Source: Amphirosellinia nigrospora
Lineage: Eukaryota > Ascomycota > Sordariomycetes > Xylariales > Xylariaceae
Assembly: GCA_004123355.1 (NCBI GenBank)
Contig: SCHM01000005.1
Span: forward strand, 1,178,001-1,242,000
Direction: 5' to 3'
Length of the DNA stretch: 64,000 bases
Positions 1 to 64,000 of this stretch are shown here, in pieces. The translations under genes were made by a program, and so were the position numbers. The notes under the pieces were generated by a model that saw only the letters and a program-made list of their open reading frames with translations, had not been told where the DNA came from and searched no databases. How positions within the stretch are numbered: the first letter of the stretch is position 1; each line of letters begins with the position of its first letter.

Positions 1-1149
1 TTGGGTAATTTGCCTTGCGTTCGGCGATCCAAGCTGCCATATCGGGGATTCTAAGGATTAACATAGTTAATACCGCAGGCGTATGTAGTTCAAGAGGTAG
101 ATAGGACTTACACTGGGGCATCTGCGCCTAAGAGGTCACTTAAACGCTTCTCCTCATCATCCAATGCACCTTCACCTTCGCTACTCTCATCCCCGGGTGT
201 CAGCCCGAGCGTGTTGATCCTGCGCTTCTTCTTTTTGCTGTGAACCGCTGCATCAGGCTTCTGAGAAGGGTTGAACCCATGCGAGGGCCTTTGATCTCGG
301 TTGCGAAACTTTTCGCCTCGATTGTTGTGCCCCCTCGACCGCCTCTATTAGAATGATTAAATCCGTCACGCCCATGGCCACCTCGGGAGTTAAAACCATG
401 GGTGCTATGTGGAGCATGTGAAGGTGTCGAATACGGGTTCTCAGGGACAGGAGAATAGTTATAGGGAGGCTGAACATAGGGTCCAGGCTGTGGGCTTGGC
501 TGGTAAGGCGGCCCATATGGGCTAGAGGCGTGAACAATACGGTCACTGTTGAGTTCAAAGCCTAGTCGCATTGCGGTTGGAGGCACAATGGAGTTCTCCG
601 ACTTGTGACCACCTCGGTCACTTTGGAATGCCCCACGACCGCCTCTGTTCGAGTACTGCTGGAACGCCGGGCCCTGCTCGGGCCAGCGCTGTGGGGGTTG
701 GTCATTTGGGTAAGCAGGATACGGAGGCCCATGAGAGGGTCTCACGGACGTGTTGGGATATTGAGATTGATATCCTTGCGCTGCTGAAGTGTTATACGGC
801 TGAGGGCTATAGCCGGTTGAATAAGCAGGGGCAACATGATGGGGAACATTCGGTTGAGGAGGATAGTGGGCTACCGCGGGCGCACTTTGCCAATGGGCAC
901 TCGCTTGAGGGGCGGTGTAATGCCCACCAGGGGGGGAAGGCGCGTAGTCCGGCTGCTGCGGATAATAGCGTGAACCTGAGCCATAATCATGCTGGCCTCG
1001 ACCTCGCCCGCCTCCTCCGTAGGGCTGTTGACCCGCTCGATGGGGGGGAGCGTTGTACGAAGGTGGTTGGTTATATGATGGGTACTGTCCTGTAGACGCT
1101 GTGGAAGTGGTCGGCGGGGGAGGGGAGGCGCATAAGGATAACTCGCCAT
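1..1149 (-). CDS. NUFIP1-domain protein (box C/D snoRNP assembly factor, Rsa1-like), 3' part cut by window edge
   Basis: Exons on the minus strand are 1149-112 and 50-1; the 61-bp intron 51-111 has a GTAAGT donor and TTAG acceptor. The N-terminal half is low complexity, rich in Pro, Tyr, Gln and Gly, with RGG boxes (SNRGGRGG). After a Lys/Arg patch (KKKKRRIN) and an acidic stretch, the second exon begins with IPDMAAWIAERKANYP, which matches the conserved NUFIP1 motif; this is the main evidence. The family works in the nucleus with the R2TP chaperone to assemble box C/D snoRNPs. The frame is broken twice, each time as if one base were missing from a homopolymer: the G run at 1116-1125 just after the start, and the C run at 330-334 in the RGG region. 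I chose the start at 1149 (MASYPYAPP) because proline-rich starts are usual here; 1204 in another frame is an alternative. Confidence 0.75.
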
Positions 1150-2174
1150 CTTCTATTCGAGAAAGGCCACCGAAATTAGAGAAATGATCGGTGTTACGAA
1201 ACAATGGAAAGCAGAATGACCTAGATCTCCCACTAAGTTAGATATGTCTGAGAATGCACTGTAAATGTAAGGTAGGTAGATTTGTTGGGGAGAATAAGAG
1301 ATAGAATAGAAGCAGGTGGTGAGTGGTTCGCTGCTGAAGCCAAAATCTTCGTCTAGTGCGCGGCGAAATAGTTTGTGTTTGCGAAGCGGGCAGAGAACAT
1401 GCAAACTGTCTCCCGAACGTTGGTCATTACCCCAGCCTCCAAGAAAGGCTTTCTCAGGTAGAAATTGTAGTTCGAGATAAATGTCGAGGTGTGAAGCTAG
1501 AAACAGCAAATTCGAATGCAGCGTGACGCGTCAAAGGAAACTGAGAGGGAGAAATCTATATGAACTGGGAAACGGGTGATAGATAGGAACATACGTATGA
1601 GAGAAAGTCAGTTGCACAGACGGGCTTCAACAACACGCTGCGAGGTCAGTGCTGCCGGACTGTGATATTGTGGCGTTTCGAAACCCGGTAGAATAAGCAA
1701 AATGACGGACCGACGCAACAGGACACCAGCAAACCGGATGACTGTGTGCAGATCCTGCTGGTGTTGCAGAACTCGAAGAAAGACGGTATGGTATTATTCC
1801 ACTTGAAGATTGTTGATGTCCTCGGGAGGATAGCGAGCCAGAGGAAAAGCCGAAGTTGACTGTTTGTAGGCTTCGAGGAAATAATGGGAAGATGCGTGGT
1901 TGATTTCAAGGTCACAGAGTGCATGTAGTTAAGCGTTGGTGGCGACTAAACCTTTCTAAGACTAGTGGTTTCAGAGTCTAATCTAAACTTAGCAAATATT
2001 ATGTAATACATACAGAGCACACTCCGGCATGAGCTCCTGCCCCACATGCCACTTTTTGGTCTTTATGGTGGGGCTGGATAATGTGCATGGACAAAGGATT
2101 GATAGCTCCAGAGACTTCAAGTTATTACCAGACATGCGTGCATCTTCGTACAGGTATAATTTCAAAATCGCAAG
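1150..2174. promoter_or_regulatory. Shared upstream region between the NUFIP1-domain gene and RPC25
   Basis: About 1 kb between two divergently transcribed genes. Small open frames on both strands (for example 1153-1509 and 1646-1924, minus) have no recognisable domain. I see no RNA gene. It should hold both promoters and 5' leaders. Confidence 0.5.
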
Positions 2175-3015
2175 ATGTTCATATTGGTCAGTATTTGCGA
2201 AACTCCGCGCATTAGCTATCGGTAATTAATAAAAAATAGACAAAGATCGCGGATCTGGTGCAGATCCCGCCGTCACAGTTCGAGCAACACAGTCGAGTGG
2301 CCATCGAGAACAACATCAACGCCAAGTACTCAAATCGCGTGATCCAGAAGATAGGTCTTTGTATCTGCATGTACGATCTCCTATGGGCGTCCGAGGGATT
2401 GATAGGACACGGCAACGGCTTCGTCAATGTGAATGGTACTGTTGGCCCGCTCCCACCTTTTACTGAGTACGGCGTCATATTACTATGCAAACTAACTCGG
2501 TTTCCCGCGGGTAGTTGAGTTCCGTATGATCGTCTTCAGACCTTTCAAGGAGAGATTCTGTTTGGCAAGATCAGCAGCGCAAGTGCGGAGGGATTACAGA
2601 GTAAGACACTATCCATCTCCCGCCATCAAAGTAGTAAAAGATTCCGGAATCGTTAACTAGCCTGACAGTACGCACAGATTTCTTTGAGGAAATCAGTGTG
2701 TCCTACAAGGAGCTACCCGAGAACACTGAGTAGTAAGTCTCTCCCTCTTTGGCTTGTTATACCGTTCAAAGCAATAACCATATACGCCTTAGCGACCATA
2801 ATGAAAAAGCCTGGATATGGGTAGTAGACGAAGAGAGGATGCACTACGACAAGAACGAGATGGTCCGCTTTCAAGTCCTCGACGAGACCTGGAATGACCA
2901 GGCGCCCGAGAGCGGGGAGCAAGAAGCCGTCGAGCGGGCCAAGAAGATCTCGCCCTACAATATCCAGGGGACCATGATGAAGGAAGGACTAGGTGTGTGT
3001 CTATGGTGGGATTGA
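2175..3015 (+). CDS. RPC25: DNA-directed RNA polymerase III subunit RPC25 (RPC8, Rpb7-like stalk subunit)
   Basis: Five exons: 2175-2186, 2240-2435, 2515-2600, 2669-2732 and 2793-3015. All introns (53, 79, 68 and 60 bp) are GT-AG. The first exon has only four codons (MFIL), followed by TKIADLVQIPPSQF, the standard start of the Rpb7_N domain. The motif GLCICMYDLLWASEGLIGHG and the C-terminal OB/SHS2-like part (DHNEKAWIWVVDEERMHYDK, ending LWWD) fit Rpc25 closely. The protein is about 193 aa; the yeast protein is 212 aa. With Rpc17 it forms the Pol III stalk used in initiation at tRNA and 5S genes. Exon 3 is one base short: the GG at 2549-2550 should be GGG, giving RPFKGEILFGKISSASAEG. With that base the coding length is 582 nt with no stop. 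The gene converges on EMC3. Confidence 0.92.
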
Positions 3016-3171
3016 TGGGTTTTCATCCTGGCTACATGTTGCCAATTTGCCCTACTTGTTGCGTCTCGCGTGGTTTTTGGGGTGGGAAAAGTATGGCATT
3101 ATCCGGCGTTTGGGGAATGGATTATTTTAATTTGCTATAGGTAAGAGGGGCAAAACCCCCCGAGCGCGACT

Positions 3172-4116
3172 CTATTTAGACTTGATACCCTCGAGCAATC
3201 GATCCTCTACATCATCAAGTACAGAGTAGTGCTCAACGACCGCCAGATTTTCTGCCTCCGTCTTGAATTGCTTATCCGGGTCAACACCCGGCCCAAACAT
3301 TTGAGCACCAGCCTGAGGCCCCATAGCACCCATTTGCTGGGCCATTTGGTTTGCAGCTATCCAAGAGTTAGCGTAGCCTGAGAATAGGATTCGTGGACGG
3401 CTTACCATTGTCACTCCCAAGGATGAAGTTGAACACGCTCTGGAGGCCAAAAATGCACAAGAAATACCAACTGATACTGGACATCCACCTGGGATCCATC
3501 TCCCTGGTCATAACACCGGCCTGCAACATGCTCTTGAACTTAATAGTGAGAGGGAAGGGTAACTTGATGATGACAAAACCACTAAAAAAGGCATTGATCC
3601 AGCTCATGATAAGGGTATTGGGAATCATCATGGCCATGTTGTTCTTCATCATGCCCATCATGCCGTCCATGGCGCTGGGGTCCGTCATGGGGTTGGCCGG
3701 GGGCTGGCCGCGACGATCCGGGTCCTTCAAGAAAGCGCCCGACTCGTAGGCATTGGTCAAGTAGTCGCGTCGTACACGGAAGGACGGGGCAGACAGGACG
3801 TGAAAGTTGCTTCGGGTTGCTACGCCGTGGACCATGGAACGCTGCTCCCTTATGGTTTTGTGATCGAACCTCTTAGGCTGCGTGATCATTAAAACGGAGG
3901 CGTAGTGTCGTAGGACTCCGGTCAAGACCTGGATGCATGTGAGCCAAAGGATATGTGGGATCGTACATGGAGAGGCCTAGCTTACCATGACGACGGTGAT
4001 GGGGAGCAGGATCCAGTAGCTTTTAGAGAATCAGCAACATTTCCAGAGTTTGAGCCATAGAAAACTCACAATAACTGGGGATCCCTATGGATCGTCTGTG
4101 CCGGTAATTGAGCCAT
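3172..4116 (-). CDS. EMC3: ER membrane protein complex subunit 3 (EMC3)
   Basis: Exons 4116-4070, 4019-3986, 3928-3406 and 3356-3172 total 789 nt, a 262-aa protein with an intact frame. EMC3 belongs to the Oxa1/TMCO1/EMC3 (DUF106) insertase superfamily and inserts tail-anchored and multi-pass proteins into the ER membrane. Three hydrophobic segments are visible: WILLPITVVMVL near residue 18, IMSWINAFFSGFVIIKLPF in the middle, and SSISWYFLCIFGLQSVFNFI after it. Other family features are the Met-rich loop between the first two segments, the GSDN turn before the last intron, and a Gln/Met-rich cytosolic tail. The start MAQLPAQTIHRDPQLFYW matches the family N-terminus. It is convergent with RPC25 (156 bp between stops) and divergent from SPC2. 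Confidence 0.93.
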
Positions 4117-4493
4117 GGGGAAGGCAGAGGGGAGGGAGGAGGGTGTTTTGCGACACTATCGATCTTCAATGTTGCGTAATTGAAGCTCTAAGCAGCAAGT
4201 AGAGGATGAGGTTGTGCTTGGGGCAAGCCTCAGTGCACCAGCCGCAATTTGCAGCTCAGGCTCGCGGGGGAGGCTGCCCCTACAAATCGAATGCCCCACA
4301 CTGACGGAACGAGCCACGTTTCTATCTACACTACACTAACTTTGGCATGCTGAGTTGCAGTCGTAGCACCTCTCATACAGAACCGAATCCCTGATCTAGA
4401 TCACCCTCAACAAAACACCAAAACACCCACCTGGCCACTTCTACGTAGCATAATAGCATAATTGACCAGGTAAAGGGAGAATAAAACACCAAA
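4117..4493. promoter_or_regulatory. Bidirectional promoter region, EMC3 / SPC2
   Basis: These 377 bp separate the start codons of two divergent ER-membrane protein genes. There is no coding signal. The SPC2 start has a good context (ACCAAAATGGC). Co-regulation of the two ER genes is possible but is inference. Confidence 0.5.
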
Positions 4494-5320
4494 ATGGCGT
4501 CTCAGGAGCGAATCACAGTACACAACTTAGCAGGTGAGGCCCTACCCTCTCCGACTTACATGGCGCCAAAGCAGCTAGCTTGCTACAGACACATACACAT
4601 AGCATACTCACAACGATCAAACAGATCTGAAGAATACATCAGACGATGCGATACCAAACTACCTAAACTCGCTAAAGTTCAAGCAAGACCACAGCCTCGT
4701 CGACACGCGTCTAGCATTGGGCTACGGCGCCTTCGCCATCGCCGCCGCCTGCTTCCTATGGGACTACAAGCTCGGCTTCGAGAGCACGAAGTGGTACACG
4801 GCCGCCGCCGTCGCGCTATACTCCATCCTCAACGGCGCCTTGACCATATGGATCACCTTCGTCGAGAAGACTACCGTGTACCAGGGCACCGCATCAGACG
4901 GGACCAAGGTGAGCGAGGCAGCCCCAATCCGGCATCCTTTCTCGCCGCATGACTAACGAGGGGCACCAAAACCAGATCTCCGTCTCGACCTCGACCAAGA
5001 AAAACGAACCGACGTACTACGTCGTCGTAAAAATCACCCCGAAGGGCGGCGCCGCTCACAAGATTGAGTTCGCGCGCTCCTTCACCGAGTGGTTCGATGT
5101 GCAGGGTCACTTCATCGCCTTACCCTTCCAGACCATCTTAGCCACGACCGTGCCGCTGATCGCGAAGGCGACCCCAAGCGCGCTGCCGCCGTCCCTACCT
5201 CCGCCCTCGTCCGACTTTTTAAATGTGGATGCCGACACCCTCGATGCGCTGGCTGCTGCCGAGTCGACAGGGGCGGATAGTGGTAGTACGGACAAGAAGT
5301 CGAAGAGGAGAAAGGCATAG
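4494..5320 (+). CDS. SPC2: Signal peptidase complex subunit 2 (SPC2/SPC25)
   Basis: Exons 4494-4533, 4625-4908 and 4976-5320 (introns 91 and 67 bp, GT-AG) give 669 nt and 222 aa with an intact frame. The family is the 25-kDa microsomal signal peptidase subunit, which links the signal peptidase complex to the Sec61 translocon. Two membrane segments are visible: ALGYGAFAIAAACFLW around residue 45 and AAAVALYSILNGALTIWITF shortly after, separated by a short lumenal turn as in SPC25. A cytosolic domain follows (EPTYYVVVKITPKGG, then a FTEWFD motif) and the tail is lysine-rich (KKSKRRKA). The start MASQERITVHNLADLKNTSD fits the family. It converges on MMS19. Confidence 0.92.
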
Positions 5321-5713
5321 GTTAATCATAGATAAAACTTGGTTTTTAAAAAAATGGAAAAGGCTTGATACCCTCGGCATCAAATAATGGCTTTACAATT
5401 CTCATGTGATTTGTTGACGGACGTGTTTCTGGTGGAACACGCATGTCTATCTCTCAGATCTCTATTAACCATTGATAACAATCTTGATCGAAACACATAC
5501 CCGGCCTCAAACAAATTGATTGCTCTTGTACTCTGTTGGTACCAATACTACGTTCCTTCTCCTTCAAGCAACGGGTACAGTTATGAGTGTTCCGACAATC
5601 CAGTAACGACTGGCAACATTTCCATTTCCCCTTGGGTACCACATCAACTCGACCTCCATCAATCCTTTAGCCAACGTGAGGCGAGGTCCGGATTAGCAAT
5701 GAAGATGGACAAC
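5321..5713. other. Convergent 3' intergenic region, SPC2 / MMS19
   Basis: About 390 bp holding the two 3' untranslated regions. The plus-strand open frame at 5387-5776 overlaps the MMS19 end and shows no domain. Nothing else seen. Confidence 0.5.
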
Positions 5714-8700
5714 TTAACCGAGCCCCTCCCACGCCTGTCTCGCCTTGAGTGCCGTGCGACGAATCTCCCTAACTGAGTCACCGCAAGCGGTAGCAAGGGA
5801 CGGAGGAGATCTCTGCGGTATGGTAGGAGAAGGTGGGCGTCATACCCGCTCTCGGTAAGTTGTCGAAAGAACAGCAAGGTCTTCATGCGCGTGGCGATAG
5901 GGTCGCGATCCGCAGCGCTGATATGCGAGGCTTTGGTTCGGTACTTGAGTCCCTCTCCCTGATCTACGGCGGCGTTGGGTCGAATTTCGCGGCGTCGGCT
6001 ACGTTGCGCGCCATCCCGTAAATGGCGATCAAGCCCTGAATCAGAGCCGCGAGATGGGCCCGGAGCTCGCCGGGGTCTTTTTCGAGTATCTGCGAAAGGA
6101 CTATGAGTAGAGATTCCGTCTCGACGCCTACTTTGAACGTGGATAGGGATCGGATCCCAACCCGCACGATCTGAGCTACGTCCGAGGCGTAGATGTTGTA
6201 GTCGATGTACCGCAGAATAGAAAAGACCCCCACGGAGCGATTCACTGCCTCACGTTCCTCTACATCTACACCCGCCAAGCAGCGGTCAAGAGACGGGACC
6301 ACGGTCCGGTGGTAGAACCACCCCCGGCTGAGCATTTTGTAAACCGCATGGTTGGCATCCGATAGACATTCTCGGGGCATCACCATCAAGCCTAGATTCT
6401 GCGCGAGCTGCCTACCCGCCATAATGTCCATTGGCCCGTGCAAAGTGATAAGATCAAGCAGGGGATGCGGGTGTGATCCTGGGAGTGGGCGGGCTACGTC
6501 GCCGGCAAGATAGTGTAGGACCCTGCGGAAAACTCGAGCTTCGACGTGGTATTACCAGTTGTCTGTTGAGGACCTATCGTATTACGTAGTATTGGCAAGA
6601 GTAGTCGTTGTTCTTCTAATCTTGCCACCGTCAGGGTTTCTCTGTTTTTCATATCGAATTTGTTCGATAGTACACATAATAGTGCGTCCATAGCGGCCCT
6701 TGTCGCTTTGGAAACTGGTGCCGGGCCATTTACGAAGTTGCCAATCAAATCATGGAGCGCATCTATTTGTAACTAGAATAGCGTTGTCAATTTTTTGTTC
6801 AAATAACTTAGATAGAAATTCGGAGGACAGAACTCACCTGTGTATTTATTGCCCCCGACCATAGGCCTTGCATGATGCCTAACGTCAATGGCACCGTCCG
6901 AAAATCGTTCGCAGGGCTCAGACTCTTCGGCATTGTCTCTCTCTCCGCAGAGTCACCGTCTTCCGTATGAAACAGACAAAAGGCTGCAGAATCTAGCTCG
7001 AGGGCTCTTTGCTCTTCCTCATCTAATACTCTAATCACCGACGCTGCCAATTGGCCCAGCTGATTCAAAAGGATATCTTGTCTTGAAATCAATTCGGGGT
7101 CTTCCCCATCTAGGTCTGCGCTAAGAGCCACTTCTATGCAGTCATCAGAGACAGTATCCGTGGGGTTACTGAGAGTCGTGAATCGACGATAGAGTTGCCG
7201 GACCACGAAGAGGTAGTATGCACGTCGATGTTCGGGGCCCATCTCTTCACTCTCTAGAGCCTCTATCTTTCCAGGTCGGTTGAGGTAGATTTCAGGGGCA
7301 TCGGCAGCTTCGAATTTCCAAGCAAGATTCAGAAACTGATCCCTTGTGAGCTTGGGGTAATTGGAGTCTGGCGATTGCATTAAAGCTCGCCTTATAGTTA
7401 CATGAATGGCATCGATGAAGACGACTAGAATTTTGGGGTCGGCTCTTTCGGATAACATCCATCGTAGGCCTTGTAGAAAAGAATTAATCAAGGCCGCCTC
7501 GCGAAACCAGCATGCTTCAGGTTTATACGTCTCAGAATGAATTACTGCACATAGAGTGGCAGAAACATTCCGGATTCGCAGACTCAAATCTTGCGGCTGT
7601 GGTTGTAGCTGATATGATTCTATCATAGAAGCCAAATACTGTCGGAGAATATGTTGCAATGATGGCGGACATGAGGACACCGCACTCCTTAGAGCATCTT
7701 CGCCTGCATCAAGTAGATCTCGAGGCACCATCTCCTCCGCTCTGTCAAAGTATTTTGGGCCCTCGAGAGGACAGATGATAACCGGCTTTGTGAGTAAGCT
7801 GAGAACTGTTTCACGGGTATAATCTGAACATATTGGTCGTCTTGGGCCACTCCCACTCGATTTTTGGCCAACCAGAGCACCCAATCCCTGCATGGCCTCT
7901 CGTAAAAGACCAATGTACTCGATAGGTGACGAAGCAGCAGAGTGCTCCTCCCAGAAGGGCAAGTAAAGGTCATAAAAAAGTGTATCTCCAAAAAGATCGT
8001 CTAAGAGGAAGCTCTCACCGTCATCGTGTGGGGTACACTCAGGATCTAGAACAAGAAGCAATCGTAGCTTTACTATCGAGCTCATCAAGGCTATAAGGTG
8101 TCGCTTATGTAAAATGGAAGTGTTGTCCTTCAAAGTCTTCTTGACATGCTCTAGAGCTCTAGGCATTAGCAACATAAATGGCAGGCAAGCTGAGCCGACA
8201 ATTGCGACAAGCAAACGCCCTGCCTGGGCTGTGTACTTCGCGTCCGATATGTCTTCTTTCAAATCTCTCCATGTGTTGTCTAGAAATGGCCGTAGATCCT
8301 CTCGATCAAGACGCCTAGTAAGGGCGCATAAGACTGTGAGAGTGGCCTTGACAATATCTTGTATCTCGCCGTTACGAACCTCATACTTTAGTGAGCCCCA
8401 TACTTGATCTGCGTAAGGTACGACGCTCTGTTTAGGATGATTATACTTGGTGAGACATGCTTCTAGAGTAAGCAAGATATCTACCTTGACCGCGACTGTT
8501 TGATCAACCTTGTCTAGCTTATCAACGAGAAATGGAATAGAAAGACCGGCTACACAGTGGTGTGCACAGAAGCAAGAACGAAGCGCCGCCTTCAAGCTAT
8601 CGGTTGTTACAGCTGAGGGTGTTGCCGAAGGTCTAAGGGAGATGGGGAAATAGGCGGAGAACGTCTTGAAGATTTCGGATATGACATCGGCTGATGGGTG

Positions 8701-9410
8701 AAATTCTTGCAAGAACAATGTCAGAATGGCAAACCACATCATCAAATTCTCGGGGTCTCGCTCGTTTCGGCATAAGCTTAAGAGGTCAAGAATAAATCCG
8801 CCCGTCTGACCATGCCGAAGTTCCAGATCTTTGGCCACAGCAGGGATTTCCAAAAGATCGGAGAAGAGATGATAGATCTCTAAGCGCGTTGCGGGGACTT
8901 GCAATTTGAAGTCGTCGCCTAGTTTACAAATGCTTTGTAGGATATCGCCGCCAAGTGTGGGCTGAAAGTATTTTGTCCCAACGAGCTGTCTCAAAGCCTT
9001 GGCGGACGCGGTGATACCAGCCTTATGATCACTCTCAAATAGCGAACAGAAGAAGGTGACAAGTAGTTTAACCTGGTCGGCATTCAAGGTATCGTTCTTT
9101 CTTGAGAGAATGTGTAGCGTGCCAGCGAGGAAGTCTAGCGCAGTAGCCCGGGATATGAGATCGTCCTCGCCGGAAGATTGCATCCATCGGGATACAGATG
9201 CGACCCATTGGCCAACAGTGGCCCTCTTGTTGGTAGACTCTTCAATGGCTGATGGGTGATGAGCACGTACTCACGAACAAAAAAAAGAAGGAAGGATCGA
9301 AACTCACCTTGGGCTGCTTGCTCTAAAATTGCCTGACGCTTGTCTTGTTCATCCCTGTCCGCAAGCACATATTTCAGAGCCAGCTCATCAAACCTGGGAG
9401 CCGCAGCCAT
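5714..9410 (-). CDS. MET18: MMS19/MET18, HEAT-repeat subunit of the cytosolic iron-sulfur assembly targeting complex
   Basis: Exons 9410-9308, 9239-6838 and 6772-5714; introns 9240-9307 and 6773-6837 are GT-AG. With three missing bases counted the product is about 1188 aa, near the usual family size. Mms19 brings Fe-S clusters to DNA polymerases, helicases such as XPD/Rad3 and other nuclear enzymes, and so affects repair and telomeres. The N-terminal MMS19 block is clear (ALDFLAGTLHIL, then DQVKLLVTFFCSLFESDHK), followed by long alpha-helical HEAT repeats in an uninterrupted 2.4-kb exon. The C-terminal HEAT block continues with LQIDALHDLIGNFVNGP, LLPYRRDLLR and an Arg/Lys-rich end (KARQAWEGLG). 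Frame breaks lie at A4 6529-6532, T3 5985-5987 and G3 5797-5799, each one base short. The last 110 codons depend on two of these repairs and are the least certain part. Confidence 0.85.
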
Positions 9411-10354
9411 CTTTTTTGTTCAGAGGCAACCGACCGACTTTAACAGGTTGCGGCTGTTTAAATGGGAGACGGAAGCTGTGTCGGATCGGAGGCTGAGGGC
9501 TTTTGGTGCATTAGGTATGGATTGTTGGGACACGAAGGTTTCCTGGCTGTCTTACAGAGCCGAAGCAGGGACACAGTTCCTTAAAGCAAACAACCAGTGT
9601 AAGTCATCTGAGATCACGCGTGCTCTTTTGCTAGATACTTTCTCTAGCCGTTTGGGGACATTTGCTGAACTAGCGAGATTGACGTTGCCCAGTGATAGGA
9701 TACATGTAATTCAATCCATCCAAGTCCGTTGCCCCGATTTGTAACCTACCAGTGCATTAGAGATTGGCAACCCCGCGATACAATGAGTTTGGTACGTCAC
9801 TTGTCTTCCTTATCGGGAGACCCAGACCACGTTATTCCCAAAGAAGAAAGAGGGGCAACTGGAGAGGTGCAGCCATCTACCGCCAAAATTTTCCCTGCAA
9901 AAAAAAAAAAAAGGTTCTGGCTTGGTGGGTCGTGCCCCCACGACGCTCCGATTTCTGGACCATTGCTTGCTCCAGTTCGAGATGCAACAGGTCCAACGAC
10001 TATTACTCATTCATCCACTGTCTATCAGGTGTCGCGGTGTTTTCCAGTCATTTAGTACCCGGCTTGTCGCCCTCGAAAGTTGCACGATCCTCATCTGCTC
10101 GCCTCCATTCGTTAAGTGCAGAGCGCGGTTTTTTTCGCGTCGCAGTGTTCAACTGCCACTACCAAGCATCTCTCTGCATCGTCTGCATCGCGGGGCACGC
10201 ATAGTGGGGCAACGCCAGGTAATAATCCCATCCTCTTGAATCTTCAATATACCTGCACTAGGGTAGGGTATTATCTATTACTTAAAACAGGACTGAAAAA
10301 AGTTTGCTTAATTGTTGCCGGCGGGAACTAATGTAATGTATCACCTAGAAGACC
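9411..10354. promoter_or_regulatory. Bidirectional promoter region MMS19 / MTD1 with a 14-base A tract
   Basis: This 944-bp region between divergent starts carries a pure A run at 9899-9912, a nucleosome-excluding element typical of fungal promoters. The plus-strand open frames here (9340-10331) have no domain and are read as chance frames. Confidence 0.5.
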
Positions 10355-11498
10355 ATGGCATCGCATCAAGATGTACCTAAGACCTGTAAGGTCGTCATGG
10401 CTGAAACCATCGCTAAGAGCTTGCTCGCAGAAGTCAAGGACACGTTGACGTCGATACAACGGGATGTAGATGGAAAGCCAACGCTTGTAGCTTTCTTAGC
10501 GAATGATGACCCGGCTGCTGTGAAGTACGCCGAGTGGTCTAAGAAGACATGTGAGGAAAAGTAACACCTTCCCACCCGCCTCTATGCTTGGCATCATCCA
10601 CTCACGCGTCGGGAACTGCAGCGGCTTCCATTTCGACTTGCGCCAAGTCGAGAAAGAAACACTGGAAGAAGATATCATGGCCGCAAATGAGGATGACAGG
10701 GTCGACGGCATTATTGTTTATTACCCCATCTTCCCTGGCAACCCAGCCCACGATAAGTACATTCAGGAAACTGTCTCCCTTGCCAAAGATGTCGAGGGCC
10801 TCTGCCACAAGCACATCTCTAATATGTATCACAATGTTCGGTATTTGGACCCCCCGCACAACCTGAAGAAGTCCATATTGCCCTGCACACCGCTTGCCGT
10901 TGTAAAGATTCTAGAATATCTCCAGATCTACAATTCAATCCTGCCTTATGGGAACCGGCTGTTCGGGAAGACCATCACTGTCATTAATCGATCCGAGGTC
11001 AACGGCCGACCACTGGCTGCCCTTCTGGCGAATGATGGTGCTACGGTTTATTCTGTCGACCTGACGGGCGTGCAGGTCTTTGCCCGCGGCCAAGGTATCC
11101 GTCAACCCCGCCATCAAGTCCAGGACAAGGAAGGTTGGACCCTGGAGCAGTGCGTACCCATCAGCGATGTAATTATCGGCGGCGTACCATCAGAGAACTA
11201 TAAGGTCCCGACTGAACTTATCCGCGACGGTGCGGTGTGCATCAACTTCTCGTCATACAGGAACTTCGATGGTCCGGCAGTGAAGGAAAAGGCGTCAATA
11301 TATGTTCCTTCGGTTGGCAAAGTTACGATTGCTGTGTTGTTAAGAAACCTTCTTGTATGCACCTCCGAGATGGTGTTGTTGAAAAGAGATAACCACTAAT
11401 GAATGAGATTTTAGCGCCTTATTGCGAATCGCCCATCCACACAATTCGCCTCTGAGGGGACGCTGAAAGCGGGGAGCGAGGCTTTCGGGAAGGGTTAA
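10355..11498 (+). CDS. MTD1: NAD-dependent methylenetetrahydrofolate dehydrogenase (MTD1)
   Basis: Exons 10355-10560, 10622-11354 and 11415-11498 give 1023 nt and 340 aa. The enzyme oxidises 5,10-methylene-THF with NAD+ in the cytosol, feeding one-carbon units to purine synthesis. Family signatures are LVAFLANDDPAAVKYAEW, VDGIIVYYPIF, the KDVEGL/NMYHNVRYLD region, KSILPCTPLAVVKILEYLQI, and the NAD-binding stretch INRSEVNGRPLAALLANDGA. The end of the second exon needs care: the frame runs on to a TAA at 11397, but that TAA is part of a CTAATGA branch site. A 60-bp intron (donor GTATGC at 11355, acceptor TTTTAG at 11414) restores the family ending LLRNLLRLIANRP with 28 further codons. The frame is intact throughout. 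Confidence 0.93.
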
Positions 11499-12689
11499 TT
11501 TATAGAAAGGTATCCCCGTGGCAGCTAAACGTTCTGTTATCCCAATTTCCGCTCTTAGACTTTGTTATTCTTGCGAGATAGACCAAGGAAAATAGTACCA
11601 ATTAGGTATTTACAACAATCGAGTTTGTTATCATGAGCATTGCTATCATTGTTTTCTCGCGTCGTTTGATGCAAATCTTTTTGGCATTAACCAACTGCGC
11701 GCAGCCAGTATTACTTCTTCGGGAGTAACTCCGCGAGTTGATTGGTCAACAGCTAGCCTCAAATTCTTTTATAAGTCCAATTGCATACTGAACTCCTTAA
11801 TAGTAAAATAGATATTAAAATGCCTATTATTTGGTTCAATTCTCCGATACCTACCGCAACGATTATCTCCTTATTTTACCTAGGTACGTAGGTAACATAC
11901 ATATTGACTTATGCCATTGATGAATTAATTATCTAATGCAACTTGTTCCATGTAGCATGGTATGCGCATTTTGTCGTCATCCTGGAGAAGGGTGCAGCAA
12001 GCTAGCAATTTTAGTGGCAGAGCTTGATACGCCAACCAAGGGACTGAGAGAGTAGTCATGCAAGGATGAGTTGTGCTTTTCTTTATGGATAGGGATGGTT
12101 GTATCATGGTCCAGGCAGCACGAGTGGCTTCATACGAACAACTGGGGATGGTTTCGCTTCCAGGGCTTGTACCAAATTTGTTGAAAGCAGAATGATTGGC
12201 AAAGGTGGATGTTCTGCCTGGCGTGCCTGATTTCGTGCGACGCTATAACGCCAGGTCAGCAGACCACGCGAGGGAGACGTCTCCTCGGCCCTGTTAGCTG
12301 CCAGGCTACAGTGGGTGTGCCTAGCGGAAAGCGCGCCAAGCCCCCCATCTCACACCTTGGAATGGTGGGCGAGCTAGTTGCCACTTACTTACTCGCTCAC
12401 ACCAGCTCGGCAACATTGCCAAATAGTCTTATTATAGATGGCCATGATTTTGTATAAAGAAGTTCGTCTGCGCACACCTGCTACTTCGGTGTCTGTATTA
12501 CAACCTGTGTCTGCGACTTGGTGATCGTCTTACAACACATCTTTCGTGTCCTGCATTACCTTGGGTACTTCTTGTGATTAAGCCAACATCATATCTTGCT
12601 ATAGCCGGTTTCTCAGCTTCCCTACCACTCAAGGTTTCATTTCTTTTATTACATTGTGTGTTAGTTTCATACCTTTCAAATCAACAAAA
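11499..12689. other. Intergenic region upstream of the ankyrin gene
   Basis: About 1.2 kb. It contains a CCTAGGTACGTAGGTAAC motif near 11880 of the kind seen in several intergenic regions of this window. The open frames at 11925-12107 and 12209-12457 show no domain. The last 250 bp are pyrimidine-rich and probably the promoter and leader of the downstream gene. Confidence 0.45.
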
Positions 12690-15600
12690 ATGAGCGCCTC
12701 GCAGCTCCCTAAGCTCCCAGCCGCTCATGATGAGCTGGTCAACTACATCGCGGAACGCCCTGATACGTCCATGGCCGAGCTAATGGAGCCGTATCGCAAA
12801 TTCGAGGCCAAACTACGTGAGGTGTACGCCAGGAGCGTAATAATCCAATTCTTGATGAATCCATACTTCAATGTTCTGCCGTTGTTCACCAAAGACACCC
12901 CGGCCATTCGAACTAGGGCTCGCAACCTAGATGATGAACCTCAGGAACAGAAAGACAAATATATCATGCCCCTTCCTGATGACAAGCGCCGTCCTCATGG
13001 TTCACCTGCTGTCGTGGAATCCCTCAAAGAGTTTCGTTACAACTTTGGGGTTTTCTCTGAATCGTCCCTAGCTGAAATGGATTGGGACAATGTTGTCGCC
13101 GCCGGGTCGTCTGTCGTCAATTGTCTTCTTCCAGTACCTCCTGAGTATAAGAAGTCGAAGCGAGCTTTGCGCCAATATTACCGTACGTGGATACATCGCA
13201 ATCAATTTCTTGGGTATTTGTGTGACTGCTTCTCGGGCAGTAGGGGAGAGAGGTTGGCTGACTTCGTCTTTTAGATGAGAAGTTTTGTCCAGCGTCTGAT
13301 GTTGACCTTTTCCTGTACGGGCTCAACGAAGAGCAAGCTGTCCAGAAGATCAAGGATATAGAGACTCGCATCCGGGATGCTATTCTCTCCGAGGTTACTG
13401 TCGTTAGAACCAAGAACGCCATCACTATCTGTAGGTTTCCAACTCCGTCAAGGTAGCAACGCAACAGCTAAAGTTTCATTAAAAGGCAGCCAATACCCGA
13501 CTCGTCACGTTCAGGTACTCTTTCTATCCTTGTTGTTATTTCTTATGCTCACAGGTTTAGATCGTTCTACGGGTTTATAAATCCGTCTCCGAGATTCTTA
13601 CTGGGTTTGACATCGACTGCTCCGGTGCGGCATATGACGGAAAGCAAGTCTACACTACACCTCGAGCTTTGGCATCCTATATTACTCAAATCAATCCAAT
13701 TGATCTCAGCCGTAGAAGTCCTTCATATGAGAATCGACTATCCAAGTATAGTCACAGGAACTTCGAGGTTTATTGGCCCGAGCTTGACCGCTCTCGCGTG
13801 GACCCCACAATCTATGAACGGAGCTTCCAGAGAACCCTCGGTCTGGCGAGGTTGCTAGTTCTTGAGAGATTGCCCACCACAAATGCTCGCGAGGAGTATC
13901 TGAAGAAGAGACGAGAGGAGCGGGGACGGCCAGAGTTGGTTAATCGCTTCCAGTACCGCCTCTACGGCAACATAAAGGATGTCAGTCCAACTTTCTAGGC
14001 CACAAGTCTTGACTGGTTTCAATCAGCTTAACAGCTACCACTACAGTTGCTAACACAATGTGCCAGAATCATGAAGACGAAGTTGCGGATTGGGTTGATG
14101 AGAGCGAAGTCTCCAATTACCACACCTTCACTGTTCCATATGGAGTAAAGTTCCATGCGAAGAAGATCGAAAAGCTTTGTTACACTAAGGACTTGTGTAA
14201 GTTTTTTTCTTTTTTATACCACTTCATTCCCTGATCACATTCCCGCTATTCGGAAATCTATAGTGCATATGGGCTAACTCGCAACAGTACTCAACGCCGA
14301 ATGGAACCAACCTAAAGAGCGGGAGGTTTACTGTAAGTGATTCTCGAAATCGTTTCCCTCTTATGTTGGCCCTTGTAAAGGCATTTACTCCTTCTCTTCG
14401 GGTCAAAACCACATCTAGAGCCTTTCCTGCTCTTTCATGGCCCATAGTTCACGTTATAAATGACGAAGACTAATGCTGGGTGGTGCATAGTGCATAGACA
14501 TCCTGCATTCTTTGGGCGGGTTGAGGACGTAAGTTTACTAAGGGGTTTTCGTAATGCACAGTATCTGACAACCTCTTCCAGGTGCTCGGCGATTGCTGTG
14601 GTACATGCCCGAAACCTCAGACTCCCGAGGAGATTGAAGTCGCTGAAAAGGAGAGCGAAATCTACGTCTCGGGAAATGCGACTTTCCGCATTGAGGACCC
14701 GGGAAGACAGGCAAGTGGTTCTACCTATTAGAAATATCGATTTACTAATATTGCAAATTTAACCGAGGACGATTGGACGGAGATGGCGTATGTTGGCAAT
14801 ACTGCTCGTCTTTGCCAAGCTATCGTCGATGAGGATCTAGAACACGTTGAAGACTGGCTGTCGCAAGAAGGTGCTGATCCTAATCAACGGGATTACACCG
14901 GGAGAACGCCACTGCACTTGGCTGTGATAAGTTCCAGTCCGGCTATCGTCAAATGCTTGGTAGATCATGGTGCACGACTAATTGCCCGGATTGCCGACGG
15001 ACGAACTGCGCTCCATCTTGCTGCGGCGCGTGGCAATGTCGAAATGGTCAAAATTCTCCTCGAAAAGAGTAATGCAAATGAAGAGGAGGAAGAGGAACGA
15101 CAAGATCAGCGGCGTAAAGCCCGCGAAGAGGCTTCCCACGCCGAAACTAAGTCTGCGTCGCCTGGCGGTGATAGTGACGAGGAAGACGAGGAAGATGGCG
15201 AGCTTATCGACGACTCGTCTTCTGATGACGAAGTTCAATCTATGGCACAGGATCGTTTGTCAAGGTTGATAACAAAGATGCTCCCGAGGCTATCCCACTT
15301 GATGATGACCAGGTGAGTATAACTAATTATGAGGCTCGGGATTCTAGGCAGAGCATTGCCCAAGTTGCGGGTCCTAGTCTGGATGATAAGATTGTGTCGA
15401 GCTAACTAAACTGTGCACAACCAGAATGACCCGGACTTCTATAAGATTGATGCTGTCGCATGGGATTCAAAATGCTCTGCGTTTCATCTAGCTATTCTTG
15501 GTGGCCATTGCGATGTAGTCAAGTTGCTGTGTCAAGAGTTTGGTGCTGATCCACTACTGCCCATTAAAATTGGCGATGGATCATACAACGCCCCCAACGC

Positions 15601-18600
15601 CGCCATACTCACACTCGTTCTTGCTCTTGCACTTCCAGTTGACAAAGCGGTTCGGATGTGTGAGACACTCTTGAGTCTTGGAGCTACCTCTTCGCAGGCC
15701 GATATCAACGGGATAACAGGATTCCATCGTTATGTCCAGGTGAGTAATTCATTCAAGAGGGTATGTTTGTGCCACTGACATGGCATGCCGCGCAGAATGG
15801 CGATATAAAAGCTATCGAATGTCTATGGGAGAATGATAAGCTTGGCCTCAAGACAGCTATTAACCACGTAGCTGTGACTGGCTCTTCTTGGAGTTCTAAT
15901 GCTACCAGCCCTCTCATGACTGCTATCGATGAATCAAATCCAATACTTGTGCTCAAGCTACTTGAAGCGGGCGCCAGGCCAGATATCGACTTCGATAGCT
16001 GGCTGCAAGGTGCAAAGTTTTCCTTTGAAAACCAGCTTGGTGTAAGCTCCTCTCCAGCCTTTCCGTGTCTCATACTAGCCTTCTAGTTCGAAAACCTGGG
16101 AGTATTTTCTATCCCTTCATTTCCTTTTCTTTGTTCCTTTTAATCCAGACAAGACATCAAGGGGAGCTTGCATCTCAGTCGTTTGCTAACTCAAACTATC
16201 AGGACTTCAATTCGAATCAAATTAAATTCGAGGATGGAACGGAACAGCCTCTTCTGCTGGCTATACGATCCCCACAGCCAGCAATGGCATTGGAGCTTCT
16301 CGAGAGAGGAGCCAACCCCAACTCATTGACAAAAGCAAGTTGGAATGTGGTCCGCAATGAGTGGTCACGTCGTTACAACAGCGGCGAGACTGGTCTTGAC
16401 CTTGTGCGAAAGCTTCTGCGCGACTTACGTAAGTATGAAGGGGAGCGAGGCACAGTCAGACAGCAGAGCAATCTCTTCGGGCAAGGAAACTCCGATCAGG
16501 AATCTACTGCCGAAGAACCGCGTGGGGCGACAGAGTTTCTCTCCCAGTTCCCGACGGGCACATAGTAAGTAGTCGGTTTTATTCTATTGGATTACTTTAT
16601 GATCGGTTTGCGGCTATTTGGCCACCCCGAATACTTTTCGGGTGGGGGTTGACGCCTCTAAAAGTATTTTCAAATAGCGATTGCTAATCCGAGCGTTGTA
16701 GTAAACATTGGCTTGTATCCGTTGATATCAAAGCAAAGATGGAGGTCTACAAGAAAAACTTGGATTTCAACAAGAAAGAAGAGGACAGAATCGCTTCTCT
16801 CAAAGGTCTTCCTGAAAAGAAAGAGGCTATACAAGATCTCATCTCGCAGTTGGAGAAAGTCGAAAACACTCTCTTAGAGAAAGGTGCCAAGACCTTCAAA
16901 GAATTATATCCCGACATAGAGGTCACAGCACAGACCCAAAATAACGGCAATGAAAAAAACAAAGCCAGACTGACTACAGCCTACCGTTTACCTTCAAGGG
17001 TGTTAAAGATCTCACCTCGAGCCGGAATGATGCGTATTTGGAACTGTAAGTAATGCCATTAATATGGCCACTAGTCTTATAATTTTGACTGTAAGTGCTA
17101 AAAATGTTTAGCTTCGAAGCAGCTTGGGCTGGCGATCTGGAACGGATCAAATCGCTCACACTGGCACCTTGGGGGCCCGACGAAACGGAACCACCGTTGC
17201 AGATAGCAGTATCAGATTCAGAAAGCAACAATCCATTCTCGCTTGCGTTCCTCAAGGGTCACTTTGAGGTAGCGAAAGCTATCCTTGAAATTGCACAAGC
17301 ACAGTGGTCACCGACCGAAGAGGAAAAGGCCCGATTCACGATGGATATCAATGATGAATCCTATGAAGAATCGGATGAAAGCGACAGCGACAGCGAACCT
17401 GAGATCTATAAGGAGATCATCAACGATCAGTTCACTATTGACAATATCGGCCAGATATCTATGCAGGTTAAAAGCACTGTTTTGCCTTCGTCTGTCATCA
17501 GCTGGTTTGCCCCGGCTTTCGTCGTACATGGCGACAAGGCCGCGACCACTGGTCTTTGTACTCAGAATCTTCTCACTTTTGCAATGATCCAGAACGATAG
17601 CCATCGGTTTACTTTCCTTTTAGACATGCACACTCGTTTCGCAAGCCACCGACCAGATAATGATGAAGATGAGTCCAGCAAGTTTTACACCTTCCCTGAA
17701 ATTGAGTTTGATCATGCGATTCGAATGGGCCGGACCAATATGCTTGCTGAGGTTATTCGACGAACCGGAGCCGGCATCCCGCTCGAAGACCTTGTGAAGA
17801 AGAGCGGAACAGAGATGAAAGTCAAACCTCGATACTACCAGGGCTTAACAGTCTACGGCAAGAAGAGAGCTGACTGGGCCAAGGCCGGCCGTAATCTTGT
17901 GGTCAAGCCTACGGGTAGCAAGGTTCCACCATTGCTCACAGCCGCCATGAGAGGCTCCCTTGAATCTGTTGAATGGTTTTTGGGAGATGCACCAATGAGA
18001 CATTATCGAGAGTTCGGTACATCTAAGGTCGCTAGAGAAGATCCTAGACTGAAGCACCTAAACGAATCACCTGGTGGGTTCGATCGAGCCATCACCAAAT
18101 GGCTTGGTATTCAGAGTAAGTTGGTCTCCACGAGTCAAGTTATGTTGCTAAAAATATCTAGATGATTTCGTCATTCACTGTGCCGTGCTAGGTCCACTTG
18201 GAGATAGCACCAATAAACTCATCGAGTATCTAATCAAGGTCTGCCCGGCATCTTTTGAAGCCAAATCCGACCTAGGTTACAGCCCGCTATACCTTGCCTG
18301 CCTCATGGGCAGGGTCCAGTTCGCTAAAACGCTGATTGAAGCTGGGGCCGACCAATCAGTCAAAGACAAGGAGTTCAATAACATCATACATGCTTGTCTT
18401 ACAAACCGACCAAAGCATGATCAACTCCAAAAAATGCTTGAATTGTTCGATCCCGACTTGAGGACTCATATGTTCCGTCAACGAAATAACCTCTCTTTCG
18501 GGGGTGATACCCCTCTTCATTTCTGGTTGAAGCACGCCAATGTGCTCAATTATACCTGGAACTACTCGAGTCGCGGTTCTCGCAAATTCTGAACGACGAG

Positions 18601-19193
18601 AATTTAGACAACGTGAAACTCTTGGCCCTCTACTTGAGTTTTCAAAGGGAGAAGAACTCGAAATACTAAATGGATCTGGAGATACGGTTCTCCATACGGC
18701 CGTAGTGCGATCCCTACCAGAGCAGACTAGAGTGATCCTCGAGCGAAACTCGAAGCTTCTGTATCGCGAGAATACCGTTGGCCGTACACCAGGCGAAATC
18801 GCCTCCGACGTTTTCACTAACTCCAAGGTTGAGGGACTCGATCCAATCGAGATTAATCTCAACAAACGCTTCGACCAAACCCTCCTTGATAGAGATCCAG
18901 AATCATTTGTGTCTGACGCGAAGCCTAAGGAACCGCGCAAGGTCGCTACATGGGAGGTGGTACAAGAGTATCTTGCTAAAACAGAAGGAAAACGACGCCT
19001 TGTGAGTCTCAACGAGGCCAACGACGTTGCTAGACGCCTAGGTGAGAGCTACTCTTGGCAACGCTACTACACGAAGAGAACAAGAAATACCGAGGATGAG
19101 CTGGAAGAAGAGCCAAATAAGGAGGAGGAGAAGGAGACTGATTATGTCAGCGCCAATTATAGGTCATCCACGGGTCGTTCCTGGGCGGTCTAG
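12690..19193 (+). CDS. Large ankyrin-repeat protein with a possible nucleotidyltransferase-like N-terminal module
   Basis: Fifteen exons: 12690-13182, 13275-13430, 13486-13514, 13561-13980, 14067-14196, 14288-14332, 14491-14528, 14582-14710, 14768-15312, 15425-15739, 15796-16041, 16203-16564, 16702-17045, 17112-18115 and 18162-19193. With four missing bases restored the length is 5292 nt, 1763 aa. The N-terminal 480 residues hold GSSVVNCLLPVP, SDVDLFLYGL and FDIDCSGAAYDG, spaced like the G-S, D-x-D and third-acid motifs of polymerase-beta-type nucleotidyltransferases. Ankyrin repeats follow from about residue 500 (GRTPLHLAV, GRTALHLAAARGNVEMVKIL), then an acidic low-complexity segment, more ankyrin-like repeats (LGYSPLYLACLMGRVQFAK, GDTVLHTAV), and a Glu/Lys-rich end. 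Single-base losses lie near 15247, at A7 16953-16959, near 18544 and near 18629. The intron 14711-14767 has a GC donor. I recall close relatives annotated as ankyrin repeat proteins across Pezizomycotina; their function is unknown. Confidence 0.82.
14711..14767 (+). other. GC-AG intron in the ankyrin gene
   Basis: The exon ends in CAG and the intron begins GCAAGT, the strong AG|GCAAGT form of a GC-AG intron. A TACTAAT branch site lies at about 14742-14749 and the acceptor is GAG at 14765-14767. Reading straight through meets a TAG after six codons; removing the 57 bp joins GRQ to DDWTEMAY in the frame of the first ankyrin repeats. The GAG acceptor is weaker than YAG, so the exact junction is slightly uncertain. 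Confidence 0.65.
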
Positions 19194-21666
19194 AGCGAGA
19201 AGTCTTGAAACTTCAAGATGGGAAGCGATCTCCGGGAAAGATAGGGGAAGGGCCTTATTTCCTCAGATGATCTTCTATTTTCTGTACTACACGATGCTTA
19301 TACCGTGCACTTCTGTCGGATTAAGTAGTCCCTCTTCTCTTTTGATTAGATGATCGTTGGCTAGCATGGCAAGTTTCCTTGGGACAGAGGACGCAAGTAG
19401 TTCGACTGTTGCTATGTCGCAGTGATGCGCACAAATATATCATCATTCTTTTGGCTCCTATCATCCAAGCTGTTTTACGCTCATCTAGAGTAACTAAGTC
19501 ATTATGCGTTGAATAGGCGGTGCCGATGATATATAAACCCAACCCATTAGCGACGGGCCCGCCGTGCACTACAGGGCTTACTGAAACACCTTATACTCAT
19601 TAATATTGGGCAACATAGGAAAGGTAGTTATAGTGTTGTTGTCATCGGGATTCTTACCTTGTTATCAAAGTGTGGGAGATATGTATAGATCACCGATTAT
19701 ACTCACTTGTACCGTTTTCTCTTGTGTTGTGATTTACTCATACTTGTGCTTGGGGCCTATAATAACACATTCTTACTTTATTCAAGCAAGATAGAGTTTA
19801 AAATTAAAAAACCCTAAAAAAAATTTAAAACCTAATAATATCTAAAATAAAATCTTAAGTTAGAATTAGATTTACGACGCAATACTAACATCTCTTCCTA
19901 TGTTAGGTGCCAGGAACAGGGATCAGAGACCGGACTAGACAAAGAAACTCCCCGTATATAGCCATATAGTTACGTAGAGCCCACGGAGATGACTTCACTG
20001 GTCCTCTGTGCAACAACAGATGTCTACACCCCACCCCTGCAAGGTTCGTGAGATTAGAAAACTTTCCTCGAGGGGCTTGGAGCAAAAGACGACGGAACAT
20101 GATCAAAGTCCTTTTAATATTTTGGGTACACCAATATCACGCCCGAATCCGCCTGTCTCCTCACGACTTCATTGCCGTTTCGGTTCGCTATCTTGGCTGA
20201 AATACTTTAAATTCTTCGTGAGATTTGTCATTACATACGAGTACCAATCCGGAAACTCTCTACTTCTGAGCTACGGATAAGAAAGTTTGGCAAAGTCATT
20301 TAGCTTTTCGGGTAGGTTTCACTTTTAGCATCTTCGAAAACCTTCTAGCTATATAATAAGGTCCATTGCTTCCCCGACGCTGAATATGAAACACTTCCAA
20401 TGCAACCTCTACACGACCACGAAGACAGCTACACTTTCTTTTCATATAACACAACTGTCGCAAATCATATACATTGTTAATACTCACGGACTGTTAACGG
20501 GATCGTTTTTCACCGTCATAAACACAAAAACGATATCAAATACCTTTATACCGGTAGTAAAAGCAAGAAAACTACCATTCATATACGACCATGCAGTGCC
20601 GTCTGCTCCTACGATTTATACTGTCCATCATCATGATGGGCATGAGCTCAATGTCACAGCCTATATCTATCACGGTAGACCCTCCTATCTACGGCGCCAT
20701 CTGCTCAATCATGATCCCGAGTTCCATGGCAGTCATACCAGCGGGTGGCACGCAGTTTGGAGTTCGGATAAGAGGCTATGTGGACTGTATGCGGTCACCG
20801 CGAGCTATTCCCCAGCTCCCAAGCCTTAGAATCTCTAGATAATAACTAATATGCCCCTAGATATAAAGCAGCCCAGTACAATGTTTGCGAGCTGCGAGAC
20901 GAACTATCGGCGTATCACGATTCCGTAGCTTCCCACTGTGCTGATCAATTGATTGCGCCTGCAAAAGTCGAGGTCGTAGGTACGCCGAAAATGATGGGTT
21001 CAAGGGGCTGGATGGAAAGCATGGATATGTCGCTATTGACCTCCTACTGTTTCTAATAATTGGCTTCTATATGCTGCTTGAGTTCGCCCGAGACATAATA
21101 TTCTGGAGGATAAAATAGCGGGACGCGGTGGTAACACTGCTATCATTGGATTTTTTGGTGTTATATTGGAACAAGCTCCGATTGTTTAAGCTCGGCATGT
21201 TAAACATCGCACTATAGAGTGTTGTACAGAGCGTCATTGCCATAAGGGCCTGTGTTAGGGGCTTAAGAATAGCTAATTCAGATTATAATTAACCAAGGTG
21301 ACAAACGAGCCATGAAGATCTATCTTCTTTATATCTCCAGGCAGAAGGATTCCGTGCCCTTTATGCTCGAAATAGCCTCGTATCTATCCTATAGCCTCGC
21401 AGACCTCCATAGACTCGTATAGCCGGAGTCTATATATCTCGGTAATCTATCTCGGTCTTTGAGACTCATGAGCCCCATATAGTAAGGATAGCCGACATCC
21501 GTATAACAGCGTTATACAGAATATCATATTATGTTAATCCAGCCTTGCTAAGCTATATACGCTCCATATTCTATTATAATTCTTACGTAATAATATAATC
21601 TACAATATATAGCGCCTCTCAGCGCGAGTAGACACAGGACTCTTTCTATAATTACACGGCATTATA
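19194..21666. other. Gene-poor stretch with degraded repeats
   Basis: This 2.5-kb stretch has no convincing gene. It holds an A/T-rich block (19795-19870), a copy of a dispersed repeat (19921-20024) and a TA-rich block at about 21330-21660 dominated by TATA and CTAT steps, as expected of RIP-mutated DNA. Overlapping open frames at 20386-20829 and 20591-20842 (plus) are low in confidence: one frame encodes a Met-rich hydrophobic N-terminus but no recognisable domain. Confidence 0.5.
19921..20024. repeat. Dispersed repeat family A, copy 1
   Basis: It aligns with 51644-51757. Shared core: AGAGCCCACGGAGATGACTT, followed by a CACTGRTCCTCYGTGCAAYA-like stretch. Differences in the core are transitions (G/A and C/T), as left by RIP on duplicated DNA. 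Too short and degraded to assign to a transposon family. Confidence 0.7.
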
Positions 21667-23371
21667 TCATTCATCGTCCGAGGACTCAAGCCACTGCTGG
21701 ACCAAAGAAGAAACAGCTGGCTTCGCGTCACCAGGACTCATATGGCTCGCGTTATAGACACTTGCGACCTGCAGTTTGTGGACCCCTTTTATCTTTCCTC
21801 CTTCGATCATATTACCGTGGGGGTCTGGCCAATGCCAGTCAACCTTAGGTTGCTTGCGGAATACATCTTTTTGCGACCACGGGAGCTCGTCGAACTCGCG
21901 AAACATGCCTGGTGTAGTTCTGTAGCAGATTCTAATTAGCATGGTGGATGGCTAGGTAGTTCCTCATCCTTGAAATTGTCACGTGAAACTTGCGCCGAGG
22001 AGCATGAGGGTTATGGATTGGAACATACATTGCCGCATCATAGACACCGTTGAAAACCAATATTCGAAGATCGCCTTCGTCAAGGAGCCATGTTACATTT
22101 CGCGTCGTCGGGACGAGGATCTCGGGCTGCTCGCTCCAGATAGCGTTGAGCGAGAAGTTGGCCGCACGGTACTCGCGCGGGGTATCGAAGCCTAGCAGCT
22201 TCTGAATCTCGGGCCTGTTTAGATGGGACTCTGAGTAGAACTCCGCTGGCGGAATACAAGACATGTCTGGTAGCTCACATGAAAGGCGTACTTTGAAGTA
22301 TTAGCGTTGTTAGCGAGTTCCTGAGACAGTAGGGCTAGCATCGGCGATGGGATGAACTAGATAACTTGCAGATACGTACAGTCGTATGGGCTATATTTCC
22401 CTGTAGCTACCTCGTCGCGAAGATATTTTTCAATGTTCGCTTGGGCGTATAGTACTGCGACACCGCAATCCTGCGGATCCTGGCTCTTCTGGCAAACGTC
22501 CAGGAGATATTCCGCCCGAGGATCGCGGCTGCGATAGACTCGCAGGTCGTTTGTTGAAGCGCAAGAGATCTTGATACTCATCTGTACAGAACAGCTCATA
22601 ATTGCCAATCATGGGCGTCACGCCATCGACAAATGCGTCGACGAGGATGATACCATCTACCTTGACTGGGAGTGCATCTTCGGCTTGATCAAGCTGATCG
22701 GACACGATGTCAGCGACGTAGCGCGGGGCGTATCGTCCCCCAAAGGATTCCCCGGCGACATAGAATCCATGATGGAAGTACTGCGGAAACCGCTCGACGA
22801 ACTCGGCAAGAAACACACCGAAATCCACGGTTGCCTCGGCTAGCGTTATAGGCGCGGTATTTCCATTGGCAGTCGATAATCCCGAGCCAGCGGGCTGATC
22901 CAATACGAGGATGTTGGCAAAGTTCGCCCAGCTATCCTTGTTGACAGCCATGACGTTCGTGCCATTACCTGTACCATTGCCGGTGAGTTCGCAAGGGCCA
23001 ATCTCCTGAAAAAAGCCCGGCATCGAGCTGGCGGCCGGCCCACCGTTCAGCCATAAGACTGTAGGGTCTTGGAGCGGATCGCGGCGGCTCTCCACGAACC
23101 AGAAAAACAACTCCTTCTCCGTCGTGACCGGCACTCGGCCGGTGAAGTGCGTTGCGTTAGCCGTGCATGTCCGGTCGTCTTGAGGAAACGTCGACCATGA
23201 AGAGCCGCTCACAGAATCCGAGCTGGAGCGCAAAGGCTTCTGCTGATCGCCGTAAAAATGGGCCCTCGTTGGCTGCTGGATAGACGTGTCCCGAGGAATC
23301 GCAACCCCCTGCACTGCTATTTCTGCGAGCCCGCAGATCAGGCTCGCCCATCTCACGATGTAGAATGACAT
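21667..23371 (-). CDS. Secreted serine carboxypeptidase (peptidase S10, carboxypeptidase S1 type)
   Basis: Exons 23371-22380, 22290-22029 and 21931-21667; introns of 89 bp (GTACGT donor) and 97 bp. With two bases restored the coding length is 1521 nt, 506 aa, normal for S10. A signal peptide is visible in the first 24 residues. The nucleophile is Ser209 in AGESFGGRYAP. The Asp region is FNGVYDAA and the His lies in SHMSPGD. The oxyanion-hole motif, usually NGGPGCSS, reads NGGPAASS (residues 109-116), and the usual DQPVGTGFS reads DQPAGSGLS. Several NGT sequons suggest glycosylation. The enzyme would trim C-terminal residues of extracellular or vacuolar peptides. The frame breaks at T3 22550-22552 and G2 22520-22521, each one base short; restored, the line reads FNKTTCESIAAAIPRAEYLL, as the family expects. 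Confidence 0.87.
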
Positions 23372-25667
23372 CGTCCGATGCAGAGGTTTTTCGGCCCGTT
23401 AATCTGTCGCACGGTATTATTTATCTCAAAGCGCGATGAGCAATGCCAAGGATTACATAATTGGCGTGCCAAGACATCAGTCTGTATGCGGGGCTATACA
23501 GACTTGCCGCTAAATGCAAAGATTCGATGAATGACAAGCTGTTTTCTTTATTTTCAAGAGAGAACGCATACTAGGGTGAAAACGAGGTTGTAAGTGGTCG
23601 CATTGGATCACGACCTCACTATGGGTCGAAAATAACTTCAAGCCTCAATTGGAAGTAGGGTATCATAGTGAAACTCGTTACTAAATGTTTCTATGGCTGT
23701 AACACACTTTTCTGCTTCCTTACAATTTCTTCGTGTTCTTCAGTGCATTCTTGTTAATCGTTATGCTAAGGCTGCCTGAGTGATTTTGACGCAATAAGCT
23801 TCGCTGTTCCATTCCAGTGTGATACGTGGGGCGGAGTTCGATGCAATGGTCGCCATAGATCAGGTACAACACAAATTGAAAATTGCAGGTGATAGTACTA
23901 CATAGAATCTTAAGGACGAAGATAAATACGCCGAACCAGGTCAAACCTTGTAATAAAAAGGGCTAAGATGGTGATCAGTGGGAAAGCACTCTAAGGCGTC
24001 GCTACCTGCATATTGCAATTCTCACCGCTCCCAGCTCACTTTTCTCATGAGCCAATTTAGGTGAAGCGGTGTCCGCTTGAGGTCACGTTCCCGGACCTCC
24101 GAGTTTATATTCTCCAATGTTTGTGAAGCACCGTCTTATATCCGCTAGAAAGTATCGTGCATGGCTACACCTCCATAACTCTGGTACCATCTTCAAATGA
24201 AACGCGTACCGTCACAATGATGCATGGTTATCTGCCAAGATATGCATACCGTATGGCCGGTGACTCTTTCTATTCCATTTCCAACGAGATGCTCCTCGGC
24301 ACTGCGGCTTGCTGGTGTGATGACGTGAAGTTGGGTAGGATAGAATCTCCAAGACCACCTATTACGATGGGGAACATTCTTTCCCCGGAGGAGTCACGGA
24401 GTCGTATTGTTGGAGTTGCCTATTGTATCTTGTCATTATCACGAGGTTAAGGGATATAACGGAGATAAAAGTATCACAGCCTCAATATTGTTACGTGCCA
24501 AGATGGATATTTATGTTGTCGAAGAGATGGATGTGATTGACATATACCCACCGTGAGGGTACACAGCCTGTCTCTTGTACCTCTATCTACCTTGCAATAT
24601 CAAAGAGGGCAGGTTTAAGGCTAATTCTGTCGTAGTTAGGCGTTAACCGTTTATGGGTACGGTAAGTTCTTAGTAATATCATCGGCGGCGATTAGATTAG
24701 ACGATATGCAGGGCAATCATGCCATTCCCCTCCCGAAAATGGGGGGTTAAACACCCCTCGACTAAATCCCAACCTTAATTATTAGTTCATGATTTGCAGT
24801 AGCGCAATTGATAGCAAATGTTTCCATGACCCTAACGTAGAATCTAAAGCACTTTGCCGTGCTACTAATATCTTAGTGCCCGAGATTCACCTTACTCTAG
24901 ATAGTCTAGCAGCGTGAGTTGGTACGTCCAAAGTCGACTTCAATTCTCGTGCTCGGAGTATATTGCGCTATCAATGACTGTAAATATACCTGGACAGTAG
25001 CCAGGGGTCTTTTAAGTGATCCAGCATTTTGAGTGGACCTCGATTTCGAACCCGAAACCGTGACTCGATTCTACCCGGGATTATGAGTACGCTGTTGCCC
25101 TTCAAACTGCGTCGGCTGAGCTGTGGGGAATTGCCCTGCAGGAATAGTACTAGCATAGCCATATTGGCAAGGCGGTAAGTAATTATTACAGATAATGACG
25201 TTAGATGGGTAATTTCAAGTGTCAGTTTGAGTGACCAGGGCAATATCTTGCGAGAGGGGCCGGTTATACCTCTTAGGGCCGGTCGCTGTGTCGTTATATT
25301 TTCAAGTAAAGAGAATTTGGTAAGCTCAAATTCATCGGACTTAGCATGAATGCCAGCCATATCGCAAGTACGCACAGTACAGAAGAGCCTCAACATCGCA
25401 TTCAGGCAGCAGTACCGCATCAATATTGTGAGATGGGACACGAATTCTGTCGTATAGCGGAACACCGGGCTTTCGGCTCATTGCCCCCACAGGTTGGGCA
25501 TCTGCCGTGCAAAACGTCATGCCAGGAAGAGCTCCCTAGGTAGGGGATATCTCCGCTGTCGAGGTCATATATAATCGACAAAGCAACCCCTTCACTATAC
25601 CTCCTCCAAGCTGCAATTCGCTCTCTTTCTTATTCAACAAGACTCACCTAAAATACGCTTTATTACC
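23372..25667. other. Intergenic region without a supported gene
   Basis: 2.3 kb. Open frames at 23720-23944 (minus), 24157-24450 (plus) and 24971-25465 (minus, 164 codons) have no recognisable motif, signal peptide or intron structure and I do not call them. The last 150 bp before the dehydrogenase are pyrimidine-rich and probably its promoter. Confidence 0.45.
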
Positions 25668-26980
25668 ATGGCTAACATCAAATTCGAAGGCTGGTTAGGC
25701 CACAACCCTGAATCGGCGAATGGCAAGATGGAATGGGGCTCATTTGAACCTAAGAAATGGACCGAGGACGATGTTGATATCGAAATCTCTCATTGCGGGA
25801 TCTGCGGTTCTGACCTCCATGTGCTACGTTCCGGCTGGTTTCCCACCAAATACCGTAAGTGCTCTCTCAACATCGATTCTTCTGGATGGTGATATTAACC
25901 GTCAGTAGCTTGCTGTGTTGGTCATGAAATCGTCGGCAAGGCCGTGCGTGTTGGTAGCAATGTAAAGCATGTCAAGGTGGGCGATCGAGTCGGTGTAGGC
26001 GCGCAAGCCCGAACCTGTCAGCAGCCGGATTGCCCCGAATGCTCCTCTGGCCACGACTCGTATTGCCAACGCCTCATGGTCAATACATACGACTCCTTGT
26101 TTCCCAACAACGAGGGCAAGTCATATGGCGGGTACTCAGATTATAACCGAACAAACCAACAATTCGTAGTTCATATCCCGGATGGATTGAGCTCAGCAGC
26201 CGCGGCACCTATGCTGTGCGGCGGCGTCACAGTATACTCACCATTGAGCGAAACGGGGTTGGCCCTGGGAAGAGTGTCGGAATTGTTGGAGTTGGTGGAC
26301 TTGGACACTTTGGTGTTCTGTTCGCCAAGGCCATGGGCGCCGACAAAGTTCTGGGCATTTCAAGGAAGAACGCCAAGAGAGATGATGTCCTGAAGCTTGG
26401 GGCGGACGAATACATTGCCACTGATGAGGACGAGGACTGGCACAAGAAGCACGCTCGAAGCTGTAAGTCCCCGAATTTCCCGTGGCCTGGGTTATTTTTG
26501 TCTCTCTTCCATACGAGCTGTGTTATTAATCCTGTCTGCAGTGGATGTTATCGTGAGTACGGTTAGCAGTGCCAATATGCCATTAACGAAATATCTCGGT
26601 CTCCTGAAGAGAGGAGGAGAATTTGTCCAAGTAGGGTGAGTTGGTTGAACTAAGATGCCAATTTCCACAATCAGAATCGCGATTTCGAGAGGTAACTAAC
26701 CTAGAACTAGGGCCGCTGATGGAGGCGAATTTCCCCAAGTCAATATCTTCACGCTACTCAGTGGTGGAGTTAAGATAGTTGGCAGCTCTACTGGCGCCCG
26801 TGGGAGATCAAACAAATGCTGCAACTGGCAGCGGATAAGAAGATCAAGCCCTGGATTGAGGAGCGCCCGCTGAAGGAGGCCAACCAGGTCATCCAAGACA
26901 TGAATGAGGGAAAGGCGCGATATAGATACGTGCTGGTGAACGAGAACTTTGAGAAGCATGACACTTCATCCAAGCTGTGA
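25668..26980 (+). CDS. Zinc-dependent alcohol dehydrogenase of the cinnamyl alcohol dehydrogenase (ADH6/ADH7) type
   Basis: Exons 25668-25854, 25909-26462, 26542-26635 and 26711-26980; introns 54, 79 and 75 bp. With two bases restored the length is 1107 nt, 368 aa. Catalytic-zinc ligands lie in CGICGSDLH and GHEIVG; the four-cysteine structural-zinc loop is CQQPDCPECSSGHDSYC. The Rossmann motif is GIVGVGGLGHFG. The family reduces aliphatic and aromatic aldehydes, usually with NADPH, in the cytosol. Breaks: one A missing at 26247 (restores SPLKRNGVGPGKSV) and one G missing at G3 26802-26804 (restores GARGEIKQMLQLAADKKIKP). The second intron acceptor was chosen at 26541 to keep ARSLDVIVSTVSS. 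Confidence 0.9.
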
Positions 26981-27719
26981 ATATTGTGATGGCTCTCTAT
27001 ACACTCAACATTTGTTACTTAGCTGCCGAGGTACCAGTTAGGCCGATCTGTTAGGAGATAGCAATGTGCTTATAATCAATCACAAAATTGAATAAACACT
27101 ACTATAAGTCAAATTTAGCTTAAGTGAAGTTGAACAGACAATCGTCATTATTGATAGGTCAAAACTAGCTGTCTGGTACCTAGGTAAGTATAGGTGCAGT
27201 GCCTGTGCCCCAATAGTGCATTAGGTACTTGGTGTAAAGGTACCTACCATAGGTAACCTTAGAATGGCGCAAAGAATAATCAACATTCTTTGCTCAGAGA
27301 GCATTATTAGCAATTTAATTACTTGTCTCTTAGCTACCAATTAATTAGTTAGTTAGTTAAGTAGTTTTGCCATCTACTTAGTCAATTCAGTAACTAAAAG
27401 GTCCTTAATTATCACTTCCAATTGCAGTGGGCTATTAGTGGCCAACCGACAAGCAGCTGCGCACAGGCTTCCCAAAAGGCATAGACTGTGGGGCGACCCT
27501 CACCGCTTGCTTAGCTCCCAATTAGCTGGTGGGCTTGCTCTAATGCTACAAGGATTCTGCCGGCAAAAAACCCTCCCCGCCTTAAATATTTCAGCAGCAT
27601 CTTCCTGCGCTGATGTAGATGCGACCGCATGAGTGTTTCGCAGCCGCCGAACTTCTTGTCTGTTTTATACCACATCGGAACCTAACCCAACCAATTCTAA
27701 CACAATCAATCGTTTGACC
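26981..27719. other. Intergenic region with TACCTAGG-type motifs and a TTAG repeat
   Basis: 740 bp. It contains GGTACCTAGGTAAG near 27175 and GGTACCTACCATAGGTAACC near 27239, plus a short TTAG/TAGT repeat at about 27340-27362. The plus-strand open frame 27438-27632 has no domain. Promoter of RPF2 at the right end. Confidence 0.45.
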
Positions 27720-28932
27720 ATGCTTCGAGAAATGTGAGTCGGTTCTGCTACTTTCACCGGCTGCGTGTTCTCTTGCTAACTACTTTTTGCCCAGAAAACC
27801 CAAGAATGCGCGGAGCAAGAGGGCTCTAGAGAAGAAGGCCCCAAAGATAGTCGAAAACCCGAAGTCAACCCTATTTCTGTGCGATCATTACCGAGTCCTT
27901 TCTCCTACAACGGGTCTAATGATTTTCGCAGCCGTGGCACAACATGTAGCCAAATCGTGCAGGATGCCCTCGCAGATCTTCATTCACTGCGACAACCGTA
28001 AGTGTTTCTAGGTGCGGTTACTCGATATTCGGTCCTCAGTTCGACTGACAGTGCTGCGGTAGTTTGGCCAAGAAATTCAGCAAGAAGAACGACATCCACC
28101 CATTCGAGGACCCCTCGTCCCTAGTTTTCTTCTCCGAAAAGAACGACACGAGCTTGTTGGTGTTTGGGTCTAGTTCCAAGAAACGCCCCAATACCCTCAC
28201 ATTCGCCCGCACGTTCGCCTCAACCCAGATCCTTGACATGCTTGAGCTTCACATAATACCCGAGACCTTCCGGACACTATCGCAGTTCAAGTCGCGCAAA
28301 TTCGCTGTCGGCCTACGGCCCATGATGTTGTTCTCTGGGACCGCGTGGGATAGCCCCGTCGCCAACGAATATACGATATTAAAGAACATCCTGATTGATA
28401 TGTTTAAGGGCGATACGACTAGTGATAAGATAGACGTTGAGGGATTGCAATATATTGTGTCTGTGGCGGCCGATGAACCCGCTGGCGATAATGCCAAGCC
28501 TACTGTCCACCTACGGCTATATCTTCTCGATACCAAGAGAAGTGGTCAAAGGCTACCGCGCATCGAATTAGAGGAAATGGGTCCGGTTAGTTATACCTGT
28601 AACCCTACGCTATTACGTATTTCGTGATTATTAAAATAACGTTTGCTGACCCCGGGCTCTAGAGGATGGATTTCCGTATAGGTCGCAGTCAGCAGCCAGA
28701 CGAAGCAGTCTGGAAGGAGGCCTTGAAGAAGCCTAAGGCGGGCGAAGAAAAGACCAAGAAAAACATCTCGACAGATATCATGGGCGACAAGATGGGCAGA
28801 ATCCACTTAGGTAAACAGGATTTGAGTGATTTGCAGACGAGGAAGATGAAGGGTCTGAAGCGTGACCGTGACCTTGAAAGCGGAAATGGTGCGGCGGATG
28901 ACGACGATGCACAGAAGAGGCGGAAGAAATAG
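27720..28932 (+). CDS. RPF2: Ribosome biogenesis protein RPF2 (Brix domain)
   Basis: Five exons: 27720-27733, 27795-27878, 27932-27997, 28063-28585 and 28663-28932 (957 nt, 318 aa, frame intact). The first exon is 14 nt, giving MLREI; the protein goes on KPKNARSKRALEKKAPKIVE, the Rpf2 N-terminus. The Brix domain is clear: KKNDIHPFEDPSSLVFFSEK, NDTSLLVFGSSSKKRPN, and near its end LPRIELEEMGPRMDFRIGR. The C-terminal conserved tail (DIMGDKMGRIHLGKQDL, TRKMKGLK) and a basic end (KRRKK) complete the match. Rpf2 binds Rrs1 and loads the 5S RNP onto pre-60S particles in the nucleolus. Intron 2 has a weak GTGCGA donor, but the reading frame and the family sequence (TLFLRGTTCS) fix it. Confidence 0.94.
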
Positions 28933-29249
28933 TCCAAACGAGATGACCTGTAATACCACGATTACCTACAGCACGCAGCTGTAAACGATACCTTTTTACC
29001 ACATCGGCAATTGAGTGGGGAGTTATAAAATTCTACTATACACATATCTTACAGGCGTATCTCTGCATCCAGTGGCCCAGACACACTCCAGCAGCAAGTG
29101 TCAGTTGTATGGCATGAAGAGGTTTTTGGCCAACAGTATCCCCGGGGCACAATTCGTAGTGCCTGCCGGCTCCGTGCCACCCAATTCTACTCTCGCCTCA
29201 TTCTTCCAGAGCTTCATGTCGTAACCTTATTCATTATCACTTACTGTCA
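28933..29249. other. Convergent 3' intergenic region
   Basis: 317 bp between the RPF2 stop and the stop of the small minus-strand gene. Nothing beyond 3' untranslated sequence is seen. Confidence 0.5.
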
Positions 29250-29658
29250 CTACTGCTGGCCAGCTTTGAATTCCTGGTACAGCCGTCCAACAGCCTTGCG
29301 GCCTTCATTGCTGCCTCGAATCCACTCCTCCGGTGTGAACAGGTCGAATAGCCCGACTTTATTGAGGAGCGGTAGCGCAGCTTTGAAGCTAGTCTCCAGC
29401 GTCTCGGTCTTGGCCGTGTCGCCGGCTGCATGTGCTGTATTGTAGGCCCGGATATTGACTAGGAGAGCTCTGGGTTCGGAGACGAGGGTTAGTGTGGGTG
29501 AAGAGGAGCAATGAGTAGCATGCATTACCGACGACGGTCCCGGTTTGCACTTTGCTGCCGTCCGGAAGCGTGATTTCTGGGAACTTGGCACCCAGTGTGG
29601 TCGAGTTTAGGTCCGAGAGGGCGCTGCCGCTGGCGGAATTGGGGGTTTGTGATGCCAT
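29250..29658 (-). CDS. Small conserved fungal protein of unknown function (possibly DUF7709 type)
   Basis: Exons 29658-29529 and 29467-29250 with a 61-bp intron (GTAATG donor; acceptor AG at 29469-29468) give 348 nt, 115 aa. The N-terminus is Ser/Thr-rich; then come LPDGSKVQTGTV, ALLVNIRAYN and a helical C-terminal half (LETSFKAALPLLNKVGLFDL, then FTPEEWIRGSNEGRKAVGRL). There is no signal peptide or membrane segment. I remember this arrangement from small ascomycete proteins of 100-120 aa but know no function, and the DUF number is from memory. The nearby TAG after CCCAG rules out the acceptor two bases upstream. Confidence 0.7.
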
Positions 29659-30344
29659 GGTGATGGTGGCGTTTTGAGGCTCTAGTCGTGGTTTACTCAG
29701 GTCTCAATTGTAATGTTAGGATTCTTTCTTTCACTCTGATTTCATTTATACCACAATGTTAGGCGGGTGAGATGAGTCATTGGGTTCACGTGAGAGTAAC
29801 TTATAATAATATAATTACATAATAATCTCTTCTCTTACAAGGTACTTTGAGTCATATACCTCATGCTTTCGGAATAAATCCAGCTTGTATTTACTTAGAA
29901 GGACGCTAACTTGCGTCATCTTACGATGAGTGGGACGGTTGGGCGGCGAACAGTTACGAATATGCAGCAGGTTAAACGGACAATTTTTACACTGCTAACA
30001 AGTTACGTCTGACATATGAACCGTCAGCCAAGGATAACTAAACTGTGGGTAAGAGCAGAGTGCGAAAATCAATATTCCATCTTTATATTCCAAATGGATT
30101 GCAAGTTATCAGGTCTACCTCAATACCTACTAGTGTACCCTAGCTCTCCACACCTAGCATCGCCAGGGTTTCCCATCAATGCAAAGCAAAAAGGATCCAA
30201 TACTATATATTTAGATTCCCTCTCTACTAATTACAACTACTGCCGCGTATGCTGCTGATACAGCGTTGACAACCTATTGTCGCTAAACGGCCTCGGGATA
30301 TAAGTAGTCATGTCACTAACCTCTTTCCCACCGCTAACGCCGAG
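29659..30344. other. Intergenic region
   Basis: 686 bp between the start of the small gene and the stop of the DUF2264 gene. A chance open frame lies at 30016-30258. No repeats or RNA genes recognised. Confidence 0.45.
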
Positions 30345-32528
30345 TTATTTATATTTGGCTACTTCTCTTAACTTGTCTTGAACCAGCATCATATGATCAG
30401 GTAACGCTTGCCATAATTTTAATAGTTCTTCGGGCGTCCTTGTCGATGAACGCGTGACAGCGAAGACCCCAGTGGCCATCCACGCACTTGCTTTGCTGTT
30501 GTGGGACTCAATGCGGTCGCCTATGATCTCAGGATAGTTGACGCATAAAACGGTATAGGAAGAAGGAATGACGGTTCGGGACGCTATGATGTTGGTGTTC
30601 GGGTCTGCTTTGATGAACACGCTTCGGCTCGAAGACATCGGCCCGGTTTCTAAGGTGTTATCCGCGAAGAGCCGCGTCACGTCTCGAACCCCGCTGGCAC
30701 CAGCATCTGTCACCAGCAAGCAAGTTCCCTCTTGATCTTGCCACCAGCCTGGGGTCTTGCCCCATTCCAGCTTGTCAGTGGTCACACAAGGCGTTTCGTA
30801 TAAGGAGCCACCGCCCGGTAATCTTTCTGAGATCGCAAATCCACTATCTACGCCATAAAGCTCCGTGAGGCGATCCCTGTCTGCGGAGTCGAAGCAGAAT
30901 TCGTGTAGACGTAGATGCCAACCAGACCAAGACCGGATAGGCGGCACAAGTGTAGTTTTAACAACCAGGCCTACATCTCTCCAAGGTTTCCAGCTGCTAT
31001 GCAGTACTGGGGTTGTCTCGGAAGCAAGCTCGAGAGCCGAGAAGCGTACATCGAATGGGTCCCAGCGAGTCCTCCATGTGTCACCACCATCTCGGCTCAG
31101 ACATAGAACGCTATCGGGTGCTACTTGCTCAAGAGTCAAGTCTGTGGGGACGCTGAAACCGAACGCTGCCGAATAGGCGAATTTCCCGTATTTTGCTTCT
31201 CTACCCTTATGAGGTTTGCTGGTATATTGTCCCGAAGAAATTAGGAAGTTATGCTCCGGCGTGTTACATAATATGTGCCTCGGTGCCTGCACACTGGCAC
31301 AGAGGGGTAAATCTGCGTGAGGATTCGCCCCGTAAAGGGGATGTGGGAGTTCCTTACTAGCCCAAAACGGATGATTTTGAGGAATCCCGATAGCTGTTAG
31401 TGTCTTGAGACACCAATACACGGACTGCGGCGAGTTGTACATTTCAGCTAGGTACATATTGGGGTAGGTGAAACCGATATTAAGAGTCCCGTCAGTGTTG
31501 AAGATATCCGGATACATTGCCCACCAACGCATGTGTCTGAGAAGTATACCTTTCACGGTGCCCAAGTCGTTAAGTGGCGATGGAAGTTCGACACCAGCAT
31601 TTATGACAGCGGGCCAAAAGGCCGCGAAAGCGAACCTGTATGTTAGACTTCGGCCGAATGGTATGGCGGCACCTGATTACAATGTCAGTTAGAATATCAT
31701 GGCTCGAATGCGAGTACTCATACCGTCCGAATTAAAGTACCTAAAGAAGGATAATGCGAAGCTCTTAGCCTGTGATCGATATTTATCAGCCCTAGCAGGA
31801 TTGATCTCCGAGGCGAACCGAATGAAGAGGAGTTGTGCAAACTGGATAGCAAAGCTGCCTGAGTAATAGTCAGCTTGTCTCCGGTCGTCTCCCCAAGGAC
31901 CATCACTCGACCATCCATCTCCTTGATAGAATGAATCGAGGGCCTCTAAATCATTATCGATGTTGGGTTTGACGGCTTCCAAGGGCACGCCTAGAGCTTT
32001 CACGAGAGCAAGGTTGACAAATACCCTAAACCATCGCCAATTGTTTAGTGGCATCTGCCGAACATTGATCTGTTGCAGCCAATTGACCAAATTTGATCTC
32101 GCAGTCTCATCCTTTGAGAAACTGAAGTGAGAAGGAGATACCAGAAGCGCGTAAGCTATGGATTCCATCTCGACCATGCGTTGATCAGAATCACCCACAT
32201 CGCCCCAATACTCAGGAGACGCTGGGTCTACTCCATTTCTCAGACCAGTAATCCATGACTCTAGGTCAAGATCCTGCAGATCTGTGAGAAAATTGGAGTC
32301 CCGGGCCTTCAAATTTAAAAGCTCTGCCACCGCCCAGAGAGGTCGCGCAAACCCTTCTAGCTGCGCTGCTGTTTCGCTGAAGCCTGCGCCAGTTGCTGTG
32401 GCAATCTTGATCCTAGCTTTACCAAGGGACTTGTATCTTTCAAGAGGCCTCAGTAGCGATACTGTAGCCTTGACAAGATCATCAAATGACTCGAAAGCGT
32501 TATCCGAAAAGCCTTCAAGTGCTGGCAT
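30345..32528 (-). CDS. DUF2264 family protein, putative carbohydrate-active enzyme
   Basis: Exons 32528-31724 and 31672-30345 with one 51-bp intron; 2133 nt, 710 aa, frame intact. The family is recognised from the N-terminus ([28 protein letters not shown]), the repeated aromatic helices ([38 protein letters not shown]) and [14 protein letters not shown] after the intron. The pattern suggests an alpha/alpha toroid followed by a beta-rich half. No signal peptide is seen, so it is probably intracellular. DUF2264 proteins have been discussed as uronic-acid-active hydrolases, but I am not sure of that assignment. Position next to an MFS transporter and a GH88 gene supports a role in oligosaccharide breakdown. 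The frame extends upstream to an ATG at 32699, but those 57 residues do not resemble the family. Confidence 0.85.
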
Positions 32529-32782
32529 TCTGGGTGGGGTTCTGGACAACGCGACGAGGTGGGGAAGATTGATAAAGCAATGGTAGTTGATGTAGTATCT
32601 ACCTACTTTCGCAAGACTCGTTTGAGGCCAATACGCATATTTAACTAGCCGCTCTCGGGGTTCGGGATATTGAGACACGAACTGGCAGTATGCAGCCATT
32701 TGAAAAGTACCAACAACTACCTAAATAGCCAGATGCCGTGCTTGTTTATAGCATTTCTCATTAAACCTCTAACTAAACACAA

Positions 32783-34598
32783 CTAGACCCTCTCTGTTTG
32801 GTTATTGTCCTCAATTTGCGCAATATCTTCTACTTTTCCCGCTACTCTCATAGCCTCAGCATGGTCGTCAAGCGCTGTGCCTTCTTTTGGTCTCGGTTCC
32901 ATAGATACTGCCCAGTCATGAATGCCGCCCAAAATAAAACAACGAAAGTGGTGTTTACAGAGAAGCCTTTGAGCCATCGTGGTGCTAGAAACTGTTAGCG
33001 CAAGATTCATCCGAGCCATAGACCGAAACATACCCTCAAAACTGGGAAGACGGTAATCGGGTAGAAACTGAAGAAGGCCCATCCCAAAGTCATCTACGTT
33101 AAGTTAGCTCGAACCTGCTATGAAGATATCCCGCTCCCCGTGCTTACCATCGCGCCAGTAGAGAAACCTCTCGCTTCGTTGTCGTCTTTCATAATGATGT
33201 TGACCCAAGGAAACAAATAGGGGTTACTGCTGACGTTGTACCGAGGAGATACCAAGCCGTGACTGCAAGCATTAGAGAAATCATCCGATTGAGAATGAAG
33301 TACCAGTAGCTTACACTTCATTCCTCGAGGGATGTCCCATATAAGGAGGGAGATGTTACTAAACAGTAGAATCCCACACACAACGGATAGAATGATCCAA
33401 AGTGGGTATACCATACAGAAGGATGTCGCCAGAATACCTGTAACAATGGCGACAGCTTGAACACCGGTAGGGTAGACATTGACTTGCCACTGTTCGAAAG
33501 CTCCGAATTCATCTTTCTCATACTTTAGCCACAGTGCCATCTGGCCGGTCACATAGGAGGATGACTGGAAACTTGAGAATCGTCAGCCACCAAGTTCAAT
33601 TAAAGAACTGAACTGACTTACAAAACGTAAGCTATGACAGCAACATAGAAGTGCCAATGTGTAAAGACGCGCTTCAACATTCGCTTGCCTATCCTCCTGC
33701 TTTCTCTAACGCCGTCATCGCGCATCCGCTTCCGAGCCAGCTTTTGCTCACCCTCTGTCAGCCACCACACTTTCGGACTAAATGGTAAACCCGGAAAGAG
33801 GAAGTATCCCGCAATAGCGATGGGAAGGCTGATCAACCCGTCGATGAGGAAGAGCCATCGCCAGCCGGACAACCCAGCTACGCCGTGCAGGTTCCTGGAC
33901 GCGGCGACCTGGAGATAATTGCCGAAGAGAGAGCCCAAGTTACTGGAAATATACCACACGCCACATCTCTTGAATGTTTCGTCCGCGCGATACCAAGACG
34001 TGAGAATGTAGATGCTACCATTTGAAGCTGGCGTTTCTAGTATTCCGAGAAGAAACCGCAGGCCATATATGTGCGGCGCACTTTTTAGACGGCTTTGAGT
34101 AAATGTTAGGATCGACCATAATACTTCCATGGTAGGGACGTAATATCTCGTTAGGTGTGGCCTCGAAATAATCAACATGGAAGGGATCTCAAACACCAGG
34201 TATCCGATATTGTAGAAAGTGCCGAATAACGAATATCTGATTACTATTAGTACTAGTTGAAGATGTAGAAATCTCTATAACTAACTCATTTCCTTGGAGA
34301 TTCAACTCCTCCTTCATGCCCGAGACATACGCTGTGTTAAGGTTGGACTGATCGAGCCATTTGATGAAGAACATGAGGCAGCATAGAGGAAGGATGATGC
34401 AATCCTGTTTCCTGAGAAGCCTTCGTTCTTCGTCTGAGTAATGATTCGGGTACCAGTCGAAGATGTAGAGCCATGCCCACCATAAGGACTTCACTGGGGC
34501 TTCGTTGAGGAACTTGGTATAGGATCGGTCTCTTCAATAGCACCTAAACCCCTGACTGGGTCGGACACAGTATTCGTTCGATTTTCAGATGGGCCCAT
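32783..34598 (-). CDS. MFS transporter, anion:cation symporter (Dal5/allantoate permease) family
   Basis: Six exons: 34598-34286, 34236-33622, 33571-33315, 33262-33148, 33093-33034 and 32991-32783; introns of 42-54 bp. With three bases restored it is 1572 nt, 523 aa, the usual size. Motifs of the Dal5 group are present: [20 protein letters not shown] in the first helix region, [44 protein letters not shown], and [11 protein letters not shown]. The C-terminal cytosolic tail is acidic. Members import carboxylated compounds such as allantoate, nicotinate and uronates. Breaks: G4 34496-34499 (C missing in the coding strand), A3 33211-33213, and near 32869. The start at 34598 requires the first repair; without it the frame opens at 34494. 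It lies 254 bp from the DUF2264 gene start, same strand. Confidence 0.88.
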
Positions 34599-35128
34599 AG
34601 CATCCAATTGAGAACAATCTGCTCTTAAGACGCAGTTTATTTTAATTTTAATTCTTTAGCTCGAATATCGAACGTAAGGCGGACCTTAGATAGGTATCTG
34701 TCTCTGCAGACCTCCTAACCCCAAATACACATGAACTAATTAACGGCACATACCGGTGCAATGGCCCTCTGTCGCTCCCCCACACTCTATGGCCTAGGGT
34801 ATATCGTTCCCCGCGGGGTATGTCACGCCAAGCAGCTGTTGTAACTTGAGTGATCTACGGCTTCGGGGACTCGGGGTAAAATGTCACGAACCTCGGTCTA
34901 TGGAGCCTCAAGCTTGGAGAGGGCCACGCAGTTTCAGTTAATTATGGTCATCCATAGAATACTGGTAACTATTCCTGTCTTTTTGTATACCTAACTAGAT
35001 CGTAACTTCCACTCTCGTAACGCTGTCGTGTGCGCTGTTTATGTAGCTAATTCAATACTCGTTTAGATTTCTCTCACTCAGGTTCTAAGGAACCAGGCGG
35101 CTATACAGCTCTATGTAAGACGTTGATA
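34599..35128. promoter_or_regulatory. Divergent promoter between the MFS transporter and GH88 genes
   Basis: 530 bp separating divergent starts of two genes that plausibly act on the same substrate. Contains CGGGG/CCCCG-type GC-rich patches (around 34810 and 34860) that could be Zn2Cys6 sites. No coding signal. Confidence 0.45.
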
Positions 35129-36711
35129 ATGGGGGAGTCCAAATCAAGTTGGAGAATAACGGGTTTGGCCGACTCGTCGGGAAGCTCCAGTGATAAAGCG
35201 ACTACCTGCTTGAATTCCGGGTACCCTAATACTGATATTGGCGGGGTTCTTTCCGAACTATTCGCAGAAAACATCATCTCTAAAGTGCTTAGAGTCGCCA
35301 TCAAATACGCAAAGACTCAAAAACCCCAGGGCACGACTCACAAGAGAGCAGCAGTTTGGATCCGCGGGGTCCTGATACGTTCCCTGAATATGTTCCTCAA
35401 GCTGGAGACCAAGCTGGGCAGTACGTCCTTAGGGAAGCAGAGTTCTGGACCTGTGGGTTCTTTCCAGGAACGGTATATCTGCTCTTGGAACGTCGCTTAA
35501 AATTTTCGAAGTATAGCGACCAGTTACCCAACCAACACACAAAAGACCATGGGGTCCTTAGTGATGCGTATGATCGCTTGGCTATCTATGCAAAGCACTG
35601 GGCCGAGCCCCTCTATGCAATGGCCAAAAGAACTGACACGCATGATATCGGTTTTATCATCATGCCAGCGTTGCGCCTTGACTGGGAACTCAACAGAAAT
35701 CAGCGAAGTCTAGATACAGTCGTTGAAGCTGCGAGCAGTCTAGCTTCGCGATTCATCGCATCAGCAGGAGCGATCCGCAGCTGGGACGTGCTCAAGAAGA
35801 AGGATATTGAAATCCTCGATATGGAGAAGAACGTGATCGTCATCATCGATAGTCTTTGTAACCTCGATTTACTCTACTACGCGGCAAAACATGGCGGGGA
35901 GACATCAGCTCACCTGGCGAATATCGCAACAACGCACGCAGCGAAGCTTCTCGAAACACATCTCAGGCCCGAACCCGTGCGAGACGGGTATGGCCCGACG
36001 TATGGCGGAGGCTGGTTTTCGACCTGCCATGTCGCCGTTTTGGACCCTATTTCAGGAGACATCAAACGGCGCCTGACGGCACAGGGATACGGTGATGAGT
36101 CGACCTGGGTGAGAGGTCAGGCTTGGGGTATATACGGCTATGCGCAAACCTATACATGGACTCACGACGAACGTTTCCTCCTTGCGTCATGCGGGCTGGC
36201 AGAGTACTTCCTTTACCGGCTGAACTTGACGCCGTCTTCTATAGAAGTGCAACATGATAATAGCTACTCTGGCTGGGATAGCCACAGTCCAGAAAGGGTC
36301 CCGTTCGTCCCGCCATGGGACTTTGATGCGCCTCAGGATATCTCAAACCCAACTCTGGATAGCTCGGCAGGCGTCATCGCGGCGAACGGCATGCTGATGC
36401 TCTCGGAAGCGTTAGATCTCCGTGGTAAGAACGATCTCGCATCATGGTTTCTCAAGGCGGCTATCGCCATTGTCCGCGAGACGCTACAATATGCCCTCGC
36501 ACGAGAGAAGGCATTGCTAGTCCCGGGCGGTCCTCATGGAGTTGAGGTGAAAGATGCGATTCCTGATGAGACGTTTGAGGGCCTATTGAAATACGGTACA
36601 GCTAACAATAATGCGAATGCGAGAAAACAGTATTGTAACCATGGTCTGGTGTATGGCGACTACTACCTGGTGGAGTTTGGCAACCGTCTCTTGAGAATGG
36701 GTCTTGTTTGA
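35129..36711 (+). CDS. Glycoside hydrolase family 88, unsaturated glucuronyl hydrolase
   Basis: Single exon, 1584 nt with one base restored, 527 aa. GH88 removes 4,5-unsaturated uronic acids from the non-reducing ends of oligosaccharides made by polysaccharide lyases, through hydration of the vinyl ether. Family landmarks in order: LFAENIISKVLRVA, FPEYVPQAGDQAGQYVLR, FWTCGFFPGTVYLLLERRL, the catalytic-Asp motif DTHDIGFII, DSLCNLDLLYYAAKH, the substrate-binding ESTWVRGQAWGIYGYA, a WDF.AP segment followed by DSSAGVIAANGML, and the end CNHGLVYGDYYLVEFGNRLL. There is no signal peptide, so import by the adjacent transporter is plausible. The frame break is in the A5/C4 run at 35319-35327, one base short. 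The ATG at 35129 is the best start; upstream codons in frame lack an earlier ATG. Confidence 0.9.
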
Positions 36712-39700
36712 AATTGAAAAGGTCTTTGGATCGAGGATGAAGGGTAAGACTAGTGCCCCAAAATCGAGGCACTACTCGTGGTCAGCCCAATCAACTTAAA
36801 AGTTGTTGCGTTTTTGGATGGACATGAGTATTGGATGCGCCTCTCTATTCACACGCAAGAATAGGGGGTAGACACCCTTGGAGCATTTGACACCGAGTCA
36901 GAAGCGTAAACATGGGCTAATCTGTTTAGCTACTACTTTTTGTCGTCCTTGTGTGTTTCTACCAGCCGGTTTGTATCATATAGAAGCCTATTACATGTAT
37001 CTATACTTAATTAAGCGCGTTTAGCAGGTGGGCGGTAGGACCAAGACTACGATGGAAGGCTGTCTGACTCTTAGGTAATGTCGTCGTAGTTGATGACTCG
37101 ACCGGACCGGTCCCGAAGCTACCCTCCTGCATTGCTACATAATACCTGTTCTAGGTACCTAGACAACATGAGTAATGAAATGGCAAGTGGTGCATATCGC
37201 ACGTTGGTCAAGAGGGGTTGTTGGTTATGCACTATTGCTGTGTTGACGCGGTACGATAACTCTGCGTCGTAATAGTAAATAATACTCGTTGCAATGCATA
37301 GCCGAGTTTGCGCTGACAATGTTGGCTATCCTATGGCCTTGTGCCATTAGGCGAGCACAAATAGCGGCATCTGTTGTTGGGAATAACGGGTGTGACAAGT
37401 GTTTACTTCGATCGCGTACCGTCCCGATCTTAAGGTCCGCCGCCTCTGTTCTGCACCTGGATATAAAAGCTACGCGGCGCGCATAGAACACCTTCTTCTA
37501 AGTGGCGCAGCGATCCGAGATAAATTAAATATTGTTGCACAACTTTTTACACTACCATCCATCTGCATCCCCACCAAAGATCTCCTTCGGGGATCTGGCA
37601 TAAGACCCCTTATTCAGACCCCTAACACGAGGTTAGCCTAGATCATCTGAACATTCGTCTGAGTCTTGATTGATTTGATCCCACTGCCCGATGTCATTAT
37701 GCGTGCAATGCATCTGGACTTTATCAGAGGTTTTATTTACTTTCTCAAAGTAAGGTATTGCAGGTAAGGCAGTTAGACTGCACACAGACTGCGACACGTT
37801 ATGGAATCCATGCATCCCGGAGCATTTTGGGGTTCATCACATGGAACTTTCCCGTTCCAGGTAATGCCAATTCTTGGGTTTTCACTAGATTCCCATCCTT
37901 TTGATGACGTGTATTCGTACCCGGCGAACTTTTTTTATTTAAGAAAAAAATGTGGATTTCATTCTTTGGAAAATTGAACGCCTCTGCTAAACTAGTTTGC
38001 TAAGCTATCGAGTTCGTGAAAGCGGCGCGGCGCACTACTGCACTGGATCGGAACCAGAGACGCACGTTTAACAACACTGCAGGACCTGTTGGCCACACGC
38101 ATATTATGGGCCTCTCAAATGCTACCACTTCATATCAAGATACAGTAGGATAGTTAAGTACCATGGAACAAACAAAGTAAATATATTTCAATAATTCCTC
38201 AGATAGAAACACTTATCTAAAATTTAGGATCATATTTGGCTAGTTTATTCGACCGCGAAATAGTATCGTCTGAGAGGTCTGTGGTGTAAGTACAGTCTCT
38301 GCTCGGAAGGCCCCGAACAGTGCATCACAGCCGCAGCCCAAGCCCGCGGTAATGCTGGTGCGGCAATGTGCAGTGGTCTAAACGGTCCATGACTCGTCAG
38401 TCTTGCATTGATTCCGTGTCTGGTTGATGGAGAAGCCAAAGTAGTGTCACTATGTGCTGTCGCGATGAGAAGACATCTCCAGTCTCGAAGGACCTCTCGG
38501 AGATCGAGCCCAATAACTGGACATGGCGACCTTGGTACACAGCATCGACCTGGCTCGATGAATGCCAAGCGCATGCGTGTCGGCACATAGACAGCCCGGA
38601 CAAGATAGTCATATACAGATGGAAAGGGTATTCGCTGGATGCAAGCCACGGTCTGGGCGAATGTGGTGCTTCCAAGCTTAAGTATTTAATAGAAAACGTT
38701 GGTTTGACTGCTGCTGCTACGTCGTCTGGACGCCGCCTTGTTTCTTGGCATGCTGATGATAATTCTCGCGACGTCCTCCCCTTCTACATGTCACCATCAG
38801 CACATTCATCGTGGTACGGTAGATGGTACTGTTGGGCTTGTACGCCTACTGTATGTTGGTATGAGCTTTGATATTTTGATCATCTGGAAAGTCCGCCTTA
38901 TGCCGATCACCATCACTCAAAGCTGACGTCCCAAGCTTGCTTTACGCGTACCTGTTCAAGTCTTACATGCATAAGTTTACCTATACCGGTATTTCATACA
39001 CCCTCTGGATCCCGTGATCTTGCGTGCGTGGCATAACTTTAAAGACCTGTATAATGTCTTGCTATGACGTCTGTTAGAAGTACTGGCCCATCGCTTACCC
39101 AGCGCCAAAGTCAGTATAGACATATACATAAGTAATATGAGCTCTGCTGGACAGATCAGATCCATACCTAGGTACTTTGAATATACGTAGTTTGGTGTAA
39201 ACTTGACGCTATCATATGATGTAAGAAAATCCAACTCCATATTAGGCAGTATGCTCTGCTTAAGTTGCATACAATATCAGGATATGATAACTTCAATTAT
39301 CTACCTAAATCTTCCCTCTTCGCTTGTACATATAGATACAAGGAATAATTCTAAATTGTTCATCTGAGATGCCCACTTACATAATGCAGGTACTGGATAC
39401 CTATCGTGCTAGTGGTAGTAGTCCAGAGCATAATGCACAAGCTGAAAATAGGTACCTGGGCTGAATCTGCTAGCGCCTCATGAAATGAGCTGCCATAATT
39501 TGCCGCGCATCTCATCACAACAATTTTCTCCTATCTTCAATTATTTGGGCCTGATATTTGTTTGTAAAAACAAACCTAAGCACCATCCAGCAGACCGAGT
39601 TCTTACACTTTCAATCTACTAACCTAGACCCGAAAAGAGGGTTGCTGAATTACCTAGTATGCCATGAATAAGGCGATGTCATGTATTTCTGGGCCCAAAC

Positions 39701-40036
39701 CTTGAAAGTTGAAACAGTTATCTATCGCACTGCCTTTGCATTACACCAGAGACATCCCGCCCTCCACACGCGCCCGCCATCCACCACCGTTTACCACCAA
39801 CCACCAACCACCAACCATCCAGTGCTGCCGAACGGGGCCCCTGCTGACGCTGCCCAATGACTGCTGATTTGGTGTGCGCCGCTCGCACACTACGTAGGTA
39901 GTGTCCTGCACACTACCTATACCTACCTACTGTACCTACCTAAGACAGGCACAGGCACCGGCACAGGCACAGCGACGCACAGCGTATCGCATCTCTGCCA
40001 CTTACACGTGTTAGAACCACCCCTAGCCATGAAACA
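36712..40036. other. Long gene-poor region
   Basis: 3.3 kb without a supported gene. Overlapping open frames at 38245-38675 (minus) and 38452-38871 (plus, 139 codons) lack recognisable motifs. The region is rich in CTAGGTACC-like motifs (37155, 39170). Its right end carries CCACCAA repeats (39794-39817), a hairpin (39896-39918) and GGCACA repeats (39946-39971), probably the promoter and leader of the DUF1765 gene. Confidence 0.45.
39896..39918. repeat. Perfect inverted repeat in the DUF1765 promoter/leader
   Basis: Arms AGGTAGTGT and ACACTACCT around the loop CCTGC, followed by several TACCTACC units up to 39942. It lies about 120 bp before the start codon. It could form a small hairpin in RNA or be a dyad for a DNA-binding protein. 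Confidence 0.6.
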
Positions 40037-43000
40037 ATGGCTGGGCCGAACTTGACGGGGACGGTTTCACCCGCTGTCGAGTTAATACAGTCGTTCCCCT
40101 CATCGTCCTCGTCCTCGTCCACGCCCTCGTCCACGCCCTCGTCGTCATTGCCATCGTACGAGCATTCCTCGCCCCAGGCAGAGCCGCCTTCCGCTACCCA
40201 CACCCGTGCGCCGCCCTCGTCGTCTCACTCTCCTTCGTGGACCGACAAGACCCTGCCCGACCCCCCTGCCTACGCCGTACCGGCCATCGATTTCGATGTC
40301 AACACCGATGTCGATTTCAATACCACGTTAGCATTTGTCCCCGACCCGTCGTCCGAGCATTCCAATGAGCAGTCCACGGGTACTCCCACTCACCATTCCC
40401 TTTCGGCTTTGCGGCCTCGGACTGAAAGCATGGGCAGGAGGAAATCCATGATGCTCGGTCGTCCGCAGTCGTGGATGCCCACATCTAAATCGACTCAGGA
40501 CTTGGGGTATCTCCCTCGTGTCGAGGCCGAGGAGAAGACGGGTAGCCAAGCGGGCAATGCATCTCTCTCTCCAGCTTCGGCCATTCAGAACGGGTCTCGG
40601 AGCGTCTCTAGCTCATTCGCCTCTTTTGCCAGACGCTCCTGGAGCTCGACTTCACGATCACCATCGCCGGATATGAGACCAGAAACTGCCCAAGCACCTG
40701 AAGAGCGAACTGGCCGAGCACGCGCTCCAAGCAATAGTTCAATCATGAAACTCAGAAAAGGCTCGCGGAATCGGTCTGGTTCGTCTTCTAGTGAAAGTAG
40801 TCGGTCGAATGAATCTTTGGCCAAGATTGGTAATTATTTGAGCAAGATCAAAGCCCGACCTCAGCTCACGCGCACAAAGGGCACCGTGCCAAGTGAGCTA
40901 GAGAGTTCGGCGTCTTCAACGACGAGCCTGGCGCCGCCGTCCACCGACACACGCAAGTCACATGCCTCTGAGACAAGCAATAGCACATTCCACGACGATG
41001 TTCCGGGTGCTAGAAACTCTTGCAGCCCGAGATCCGCTCTGGTCGCATTTCAAGAGTCTCGAGGCAGATTTTCAGCGGTTTCAGTCCAAGCCCACAGCAT
41101 TGAAGTTAAATTTGGTCCGTACTTCTCTGGTGCCTTTCCTCCGAAAACTGGCCTCTCATTCTTCCTATCTAAATCTCCATGACGAGGACCTGGAACGTAG
41201 GACGATCATTCTCAACAAGTGGTGGACTGGCCTCCTCGATATGCTCCATGTCCGAACCCACCCGCCTGTCCCGGAGTCGATCGACCAATATTGCTCGATG
41301 CCGTGAGTATTATTATGATGCGTCCCGAATGGCGACAGAGCACCCCGACATTCCGGCCGTTGGCCGAGCGAAACCTCCAAGACCACGCTCGCCAGAGGTC
41401 TCACACCGACTCAAATGGGTCGACGAATTCATTGCAATCAACTGATTCAGCTTATCTTGCGGAGTCGACAGGACACAATGTTCGAAATATGTTTATCGCG
41501 AACTTGATGTCTCAAGTGGCATTGGTCGTGGAGAAATTGTCTATCAGGAATGCCCCTCATAGTCTCGTCAATTTCGCCGGCAAAGCCTGTGCTTACGCAT
41601 TCTTTTTTGTCCCGGGCATTGCAGATATACTTGTTCGATTGTGGTCGTTGACTCGGGTTCTCTGCGGCGCGTGGCTGAGGAATTCAAGCTTCCTCGGCGG
41701 TGCAGAAGCGAAAGTGATGATATTGTTGCTCTCTTCCCTCCTGGAGTGCAGAAGCTAGGCTGGACTTCTGTCACTCAAATGTGTAATGCTCTTCGGAAAC
41801 CTGCACAACTGCCTTTGGCCTCGACCAAAATATCTTGGACTGGGCCCTGGGTAGCGAGATGGAATGGCCGCGACACTGATTTATTCTTCGTTTTCTGCAA
41901 ATACTACTTCATCCTCGCCGAAGACTTCATGCCCCCTAAGTTGCCCCTTACGGAGAAGGCACGTGCCCCGGGGTTCGTGCTTGTCAATGCGCAGATACTC
42001 TCTGTACTTGACTCAACACTACATCGCCAAGCAGCTACCGGGTCAACGTCGGTCCCCCGCTTTCGGACGCCTTCCATGAAGAAGATGCGTCGGCTATGGC
42101 GTTACAGATAGCACCGAGTAATAGCAATATCTTGAGAGGAATGGCCGAGAATAGGCTCATTGTCTTATTAAAGAATATGTTATCTGATACATCTCTGCTG
42201 TTCATAGGCGCGCGGTATACCTTTGGCGAGTCATTCCTAGCTGTGATGAAGGCGGCTATCAAACACACCTCGCAATTCAATCACAATGCATGTTTCATGA
42301 TTTGCGATTTCCTTGAAGAGGCGTTGGCCATTTACGAAATTTTTGTTGGTTCCTGCACGCAGCCATTGAATGTTGATTGGCCCTTCTGGTTTGATGTTTG
42401 GAAGAAGATTCTGGATTCAAATAATTCCATGTCCGAAATCCGGATTCTTTCTCTGATCTTTTCGCTCTGGGACACAATCGCGGTTGATCAGAGCCGCAAA
42501 GAGGCTATCTGTATGGACTGGCTCCTTACTGAAGAAACTTTTGACAAACTGTTTAACAACTGGTGCCCTATGGTTCGTGCCTACTATATGCGACTCTTGT
42601 GTTGGCGAATTTGCAGAGATGCTGGAAATGCCAATGATTCCGACACGTAAGCCAGTATCTATATTTGACATCGGTTTAATGCTAATAGTTCGCAGAGGCA
42701 TATTTTCACTCGTTTTTACTCGATTGAAGACAGTCTGGAGCCATTATCTCTGGTTAAAGCAAGATGTAGAGAAGGAAGGAAAAGTTCCACCGTCCACGGC
42801 GCCTTCGTTTCCCACCCGGGAAAGCGATTTATGATTATCAGGATGGAAGTTCCAACTATACAGCCGGGTTTTAGAGCGGGATTTGACTCTTCACTTACTT
42901 TCCCAAGACAAGATTTGATAGATGCCCCCCCTACGGACTTCGACTCGATGAACACCTTTGATCCAGAAGTTACCAATGGTACGGCAAAGAAAACTTGGTC

Positions 43001-43736
43001 TCTTCTCGGTAAAGTGTTCTCATTTACTACGAAGGCGGGTAACACCAACGACCTGGAGACTCTACGTCGGGAGACGGCAGCGTCTAGAACGAGCATGGCC
43101 CTCCCAGCGCAAATACCGACCAATGTCAGCACGGCTAGTTCTGATACTGACAGTATTGGATCGTCGCCTACTTTCGAAGCTACCCAGTATCACTTCAAAT
43201 TTATACTATCATGGAATAATGCTGGAACTATGCCTCCTCCAAATCGCATCCTAACTCGGCCCCGTCTACCATGCCCGGCGCAGTCTTGGATTGCCGCGAA
43301 AGGCCATGGCGGAAGTCCGACGCCGATGACAGGCCGACCGCCGCCGACTCGCGCTGTCTCTGGAAGCGCCCTCACAGGGCTGATCGAATCGGCAAGGAAT
43401 GCAGTCTCTCCTGAGATCCCTACCTCTTCAAGTAGTACACGCACTACAATAGACGGACGGAGCAGCATCGGACAAGTGAGCTTCACAGATCTGGATGACG
43501 ATGACTTACCTCTACGCAATGCAACCAGTCTCAAAGAGAACCTAGTGAACCCCGTCAAACCGACAGGTTCATTTGCCAGAAGCGTCAAATATGCTGGACG
43601 AGCCCTAGCCGAATGGAGTCTAGTTGTCGCCGAATGCAATAATTTTGTTGACCGAAGACGTGAGGAAGGTGTGCTTGGCCTTCAGGATGTCGAAGTACCA
43701 GCGCTCGGCATCGACGGTTTTCGAAAGATAGGCTAG
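40037..43736 (+). CDS. DUF1765 (UPF0592) family protein
   Basis: Two exons, 40037-42646 and 42696-43736, with a 49-bp intron; after five single-base corrections the length is 3654 nt, 1217 aa. The first 300 residues are a Ser/Pro/Thr-rich disordered region, followed by the conserved core: LETLAARDPLWSHFKSLEAD, RTIILNKWWTGLLDML, VDRPILLDAVSIIMMRPEW, GKACAYAFFFVPGIADIL, then DLFFVFCKYYFILAEDF and HNACFMICDFLEEAL. The end is also family-like (SVKYAGRALAEWSLVVAECN, VDRRREEGVLGLQDVEVP). I recognise the fungal DUF1765 family; its role is unknown (S. pombe and yeast relatives are cell-cortex or membrane associated, from memory). Breaks: an extra T at about 40988-40989, and one base missing at C3 41270-41272, near 41650, C5 42054-42058 and C3 42811-42813. 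Confidence 0.85.
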
Positions 43737-44807
43737 AAGGCCTATTCAGACGCGAGGTCCCTTTAGGTTTTGCTTGAATTGAGTGTCGATAGGCGTCAGG
43801 ACTGCAAGGGAAGGGATGATATAAAATGATTTTCAGGCTTGCACACAAGGTATTATCTCTATTACCTTGAGATATTTGCATCCTTACGGCATATGCTGTC
43901 ATGTGCTGTGCCTATTGGGACCCTACACCTGGATCTAGTCAGCCCTGCTGATTGTTTAAGTTGATTGCTGCATTTCACTCGCATTCGTGGTCCGGCGTTT
44001 TGGTCCGTTCATATTTGAACATAAAAAAGGAGCATATTACCGGCTTCGCTGTCGAACAGTCTTGACGAAACAACTTACCAATACCAATCGCGAGCGACAC
44101 CCAACAGTTGAGAGTTCCAAACTTAATAAGTAGAGGTGCATACACTAAAAACGGAGTTGACATCAGGATATATTGGAGCACGATAATTGTTTGGATCATG
44201 GCCCTCCATTTCAAGGAGCTGGTTACTTTTGATGGAGTAGCACTATGCTGCTATATAAGGAGGCGTGAAATGTTTCAGACACTATACCCGGCGGAATGTA
44301 GCTGAATTGAGAATGCGGCATATCGCATTGTACGACTATTTGCATAATGCTTGATGAAGTGATATACCCAACAGCATGACCGAAATAGTTTGACATTGGC
44401 TCTGTATCAGTTTTCCTTGCTCCCTGGTGAAGGCCGAATTGGAGTTTAAGAATCCCGGTACAACGAATCCCGGCTCGTTGCGTCACCGCTATAAGTAACA
44501 TTAACTGTCATAAAGATTCTAAAAACTTGGTTAAGCAACGAGCTAGAAATAACGAGAGCCCATGATAATGGGCCTACATATGATAGCTATAGAAATTTCG
44601 TAGCAATTTGTCGAGGTAGGACTTTAAATAGTATACATACTCGTAACAATAACTTGTGTCGGATAAGATAGCTCTGGCTTCACCTTGATCCCCCTCGTTA
44701 TTGTGTTCTCTCCTGCCGCTGCATTGGCTATAGTTTCAGTTGCCCACCAACCGAATATGTCCCTGACTATAGGTAGCCAGCTGTCTTCAGATGAAGTATC
44801 AGCTTCA
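43737..44807. other. Convergent intergenic region with minor open frames
   Basis: 1.1 kb between the DUF1765 stop and the oxygenase stop. Minus-strand frames at 43975-44214 and 44223-44501 contain short hydrophobic runs but no recognisable domain, and their bases are A/T-rich. I do not call a gene. Confidence 0.4.
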
Positions 44808-46103
44808 TCAAGTATCATCATTTATATACTGCTCATAAACTTGGCCGTAAAATTTCTTGCCGTTCTCGCGATGACTACGGACCTTGGTACGAAGTTGAGA
44901 CTCCCCCACGTATCATACTTGCCTCCGAGAAACGCCGAGTCGATTTGGCTGCCTTCGGGGATTCATCGCCTAACATGTCCGCAAAGTGGACTTTTAACGC
45001 GCCGACTGCCTCGGCTTTCGTCAGGTCTCTCCTTACCCCTGAAAGAATGGCACGCTGTATCTTTCATGCTGTCCCGAGAGGACGCGATGGGTCGTCGCCT
45101 TACATACGCCTCCGGTTATGACCTCGAAAGCCTGGCCTATATTCACCACAAACGTGCCTGGTACTACCGGCACGTCGACCCAGTGTCCCGCCTTGTTCAA
45201 CACTTGCAGGCCCTTCACCTCGGGTGGCGAGGCCTGGAGGAGGAAGGTCCACCAGCCTGATGAGTCTTTGTGAGGCCCGACACCCTATGTTGGAGTGCTT
45301 GAGTTAGTAGTGCCCCCCGAAAATAAGAACCACTCGGGTTTTCGGGTACTTCCAAGGATCGCAGATGCATAATATGGCTGTCAAAGCAACTTGGGTCTTC
45401 GAGGCAAATTAACAAGGGGGAATACGGGCTTCCAGCGACTCACCTGGTTGGAGGAGGTGGAAGATGATTCGGGATAATGAACGAGCTTCAGTCGATGCTG
45501 GTCCGAGAGGAATGGCTGGAATGTCCCGCCTGGTAATGACAGAGCCTGGGCCACGAGGTCGAGGAACCGCTCACCAAGCTGTGTGAGTTCGGATATATAC
45601 CTCTCAATCACGCCACGCAATCTCGCGTCGCTATTTGGCCACTATACCGCAATCAATGAGCTATCAATAATGCCATCGCTCGCATCCCGCAGACGATCTG
45701 CCGGTTAACAAGAAGGCCAACGAACCTGATTCGGACCCCGCAGGCGCTCGTATAGCGGCAAGCCCTCGCGCCAGGTAGCCGTCAGCTCGGTGGCGAACTC
45801 AAACTGCTCTCGCAGATCGACGCGCCCGCCCGTGTTTTCGCTCCCGACCCCGCTGTATCCGAGGAAATGCGGCGAGTTCTCCAGCGCGACCGCGCGCTTG
45901 GCCGCTTCCTCTAGATGGAAGAGGTCGGGTAGCGCACTCACGAGGTCATCGATGACGGCGGTTGGAACCCCGTGGTGTGAGACGTACAGGAAGCCGACGT
46001 CGACGAGCGCGTGCCGGAGATCGGCCAGCAGGTGTCGGAGGCTCTCCGGATCGTCGGCTTGTGAGAGGTCTATTGTTGGGATTGCTTCGAATGAGGCGGT
46101 CAT
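44808..46103 (-). CDS. 2-oxoglutarate/Fe(II)-dependent oxygenase, isopenicillin N synthase-like
   Basis: Exons 46103-45726, 45641-45444 and 45284-44808; introns 84 and 159 bp. With three bases restored it is 1056 nt, 351 aa. The N-terminal DIOX_N domain starts MTASFEAIPTIDLSQA and includes VGFLYVSHHGVP. The double-stranded beta-helix core carries the iron triad His197-x-Asp199 (GVGPHKDSSGWWTFLLQ) and His258 (ATTHRVLS), and the 2-oxoglutarate Arg267-x-Ser269 (RYSVPFF). The enzyme would couple 2-oxoglutarate decarboxylation to oxidation of an unknown small molecule; no biosynthetic partner lies beside it. Breaks: C4 45036-45039, A3 44930-44932 and C5 44903-44907 (plus-strand runs), each one base short; restored, the C-terminus reads KYDTWGESQLRTKVRSHREN, as expected. 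Confidence 0.9.
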
Positions 46104-46932
46104 GTTGATATACCTTTTCCTCCCGAATATATAGATTCTTTGCGAGCGGATTATGGATTCATAAAAAATCCGCTTCTATTGATGGCCGTAACTTTTAACT
46201 TTGAGACCACATGTGCTTTACACCTCGGCCTATTGTGCTGTTGAATGTAATAGTACTTGCGATTGTGCTGGGATTGCTATACCGAACTAAAACCCCGTCC
46301 TGTGGCGTCACACGGTAAGCCCCGGCCGTTTGGCTGTTGAAGTGCTGGTACATAAAAAAAATCACCATTCTAGACTGTACACACTGCTTCTTTCCTATCC
46401 AATATGATTACTTCATATGTAGCACCCACTGCATGCTTGTAATTCAACACAATTTATATCAGAATGATGTGAAATGCGGATAACTCCGTGTTCCTATTGT
46501 CTAGTTGCCCATCAGCGGTAATCTCTGTTTTATAATACATCTGCCCTCCTCTTTGATATCCCACCTCTTCGCATGTAGTCCTCGAATCGGAGACACCCAA
46601 AGCGCGGTGGTGATAAAACAGTCTCTTATTATTTTTGTATGCGGGCGGAGGCACCTCCTCCTCCTTTTCGTGTCTGTGTTGCTGAGTGAAGCTGCCAACA
46701 TAGGCATCACGGCTGCGAATGGTGTTCAAAGTGATTTCGCGCACAAGGAGTGTTTTCGCCAAGATATGCCCTCAGGCTCGCTGTGCGAAATCAAAGGATT
46801 CTATCGTCTTCTGAGTCGCGGGTACTGCCCTTGAGCTCACCGGAAGGAAACGAGAAGATTATATCGCCTTCTCCTAGCTTAGTAGTACCCATGCCCACGA
46901 TGTCGCTGCTGAGGCGCCCGCCGGCTTCCAGT
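46104..46932. other. Intergenic region
   Basis: 830 bp between the oxygenase start and the end of the HET-domain gene. Overlapping small frames on both strands at 46454-46834 have no domain. Nothing else seen. Confidence 0.4.
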
Positions 46933-48807
46933 CTACCTCGCAAGTAACAAGCAGCGGCGCTTCATTGTGTTAAATAATAGCACCAGGAGTGCATCAAAAC
47001 CTGAATAGACAGGCATCGTGCCGCGAATGAAGGTACGAATAACATTGCTTAGTTCCCAGGCTTGGACTCCGTCCTTGGAATCCCGATTTTGTCCCAGCAA
47101 GTCTATGTGTCCGGGCTCTCCAGGCGCAGGGTAGTGTTTACTGGGAGGCATACATTCTCCCTCGAACGTGTCACAAAGTCGCGCTAGGTTGTGTTGTTGT
47201 TTGGGAGCAAGACAGTCAAAAAATTGGCACCCGCCGTGATAACCCATGCGAATCGGTCGTTGCACGCGTTTCACTCTTCGTTTTGGCGTCGCTGGGCTGC
47301 TGGTGATCTCTCCCATTGACAAAAGGTTCGCTCACACGGCTCCATATGCTTGAAAACGTAGAATTGATCCATTTTGATATATCAGTGTACTCCCCAGAGG
47401 TCAAAAAGTCACTACTATTCCATGTCACGGCTATAGGCGTAACGGCGTTTATTTCGAAGGAAGGTTTAAGTTTATACAGCCAAGAATCGCGTAGTAAAAG
47501 TCCACGGTCAGTGTTAGCTACCCTTAGATCATTATAGACATCCCAGCCGTCAAGACACTGTTCGGGGATAAAAAGATCCCAGCATTCGACACAGTTGAGG
47601 AGTACCTTGAGACGATAACTACCAGTGTTAGCGAGTTCCTGTATCATAGGCGGGCATCCCCAGGTAGAAAGCGAGTTCTAGTCTCTAATCTTCGTGCTGG
47701 TATGATCAACATTCTAAAATAGGCGATGGCGAATCGAACTCCTCCAATCTAGTACCCACAGGGGCAGAGCAACAGTGCCGAAGGAGTCGCATCGCATGAT
47801 CGCTTGACAGAACTTACTGCAGATGGCCAGAGTTGATGATCATTTGTGCTGTCGACACGTAGATGCCTTCCATAGATCTCCCGTAACTGACTACGATCTC
47901 ACGAGACCACCCCAGCGAGCGAGGCAGCACCTCTGCCGCAGTGGTAGAAAGGCGAACATCGGTAGCTAAGGCGGCTAGATTAAATATGCGATCCCTACTA
48001 TCAGCACGCCCGAGATGATCAAATTCTAGGATGAGCCGCAGCAACCCGCGACCTCTTTCTTGTCCCTTATTTAAGGCCCACCGTCTCCGGAGACTATATA
48101 TGGCCGTGAGCGCGCCCACCTCCTTCGAGTAATTCCACATACCTAGCGATATTCACAAAGCGATCTGGATAAGACGCAAAAAGGACAACTGGCGAGCGCC
48201 AGAAAGGAAACAACGTCTGAGTTCATCACAACTTCCTGAATAATCTAGCACTGGCTGAACTAGGTAGTTTGACTACATCAAGGACGCTGGTTGTCAATTT
48301 TTCCCTGTTAGAGTCAGAGAGAACACTAGCCTCAAAGGGAACGAGTCTCCCAATCGTGTTGATGTGCGAGAGTGTCCATTCTTCCACCTGGCCGTAGCCA
48401 AGCCAGACTAACACCCGAGTCGCACCGCGGTAGATATCGGTCATGAGGGGAATATGCGTCCTCTTTTCTGCACCATCCTTCTGATTGATACAGACGGCAT
48501 CGTACCGGGCGTCTGAATCTGTGTAGTGCGTCGTGAAGATTGTCAGCAATTAACATGTAACTCGGGCCACCTTCGCCGCCGTCTAGCCGGAGCAGCTGAG
48601 AAATACTCCGCCTCCCCATGTGTATGAGATGGCCTCATACAGTGTAGCACTCGCTTCACATAAATCAATGAAACGAATGCGACAACGAAGTTCGAAGGCT
48701 GTGTTGTTAGATCCGCGAAGCTCTAGTACACAGGTGTGCGTAGATGACAGCAGGCTTAAGTAAACATATGATCGTGGACTTTGTATAGGCATTGGACGAG
48801 AATCCAT
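46933..48807 (-). CDS. HET-domain (heterokaryon incompatibility) protein, frame disrupted
   Basis: The start at 48807 opens a frame with LEASATLYEAISYTWG-like sequence (read here as LCEASATLYEAISYTWG), the first HET block. The second block, YDAVCINQKDGAEKRTHIPL, and IYRGATRVLVWLG follow in other frames, then IIQEVVMNSDVV (third block) and SRDRIFNLAALATDV. These are the standard HET order. HET proteins trigger cell death after non-self recognition during hyphal fusion. At least three shifts are needed: G4 run at 48614-48617 one base short, one near 48515, and one near 48240. A GTAAGT donor lies after SGHLQ near 47814. The C-terminal third (46933-47650) reads in two frames and I cannot settle its structure. 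It may be an intact gene with base-call errors or a true pseudogene. Confidence 0.6.
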
Positions 48808-49043
48808 GATAATAATGATAGCCTTTGGTCGGCGTACGTAGCGACAATGTCCACATCAAGGGTTTGGATATCAGTACATAGGTTATGAATATCTCCTTTT
48901 CCATGTCTTATAGTCTGGTGAGTGATGTAAGGCATACCACAAAAGTCATGGAGCTGCCCATTAGAACCCTAGATTGAAGGTGGATGTTGTGACTCTGAAT
49001 AATCTAGGTATAAGGCTTGAAAATAAAGCCTTGAAGATTTTTT

Positions 49044-49165
49044 CTATTCCCCCGTATAACGAGTCGTTACTGCTTTATATGACGCTTATATACCCGTTAT
49101 GCCCAGAGATTTCTTTTATTCACCCGTATAACAGAGTTAATGCTGATTTATATGACGCTTATTCA
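49044..49165. repeat. Diverged tandem duplication, period about 71 bp
   Basis: CCCGTATAAC begins at about 49051 and again at about 49122; both are followed after about 16 bases by TTTATATGACGCTTAT. The copies differ by small changes and one indel. Confidence 0.65.
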
Positions 49166-49729
49166 TAGACCCATATGGAGTATCTTCAGGGTTAGTTCAC
49201 GCGATTCTACACACAGGTCTATGTATATAGAGGGCACAGAGCAGCCGCGCTTCCCTGCGCACACACACACAAGATATGGCTTTTCGACCCCTGCGGATTT
49301 GCGTGACATAATGAACCACCCCATGCTTGCTAACAGGTGATTGGCACGAGAGTGTCAAGTGTCAAATACCTGGTAAAGGTAGGGTGTAGACATCTATTGT
49401 TGGATGGAGAACTAGTGAAGCCAGCTCCGTGGGCTCCATGTGACTATACAGGTGGCTACCTAATATACATGGACTCTCTTCGTCTGACTAGGTAGTGTGT
49501 CTAGAGCTCCTATCCTGGCACTGGTAAATAGTTCGAAGTTTAACAATGTAATAAACAAAAATAAGGATGCCAAATATAAATATGGCTCCAAACGCTGTTA
49601 ATCTCATTATTTGTTGGTATGATCTTCTCGACCCGCGATCACCCCCCCCCCTGGGACGGCACCTCCCGGTTGACCCCTGCCTCCTCCGCCGAATTTACGG
49701 TCTCATATCTGTTCTAAATGTCAGCCAGT

Positions 49730-49832
49730 GTCAGGGACCCTGTGATATATGGGGTAGGTCATCTATACTTGTTGTTGCGCGAAGGCCTCTAAATACCTTC
49801 GTAGGCGTAACTAGGCTATATGCAGATGATCT
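49730..49832. repeat. Dispersed repeat family B, copy 1
   Basis: Aligns with 51838-51931. Shared core: GACCCTGTGATATATGGGGT, then a CATYTATACTTGTTGTTG-like stretch. Relative to this copy the second shows mostly G-to-A and C-to-T changes, and lacks a 13-base segment before CTTTCGTAG. Confidence 0.7.
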
Positions 49833-50205
49833 CTTTGTTTCCGTGGCGTTGTGGCTAATACTGTGGCTTGGGCATTTGTCTCTTCGTAACAGCCATAATG
49901 AGTATAGAAGGGTTTAGGTAGTGTTATGTGATTTGGAGGTTGGCGGAGGCGGCGGGGCCGGGAGGCTGCCGTTGGTAGTATTGGCAGGGGGATGATCGGC
50001 AGGTTCGAGCCTAGATTAATAGCTGGTGATTAGCATTCACACATACAAAGTAGGGGTGATATGTGTTAAAGACGTACTCGATCAAGTATTTAATGAAGTT
50101 GATAAGTATGTAAGCCAGTGCCGGAGCACTAGCTCCAAGGATGAGTGCATCCATAGCTTGTAATAATTTTGTTTTCTTAGCTGCGAATGTGATGTTGGGG
50201 CAGAC

Positions 50206-50380
50206 TTAAAGAGAGAAGAACAGAAGATCATGCTAAAAGATTCATTCGAGAATATTGTGCGGTGGTTAAGGAGAAGAACAGCAGATAATGTGGAAAGATT
50301 CACTCCAAAATGTTGTGCGGTGGTTAAGAGAGAAGAATAGAAGATCATGCTAAGAGATTTATTCGAGAAATACTAAATAC
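50206..50380. repeat. Minisatellite, about 59-bp unit, nearly three copies
   Basis: Units begin at about 50206, 50266 and 50324 with TTAAGGAGAAGAAYAG-like sequence and contain AGAAGATCATGCTAA and (in the first two) TTGTGCGGTGG. The third unit is cut short. Units diverge by substitutions. Confidence 0.75.
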
Positions 50381-50412
50381 TGCCTATCCATTACGTCTTG
50401 CAACCAAGCTAC

Positions 50413-51144
50413 CTAAGAAAGTGCACATTCGCTACTTTCCTCGCCGTCGTTGCCCTCCTTCGTCAATGCCACTGCTTTCTCCTCTGTGGTTTTGCCTTCG
50501 ATATCCTTCCTTGGCCATGGCCACCTTCCCTCCATTGGCATGTCGTCATAGATAGCGTTGTAACACTGTTCTGGGGAGCCGTAAGTATAACCGTATATGG
50601 AATCTCCAAGCTGGCTTGACGCTACCGCTATACGCACTTTCTCTGGAGACAATTGGTCCAGGTCGAAGCGATGTAGCGTTTCGTACTGTAAAGCGAGCAC
50701 ATGAACCATCGCGATCCAGCGAGGGGGTTGCTGTAGGTCTTTGAGGAAGTAGTTCCTTGCGCAATCCCATCCCTTCCCTGTTCGTTCAAGAAACGGGTGA
50801 TACTTTGGGGTGGGACTGAACATATCCGTCTTCGTGTATGACGTTGCGGATGTCCCAATCAAAACCTTCGCGCATGAGGCGAGGGACATCGCTGCATTTG
50901 ACTAGTAGGAGGGCCGCCCAGTTTTGGTGTTCCGATCCTGGGAAGGTTCAGCCCAATAAATAAATTTTATCGTCTGAGGTTGCGGGTCTTCGTAATACCA
51001 TTTCCCGCTCGTTGCCGGCCCTGGTTGCGTTTGCCTTTTCCACTTCCAAAAACAATGATGACTCTTACGATTCTGATCAATTGCGTCGTACGGGGGAGGC
51101 GAGGCCTCGGTTGTTGCTTTGAGATCTTCTGGTCTTGCTGCCAT
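50413..51144 (-). CDS. Hypothetical protein with a PPPY motif
   Basis: Read from ATG 51144 to stop 50413 with one base added at C2 50937-50938 and one removed from G4 50807-50810 the frame gives 243 aa. The sequence flows well across the joins: EHQNWAALLLVKCSDVPRLM, then REGFDWDIRNVIHEDGY, then KYHPFLERTGKGWDCARNYF. An N-terminal SPPPYDAI motif is a candidate ligand for WW domains of Rsp5-type ubiquitin ligases. The first half is basic and Trp-rich (CFWKWKR), the end acidic. No signal peptide or membrane helix. I do not recognise the family. Without the corrections a TAG splits it into two frames, 51354-50902 and 50889-50413. Confidence 0.55.
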
Positions 51145-51643
51145 GATGATTGCTGCTTGCTCCAAACTTCTGTAGAGTAAAGTGTTCGCGACTGCTCTAT
51201 TGGGGGAAATGGCTGACGTAACCTGGATAATCCGTGATTTTCCCCGAGACGAACGGTGAACGTTGCAACTACTTCTTTCTGCCGCTGTTGTTGATGTGTG
51301 GAGGAAGTGAAGAAGAAAAGGGGAAGGCGCCTCTGGTCGGTTCACAGGTTGCAAATGGGCTTTACATATGTAGGCTATACAGCGCGAACCAATACATAGT
51401 TTTCAGGTGCTTTCAGAACAAAGTTTAAGAACTAGAACCAAACTCAGTAATAATAGTTTTCATGGCAATCTACGCAAGCACTATAAAGCTTAATCAAAAG
51501 GCTGGTAACCTATCTTCGTAAAACTTAAATCATAGTCTTCTTGCGTACCTTAGGTAGACATTAATCCTACAAAGTTAAGAAGTCTCATCATACATACAAC
51601 TTAAATTCTAAACCTAGATAATAATCTTAATGCTAGGAACGAG

Positions 51644-51757
51644 GATCTAGGCACACGGATCAAACAAAACAAAGAGACTCTCTGTATATAGCCAAGTAGT
51701 CACATAGAGCCCACGGAGATGACTTCACTGATCCTCCGTGCAATAACAGATATCCCT
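51644..51757. repeat. Dispersed repeat family A, copy 2
   Basis: Counterpart of 19921-20024; the shared CACGGAGATGACTTCACTG core and a GTATATAGCCA block upstream are in the same order and spacing. Confidence 0.7.
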
Positions 51758-51837
51758 ACGAGGTCCCTGACAACCACCTGCAGTGATCCAGTAGCGATAC
51801 GGGACAAATATCAATAACAGATAAGTCGTCGCAGCCT

Positions 51838-51931
51838 GTCAGAGACCCTGTGATATATGGGGTAAGTCATTTATACTTGTTGTTGTGTACTTTCGTAGAC
51901 GTAACTAGGTTATATAAAGATAATCTATTTC
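51838..51931. repeat. Dispersed repeat family B, copy 2
   Basis: Counterpart of 49730-49832. It lies 80 bp after repeat A copy 2 on the same strand. Confidence 0.7.
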
Positions 51932-52054
51932 TCGAGGCCCCCCCTCCACCCCGTAGCTTCATGACATAGTACAATAACAACTCTTCACGGAGTATTGACA
52001 GCCCCATATCCCGAAACTCGTTGTCGAGATAGCGGCAATGCACCGATAGCCAAA

Positions 52055-53083
52055 CTAAGCGTCGTAGGCGTCCTTCAACCGCGGAAATAGCTTTTGAGCA
52101 GCTCCATTGTATACCTCCTTTCTTTTCTCGTCACTCATGGCGTACTCGTCGATAAATTTCGTGAGGGTTTGACTGAACGGGGCGGTCGCATGGGGATAGT
52201 CGCTGCCGAACAGAAGATGGTCCGGCGGTGCAAATTCAAGTATTAAGGGCAACATCTCCTTACTTCCGGAAAGCGCGAGGTCAAAGTAGAACGACTTGGC
52301 CTGGCTGATGATATCGTCGGCAGTTAGGTGCGCCCCGAAATCAGGTAGGGATATTAGCGTTGATCGCCGGACTAGCGCAGCGAGAGTCCCTCCTCCGTGC
52401 GATAAGATGATCTTGACGTCAGGAAATTGCTGGAGGCGCTTGTTGAGGATCATGGACATGGCGGTGCGTCCTGTCTCGTGGGGCCAATCAAAGGCAGGCA
52501 TGGGGAGTCTCTCGTCGACGTAGAGTGGGATCTTGTTGTTGGCAGGGTGAACAAATACCACTGCTTTGCGGGCATTGAGTTCTTTCCAGAGATATTCAAA
52601 GTTTGGATGACCTAGGTAGCCATCGGGAGTAGCATAGCTTGTGAACAAAGTTACCCCGTCGGCATGGAGCGTGTCGAAGGCATAACGCAGCTCACGGAGT
52701 ACAAGGTCGTTATGTTCGAGAGAAGGGACGGTGGCGAAGAACCCGAACGCATGAGGATCACTGTCACGCAGCGATGCACAGAATTCGTTTAGAGAGCGGG
52801 CTACAGAGGCGCTCTCTTCGGGATCGGGTATGAAAGAAACACCTGGAGTGCTGACGGATAAGATGCTGGTTTTTACGCCGACTGATTTGCTGAAGGCTGC
52901 ATCACCCTCACGTGTAAAATCCGGAAACTTCACCATCCCCTTGAGGCCATATTCAACGCCTATATAACCGTATTAGCGCATTGTACGAAGTAAGTCGAGC
53001 TGAGTCAGTGGAATTCGAAACGAACCTTGAAGTTGGGGAGGGATGATATGGTGATGGACATCAATCTTTGGTGGCAATGACAT
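52055..53083 (-). CDS. Amidohydrolase 2 / ACMSD-type metal-dependent decarboxylase or hydrolase
   Basis: Exons 53083-53026 and 52959-52055 with a 66-bp intron (GTTCGT donor); 963 nt, 320 aa, frame intact. The metal site is visible: HxH in IDVHHHII near the N-terminus, FVHP in the middle, ILSHGGGTLAALV, and the Asp in LLFGSDYPHATAPFS. Length and motifs fit the ACMSD branch, which includes fungal aromatic-acid decarboxylases such as those for 6-methylsalicylate and 2,3-dihydroxybenzoate; the substrate cannot be told from sequence. It is divergent from the Zn2Cys6 regulator at 53871, the likely local regulator. Confidence 0.88.
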
Positions 53084-53514
53084 TTTGGATGGTCTTTGTG
53101 TTTAAATAAATAATAAGCTCGGTATTTGATAGTAGAAGATACTTTATCTTGCTTCGCAAAGACTGACTACCAGTTGCGAGAGGTGTCTATGCCTTTTATA
53201 TCGGCTAGGCCAGTAGCTATCCATCCTGTTTACGAGCACCTCCTTCGCCTCGGTGTCAAGGCCGAGGATTCGCTCCTTCGGATTACTACAGAAGCCGGAC
53301 TACTCCCATTCCGCATTTTCACCGAAGGTATTACTGCAGTCTACAGCAATACGTCAATGCTGGCTGTTGGTGAAAGACGGAAAAGCGACTCACCGGCTTC
53401 GCGGAGCGTACCGAGCGTTATGATGGGTCCATTAGGGTATGTAAGAGGTATGACCACATCAGGATGCCGCGGAATCACCCGAAGGCTTTTAGTCTTAGTA
53501 TGTCTTCACCTGGG
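53084..53514. promoter_or_regulatory. Promoter side of the amidohydrolase, left of the MITE
   Basis: 430 bp upstream of the amidohydrolase start. The plus-strand open frame 53126-53554 runs into the MITE and has no domain, so I read it as chance. Confidence 0.4.
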
Positions 53515-53767
53515 TACACTCGATCTGAATCGAAAAGTCGCGCCCCACTGTTAATTCCGAATCGAAATGTCGCCTTAACTAAATCTAGGTATATTTTCTA
53601 TGGGAGTTTAATAAATTCCAAAACGAGATGTCGGCGACACTTCGTTAGCGTTCCAAAACGAAGTGTCGCTGACATCTCGTTTCGGAATCGATCGAAATCC
53701 TGAAGAAACGATACATTTTATCTAGCCACATTCAGTTAAAGCGACATTTCGATTTGGATCAAGTGTA
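53515..53767. mobile_element. MITE (Tc1/mariner-like), about 249 bp, flanked by TA
   Basis: The ends are inverted repeats: left end from 53517 and reverse complement of the right end from 53765 share CACTYGATCYRAATCGAAA and continue to GTCGC. Directly outside is TA on each side (53515-53516 and 53766-53767), as expected of a TA target duplication. A second inverted pair (ATCGAAATGTCGCYTTAACT at about 53560-53580 and 53736-53755, the latter on the other strand) and a third, central pair at 53615-53688 are nested inside. There is no transposase, so it is non-autonomous. It sits between the amidohydrolase and its divergent regulator. Confidence 0.82.
53615..53688. repeat. Central 32-bp inverted repeat of the MITE
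   Basis: Left arm 53615-53646 and right arm 53657-53688 are complementary over 32 bp with two mismatches, separated by 10 bp. Arm core: ACGAGATGTC and CGACACTTCGTT. The transcript would fold into a long hairpin. Confidence 0.85.
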
Positions 53768-53870
53768 GGCTGGGGAAGACCCACCACTTGGCAAATCCTC
53801 CGCAGACTCCCCGGCCATCCCGCGGATGATTCCGTATTCGCCTCCAGACTTTCGCACCTTAGGCGTCACA

Positions 53871-56357
53871 ATGACACCAAACCATACAAACTCGGATCAG
53901 GCCCCGAAGCGTCGCAAGGTGGCAGAATCTTGCAAGTTGTGTAGAGCCAAGAAGACTCGTTGCGACGGGCAACATCCAGCATGTTCCTCGTGTACCGCCA
54001 AAGGGCTTGAGTGTGAATACAATACTGCGACAGTTCCGGGTGAGCAATTCTCCGAACCCTTTTCATCCTGTTTTGGAGAATTTTTGAGCACGTTATTTCT
54101 TTTGGGAGACAAGAAAGTGTCGAAAGCTTCGGAAGCCCGAATTAATCAGCTCCCAATGGCAATAATTGACTCTGAGTGTTGCAGTGTCTAGTGGTATACT
54201 AGAGGGCATTGAATCACGTTTGCAGAAGTTAGAACAGCAAGTAAGCGGTATACCGGCTCACGATATAGGGCGGGAACATTCAGGTAAACCTTGACAATCA
54301 TCGTACACGCCCAAGACACTGGCTTATCTCAGTAGCGCGGCCGAGCGAATTAATATCTTGTCCGCGATGGCGTACGCAACCCCAAGGAAATTCTACTCTG
54401 CAAAATAGCAATGATCCGGAATCCGAGTCTGCAGTATTTTTCGGAGAAACTCCTACTGCGCAGTTTATGCGAGATATCACGCAGATGGCCGACGCCCAAT
54501 CGAGGAGACCGCTCCCCGATGAATCACTGTGGACGCAGGACGTCTCGTTACCGATTGAAACAGACCGACTTTCGATGGTGATCCCAGAGAGGGCTATATC
54601 AGACGAGTTACTAGACTCATATGAGCGACTAGTCTATCCTCTGTTCCCAATCCTGCACATGCCAACATTTCGGCGTTGTTATGGGCGTCTCTGGGATCCG
54701 CAAAAATCAGGTCGGTTCGAGACCCAAGCAGAGGAGGCGTTGTTCTACGCCACGCTCAATATCGTCTTCGCTCTCGGTTGCATCAATGACTCAACTACCG
54801 AATCCCACCTTAAGATGCGAACAGCCGACTGTTTCTACCGTCGAGCTCGTAAGATTCTTCCGCTAGACGCGCTGGATCATCTTAGTTTAGGAGTCGTGCA
54901 GTATCTTCTCCTGACGTCGACCTACCTTAGCTTTACCAAATATACCAATCGTTGCTGTAACACGCTTGCAGTTGCTATTAGAGTCTGTCAGATGCTAGGT
55001 TTGCAAGTTGACACCGATTTATCCTCGTCTAATCAGCTAACTCGAGAGATGAACCGTCGCGTTTGGCACATTTGCTTGACACTAGAAAGGTTTGAGAAAG
55101 CTTATCCTTTATATCTCCAAGGCTTTTTCCTAACCGACAAAACCCTCCACGAAACTCTTTTTTTAGGCGATGGATTCAGGCAGAACTCACGTCACATGCT
55201 AACATGGTTAACAGGCTCTATTCCAGCGTATATGGATTGAAGACCCTGGCTGAAATCGATTGCACTGTACCACTCCCCGCTGATATCGATGACGAATATC
55301 TTAGTACAGAGGGTACAGGAACCCAACCAACAGGGACGCCGTCAATAATTGAGGGCTTTCTTGTAACTATTAAGATATTTCAAGTTCTTGAAGATGCCCG
55401 TAAACTGAAATACCGCCCCTCAGAGCAGGAAGTTGATCTACATGAGTTGACCCAGGTCTTGCAACTCAATGGGCAACTTGATGGAATCGAAGGGAGCTTA
55501 CCACCCCATTTGAAGCCTAGCATTATCGAAATACCATCCACTCCCCGTGATCAGGTCCTAAGGCTTCAAGCCGAAGGTGTAATGACAAGGTATGAGCACG
55601 GCCTTTTCCCATTCAATTGCTAGTTGTACATTACTGAGCGTTATTTTGAACTGACTGAGCCTCTACTAAGAATTTTGTATGCTCGCCTTGTCCTCTTACG
55701 ACCTTATTTATTATCTGCTGCTCGGCGATCACTTCTCAACCCCCTTACGGAAAATTCACTAGCCCAATCACGAAACTCGCTGCACTCGACGATACGAACG
55801 GAGATATCTAAGATCTGTGTCGAGGCAGCTGCGTCTGCCATCTCCACTCTCCATACAAATTTGCGCTTCAATTCGCGAATTTTCAGCTGCAATGCAGTTT
55901 TCATGGCGTTGGCGGCTGCAACAGTAGTCATTACTGCGTCATTGGTGTCTGAGCTGGGTGTCAGTCTAGACGATGTTAGCCCCAACAGTGCCTCAATAGC
56001 CCAAGCATTCGAAGTCTTGGACGAACACATGTGGCAGATCGAAGGTGGTAAGAAAGTAAGAATTCGCCTGGAAAGGTTTCTGGAGACAGTTCGTCGCGAG
56101 AACAAGCGACGACTTAGCGGTGAGCGTTTCCTATCTACTACAATCTACCTAATGAAGGGTTTCAACCAGAGTAATATAAACTGACATAAACAGATAATCA
56201 AGGGCTTAATATATGTTCGATGGGTGACAGCGGGCAAACTTCAAACATCGACAGCCTAATTGAGGAGTTCGATTTCAACGACCCCTTATGGACGTTCCAA
56301 TGGGCCGGATCATATGCTTTATATGATACTGTGAGGCCACAGTATGGTTTTCTCTGA
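53871..56357 (+). CDS. Zn2Cys6 fungal transcription factor with Fungal_trans middle homology region
   Basis: Six exons: 53871-54039, 54185-54283, 54333-55089, 55215-55589, 55671-56119 and 56194-56357; 2013 nt, 670 aa, frame intact. The binuclear zinc cluster is CKLCRAKKTRCDGQHPACSS, continuing to a sixth Cys in GLECEY; a basic PKRRKV precedes it. A short coiled coil follows (GIESRLQKLEQQ). The middle region has YPLFPILHMPTFRRCY, NRRVWHICLTLER, LPLPADIDDEYL and RILYARLVLLRPYLL, typical of Fungal_trans proteins. The end (FNDPLWTFQW) is also family-like. The intron at 55090 has a weak GTTTGA donor. An in-frame ATG at 53826 would add 15 residues. It is divergent from the amidohydrolase and probably regulates it. 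Confidence 0.88.
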
Positions 56358-57047
56358 TAGTCATCAATTTGTTGCTAAGTTGGAGACGAGCGGGTCATGA
56401 CCCGGGACGTGGTCACGGAAGGAAGTAAACGAGATGAATTGATTGTAGAACGACGGTCTCTAAGACAGCATGATCAACGCGACAACAATTTAGTCGCCGA
56501 CATAATCGATCTCGCGACGGCTAGTGCGCCAGCTAAGCTAGGCGGAGTTCTGTAGCGGAACAGCCCCTTTCACATTACCATACGCCGATTCAAGGTGCCG
56601 AGATAAAACGCTGTAGGCAAATCGACCTTTTTCATACAAGTTGTTAAGCCCGACGGAAATTTCATCAATTTATTCGAGATATCTCTCACAAACCGTAGCC
56701 ACTTCCGGCTCAAACACCAACAGGAGCCTTGAGACTCAATAAGGAGGGCCCTTCCGACTCTTCATCTCGATTCTAGTCTAGTAAGCTACGCTGGGCCATC
56801 AAGATCTCCTCTACCCCTATAAAAGCCGATTGGTCATCCCATTCGTTCCCCTCTTACCCTTGCTCAATAGATAGCGGGTTAGGGAAACAACATAACCGGT
56901 CGTCATGGCCACTTATGAATAACAAAGTAAGGTTAGAGAATTCTTCGTGACGTGCCTAAGCTAGAAAATGGCCCTACTGGTGACTAGGACGTATCATAAC
57001 CAGAATCCCAAGTTGACAGCCAGGTGATATGATCATGACTTCACAAT
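56358..57047. other. Convergent 3' intergenic region, regulator / dehydrogenase
   Basis: 690 bp. No gene, repeat or RNA recognised. Confidence 0.45.
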
Positions 57048-58201
57048 TCAGATCCCGGCTGTTAATGCGATGCCCGGTTTCCTATTCTCTAAAATGGCCA
57101 TGGTCTGCTCATAGGCCTTCAACTGCGCCTTTTGGCCCACGTCGGTTAGTATCCATGACTCTAGCTCTGCAAGTCTTTGATCTGCCAGATATCCACCATG
57201 TGTTTGAGGTCCGGCGTATGTCGCATGAACCAAGGTGCGGGCACCCACTTCAGTCGTGCGGTAGAAGATTTTGTGTACGAGGCGCATACCCAGGCCGTAT
57301 TTACCGTCTTTGTTATCGATGTTCGAGACGCAAAGACCAGGAGTGACAAGATTAAAGGTGATCGCTGGGGCATCCGGTGTGTGTCTCGAGAGGCGCTTGA
57401 TGACTTCCCGGTGGACGAGTACTTGGAGCAGTTTGCTATCCTGGTACCTATGGGCCATATTATCAGACTATGTATTGATCGAACACCGACTGACCAGGCC
57501 TCAACCCCTTTTCACTTTCTTATGAATGAGGGGTACAGAGATGACCAACGTACCTTGCTTGACCATTAAAGGTGTTTTTATTATTGAAAGCTTGATAAAT
57601 ATCTGGACTATTGATCTCAACGAACTTTGTCAAGCGGTACGCATCGGAGCTGACGATAGTCATGTGAGGAGACGAGTCCGGAACTGTGCTTTCGTTTCGC
57701 GCAGCTTCGGCAACGAGGAAAGAGCAAGTAGGAAAGTATTGAGAACATTAATCTGCATGGTCCGCTCGATTCCCTCATCAAGCTGGTACTGTTTGAAATT
57801 GACGCCAGCGTTGCACAGAAGCACATCGACACGGGGCAGACCCTTCACCCGCTGGGTGAAAGCGAGCACGGATTCAGTGTTACTGACATCTACAGCCCAT
57901 ATATCAATCGTGCCCGCGCCGTCAGTGCGACTTTTAACGCTCTTGACAATGTCTTCCTTGGCGGCTTCACCCTTTGAGACAGTGCGTACCGCGAGGATCA
58001 GCTTAGCGCAACCGAGTTGGTAGTAATATCTGGCAGACTCGAGACCCAAACCGGAATTGGACCCGGTGACAATAATCGTCTGGTCAGCGAAAGTATGGTT
58101 TGGTGGCTTGGGGTGACAAAAAGTTGAGAGTAGATGAATTGCCTCAGGAATTCGCCAATCTTTGGCTCGATAGGAAACTCAAGTTCGTTTTTCGCCATCA
58201 T
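57048..58201 (-). CDS. Short-chain dehydrogenase/reductase, retinol dehydrogenase/WWOX-like
   Basis: Exons 58201-57554 and 57447-57048 with a 106-bp intron (GTACGT donor); two restored bases give 1050 nt, 349 aa. The cofactor motif is TGSNSGLG (TGxxxGxG), the NAG motif is LLCNAGV, and the catalytic Ser and Tyr-x-x-x-Lys lie in VSSDAY and RYQDSK. An N-terminal extension of about 45 residues precedes the Rossmann fold. Substrate unknown; such enzymes are common in fungal secondary and aromatic metabolism. Breaks: plus-strand G4 at 58110-58113 and A2 at 57682-57683, each one base short. Without repair it falls apart into three frames. Confidence 0.87.
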
Positions 58202-59379
58202 TCGCAATATGAAACGTCTAAAAGAGAGTAGTCTTCCAGTAGAGACGGCGAATTCTATAATGATGGGTACGAGAAGCAGAAATACTGAGCGTGCTGCGAA
58301 AACAAGGAGATAGACAGAGAAGCTCTCGATGATAGCACTCAGTCACTATGTTGGGAGACATGAGATGATAAATAGTCCTGCCCGCGCCCTATTTGGGCCA
58401 GAGATCTCGGCTAACTCCATCTACAGCAGTAATCAAGTCAATCGATCGGCCTGAATTTTGTGCCGCGGCGTAATCATGTCGACAACTCTTGAGGGTCATC
58501 AGTATCGCGAACCATGTAACGTGTTGTAGGGCTGCATACACTTTTGATCTAGCTTGCCCTTTAGAGTGGAGGATTCGACTAATCAGGTTAGTGCATATGC
58601 ATGATCACCTTGCAGCGAGCTAGTCGCGGGAGAGATAATTGCCCCGGAAGACATAAATATAATTACTCTGGTTATAATTATGGAAACAAGCCGCAAGACC
58701 TTGTGTGCTCGTGTTAGTAAGGAGCTTACTCGGAGGCATACCCAACCAAGTAAGTACTTATCTTGTTTGATTATGGACAGCATTGCCCTGGATGGTGGGT
58801 TATTTAGTGGCACAAGGATAGATATCTAGTTTAAGTTGCTGTCAATTGTCTCCCTCCATATTTATCAATATATTCTCATAATTCTCCCTATGGTTGGATG
58901 CGTATAGTAGGACATTACAGATTGAAGCGTTGTTCGCTGTGGCATGACATTTCCTGTCGCTATTTGGATACAGTAAAGGTAAATATATCTATGATACAAT
59001 TCATAAGGAACAGCTTTTGTAAATTTTACAAAGCTAGCAAAGAAAGGGTTAGCGGGAACCGGCTAGTTTGAGAAACGATTTCACTGACGGTCTCGGGACA
59101 GGCTCGGAGGGTGGACAATGGTGTCGCGGCATGAAGGTGGCACGCCTGAAAATGTTCTTGTTAGGTGACACTCTTAGGCATTTAATCCTCCGAGTTCCTG
59201 AGATATCTCTCGGCGTTGGGGTGTATCAATACCTCCACCGCTTGTCTCGATAATGTCGATTGGTTTCATTGGCGCATCGTTTTCTCTTCGCATCATGCTT
59301 GGCGAATCTAAGTTCAGATGTGAACTCATCCCGGTTTTCATTTTCAAACAGATTCCATATCACCTCTTCGACTGAGTAA
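58202..59379. other. Intergenic region
   Basis: 1.2 kb upstream of the dehydrogenase start and downstream of the NACHT gene. Open frames at 58583-58813 and 59068-59253 have no domain. Confidence 0.45.
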
Positions 59380-62320
59380 TCAGCCGAGCTCTTTCCGGAT
59401 CAATGTCGTCTCTTCCACGAGCCAGACTCGAAGCCGAGTATTCGCCCCGTATCTTACGAAAATTCTGAATAACTCTTTGCAGAAGTCTTCGCGAGCTCCG
59501 TGGTTTGTTTGGCTTCGTATCACAGCAATCATTAAAGCACCCCACATTGTCCGTTTAACTGGATGCGCAAGAAAGAGAATCTGATTCGGGTCCATTCCAT
59601 GCTCGAAAAATATAGCAAGAGCATTTAATGTTTCTTTCTCGTGAGCCATAGGTGCGCGCCTAAGCGACCCCAAGCGATCGGTAATGGCTGAGAACCAGCA
59701 CCCCTTGCCATTAAAAGCCTGGTTGATATTCGCTCCATGAGACAGCAAAAGAGGCAGGGATAGGGTAAGAAATTGGGGGTCCAGGATGCCTAATTCTACA
59801 GGATTGTGTAAGCCTTCCGCATATTTGAGGGCATAGCGATCAAGGAACTTCTGGAAGGCGGTCGAGCCCGGCAAACCGTCATTTGGGGCGGCGCCGTGAT
59901 TCAAAAGCAGCTTTAGAACCCTAACCGCGTTGTGAAGGCTAACCGGATCTGCAGGGACAACAGTGAAATTAGGAACAAAAGATAGGGCTAGGGCATGACC
60001 GTTATCTTGCCTCACCATGGAAGGGTTCCTGGCTAGGACATGGTCAATATACGATACGAGCCCGGCTTGAATTGCCTTACCCACCAAACCTCTCCGACCA
60101 GAGCAATAGCCAGAGTGTCAAATTCAGGGTAAGATCTATTCATGTCATCCAACAGTCGTATGTCGTTTGCTCCACGCTCGATCTCAATATTTCGAGCCCA
60201 AAACATAAAACTGTCCAGTTCCTTCCCATTTAAACTTTTTGGGAATACCCTTGTCTGGGCAAGTAGGGCTTTGCAGGCGTGGGTATTGACATCAAAAGAA
60301 GGACCGCAATTTTGGGCGAACAAATCTTGCATTTCCTTCTCCATCAAGTAGTCTCGTACCGTACGATGTAAGAAGTCGACATTCTTAAATTCAGGAAACT
60401 TCGGGGCCTCCAATAGCCCCTTATATCTACCATTCAATTGACGGCGAACTCTGGCTTCTTCGTCATGCAATTCGTAAATATCGGGCCAATAAAAAGCGGT
60501 GGGATCATCCTCATCCAAAAACCGGTACTGGATGAGTTGGAGTGGTTCGGGGGCGTGGAGAGCGACTTGGAATGTAGCGCTCATCCTCTTCCGATACACC
60601 TTATCGACGGATGTAATTAAACGCTTGAAGAATTCGCCTAGATCAGATGGAAGCTCTCTTAGGCGCTCTTGAAGTAACTTTGGATTGTCTCCGTTCGTCA
60701 TCCCATCTCGCAGAGATCGTATGACGAGATGTACCCATAGGAAAACTCCCTCCGCCCTCCAAACAATCTCTTCGACGAGCCCCTGGTGGGCTGACGGATT
60801 GTATCCATGCAAGATAGAACTTGCGCTCTCTTCTAGCTTGCTATGGGCGAAGTTGGCAATATCTTCCATAGTAAGGTCCTGTAGATAAAGCTTCCGACGA
60901 GGATCTCGGCCAAAGGCATCTTCAAAGCAATTCCATGGCCGGCTAGACACGCAAAGCTTTACGTCTTCCAACTGTGAAACTGTTTGGATCGTCTCGATTA
61001 GGTCGAAGTGGTCGCCGTTATATTCATCCAAACCATCAATGAAAAAGCAGATTTTATGTGATGATGAAGTATGGGTTTTAATGTCCTTCAGCCGGTCAAA
61101 TGCTCCAAGTAGTTCAGGTACCGTCCAAGCCCGATCTGTTAAGCGGACCCAACGATCTGGACAAATGGTTGGAATCAAGTCTTGAAACCCACGCAGAATT
61201 TCGAAAAGTAGCTGTCGTAGTAGGCCTTGCTGGGATTTTTGGAGCTCCGACCCAGATATCCAAAAATAGAATGTAGGAATAGCAAGCCGAGAGCCGCCCG
61301 CCCAAACCTCGAGACACTCTCGTGTCTGCGCACTTGTGCTCAGATATTTCATTAGGGTCGATTTGCCGGAGCCAGGTTTTCCAGAGATCCAATAAACTCC
61401 GTCTTCATGTAATAACCACTGCCGGAATTCGATATTGGAGCGACGATCAGATTCCGGCCAATGTTGCGGCGTGAAAATCCACCGAAATGTAGTTTTATGA
61501 GCGTCGACGATCGAGGATTCTCGGGCATGCATGTGCTCGAAAGATAACCCAGTCAGAATTGTATGTTCTTTTTTTATCTTCACCGCTTCAGATTTCATGG
61601 CAGAGAAACTTTCGGCAATCTCATCGAGTCTCGACCCAGTGACATTTCCGCTTGTTTCCACAGGAAATAATAGATCTCTCTTCAACGACTCGATTTTGGC
61701 ACTCAAGCCTACTTCCACTGAGCTCGAAAGTTGATTCAAGTCTCTTAGAATCTGAGTTTGCTGCTTGCTGATTAGGCCTTCGTTAGTTTCTAAATGCTGA
61801 GATCAAGCCGCGCACTATATGCGCAAGGTATCAATGTCTGATTGCTTGCGACACTTCCAAAGGAGAGCGTGACAGGAGCAGCGAACCTGATATGTGCCAA
61901 GATGTGTGTAGACAGCTGACTGCGCATGTCGCCCAATCTCCTAACAAGTTGGTCAATCTTATTCTTGCTCCATGATCCCTCCAGGGCCTGCCGAATACTA
62001 GCCCATCGACGGTGTCGACCCGGCTTTTTGAGATTCTGGATGCATGAAATCAACTCTTGAGCAGTATCTTTGCATAACGCTGCTACCTTGCGGATCTCTT
62101 CTTCATCCGGCACAAGTTTAATTGACGAAGGTGGAGCTACCAGTTTGTCGCTGAGTGCTGACAAGCTAACTGCGATTGTTTCAAAGTCCGCATGTTGTGC
62201 CGATGCACCCCTGGCGGAGTGGATTATCTCTTGAGATTCAGAGAGTATCCTATATGCGTAATCGAGGAATTGGATAATATTTGCAGCTAGGCCAATAGCC
62301 GACAATACTTCAAGTACCAT
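59380..62320 (-). CDS. NACHT-type NOD-like receptor with C-terminal ankyrin-like repeats
   Basis: Exons 62320-61887 and 61796-59380 with a 90-bp intron; two restored bases give 2853 nt, 950 aa. The N-terminal 145 residues (MVLEVLSAIGLAANIIQFLD) match the fungal STAND N-terminal helical domain. The NTPase has a P-loop ISGKPGSGKSTLMKYL near residue 283, Walker B CFFIDGLDEY and sensor VKLCVSSRPWNCF, then LYLQDLTMEDIANFAHSKL and GVFLWVHLVIRSLRDGM, typical of NACHT proteins with the DUF7791 helical region (VDFLHRTVRDYL). The last 230 residues carry about four ankyrin-like units (LKLLLNHGAAPND, LPLLLSHGANINQ, IFFEHGMDPNQ, FVRYGANTRL). Such proteins act in fungal non-self recognition and cell death. 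Breaks: A3 61792-61794 just after the intron and C2 60089-60090, each one base short. Confidence 0.88.
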
Positions 62321-62674
62321 TTTGCCAAACGAGCCGGACGGAAAGTTTACTATGTGTTGAACGGTTGCCGCGGTTTAATACAAGTAGCTTGCTTTCTAGA
62401 GTTGGTGTTAAAAATAACCTGCTGTCCGGAAAGTCTTAGAAGGGGAATCGGGAATACGAGATTCGGGTAGTTGGGCACCAAACCAATGAGTAGGCTGCCT
62501 TGAGCTGCCTAGGCATACTTTGATTAATTGATAGTTTTGGACGGTACAAGGCACTTTTTCACTTTCTCCAATTTCACTTCACAACCACCTAAGCCACGAT
62601 GCCCATGCTGCAGAGGGTGGTGCAGCCAGCTGACCGGCACGTTATTATGGGGTGCTAATGCACTAATTGTTATA
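62321..62674. promoter_or_regulatory. Upstream region of the NACHT gene, adjoining the tRNA
   Basis: 354 bp between the NACHT start and the tRNA. No coding signal. It is rich in pyrimidine tracts near 62560-62580. Confidence 0.45.
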
Positions 62675-62746
62675 GCCCGCTTGGCTCACCGGTAGAGCGC
62701 CTCACTAGTAATGAGGAGGCAACTGGTTCGACTCCAGTAGTGGGCA
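62675..62746 (+). tRNA. tRNA-Thr (anticodon AGT), no intron
   Basis: 72 nt. The acceptor stem pairs GCCCGCT with AGTGGGC (one G-U). The D arm is GCTC/GAGC and contains the A box TGGCTCACCGGT. The anticodon stem CCTCA/TGAGG encloses the loop CTAGTAA with anticodon AGT. The T arm ACTGG/CCAGT contains the B box GGTTCGACTCC. The discriminator is A. CCA is not encoded, as usual in eukaryotes. Confidence 0.95.
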
Positions 62747-62752
62747 TACATA

Positions 62753-62765
62753 TTTTCTCTTTTTT
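62753..62765 (+). terminator. RNA polymerase III terminator of tRNA-Thr
   Basis: T4 at 62753-62756 and T6 at 62760-62765, starting seven bases after the tRNA. Confidence 0.8.
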
Positions 62766-63043
62766 ATACCTGTATACCTCGAGTACTTAGGCAAGTGTTA
62801 AACTGAATTGTCTTAAGAGGTAATGGGCAACAACCTTGAAATGTATACAAGCCAAGTGTTAGGTATGATTTATATTATTTTATTTATCAAATATTGCATA
62901 GTTTTTACGCTAGGTGAGGAATTCACATTCGATACTTTTAAGGAGGGTCAATTGGTACCTACGTACCTAATACCTAAGTCCGATGTTAAAATGATAAAAT
63001 TAGGATTTACATTACATTCGAAGATGTTCTCCTCTACTCGGTG

Positions 63044-64000
63044 TCAGTTCTTTCTCTGCCTGGCCGCTTTTGCGACAATCGCATCCCGCTCTCAGCACTA
63101 TACACTCAGCAGCAACGAACTTGTCGGCTGTAGATTCGTAGCCTTAACGAAAGCGTCATGTAGTAGAAGGGTGCCTGTTCCCAGAGCAAGTCAAGGAATG
63201 TTGGGCCATCCGTGCCGGGAGAGCTGATTCCTGAGACCGGCACGTCGTAGTTAGGCAAGCCATCGTTGCGCTTGCGATTCAGCACCCCTGTGGTGATTGT
63301 ACCGAATACAACCATTGGCTCAAGCGTCGAAAATATGACGAGACGATTGCGAGTCGCCAATGTAGTATGGTTCGCGCAGTCAAGCTGCCATTTGTAACCT
63401 TGAAGGTAGGGTCACCGGCGGCCGAGATTCCAGTCTGCTTGATCGCTGCTTTCGAGTAATCGCCATCTCGCTTCAAATACTGGTAGAGGGATAGCCATAG
63501 TATCCGTCATTAGCACTGTTCGGCTTGCCGCAAGCTGTAGCACCACCGGCCCCACATGATAGTCTGTGTATCTGGACGATCTATCGCGCGCTCGATGCGT
63601 ATGCTAAATGGCATGTTTATTTCAATACATCACCCTTCTTCCATGTTCGGCTCAGGGTCAGATAACTTCCAGGTTGCGCTACTTCGTCCGTCTGAGCTTG
63701 TCCGTTGATCGCGACGTTGAAGCCTTACGGGCCAGCGGGCACACGTGTTTGATGTCCAGGACCTGACCCGTGACGGTGAGTTTGCGCTGTCACCGCGTGG
63801 GAGGTGGTTTCTGCTTAACTACGAACTTTCTCCGCAGGTAAGGTAGATGTGGATGTACAGGTTGACCCAAAGCGCAGATCCGTCTGCCGAGCGTAAGTAA
63901 ACAGTCTCCTGGTACTTAGTGTGGCTCTCCATTCCGGTGCCACCGCAGCAGGTGCGCGGTATTGCCAAAATCGCGCGGTGTTCTGGGTGAGCTGAAGTAA
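63044..64000 (-). CDS. Glycoside hydrolase family 127 (DUF1680) beta-L-arabinofuranosidase, 5' part beyond the right edge, frame disrupted
   Basis: The stop is at 63046-63044, ending ERDAIVAKAARQRKN. Going upstream on the minus strand: DGLPNYDVPVSGISSPGTDG and PTFLDLLWEQAPF with VVFGTITTGVLNRKR before them, then TIMWGPVVL and MPFSIRIERA near 63610, and TCCGGTGMESHTKYQETVYL near 63950. These are the conserved C-terminal half of GH127. The Cys-Cys doublet corresponds, as I recall, to the zinc/nucleophile cysteines of the bacterial enzyme. GH127 removes beta-L-arabinofuranose from plant glycoproteins or pectin side chains. At least four frame shifts occur between 63044 and 64000, so exact codons are not assigned and introns cannot be separated from errors. 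The catalytic N-terminal barrel lies mostly outside the window. Confidence 0.75.

Follow-up and report, generated by a model that had tools for sequence, protein, structure and literature searches.

Errors in the length of same-base runs are a described cause of broken reading frames in fungal assemblies built from nanopore reads alone (PMC7500977). According to the same report, fewer than one-sixth of 305 conserved genes were predicted at full length in a nanopore-only assembly of Drechmeria coniospora before correction, the run lengths were correctable with short reads, and fungal assemblies made only from PacBio reads are said to be free of the problem (PMC7500977). For Rosellinia necatrix, nine nanopore assemblies (R9.4.1 reads, Canu, 35–52x; genomes of 48–50 Mb) are reported with BUSCO values of 68.2–82.5%, and the main text of that paper makes no use of the word "polish" (PMC10796067). 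The account of Homopolish attributes the errors remaining in nanopore sequences mainly to homopolymer indels, which shift reading frames (PMC8011154), and a further precedent for errors in long-read consensus sequences has been published (PMC9453082).

Here, we analyzed frame breaks in a 64-kb stretch of DNA from Amphirosellinia nigrospora, the whole of which is referred to below as the window, and in the genome assembly to which it belongs. A de novo frame model, in which codon statistics are combined with intron states and shift states, called 17 shifts (12 losses and five gains) in 31.8 kb of window coding sequence. A control run of the same model over 50 kb of finished E. coli sequence gave 12 shifts, all at most 28 bases from annotated gene borders, and no within-gene shift across 45 kb of coding sequence. 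Judged against this control, the frame breaks of the window exceed chance. Planted losses were recovered in 43 of 50 cases in E. coli and in 32 of 45 in the window, with positions within 90 bases. In the window, the model miscalled two introns as shifts and missed the break in RPC25. The two calls concerned, at 4949 (SPC2) and 10562 (MTD1), were dropped because the Pfam coordinates across the junctions gave excesses of 64 and 61 bases, respectively, which are intron-sized, so that 15 of the 17 calls stand. The window rate is accordingly 0.53 shifts/kb of coding sequence when uncorrected and 0.47/kb once these two calls are removed. A preliminary description of this DNA had counted at least 35 breaks, mostly losses of one base, at a rate near one per kilobase of coding sequence. 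Frame breaks are indeed seen in many genes and are mostly losses, but neither the total nor the rate was reproduced, the measured rates being approximately 0.5–0.6/kb.

Pieces of at least 50 codons were listed for chosen stretches of the window, and 80 of these, a part of the total, were scanned against Pfam. The breaks located in this way, with the calls of the frame model, are as follows.

203..344, minus strand: break in the gene named NUFIP1 in the preliminary description; model call at 286, overlap of open frames 203–1237 and 111–344
2496..2653, plus strand: break in RPC25 (RNA polymerase III subunit); matches to chains and Pfam, without a model shift call
5964..6249, minus strand: C-terminal break in MMS19; model call at 5965, open frame 5662–6249 comes next
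6497..6551, minus strand: break in MMS19; model call at 6509, overlap of open frames 6497–6772 and 5967–6551, with the A run 6529–6532 inside
9138..9270, minus strand: break near the start of MMS19; model call at 9185, MMS19_N in 6811–9270 (E 1.5e-53)
15229..15313, plus strand: break in the ankyrin gene; model call at 15234, Ank repeats within 14732–15313
16029..16083, plus strand: break in the ankyrin gene; model call at 16044, weak Ank matches on either side
18531..18589, plus strand: gain-like break in the ankyrin gene; model call at 18572, Ank in 18152–18589
26147..26390, plus strand: break in the alcohol dehydrogenase (ADH) gene; model call at 26314
29392..29606, minus strand: gain-like break in an unnamed coding stretch; model call at 29486, overlap of open frames 29392–29703 and 29253–29606
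40902..41179, plus strand: gain-like break in the DUF1765 gene; model call at 41002, DUF1765 domain downstream at 42012–42647
41201..41303, plus strand: break in the DUF1765 gene; model call at 41286
41563..41755, plus strand: break in the DUF1765 gene; model call at 41641
42012..42108, plus strand: break in the DUF1765 gene; model call at 42013, overlap of open frames 41563–42108 and 42012–42647, with the C run 42054–42058 inside
60036..60117, minus strand: break in the NACHT gene; model call at 60050
61790..61802, minus strand: break between the SesA part and the NACHT part of the NACHT gene; model call at 61791, the open frames sharing 10 bases

Among the 15 genes that had been named as broken, seven have independent support (the NUFIP1 region, RPC25, MMS19, the ankyrin gene, ADH, DUF1765, and NACHT), four are supported in part, and four have none. 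For the NUFIP1 region, the support consists of one model call, and the Pfam scan found no family on either of the pieces 203–1237 and 111–344. In RPC25, the piece 2240–2515 matched Rpc25/RPC8 chains and SHS2_Rpb7-N, the piece 2519–2653, in another frame, gave a weak match to an rpc8 chain (E 0.31), and the piece 2737–3012 matched RNA_pol_Rbc25. The MMS19_C match in 5967–6551 (E 2.2e-6) lay under the curated cut-off, and in the ankyrin gene there was no Ank match in 18531–19190. ADH_N in 25899–26390 and ADH_zinc_N in 26147–26563 were found in different frames. DUF1765 itself was matched in 42012–42647 with an E-value of 6e-44, and the scan of 41201–41755 and 41563–42108 in the same gene found no family. 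In the NACHT gene, NPHP3_N, NACHT, and DUF7791 occurred in 60036–61802, SesA in 61793–62374, and a weak Ank match in 59383–60117. The domains of the window include HET, SesA-NACHT, and Fungal_trans, a content that points to a filamentous ascomycete.

For the carboxypeptidase, the 2OG oxygenase, HET, and SDR, the scanned pieces yielded an incomplete domain in each case. The model gave the MFS gene three introns and no shift, and GH88 had neither a Pfam family at E 0.05 nor a model shift. The PPPY protein, which we place at 50.4–51.4 kb by its PPPY motif, consisted of two model segments without a shift, and for GH127, the six minus-strand pieces scanned from 63.1–64.0 kb were without a Pfam family. 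The seven genes that had been regarded as intact fit that description: with introns assigned to SPC2 and MTD1, no model shift is left in any of them. Four homopolymer runs had been named as examples of such sites; two of these (6529–6532 and 42054–42058) lie within overlaps of two long open frames, with model shifts nearby (6509 and 42013), whereas the other two (16953–16959 and 44903–44907) are present as described but no shift was called at either. The break at 29392..29606 was absent from that earlier list.

The frame breaks are genome-wide and not peculiar to the window. Three conserved families (chaperonin, HSP70, and proteasome) were traced across the genome, giving 34 loci and 32.4 kb of matched sequence (143 kinase matches were left out of the count), and a break junction was defined as a point where the domain resumes in a different frame and any excess is too small for an intron. 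There were 18 such junctions in 13 of the 34 loci (six of 10 chaperonin, five of 10 HSP70, and two of 14 proteasome loci), corresponding to 0.56 breaks/kb. The net change was −1 at 13 of the 18 and +1 or −2 at the other five; the excess lay between −4 and +4 bases at 16 (exactly −1 at 10), the remaining two being −31 and 38. Another 17 junctions were intron-sized (52–152 bases); at one of these 17, on contig 1 (13.07 Mb), the matches overlap and may conceal a break. Four breaks, at which two frames meet on the same solved chain, were located to approximately 1–3 codons: in CCT3, in CCT6, in one HSP70 (in a C run), and in CCT4 (at an A run). Of 20 sampled 10-kb stretches, three with a G+C content of 42% or less (L010, L019, and L020) were excluded from the frame model, and 14 of the remaining 17 contained model shifts, at a pooled rate of 0.64/kb of coding sequence that includes possible intron miscalls (0 to 2.1 in single stretches). 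One stretch, L022, supplied 12 of the 38 calls in 5.8 kb of coding sequence, and 26 calls in 53.8 kb remain when it is excluded. In the window and the sample together, the model called 37 losses and 18 gains, intron miscalls included.

Slippage in runs is a recognized type of mutation, and the breaks could be true mutations of this kind, by which genes decay into real pseudogenes. Decay could be real in some individual genes, for example the ankyrin, HET, and NACHT genes, and the unusual density of shifts in L022 would suit such decay. However, the breaks are not confined to dispensable genes: chaperonin, HSP70, and proteasome loci are affected at once, and yeast cannot live without the subunits of its cytosolic chaperonin. 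Five copies of the 5S rRNA gene (L027, L028, L029, L037, and L041) differ from another copy (L023) solely in run length over the gene, which also speaks against mutational decay, and we regard it as very improbable as the general cause. Errors in the assembled consensus, on the other hand, predict both widespread breaks, as seen in the family loci and the sampled stretches, and breaks in essential genes, as seen in the chaperonin loci.

That the protein runs on across the break in conserved genes would also be expected if the genome used programmed ribosomal frameshifting throughout, as the ciliate Euplotes does, and the five junctions with a net change of +1 or −2 could be accommodated in this way. 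In Euplotes, frameshifting takes place at a stop codon preceded by a slippery codon. At nine chaperonin junctions, by contrast, the old frame continues without a stop for 6 to 330 bases beyond the matched stretch, indicating that the shifts do not generally occur at a stop codon, although the three distances below 10 bases would each be compatible with such a position. No common motif was apparent by eye among 14 junction sequences. The same losses occur in untranslated 5S rRNA, which likewise argues against programmed frameshifting, and we consider this explanation vanishingly unlikely.

For 14 of the 18 junctions in the three families, the link between protein breaks and homopolymer runs was examined. 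Neither G/C runs of at least three bases (seven seen, 6.2 expected; p 0.43) nor A/T runs (three seen, 4.9 expected) were enriched, so that a homopolymer rule is not shown for proteins; the mean longest run was raised (3.43 vs 2.87; p 0.011). AT-rich stretches contain long A/T runs, indicating that runs have not been uniformly truncated. Long A/T runs at first seemed scarcer in the window than in a genome sample, but the difference came from four AT-rich stretches and vanished stretch by stretch; for this reason, the spectra of run lengths carry no weight in the argument.

The most decisive evidence comes from the losses in the 5S rRNA genes. Of 33 copies, 20 with at most two mismatches to the nearest reference copy were retained and 13 excluded; four of the 20 are the references themselves, chosen as full-length. 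As consensus errors predict for untranslated sequence, bases were lost in 10 of these 20 near-identical copies. Single-base losses lay within runs of at least three bases in 13 of 14 cases, such runs making up 22 of the 120 bases (p 3e-9 if the losses are independent), and 12 of the 14 were of C or G. By hand count, the C5 run was shortened in seven of 19 copies and the G4 run in two of 19. The same 20 copies also contained one 2-base loss, one 3-base loss, and two 1-base gains, and when the mismatch limit was widened to eight, 26 copies had 22 single-base losses, 15 of them in runs of at least three. The loss common to the related copies L038–L040 may be a real variant, and natural variation among 5S genes can also contribute. 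The concentration of losses in homopolymers is clear in the 5S genes but weak at the 14 protein junctions. When the run-specific loss in 5S was applied to coding G/C runs, 0.76 losses/kb were predicted, compared with 0.53–0.64/kb observed, which agrees within a factor of approximately 1.5. With no need for reads or a sister genome, dispersed, near-identical 5S rRNA genes allow run-length errors to be gauged within the assembly itself and the rate of coding frame breaks to be predicted.

Proteins and 5S rRNA would be explained together if the DNA truly lacked the bases and nuclear insertional RNA editing, in the style of Physarum mitochondria, restored them in mRNA and 5S rRNA, and the predominance of C and G among the single-base 5S losses would be in keeping with this. 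Nucleotide-insertion editing of nuclear genes is not known from fungi. Near-identical 5S copies carry the base at some places but not at others, and the 5S losses track runs as base-calling errors do; editing is thus an exceedingly remote explanation.

We therefore conclude, with a probability of about 0.96, that the breaks stem from errors in the assembled consensus and are not features of the DNA of the organism. The preliminary description had read them as the signature of unpolished long-read consensus, and their spread, the 5S losses, and the breaks in essential genes all support that reading; the use of long reads, the platform, and the absence of a correction step are inferred. In an insufficiently corrected long-read assembly, single bases would be dropped and, at times, two or more lost or one gained, with same-base runs, G and C runs included, probably most at risk. 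Such errors would affect coding and structural-RNA sequences alike across the genome, and presumably intergenic sequences as well, and within genes the loss of a base would make the protein resume in another frame. The genes broken in the assembly are most likely whole in the living cell, and we expect that accurate reads would restore the missing bases. Gene predictions from this assembly would come out fragmented, and gene models, pseudogene counts, claims of missing genes, and evolutionary rates derived from it would be in error as long as no correction with accurate reads has been made; the finding concerns trust in the assembly rather than biology.

In comparison with known systems, the errors described for Homopolish are tied to homopolymers, whereas the link to runs at the present protein junctions is weak (PMC8011154). 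In the polishing of D. coniospora, as reported, gains outnumbered losses, whereas losses dominate in the present assembly, as the net change of −1 at 13 of 18 junctions illustrates (PMC7500977). The D. coniospora assembly and the present one are alike in that both represent filamentous ascomycetes with highly contiguous contigs whose reading frames are broken (PMC7500977).

Chaperonins, HSP70 and proteasome subunits were searched for across the whole genome (48.1 Mb in 11 contigs, with the window at bases 1178001–1242000 of contig 7), and for each pair of neighbouring matches the number of bases beyond those needed by the profile was computed. The junctions split into two groups: 17 had an intron-sized excess of 52–152 bases, and 18 were out of frame without such an excess. 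At 16 of these 18 breaks the excess lay between −4 and +4, being exactly −1 in 10; the two outlying values (−31 and 38) stem from ragged profile ends or might conceal a short intron. The net shift was −1 at 13 breaks and +1 or −2 at the other 5. The breaks occurred in 13 of 34 loci (chaperonin, 6/10; HSP70, 5/10; proteasome, 2/14), at 0.56 per kb matched. A reading of the broken genes as pseudogenes fails because families as conserved as these are affected.

The frame model, a de novo caller combining codon statistics with intron and shift states, was trained on 17 stretches sampled from the genome together with the window. In the window it identified 31.8 kb as coding and called 17 shifts there, of which 12 were losses and 5 were gains. 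For the calls in SPC2 and MTD1, the flanking Pfam coordinates leave 64 and 61 surplus bases, which is intron size, so that 15 of the 17 calls stand and these two genes are indeed intact, as the preliminary description held. Its count of at least 35 single-base breaks was not reproduced. In a control of 50 kb of finished E. coli sequence, 12 shifts were called, none farther than 28 bases from the border of an annotated gene, indicating that false calls within genes are rare where introns are absent. Recovery of planted losses was 43/50 for E. coli and 32/45 for the window; because some are missed, the real number of shifts in the window probably exceeds 15. The called rate was 0.53 per kb in the window (0.47 after removal of the two intron cases), and the sampled stretches gave 38 shifts in 59.6 kb, or 0.64 per kb with calls not individually checked for introns, spread over 14 of the 17. 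The frame breaks are not confined to the window, and the rate first proposed was somewhat too high against the measured 0.47–0.64 per kb. Three stretches of the genome sample stood out, L022 being one of the 17:

L022, bases 1–10000 (contig 8, 0.4 Mb): the densest, its 5.8 kb of coding sequence holding 12 of the 38 shifts (7 losses, 5 gains); besides the errors, it could contain a gene or element that is truly decayed.
L019, bases 1–10000 (contig 6, 3.0 Mb): extremely AT-rich, 11.2% G+C over 10 kb.
L020, bases 1–10000 (contig 6, 5.0 Mb): extremely AT-rich, 5.6% G+C over 10 kb, with numerous short overlapping AT repeats and no dominant single array among the matches listed.

The G+C content of L019 and L020 is far below that of the remaining sample, and they are possibly centromeric or mutated repeat DNA.

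Among the 15 genes originally named as broken, independent support was obtained for 7 (the NUFIP1 region, RPC25, MMS19, the ankyrin gene, ADH, DUF1765 and NACHT). For RPC25, the match was strong 5′ of the break, weak just past it (E 0.31) and strong again farther along. The domains of the carboxypeptidase, 2OG oxygenase, HET and SDR genes were recovered only in part from the pieces scanned, and no support for a break was found in MFS, GH88, the PPPY protein or GH127, the last two of which were little tested. Further features of the window were as follows:

29250–29658, minus strand: coding-like, with one shift call at 29486; absent from the original gene list.
35293–36708: a 472-codon open frame, probably the GH88 gene, matching no Pfam family at E 0.05.
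59383–62374: one gene in which an N-terminal SesA domain is joined to an NPHP3_N/NACHT part and DUF7791, with an additional weak match to ankyrin; this is the layout of fungal NLR-like proteins.
62675–62746: a tRNA-Thr gene adjoining the SesA/NACHT gene.

The 5S rRNA genes provided a gauge outside protein-coding sequence. All 33 copies found were retrieved, and 20, of which 4 were themselves references, had at most 2 mismatches to a reference; 10 of these 20 carried losses. Thirteen of the 14 single-base losses fell in runs of at least 3, which occupy 22 of 120 positions (p 3e-9 if independent). The copies also showed one loss of 2 bases, one of 3 bases and two gains of a single base. When up to 8 mismatches were allowed, 15 of 22 single-base losses were in such runs. 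In hand counts over 19 copies each, 7 had a shortened C5 run and 2 a shortened G4 run. The breaks are independent of translation. Programmed frameshifting, which would place the frame change in translation, fails because 5S rRNA carries losses too and because the stop positions do not fit in most cases. Insertional editing, by which missing bases would be restored in the RNA, is extremely improbable, given that some 5S rRNA copies differ in run length alone. When the 5S run-loss fractions were transferred to coding G/C runs, 0.76 losses per kb were predicted, close to the observed value, and a single error source can explain the 5S rRNA and coding losses alike. Five copies (L038, L039, L040, L042 and L049) formed a second sequence group differing from the main one at many positions, so the dispersed 5S genes here are of more than one type.

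The link between losses and short runs is clear in 5S rRNA and weak at protein junctions, where the proposal that nearly all losses come from such runs was not borne out. Four protein breaks (CCT3, CCT6, HSP70 and CCT4) were located to approximately 1–3 codons, where pieces in two frames met on the same solved chain; that of HSP70 lies inside a C run and that of CCT4 at an A run. Across 14 junctions, G/C runs of at least 3 were not enriched (observed 7, expected 6.2). On average the longest run was only slightly above expectation (3.43 vs 2.87, p 0.011); the loss of a base shortens the remaining run, which blurs this test.

The preliminary description read the breaks as errors of an unpolished long-read assembly. 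These results support that reading and carry it beyond the window to the whole genome: the breaks are most likely consensus errors of a long-read assembly. The frame breaks are no biological feature, and are useful as a warning on this assembly. The same defect has been published for a filamentous ascomycete assembled from nanopore reads alone, in which full-length prediction before correction succeeded for fewer than one-sixth of 305 conserved genes (PMC7500977); the same problem underlies recommendations on depth and polishing made for nanopore assemblies of fungal genomes (PMC9453082; PMC8011154).
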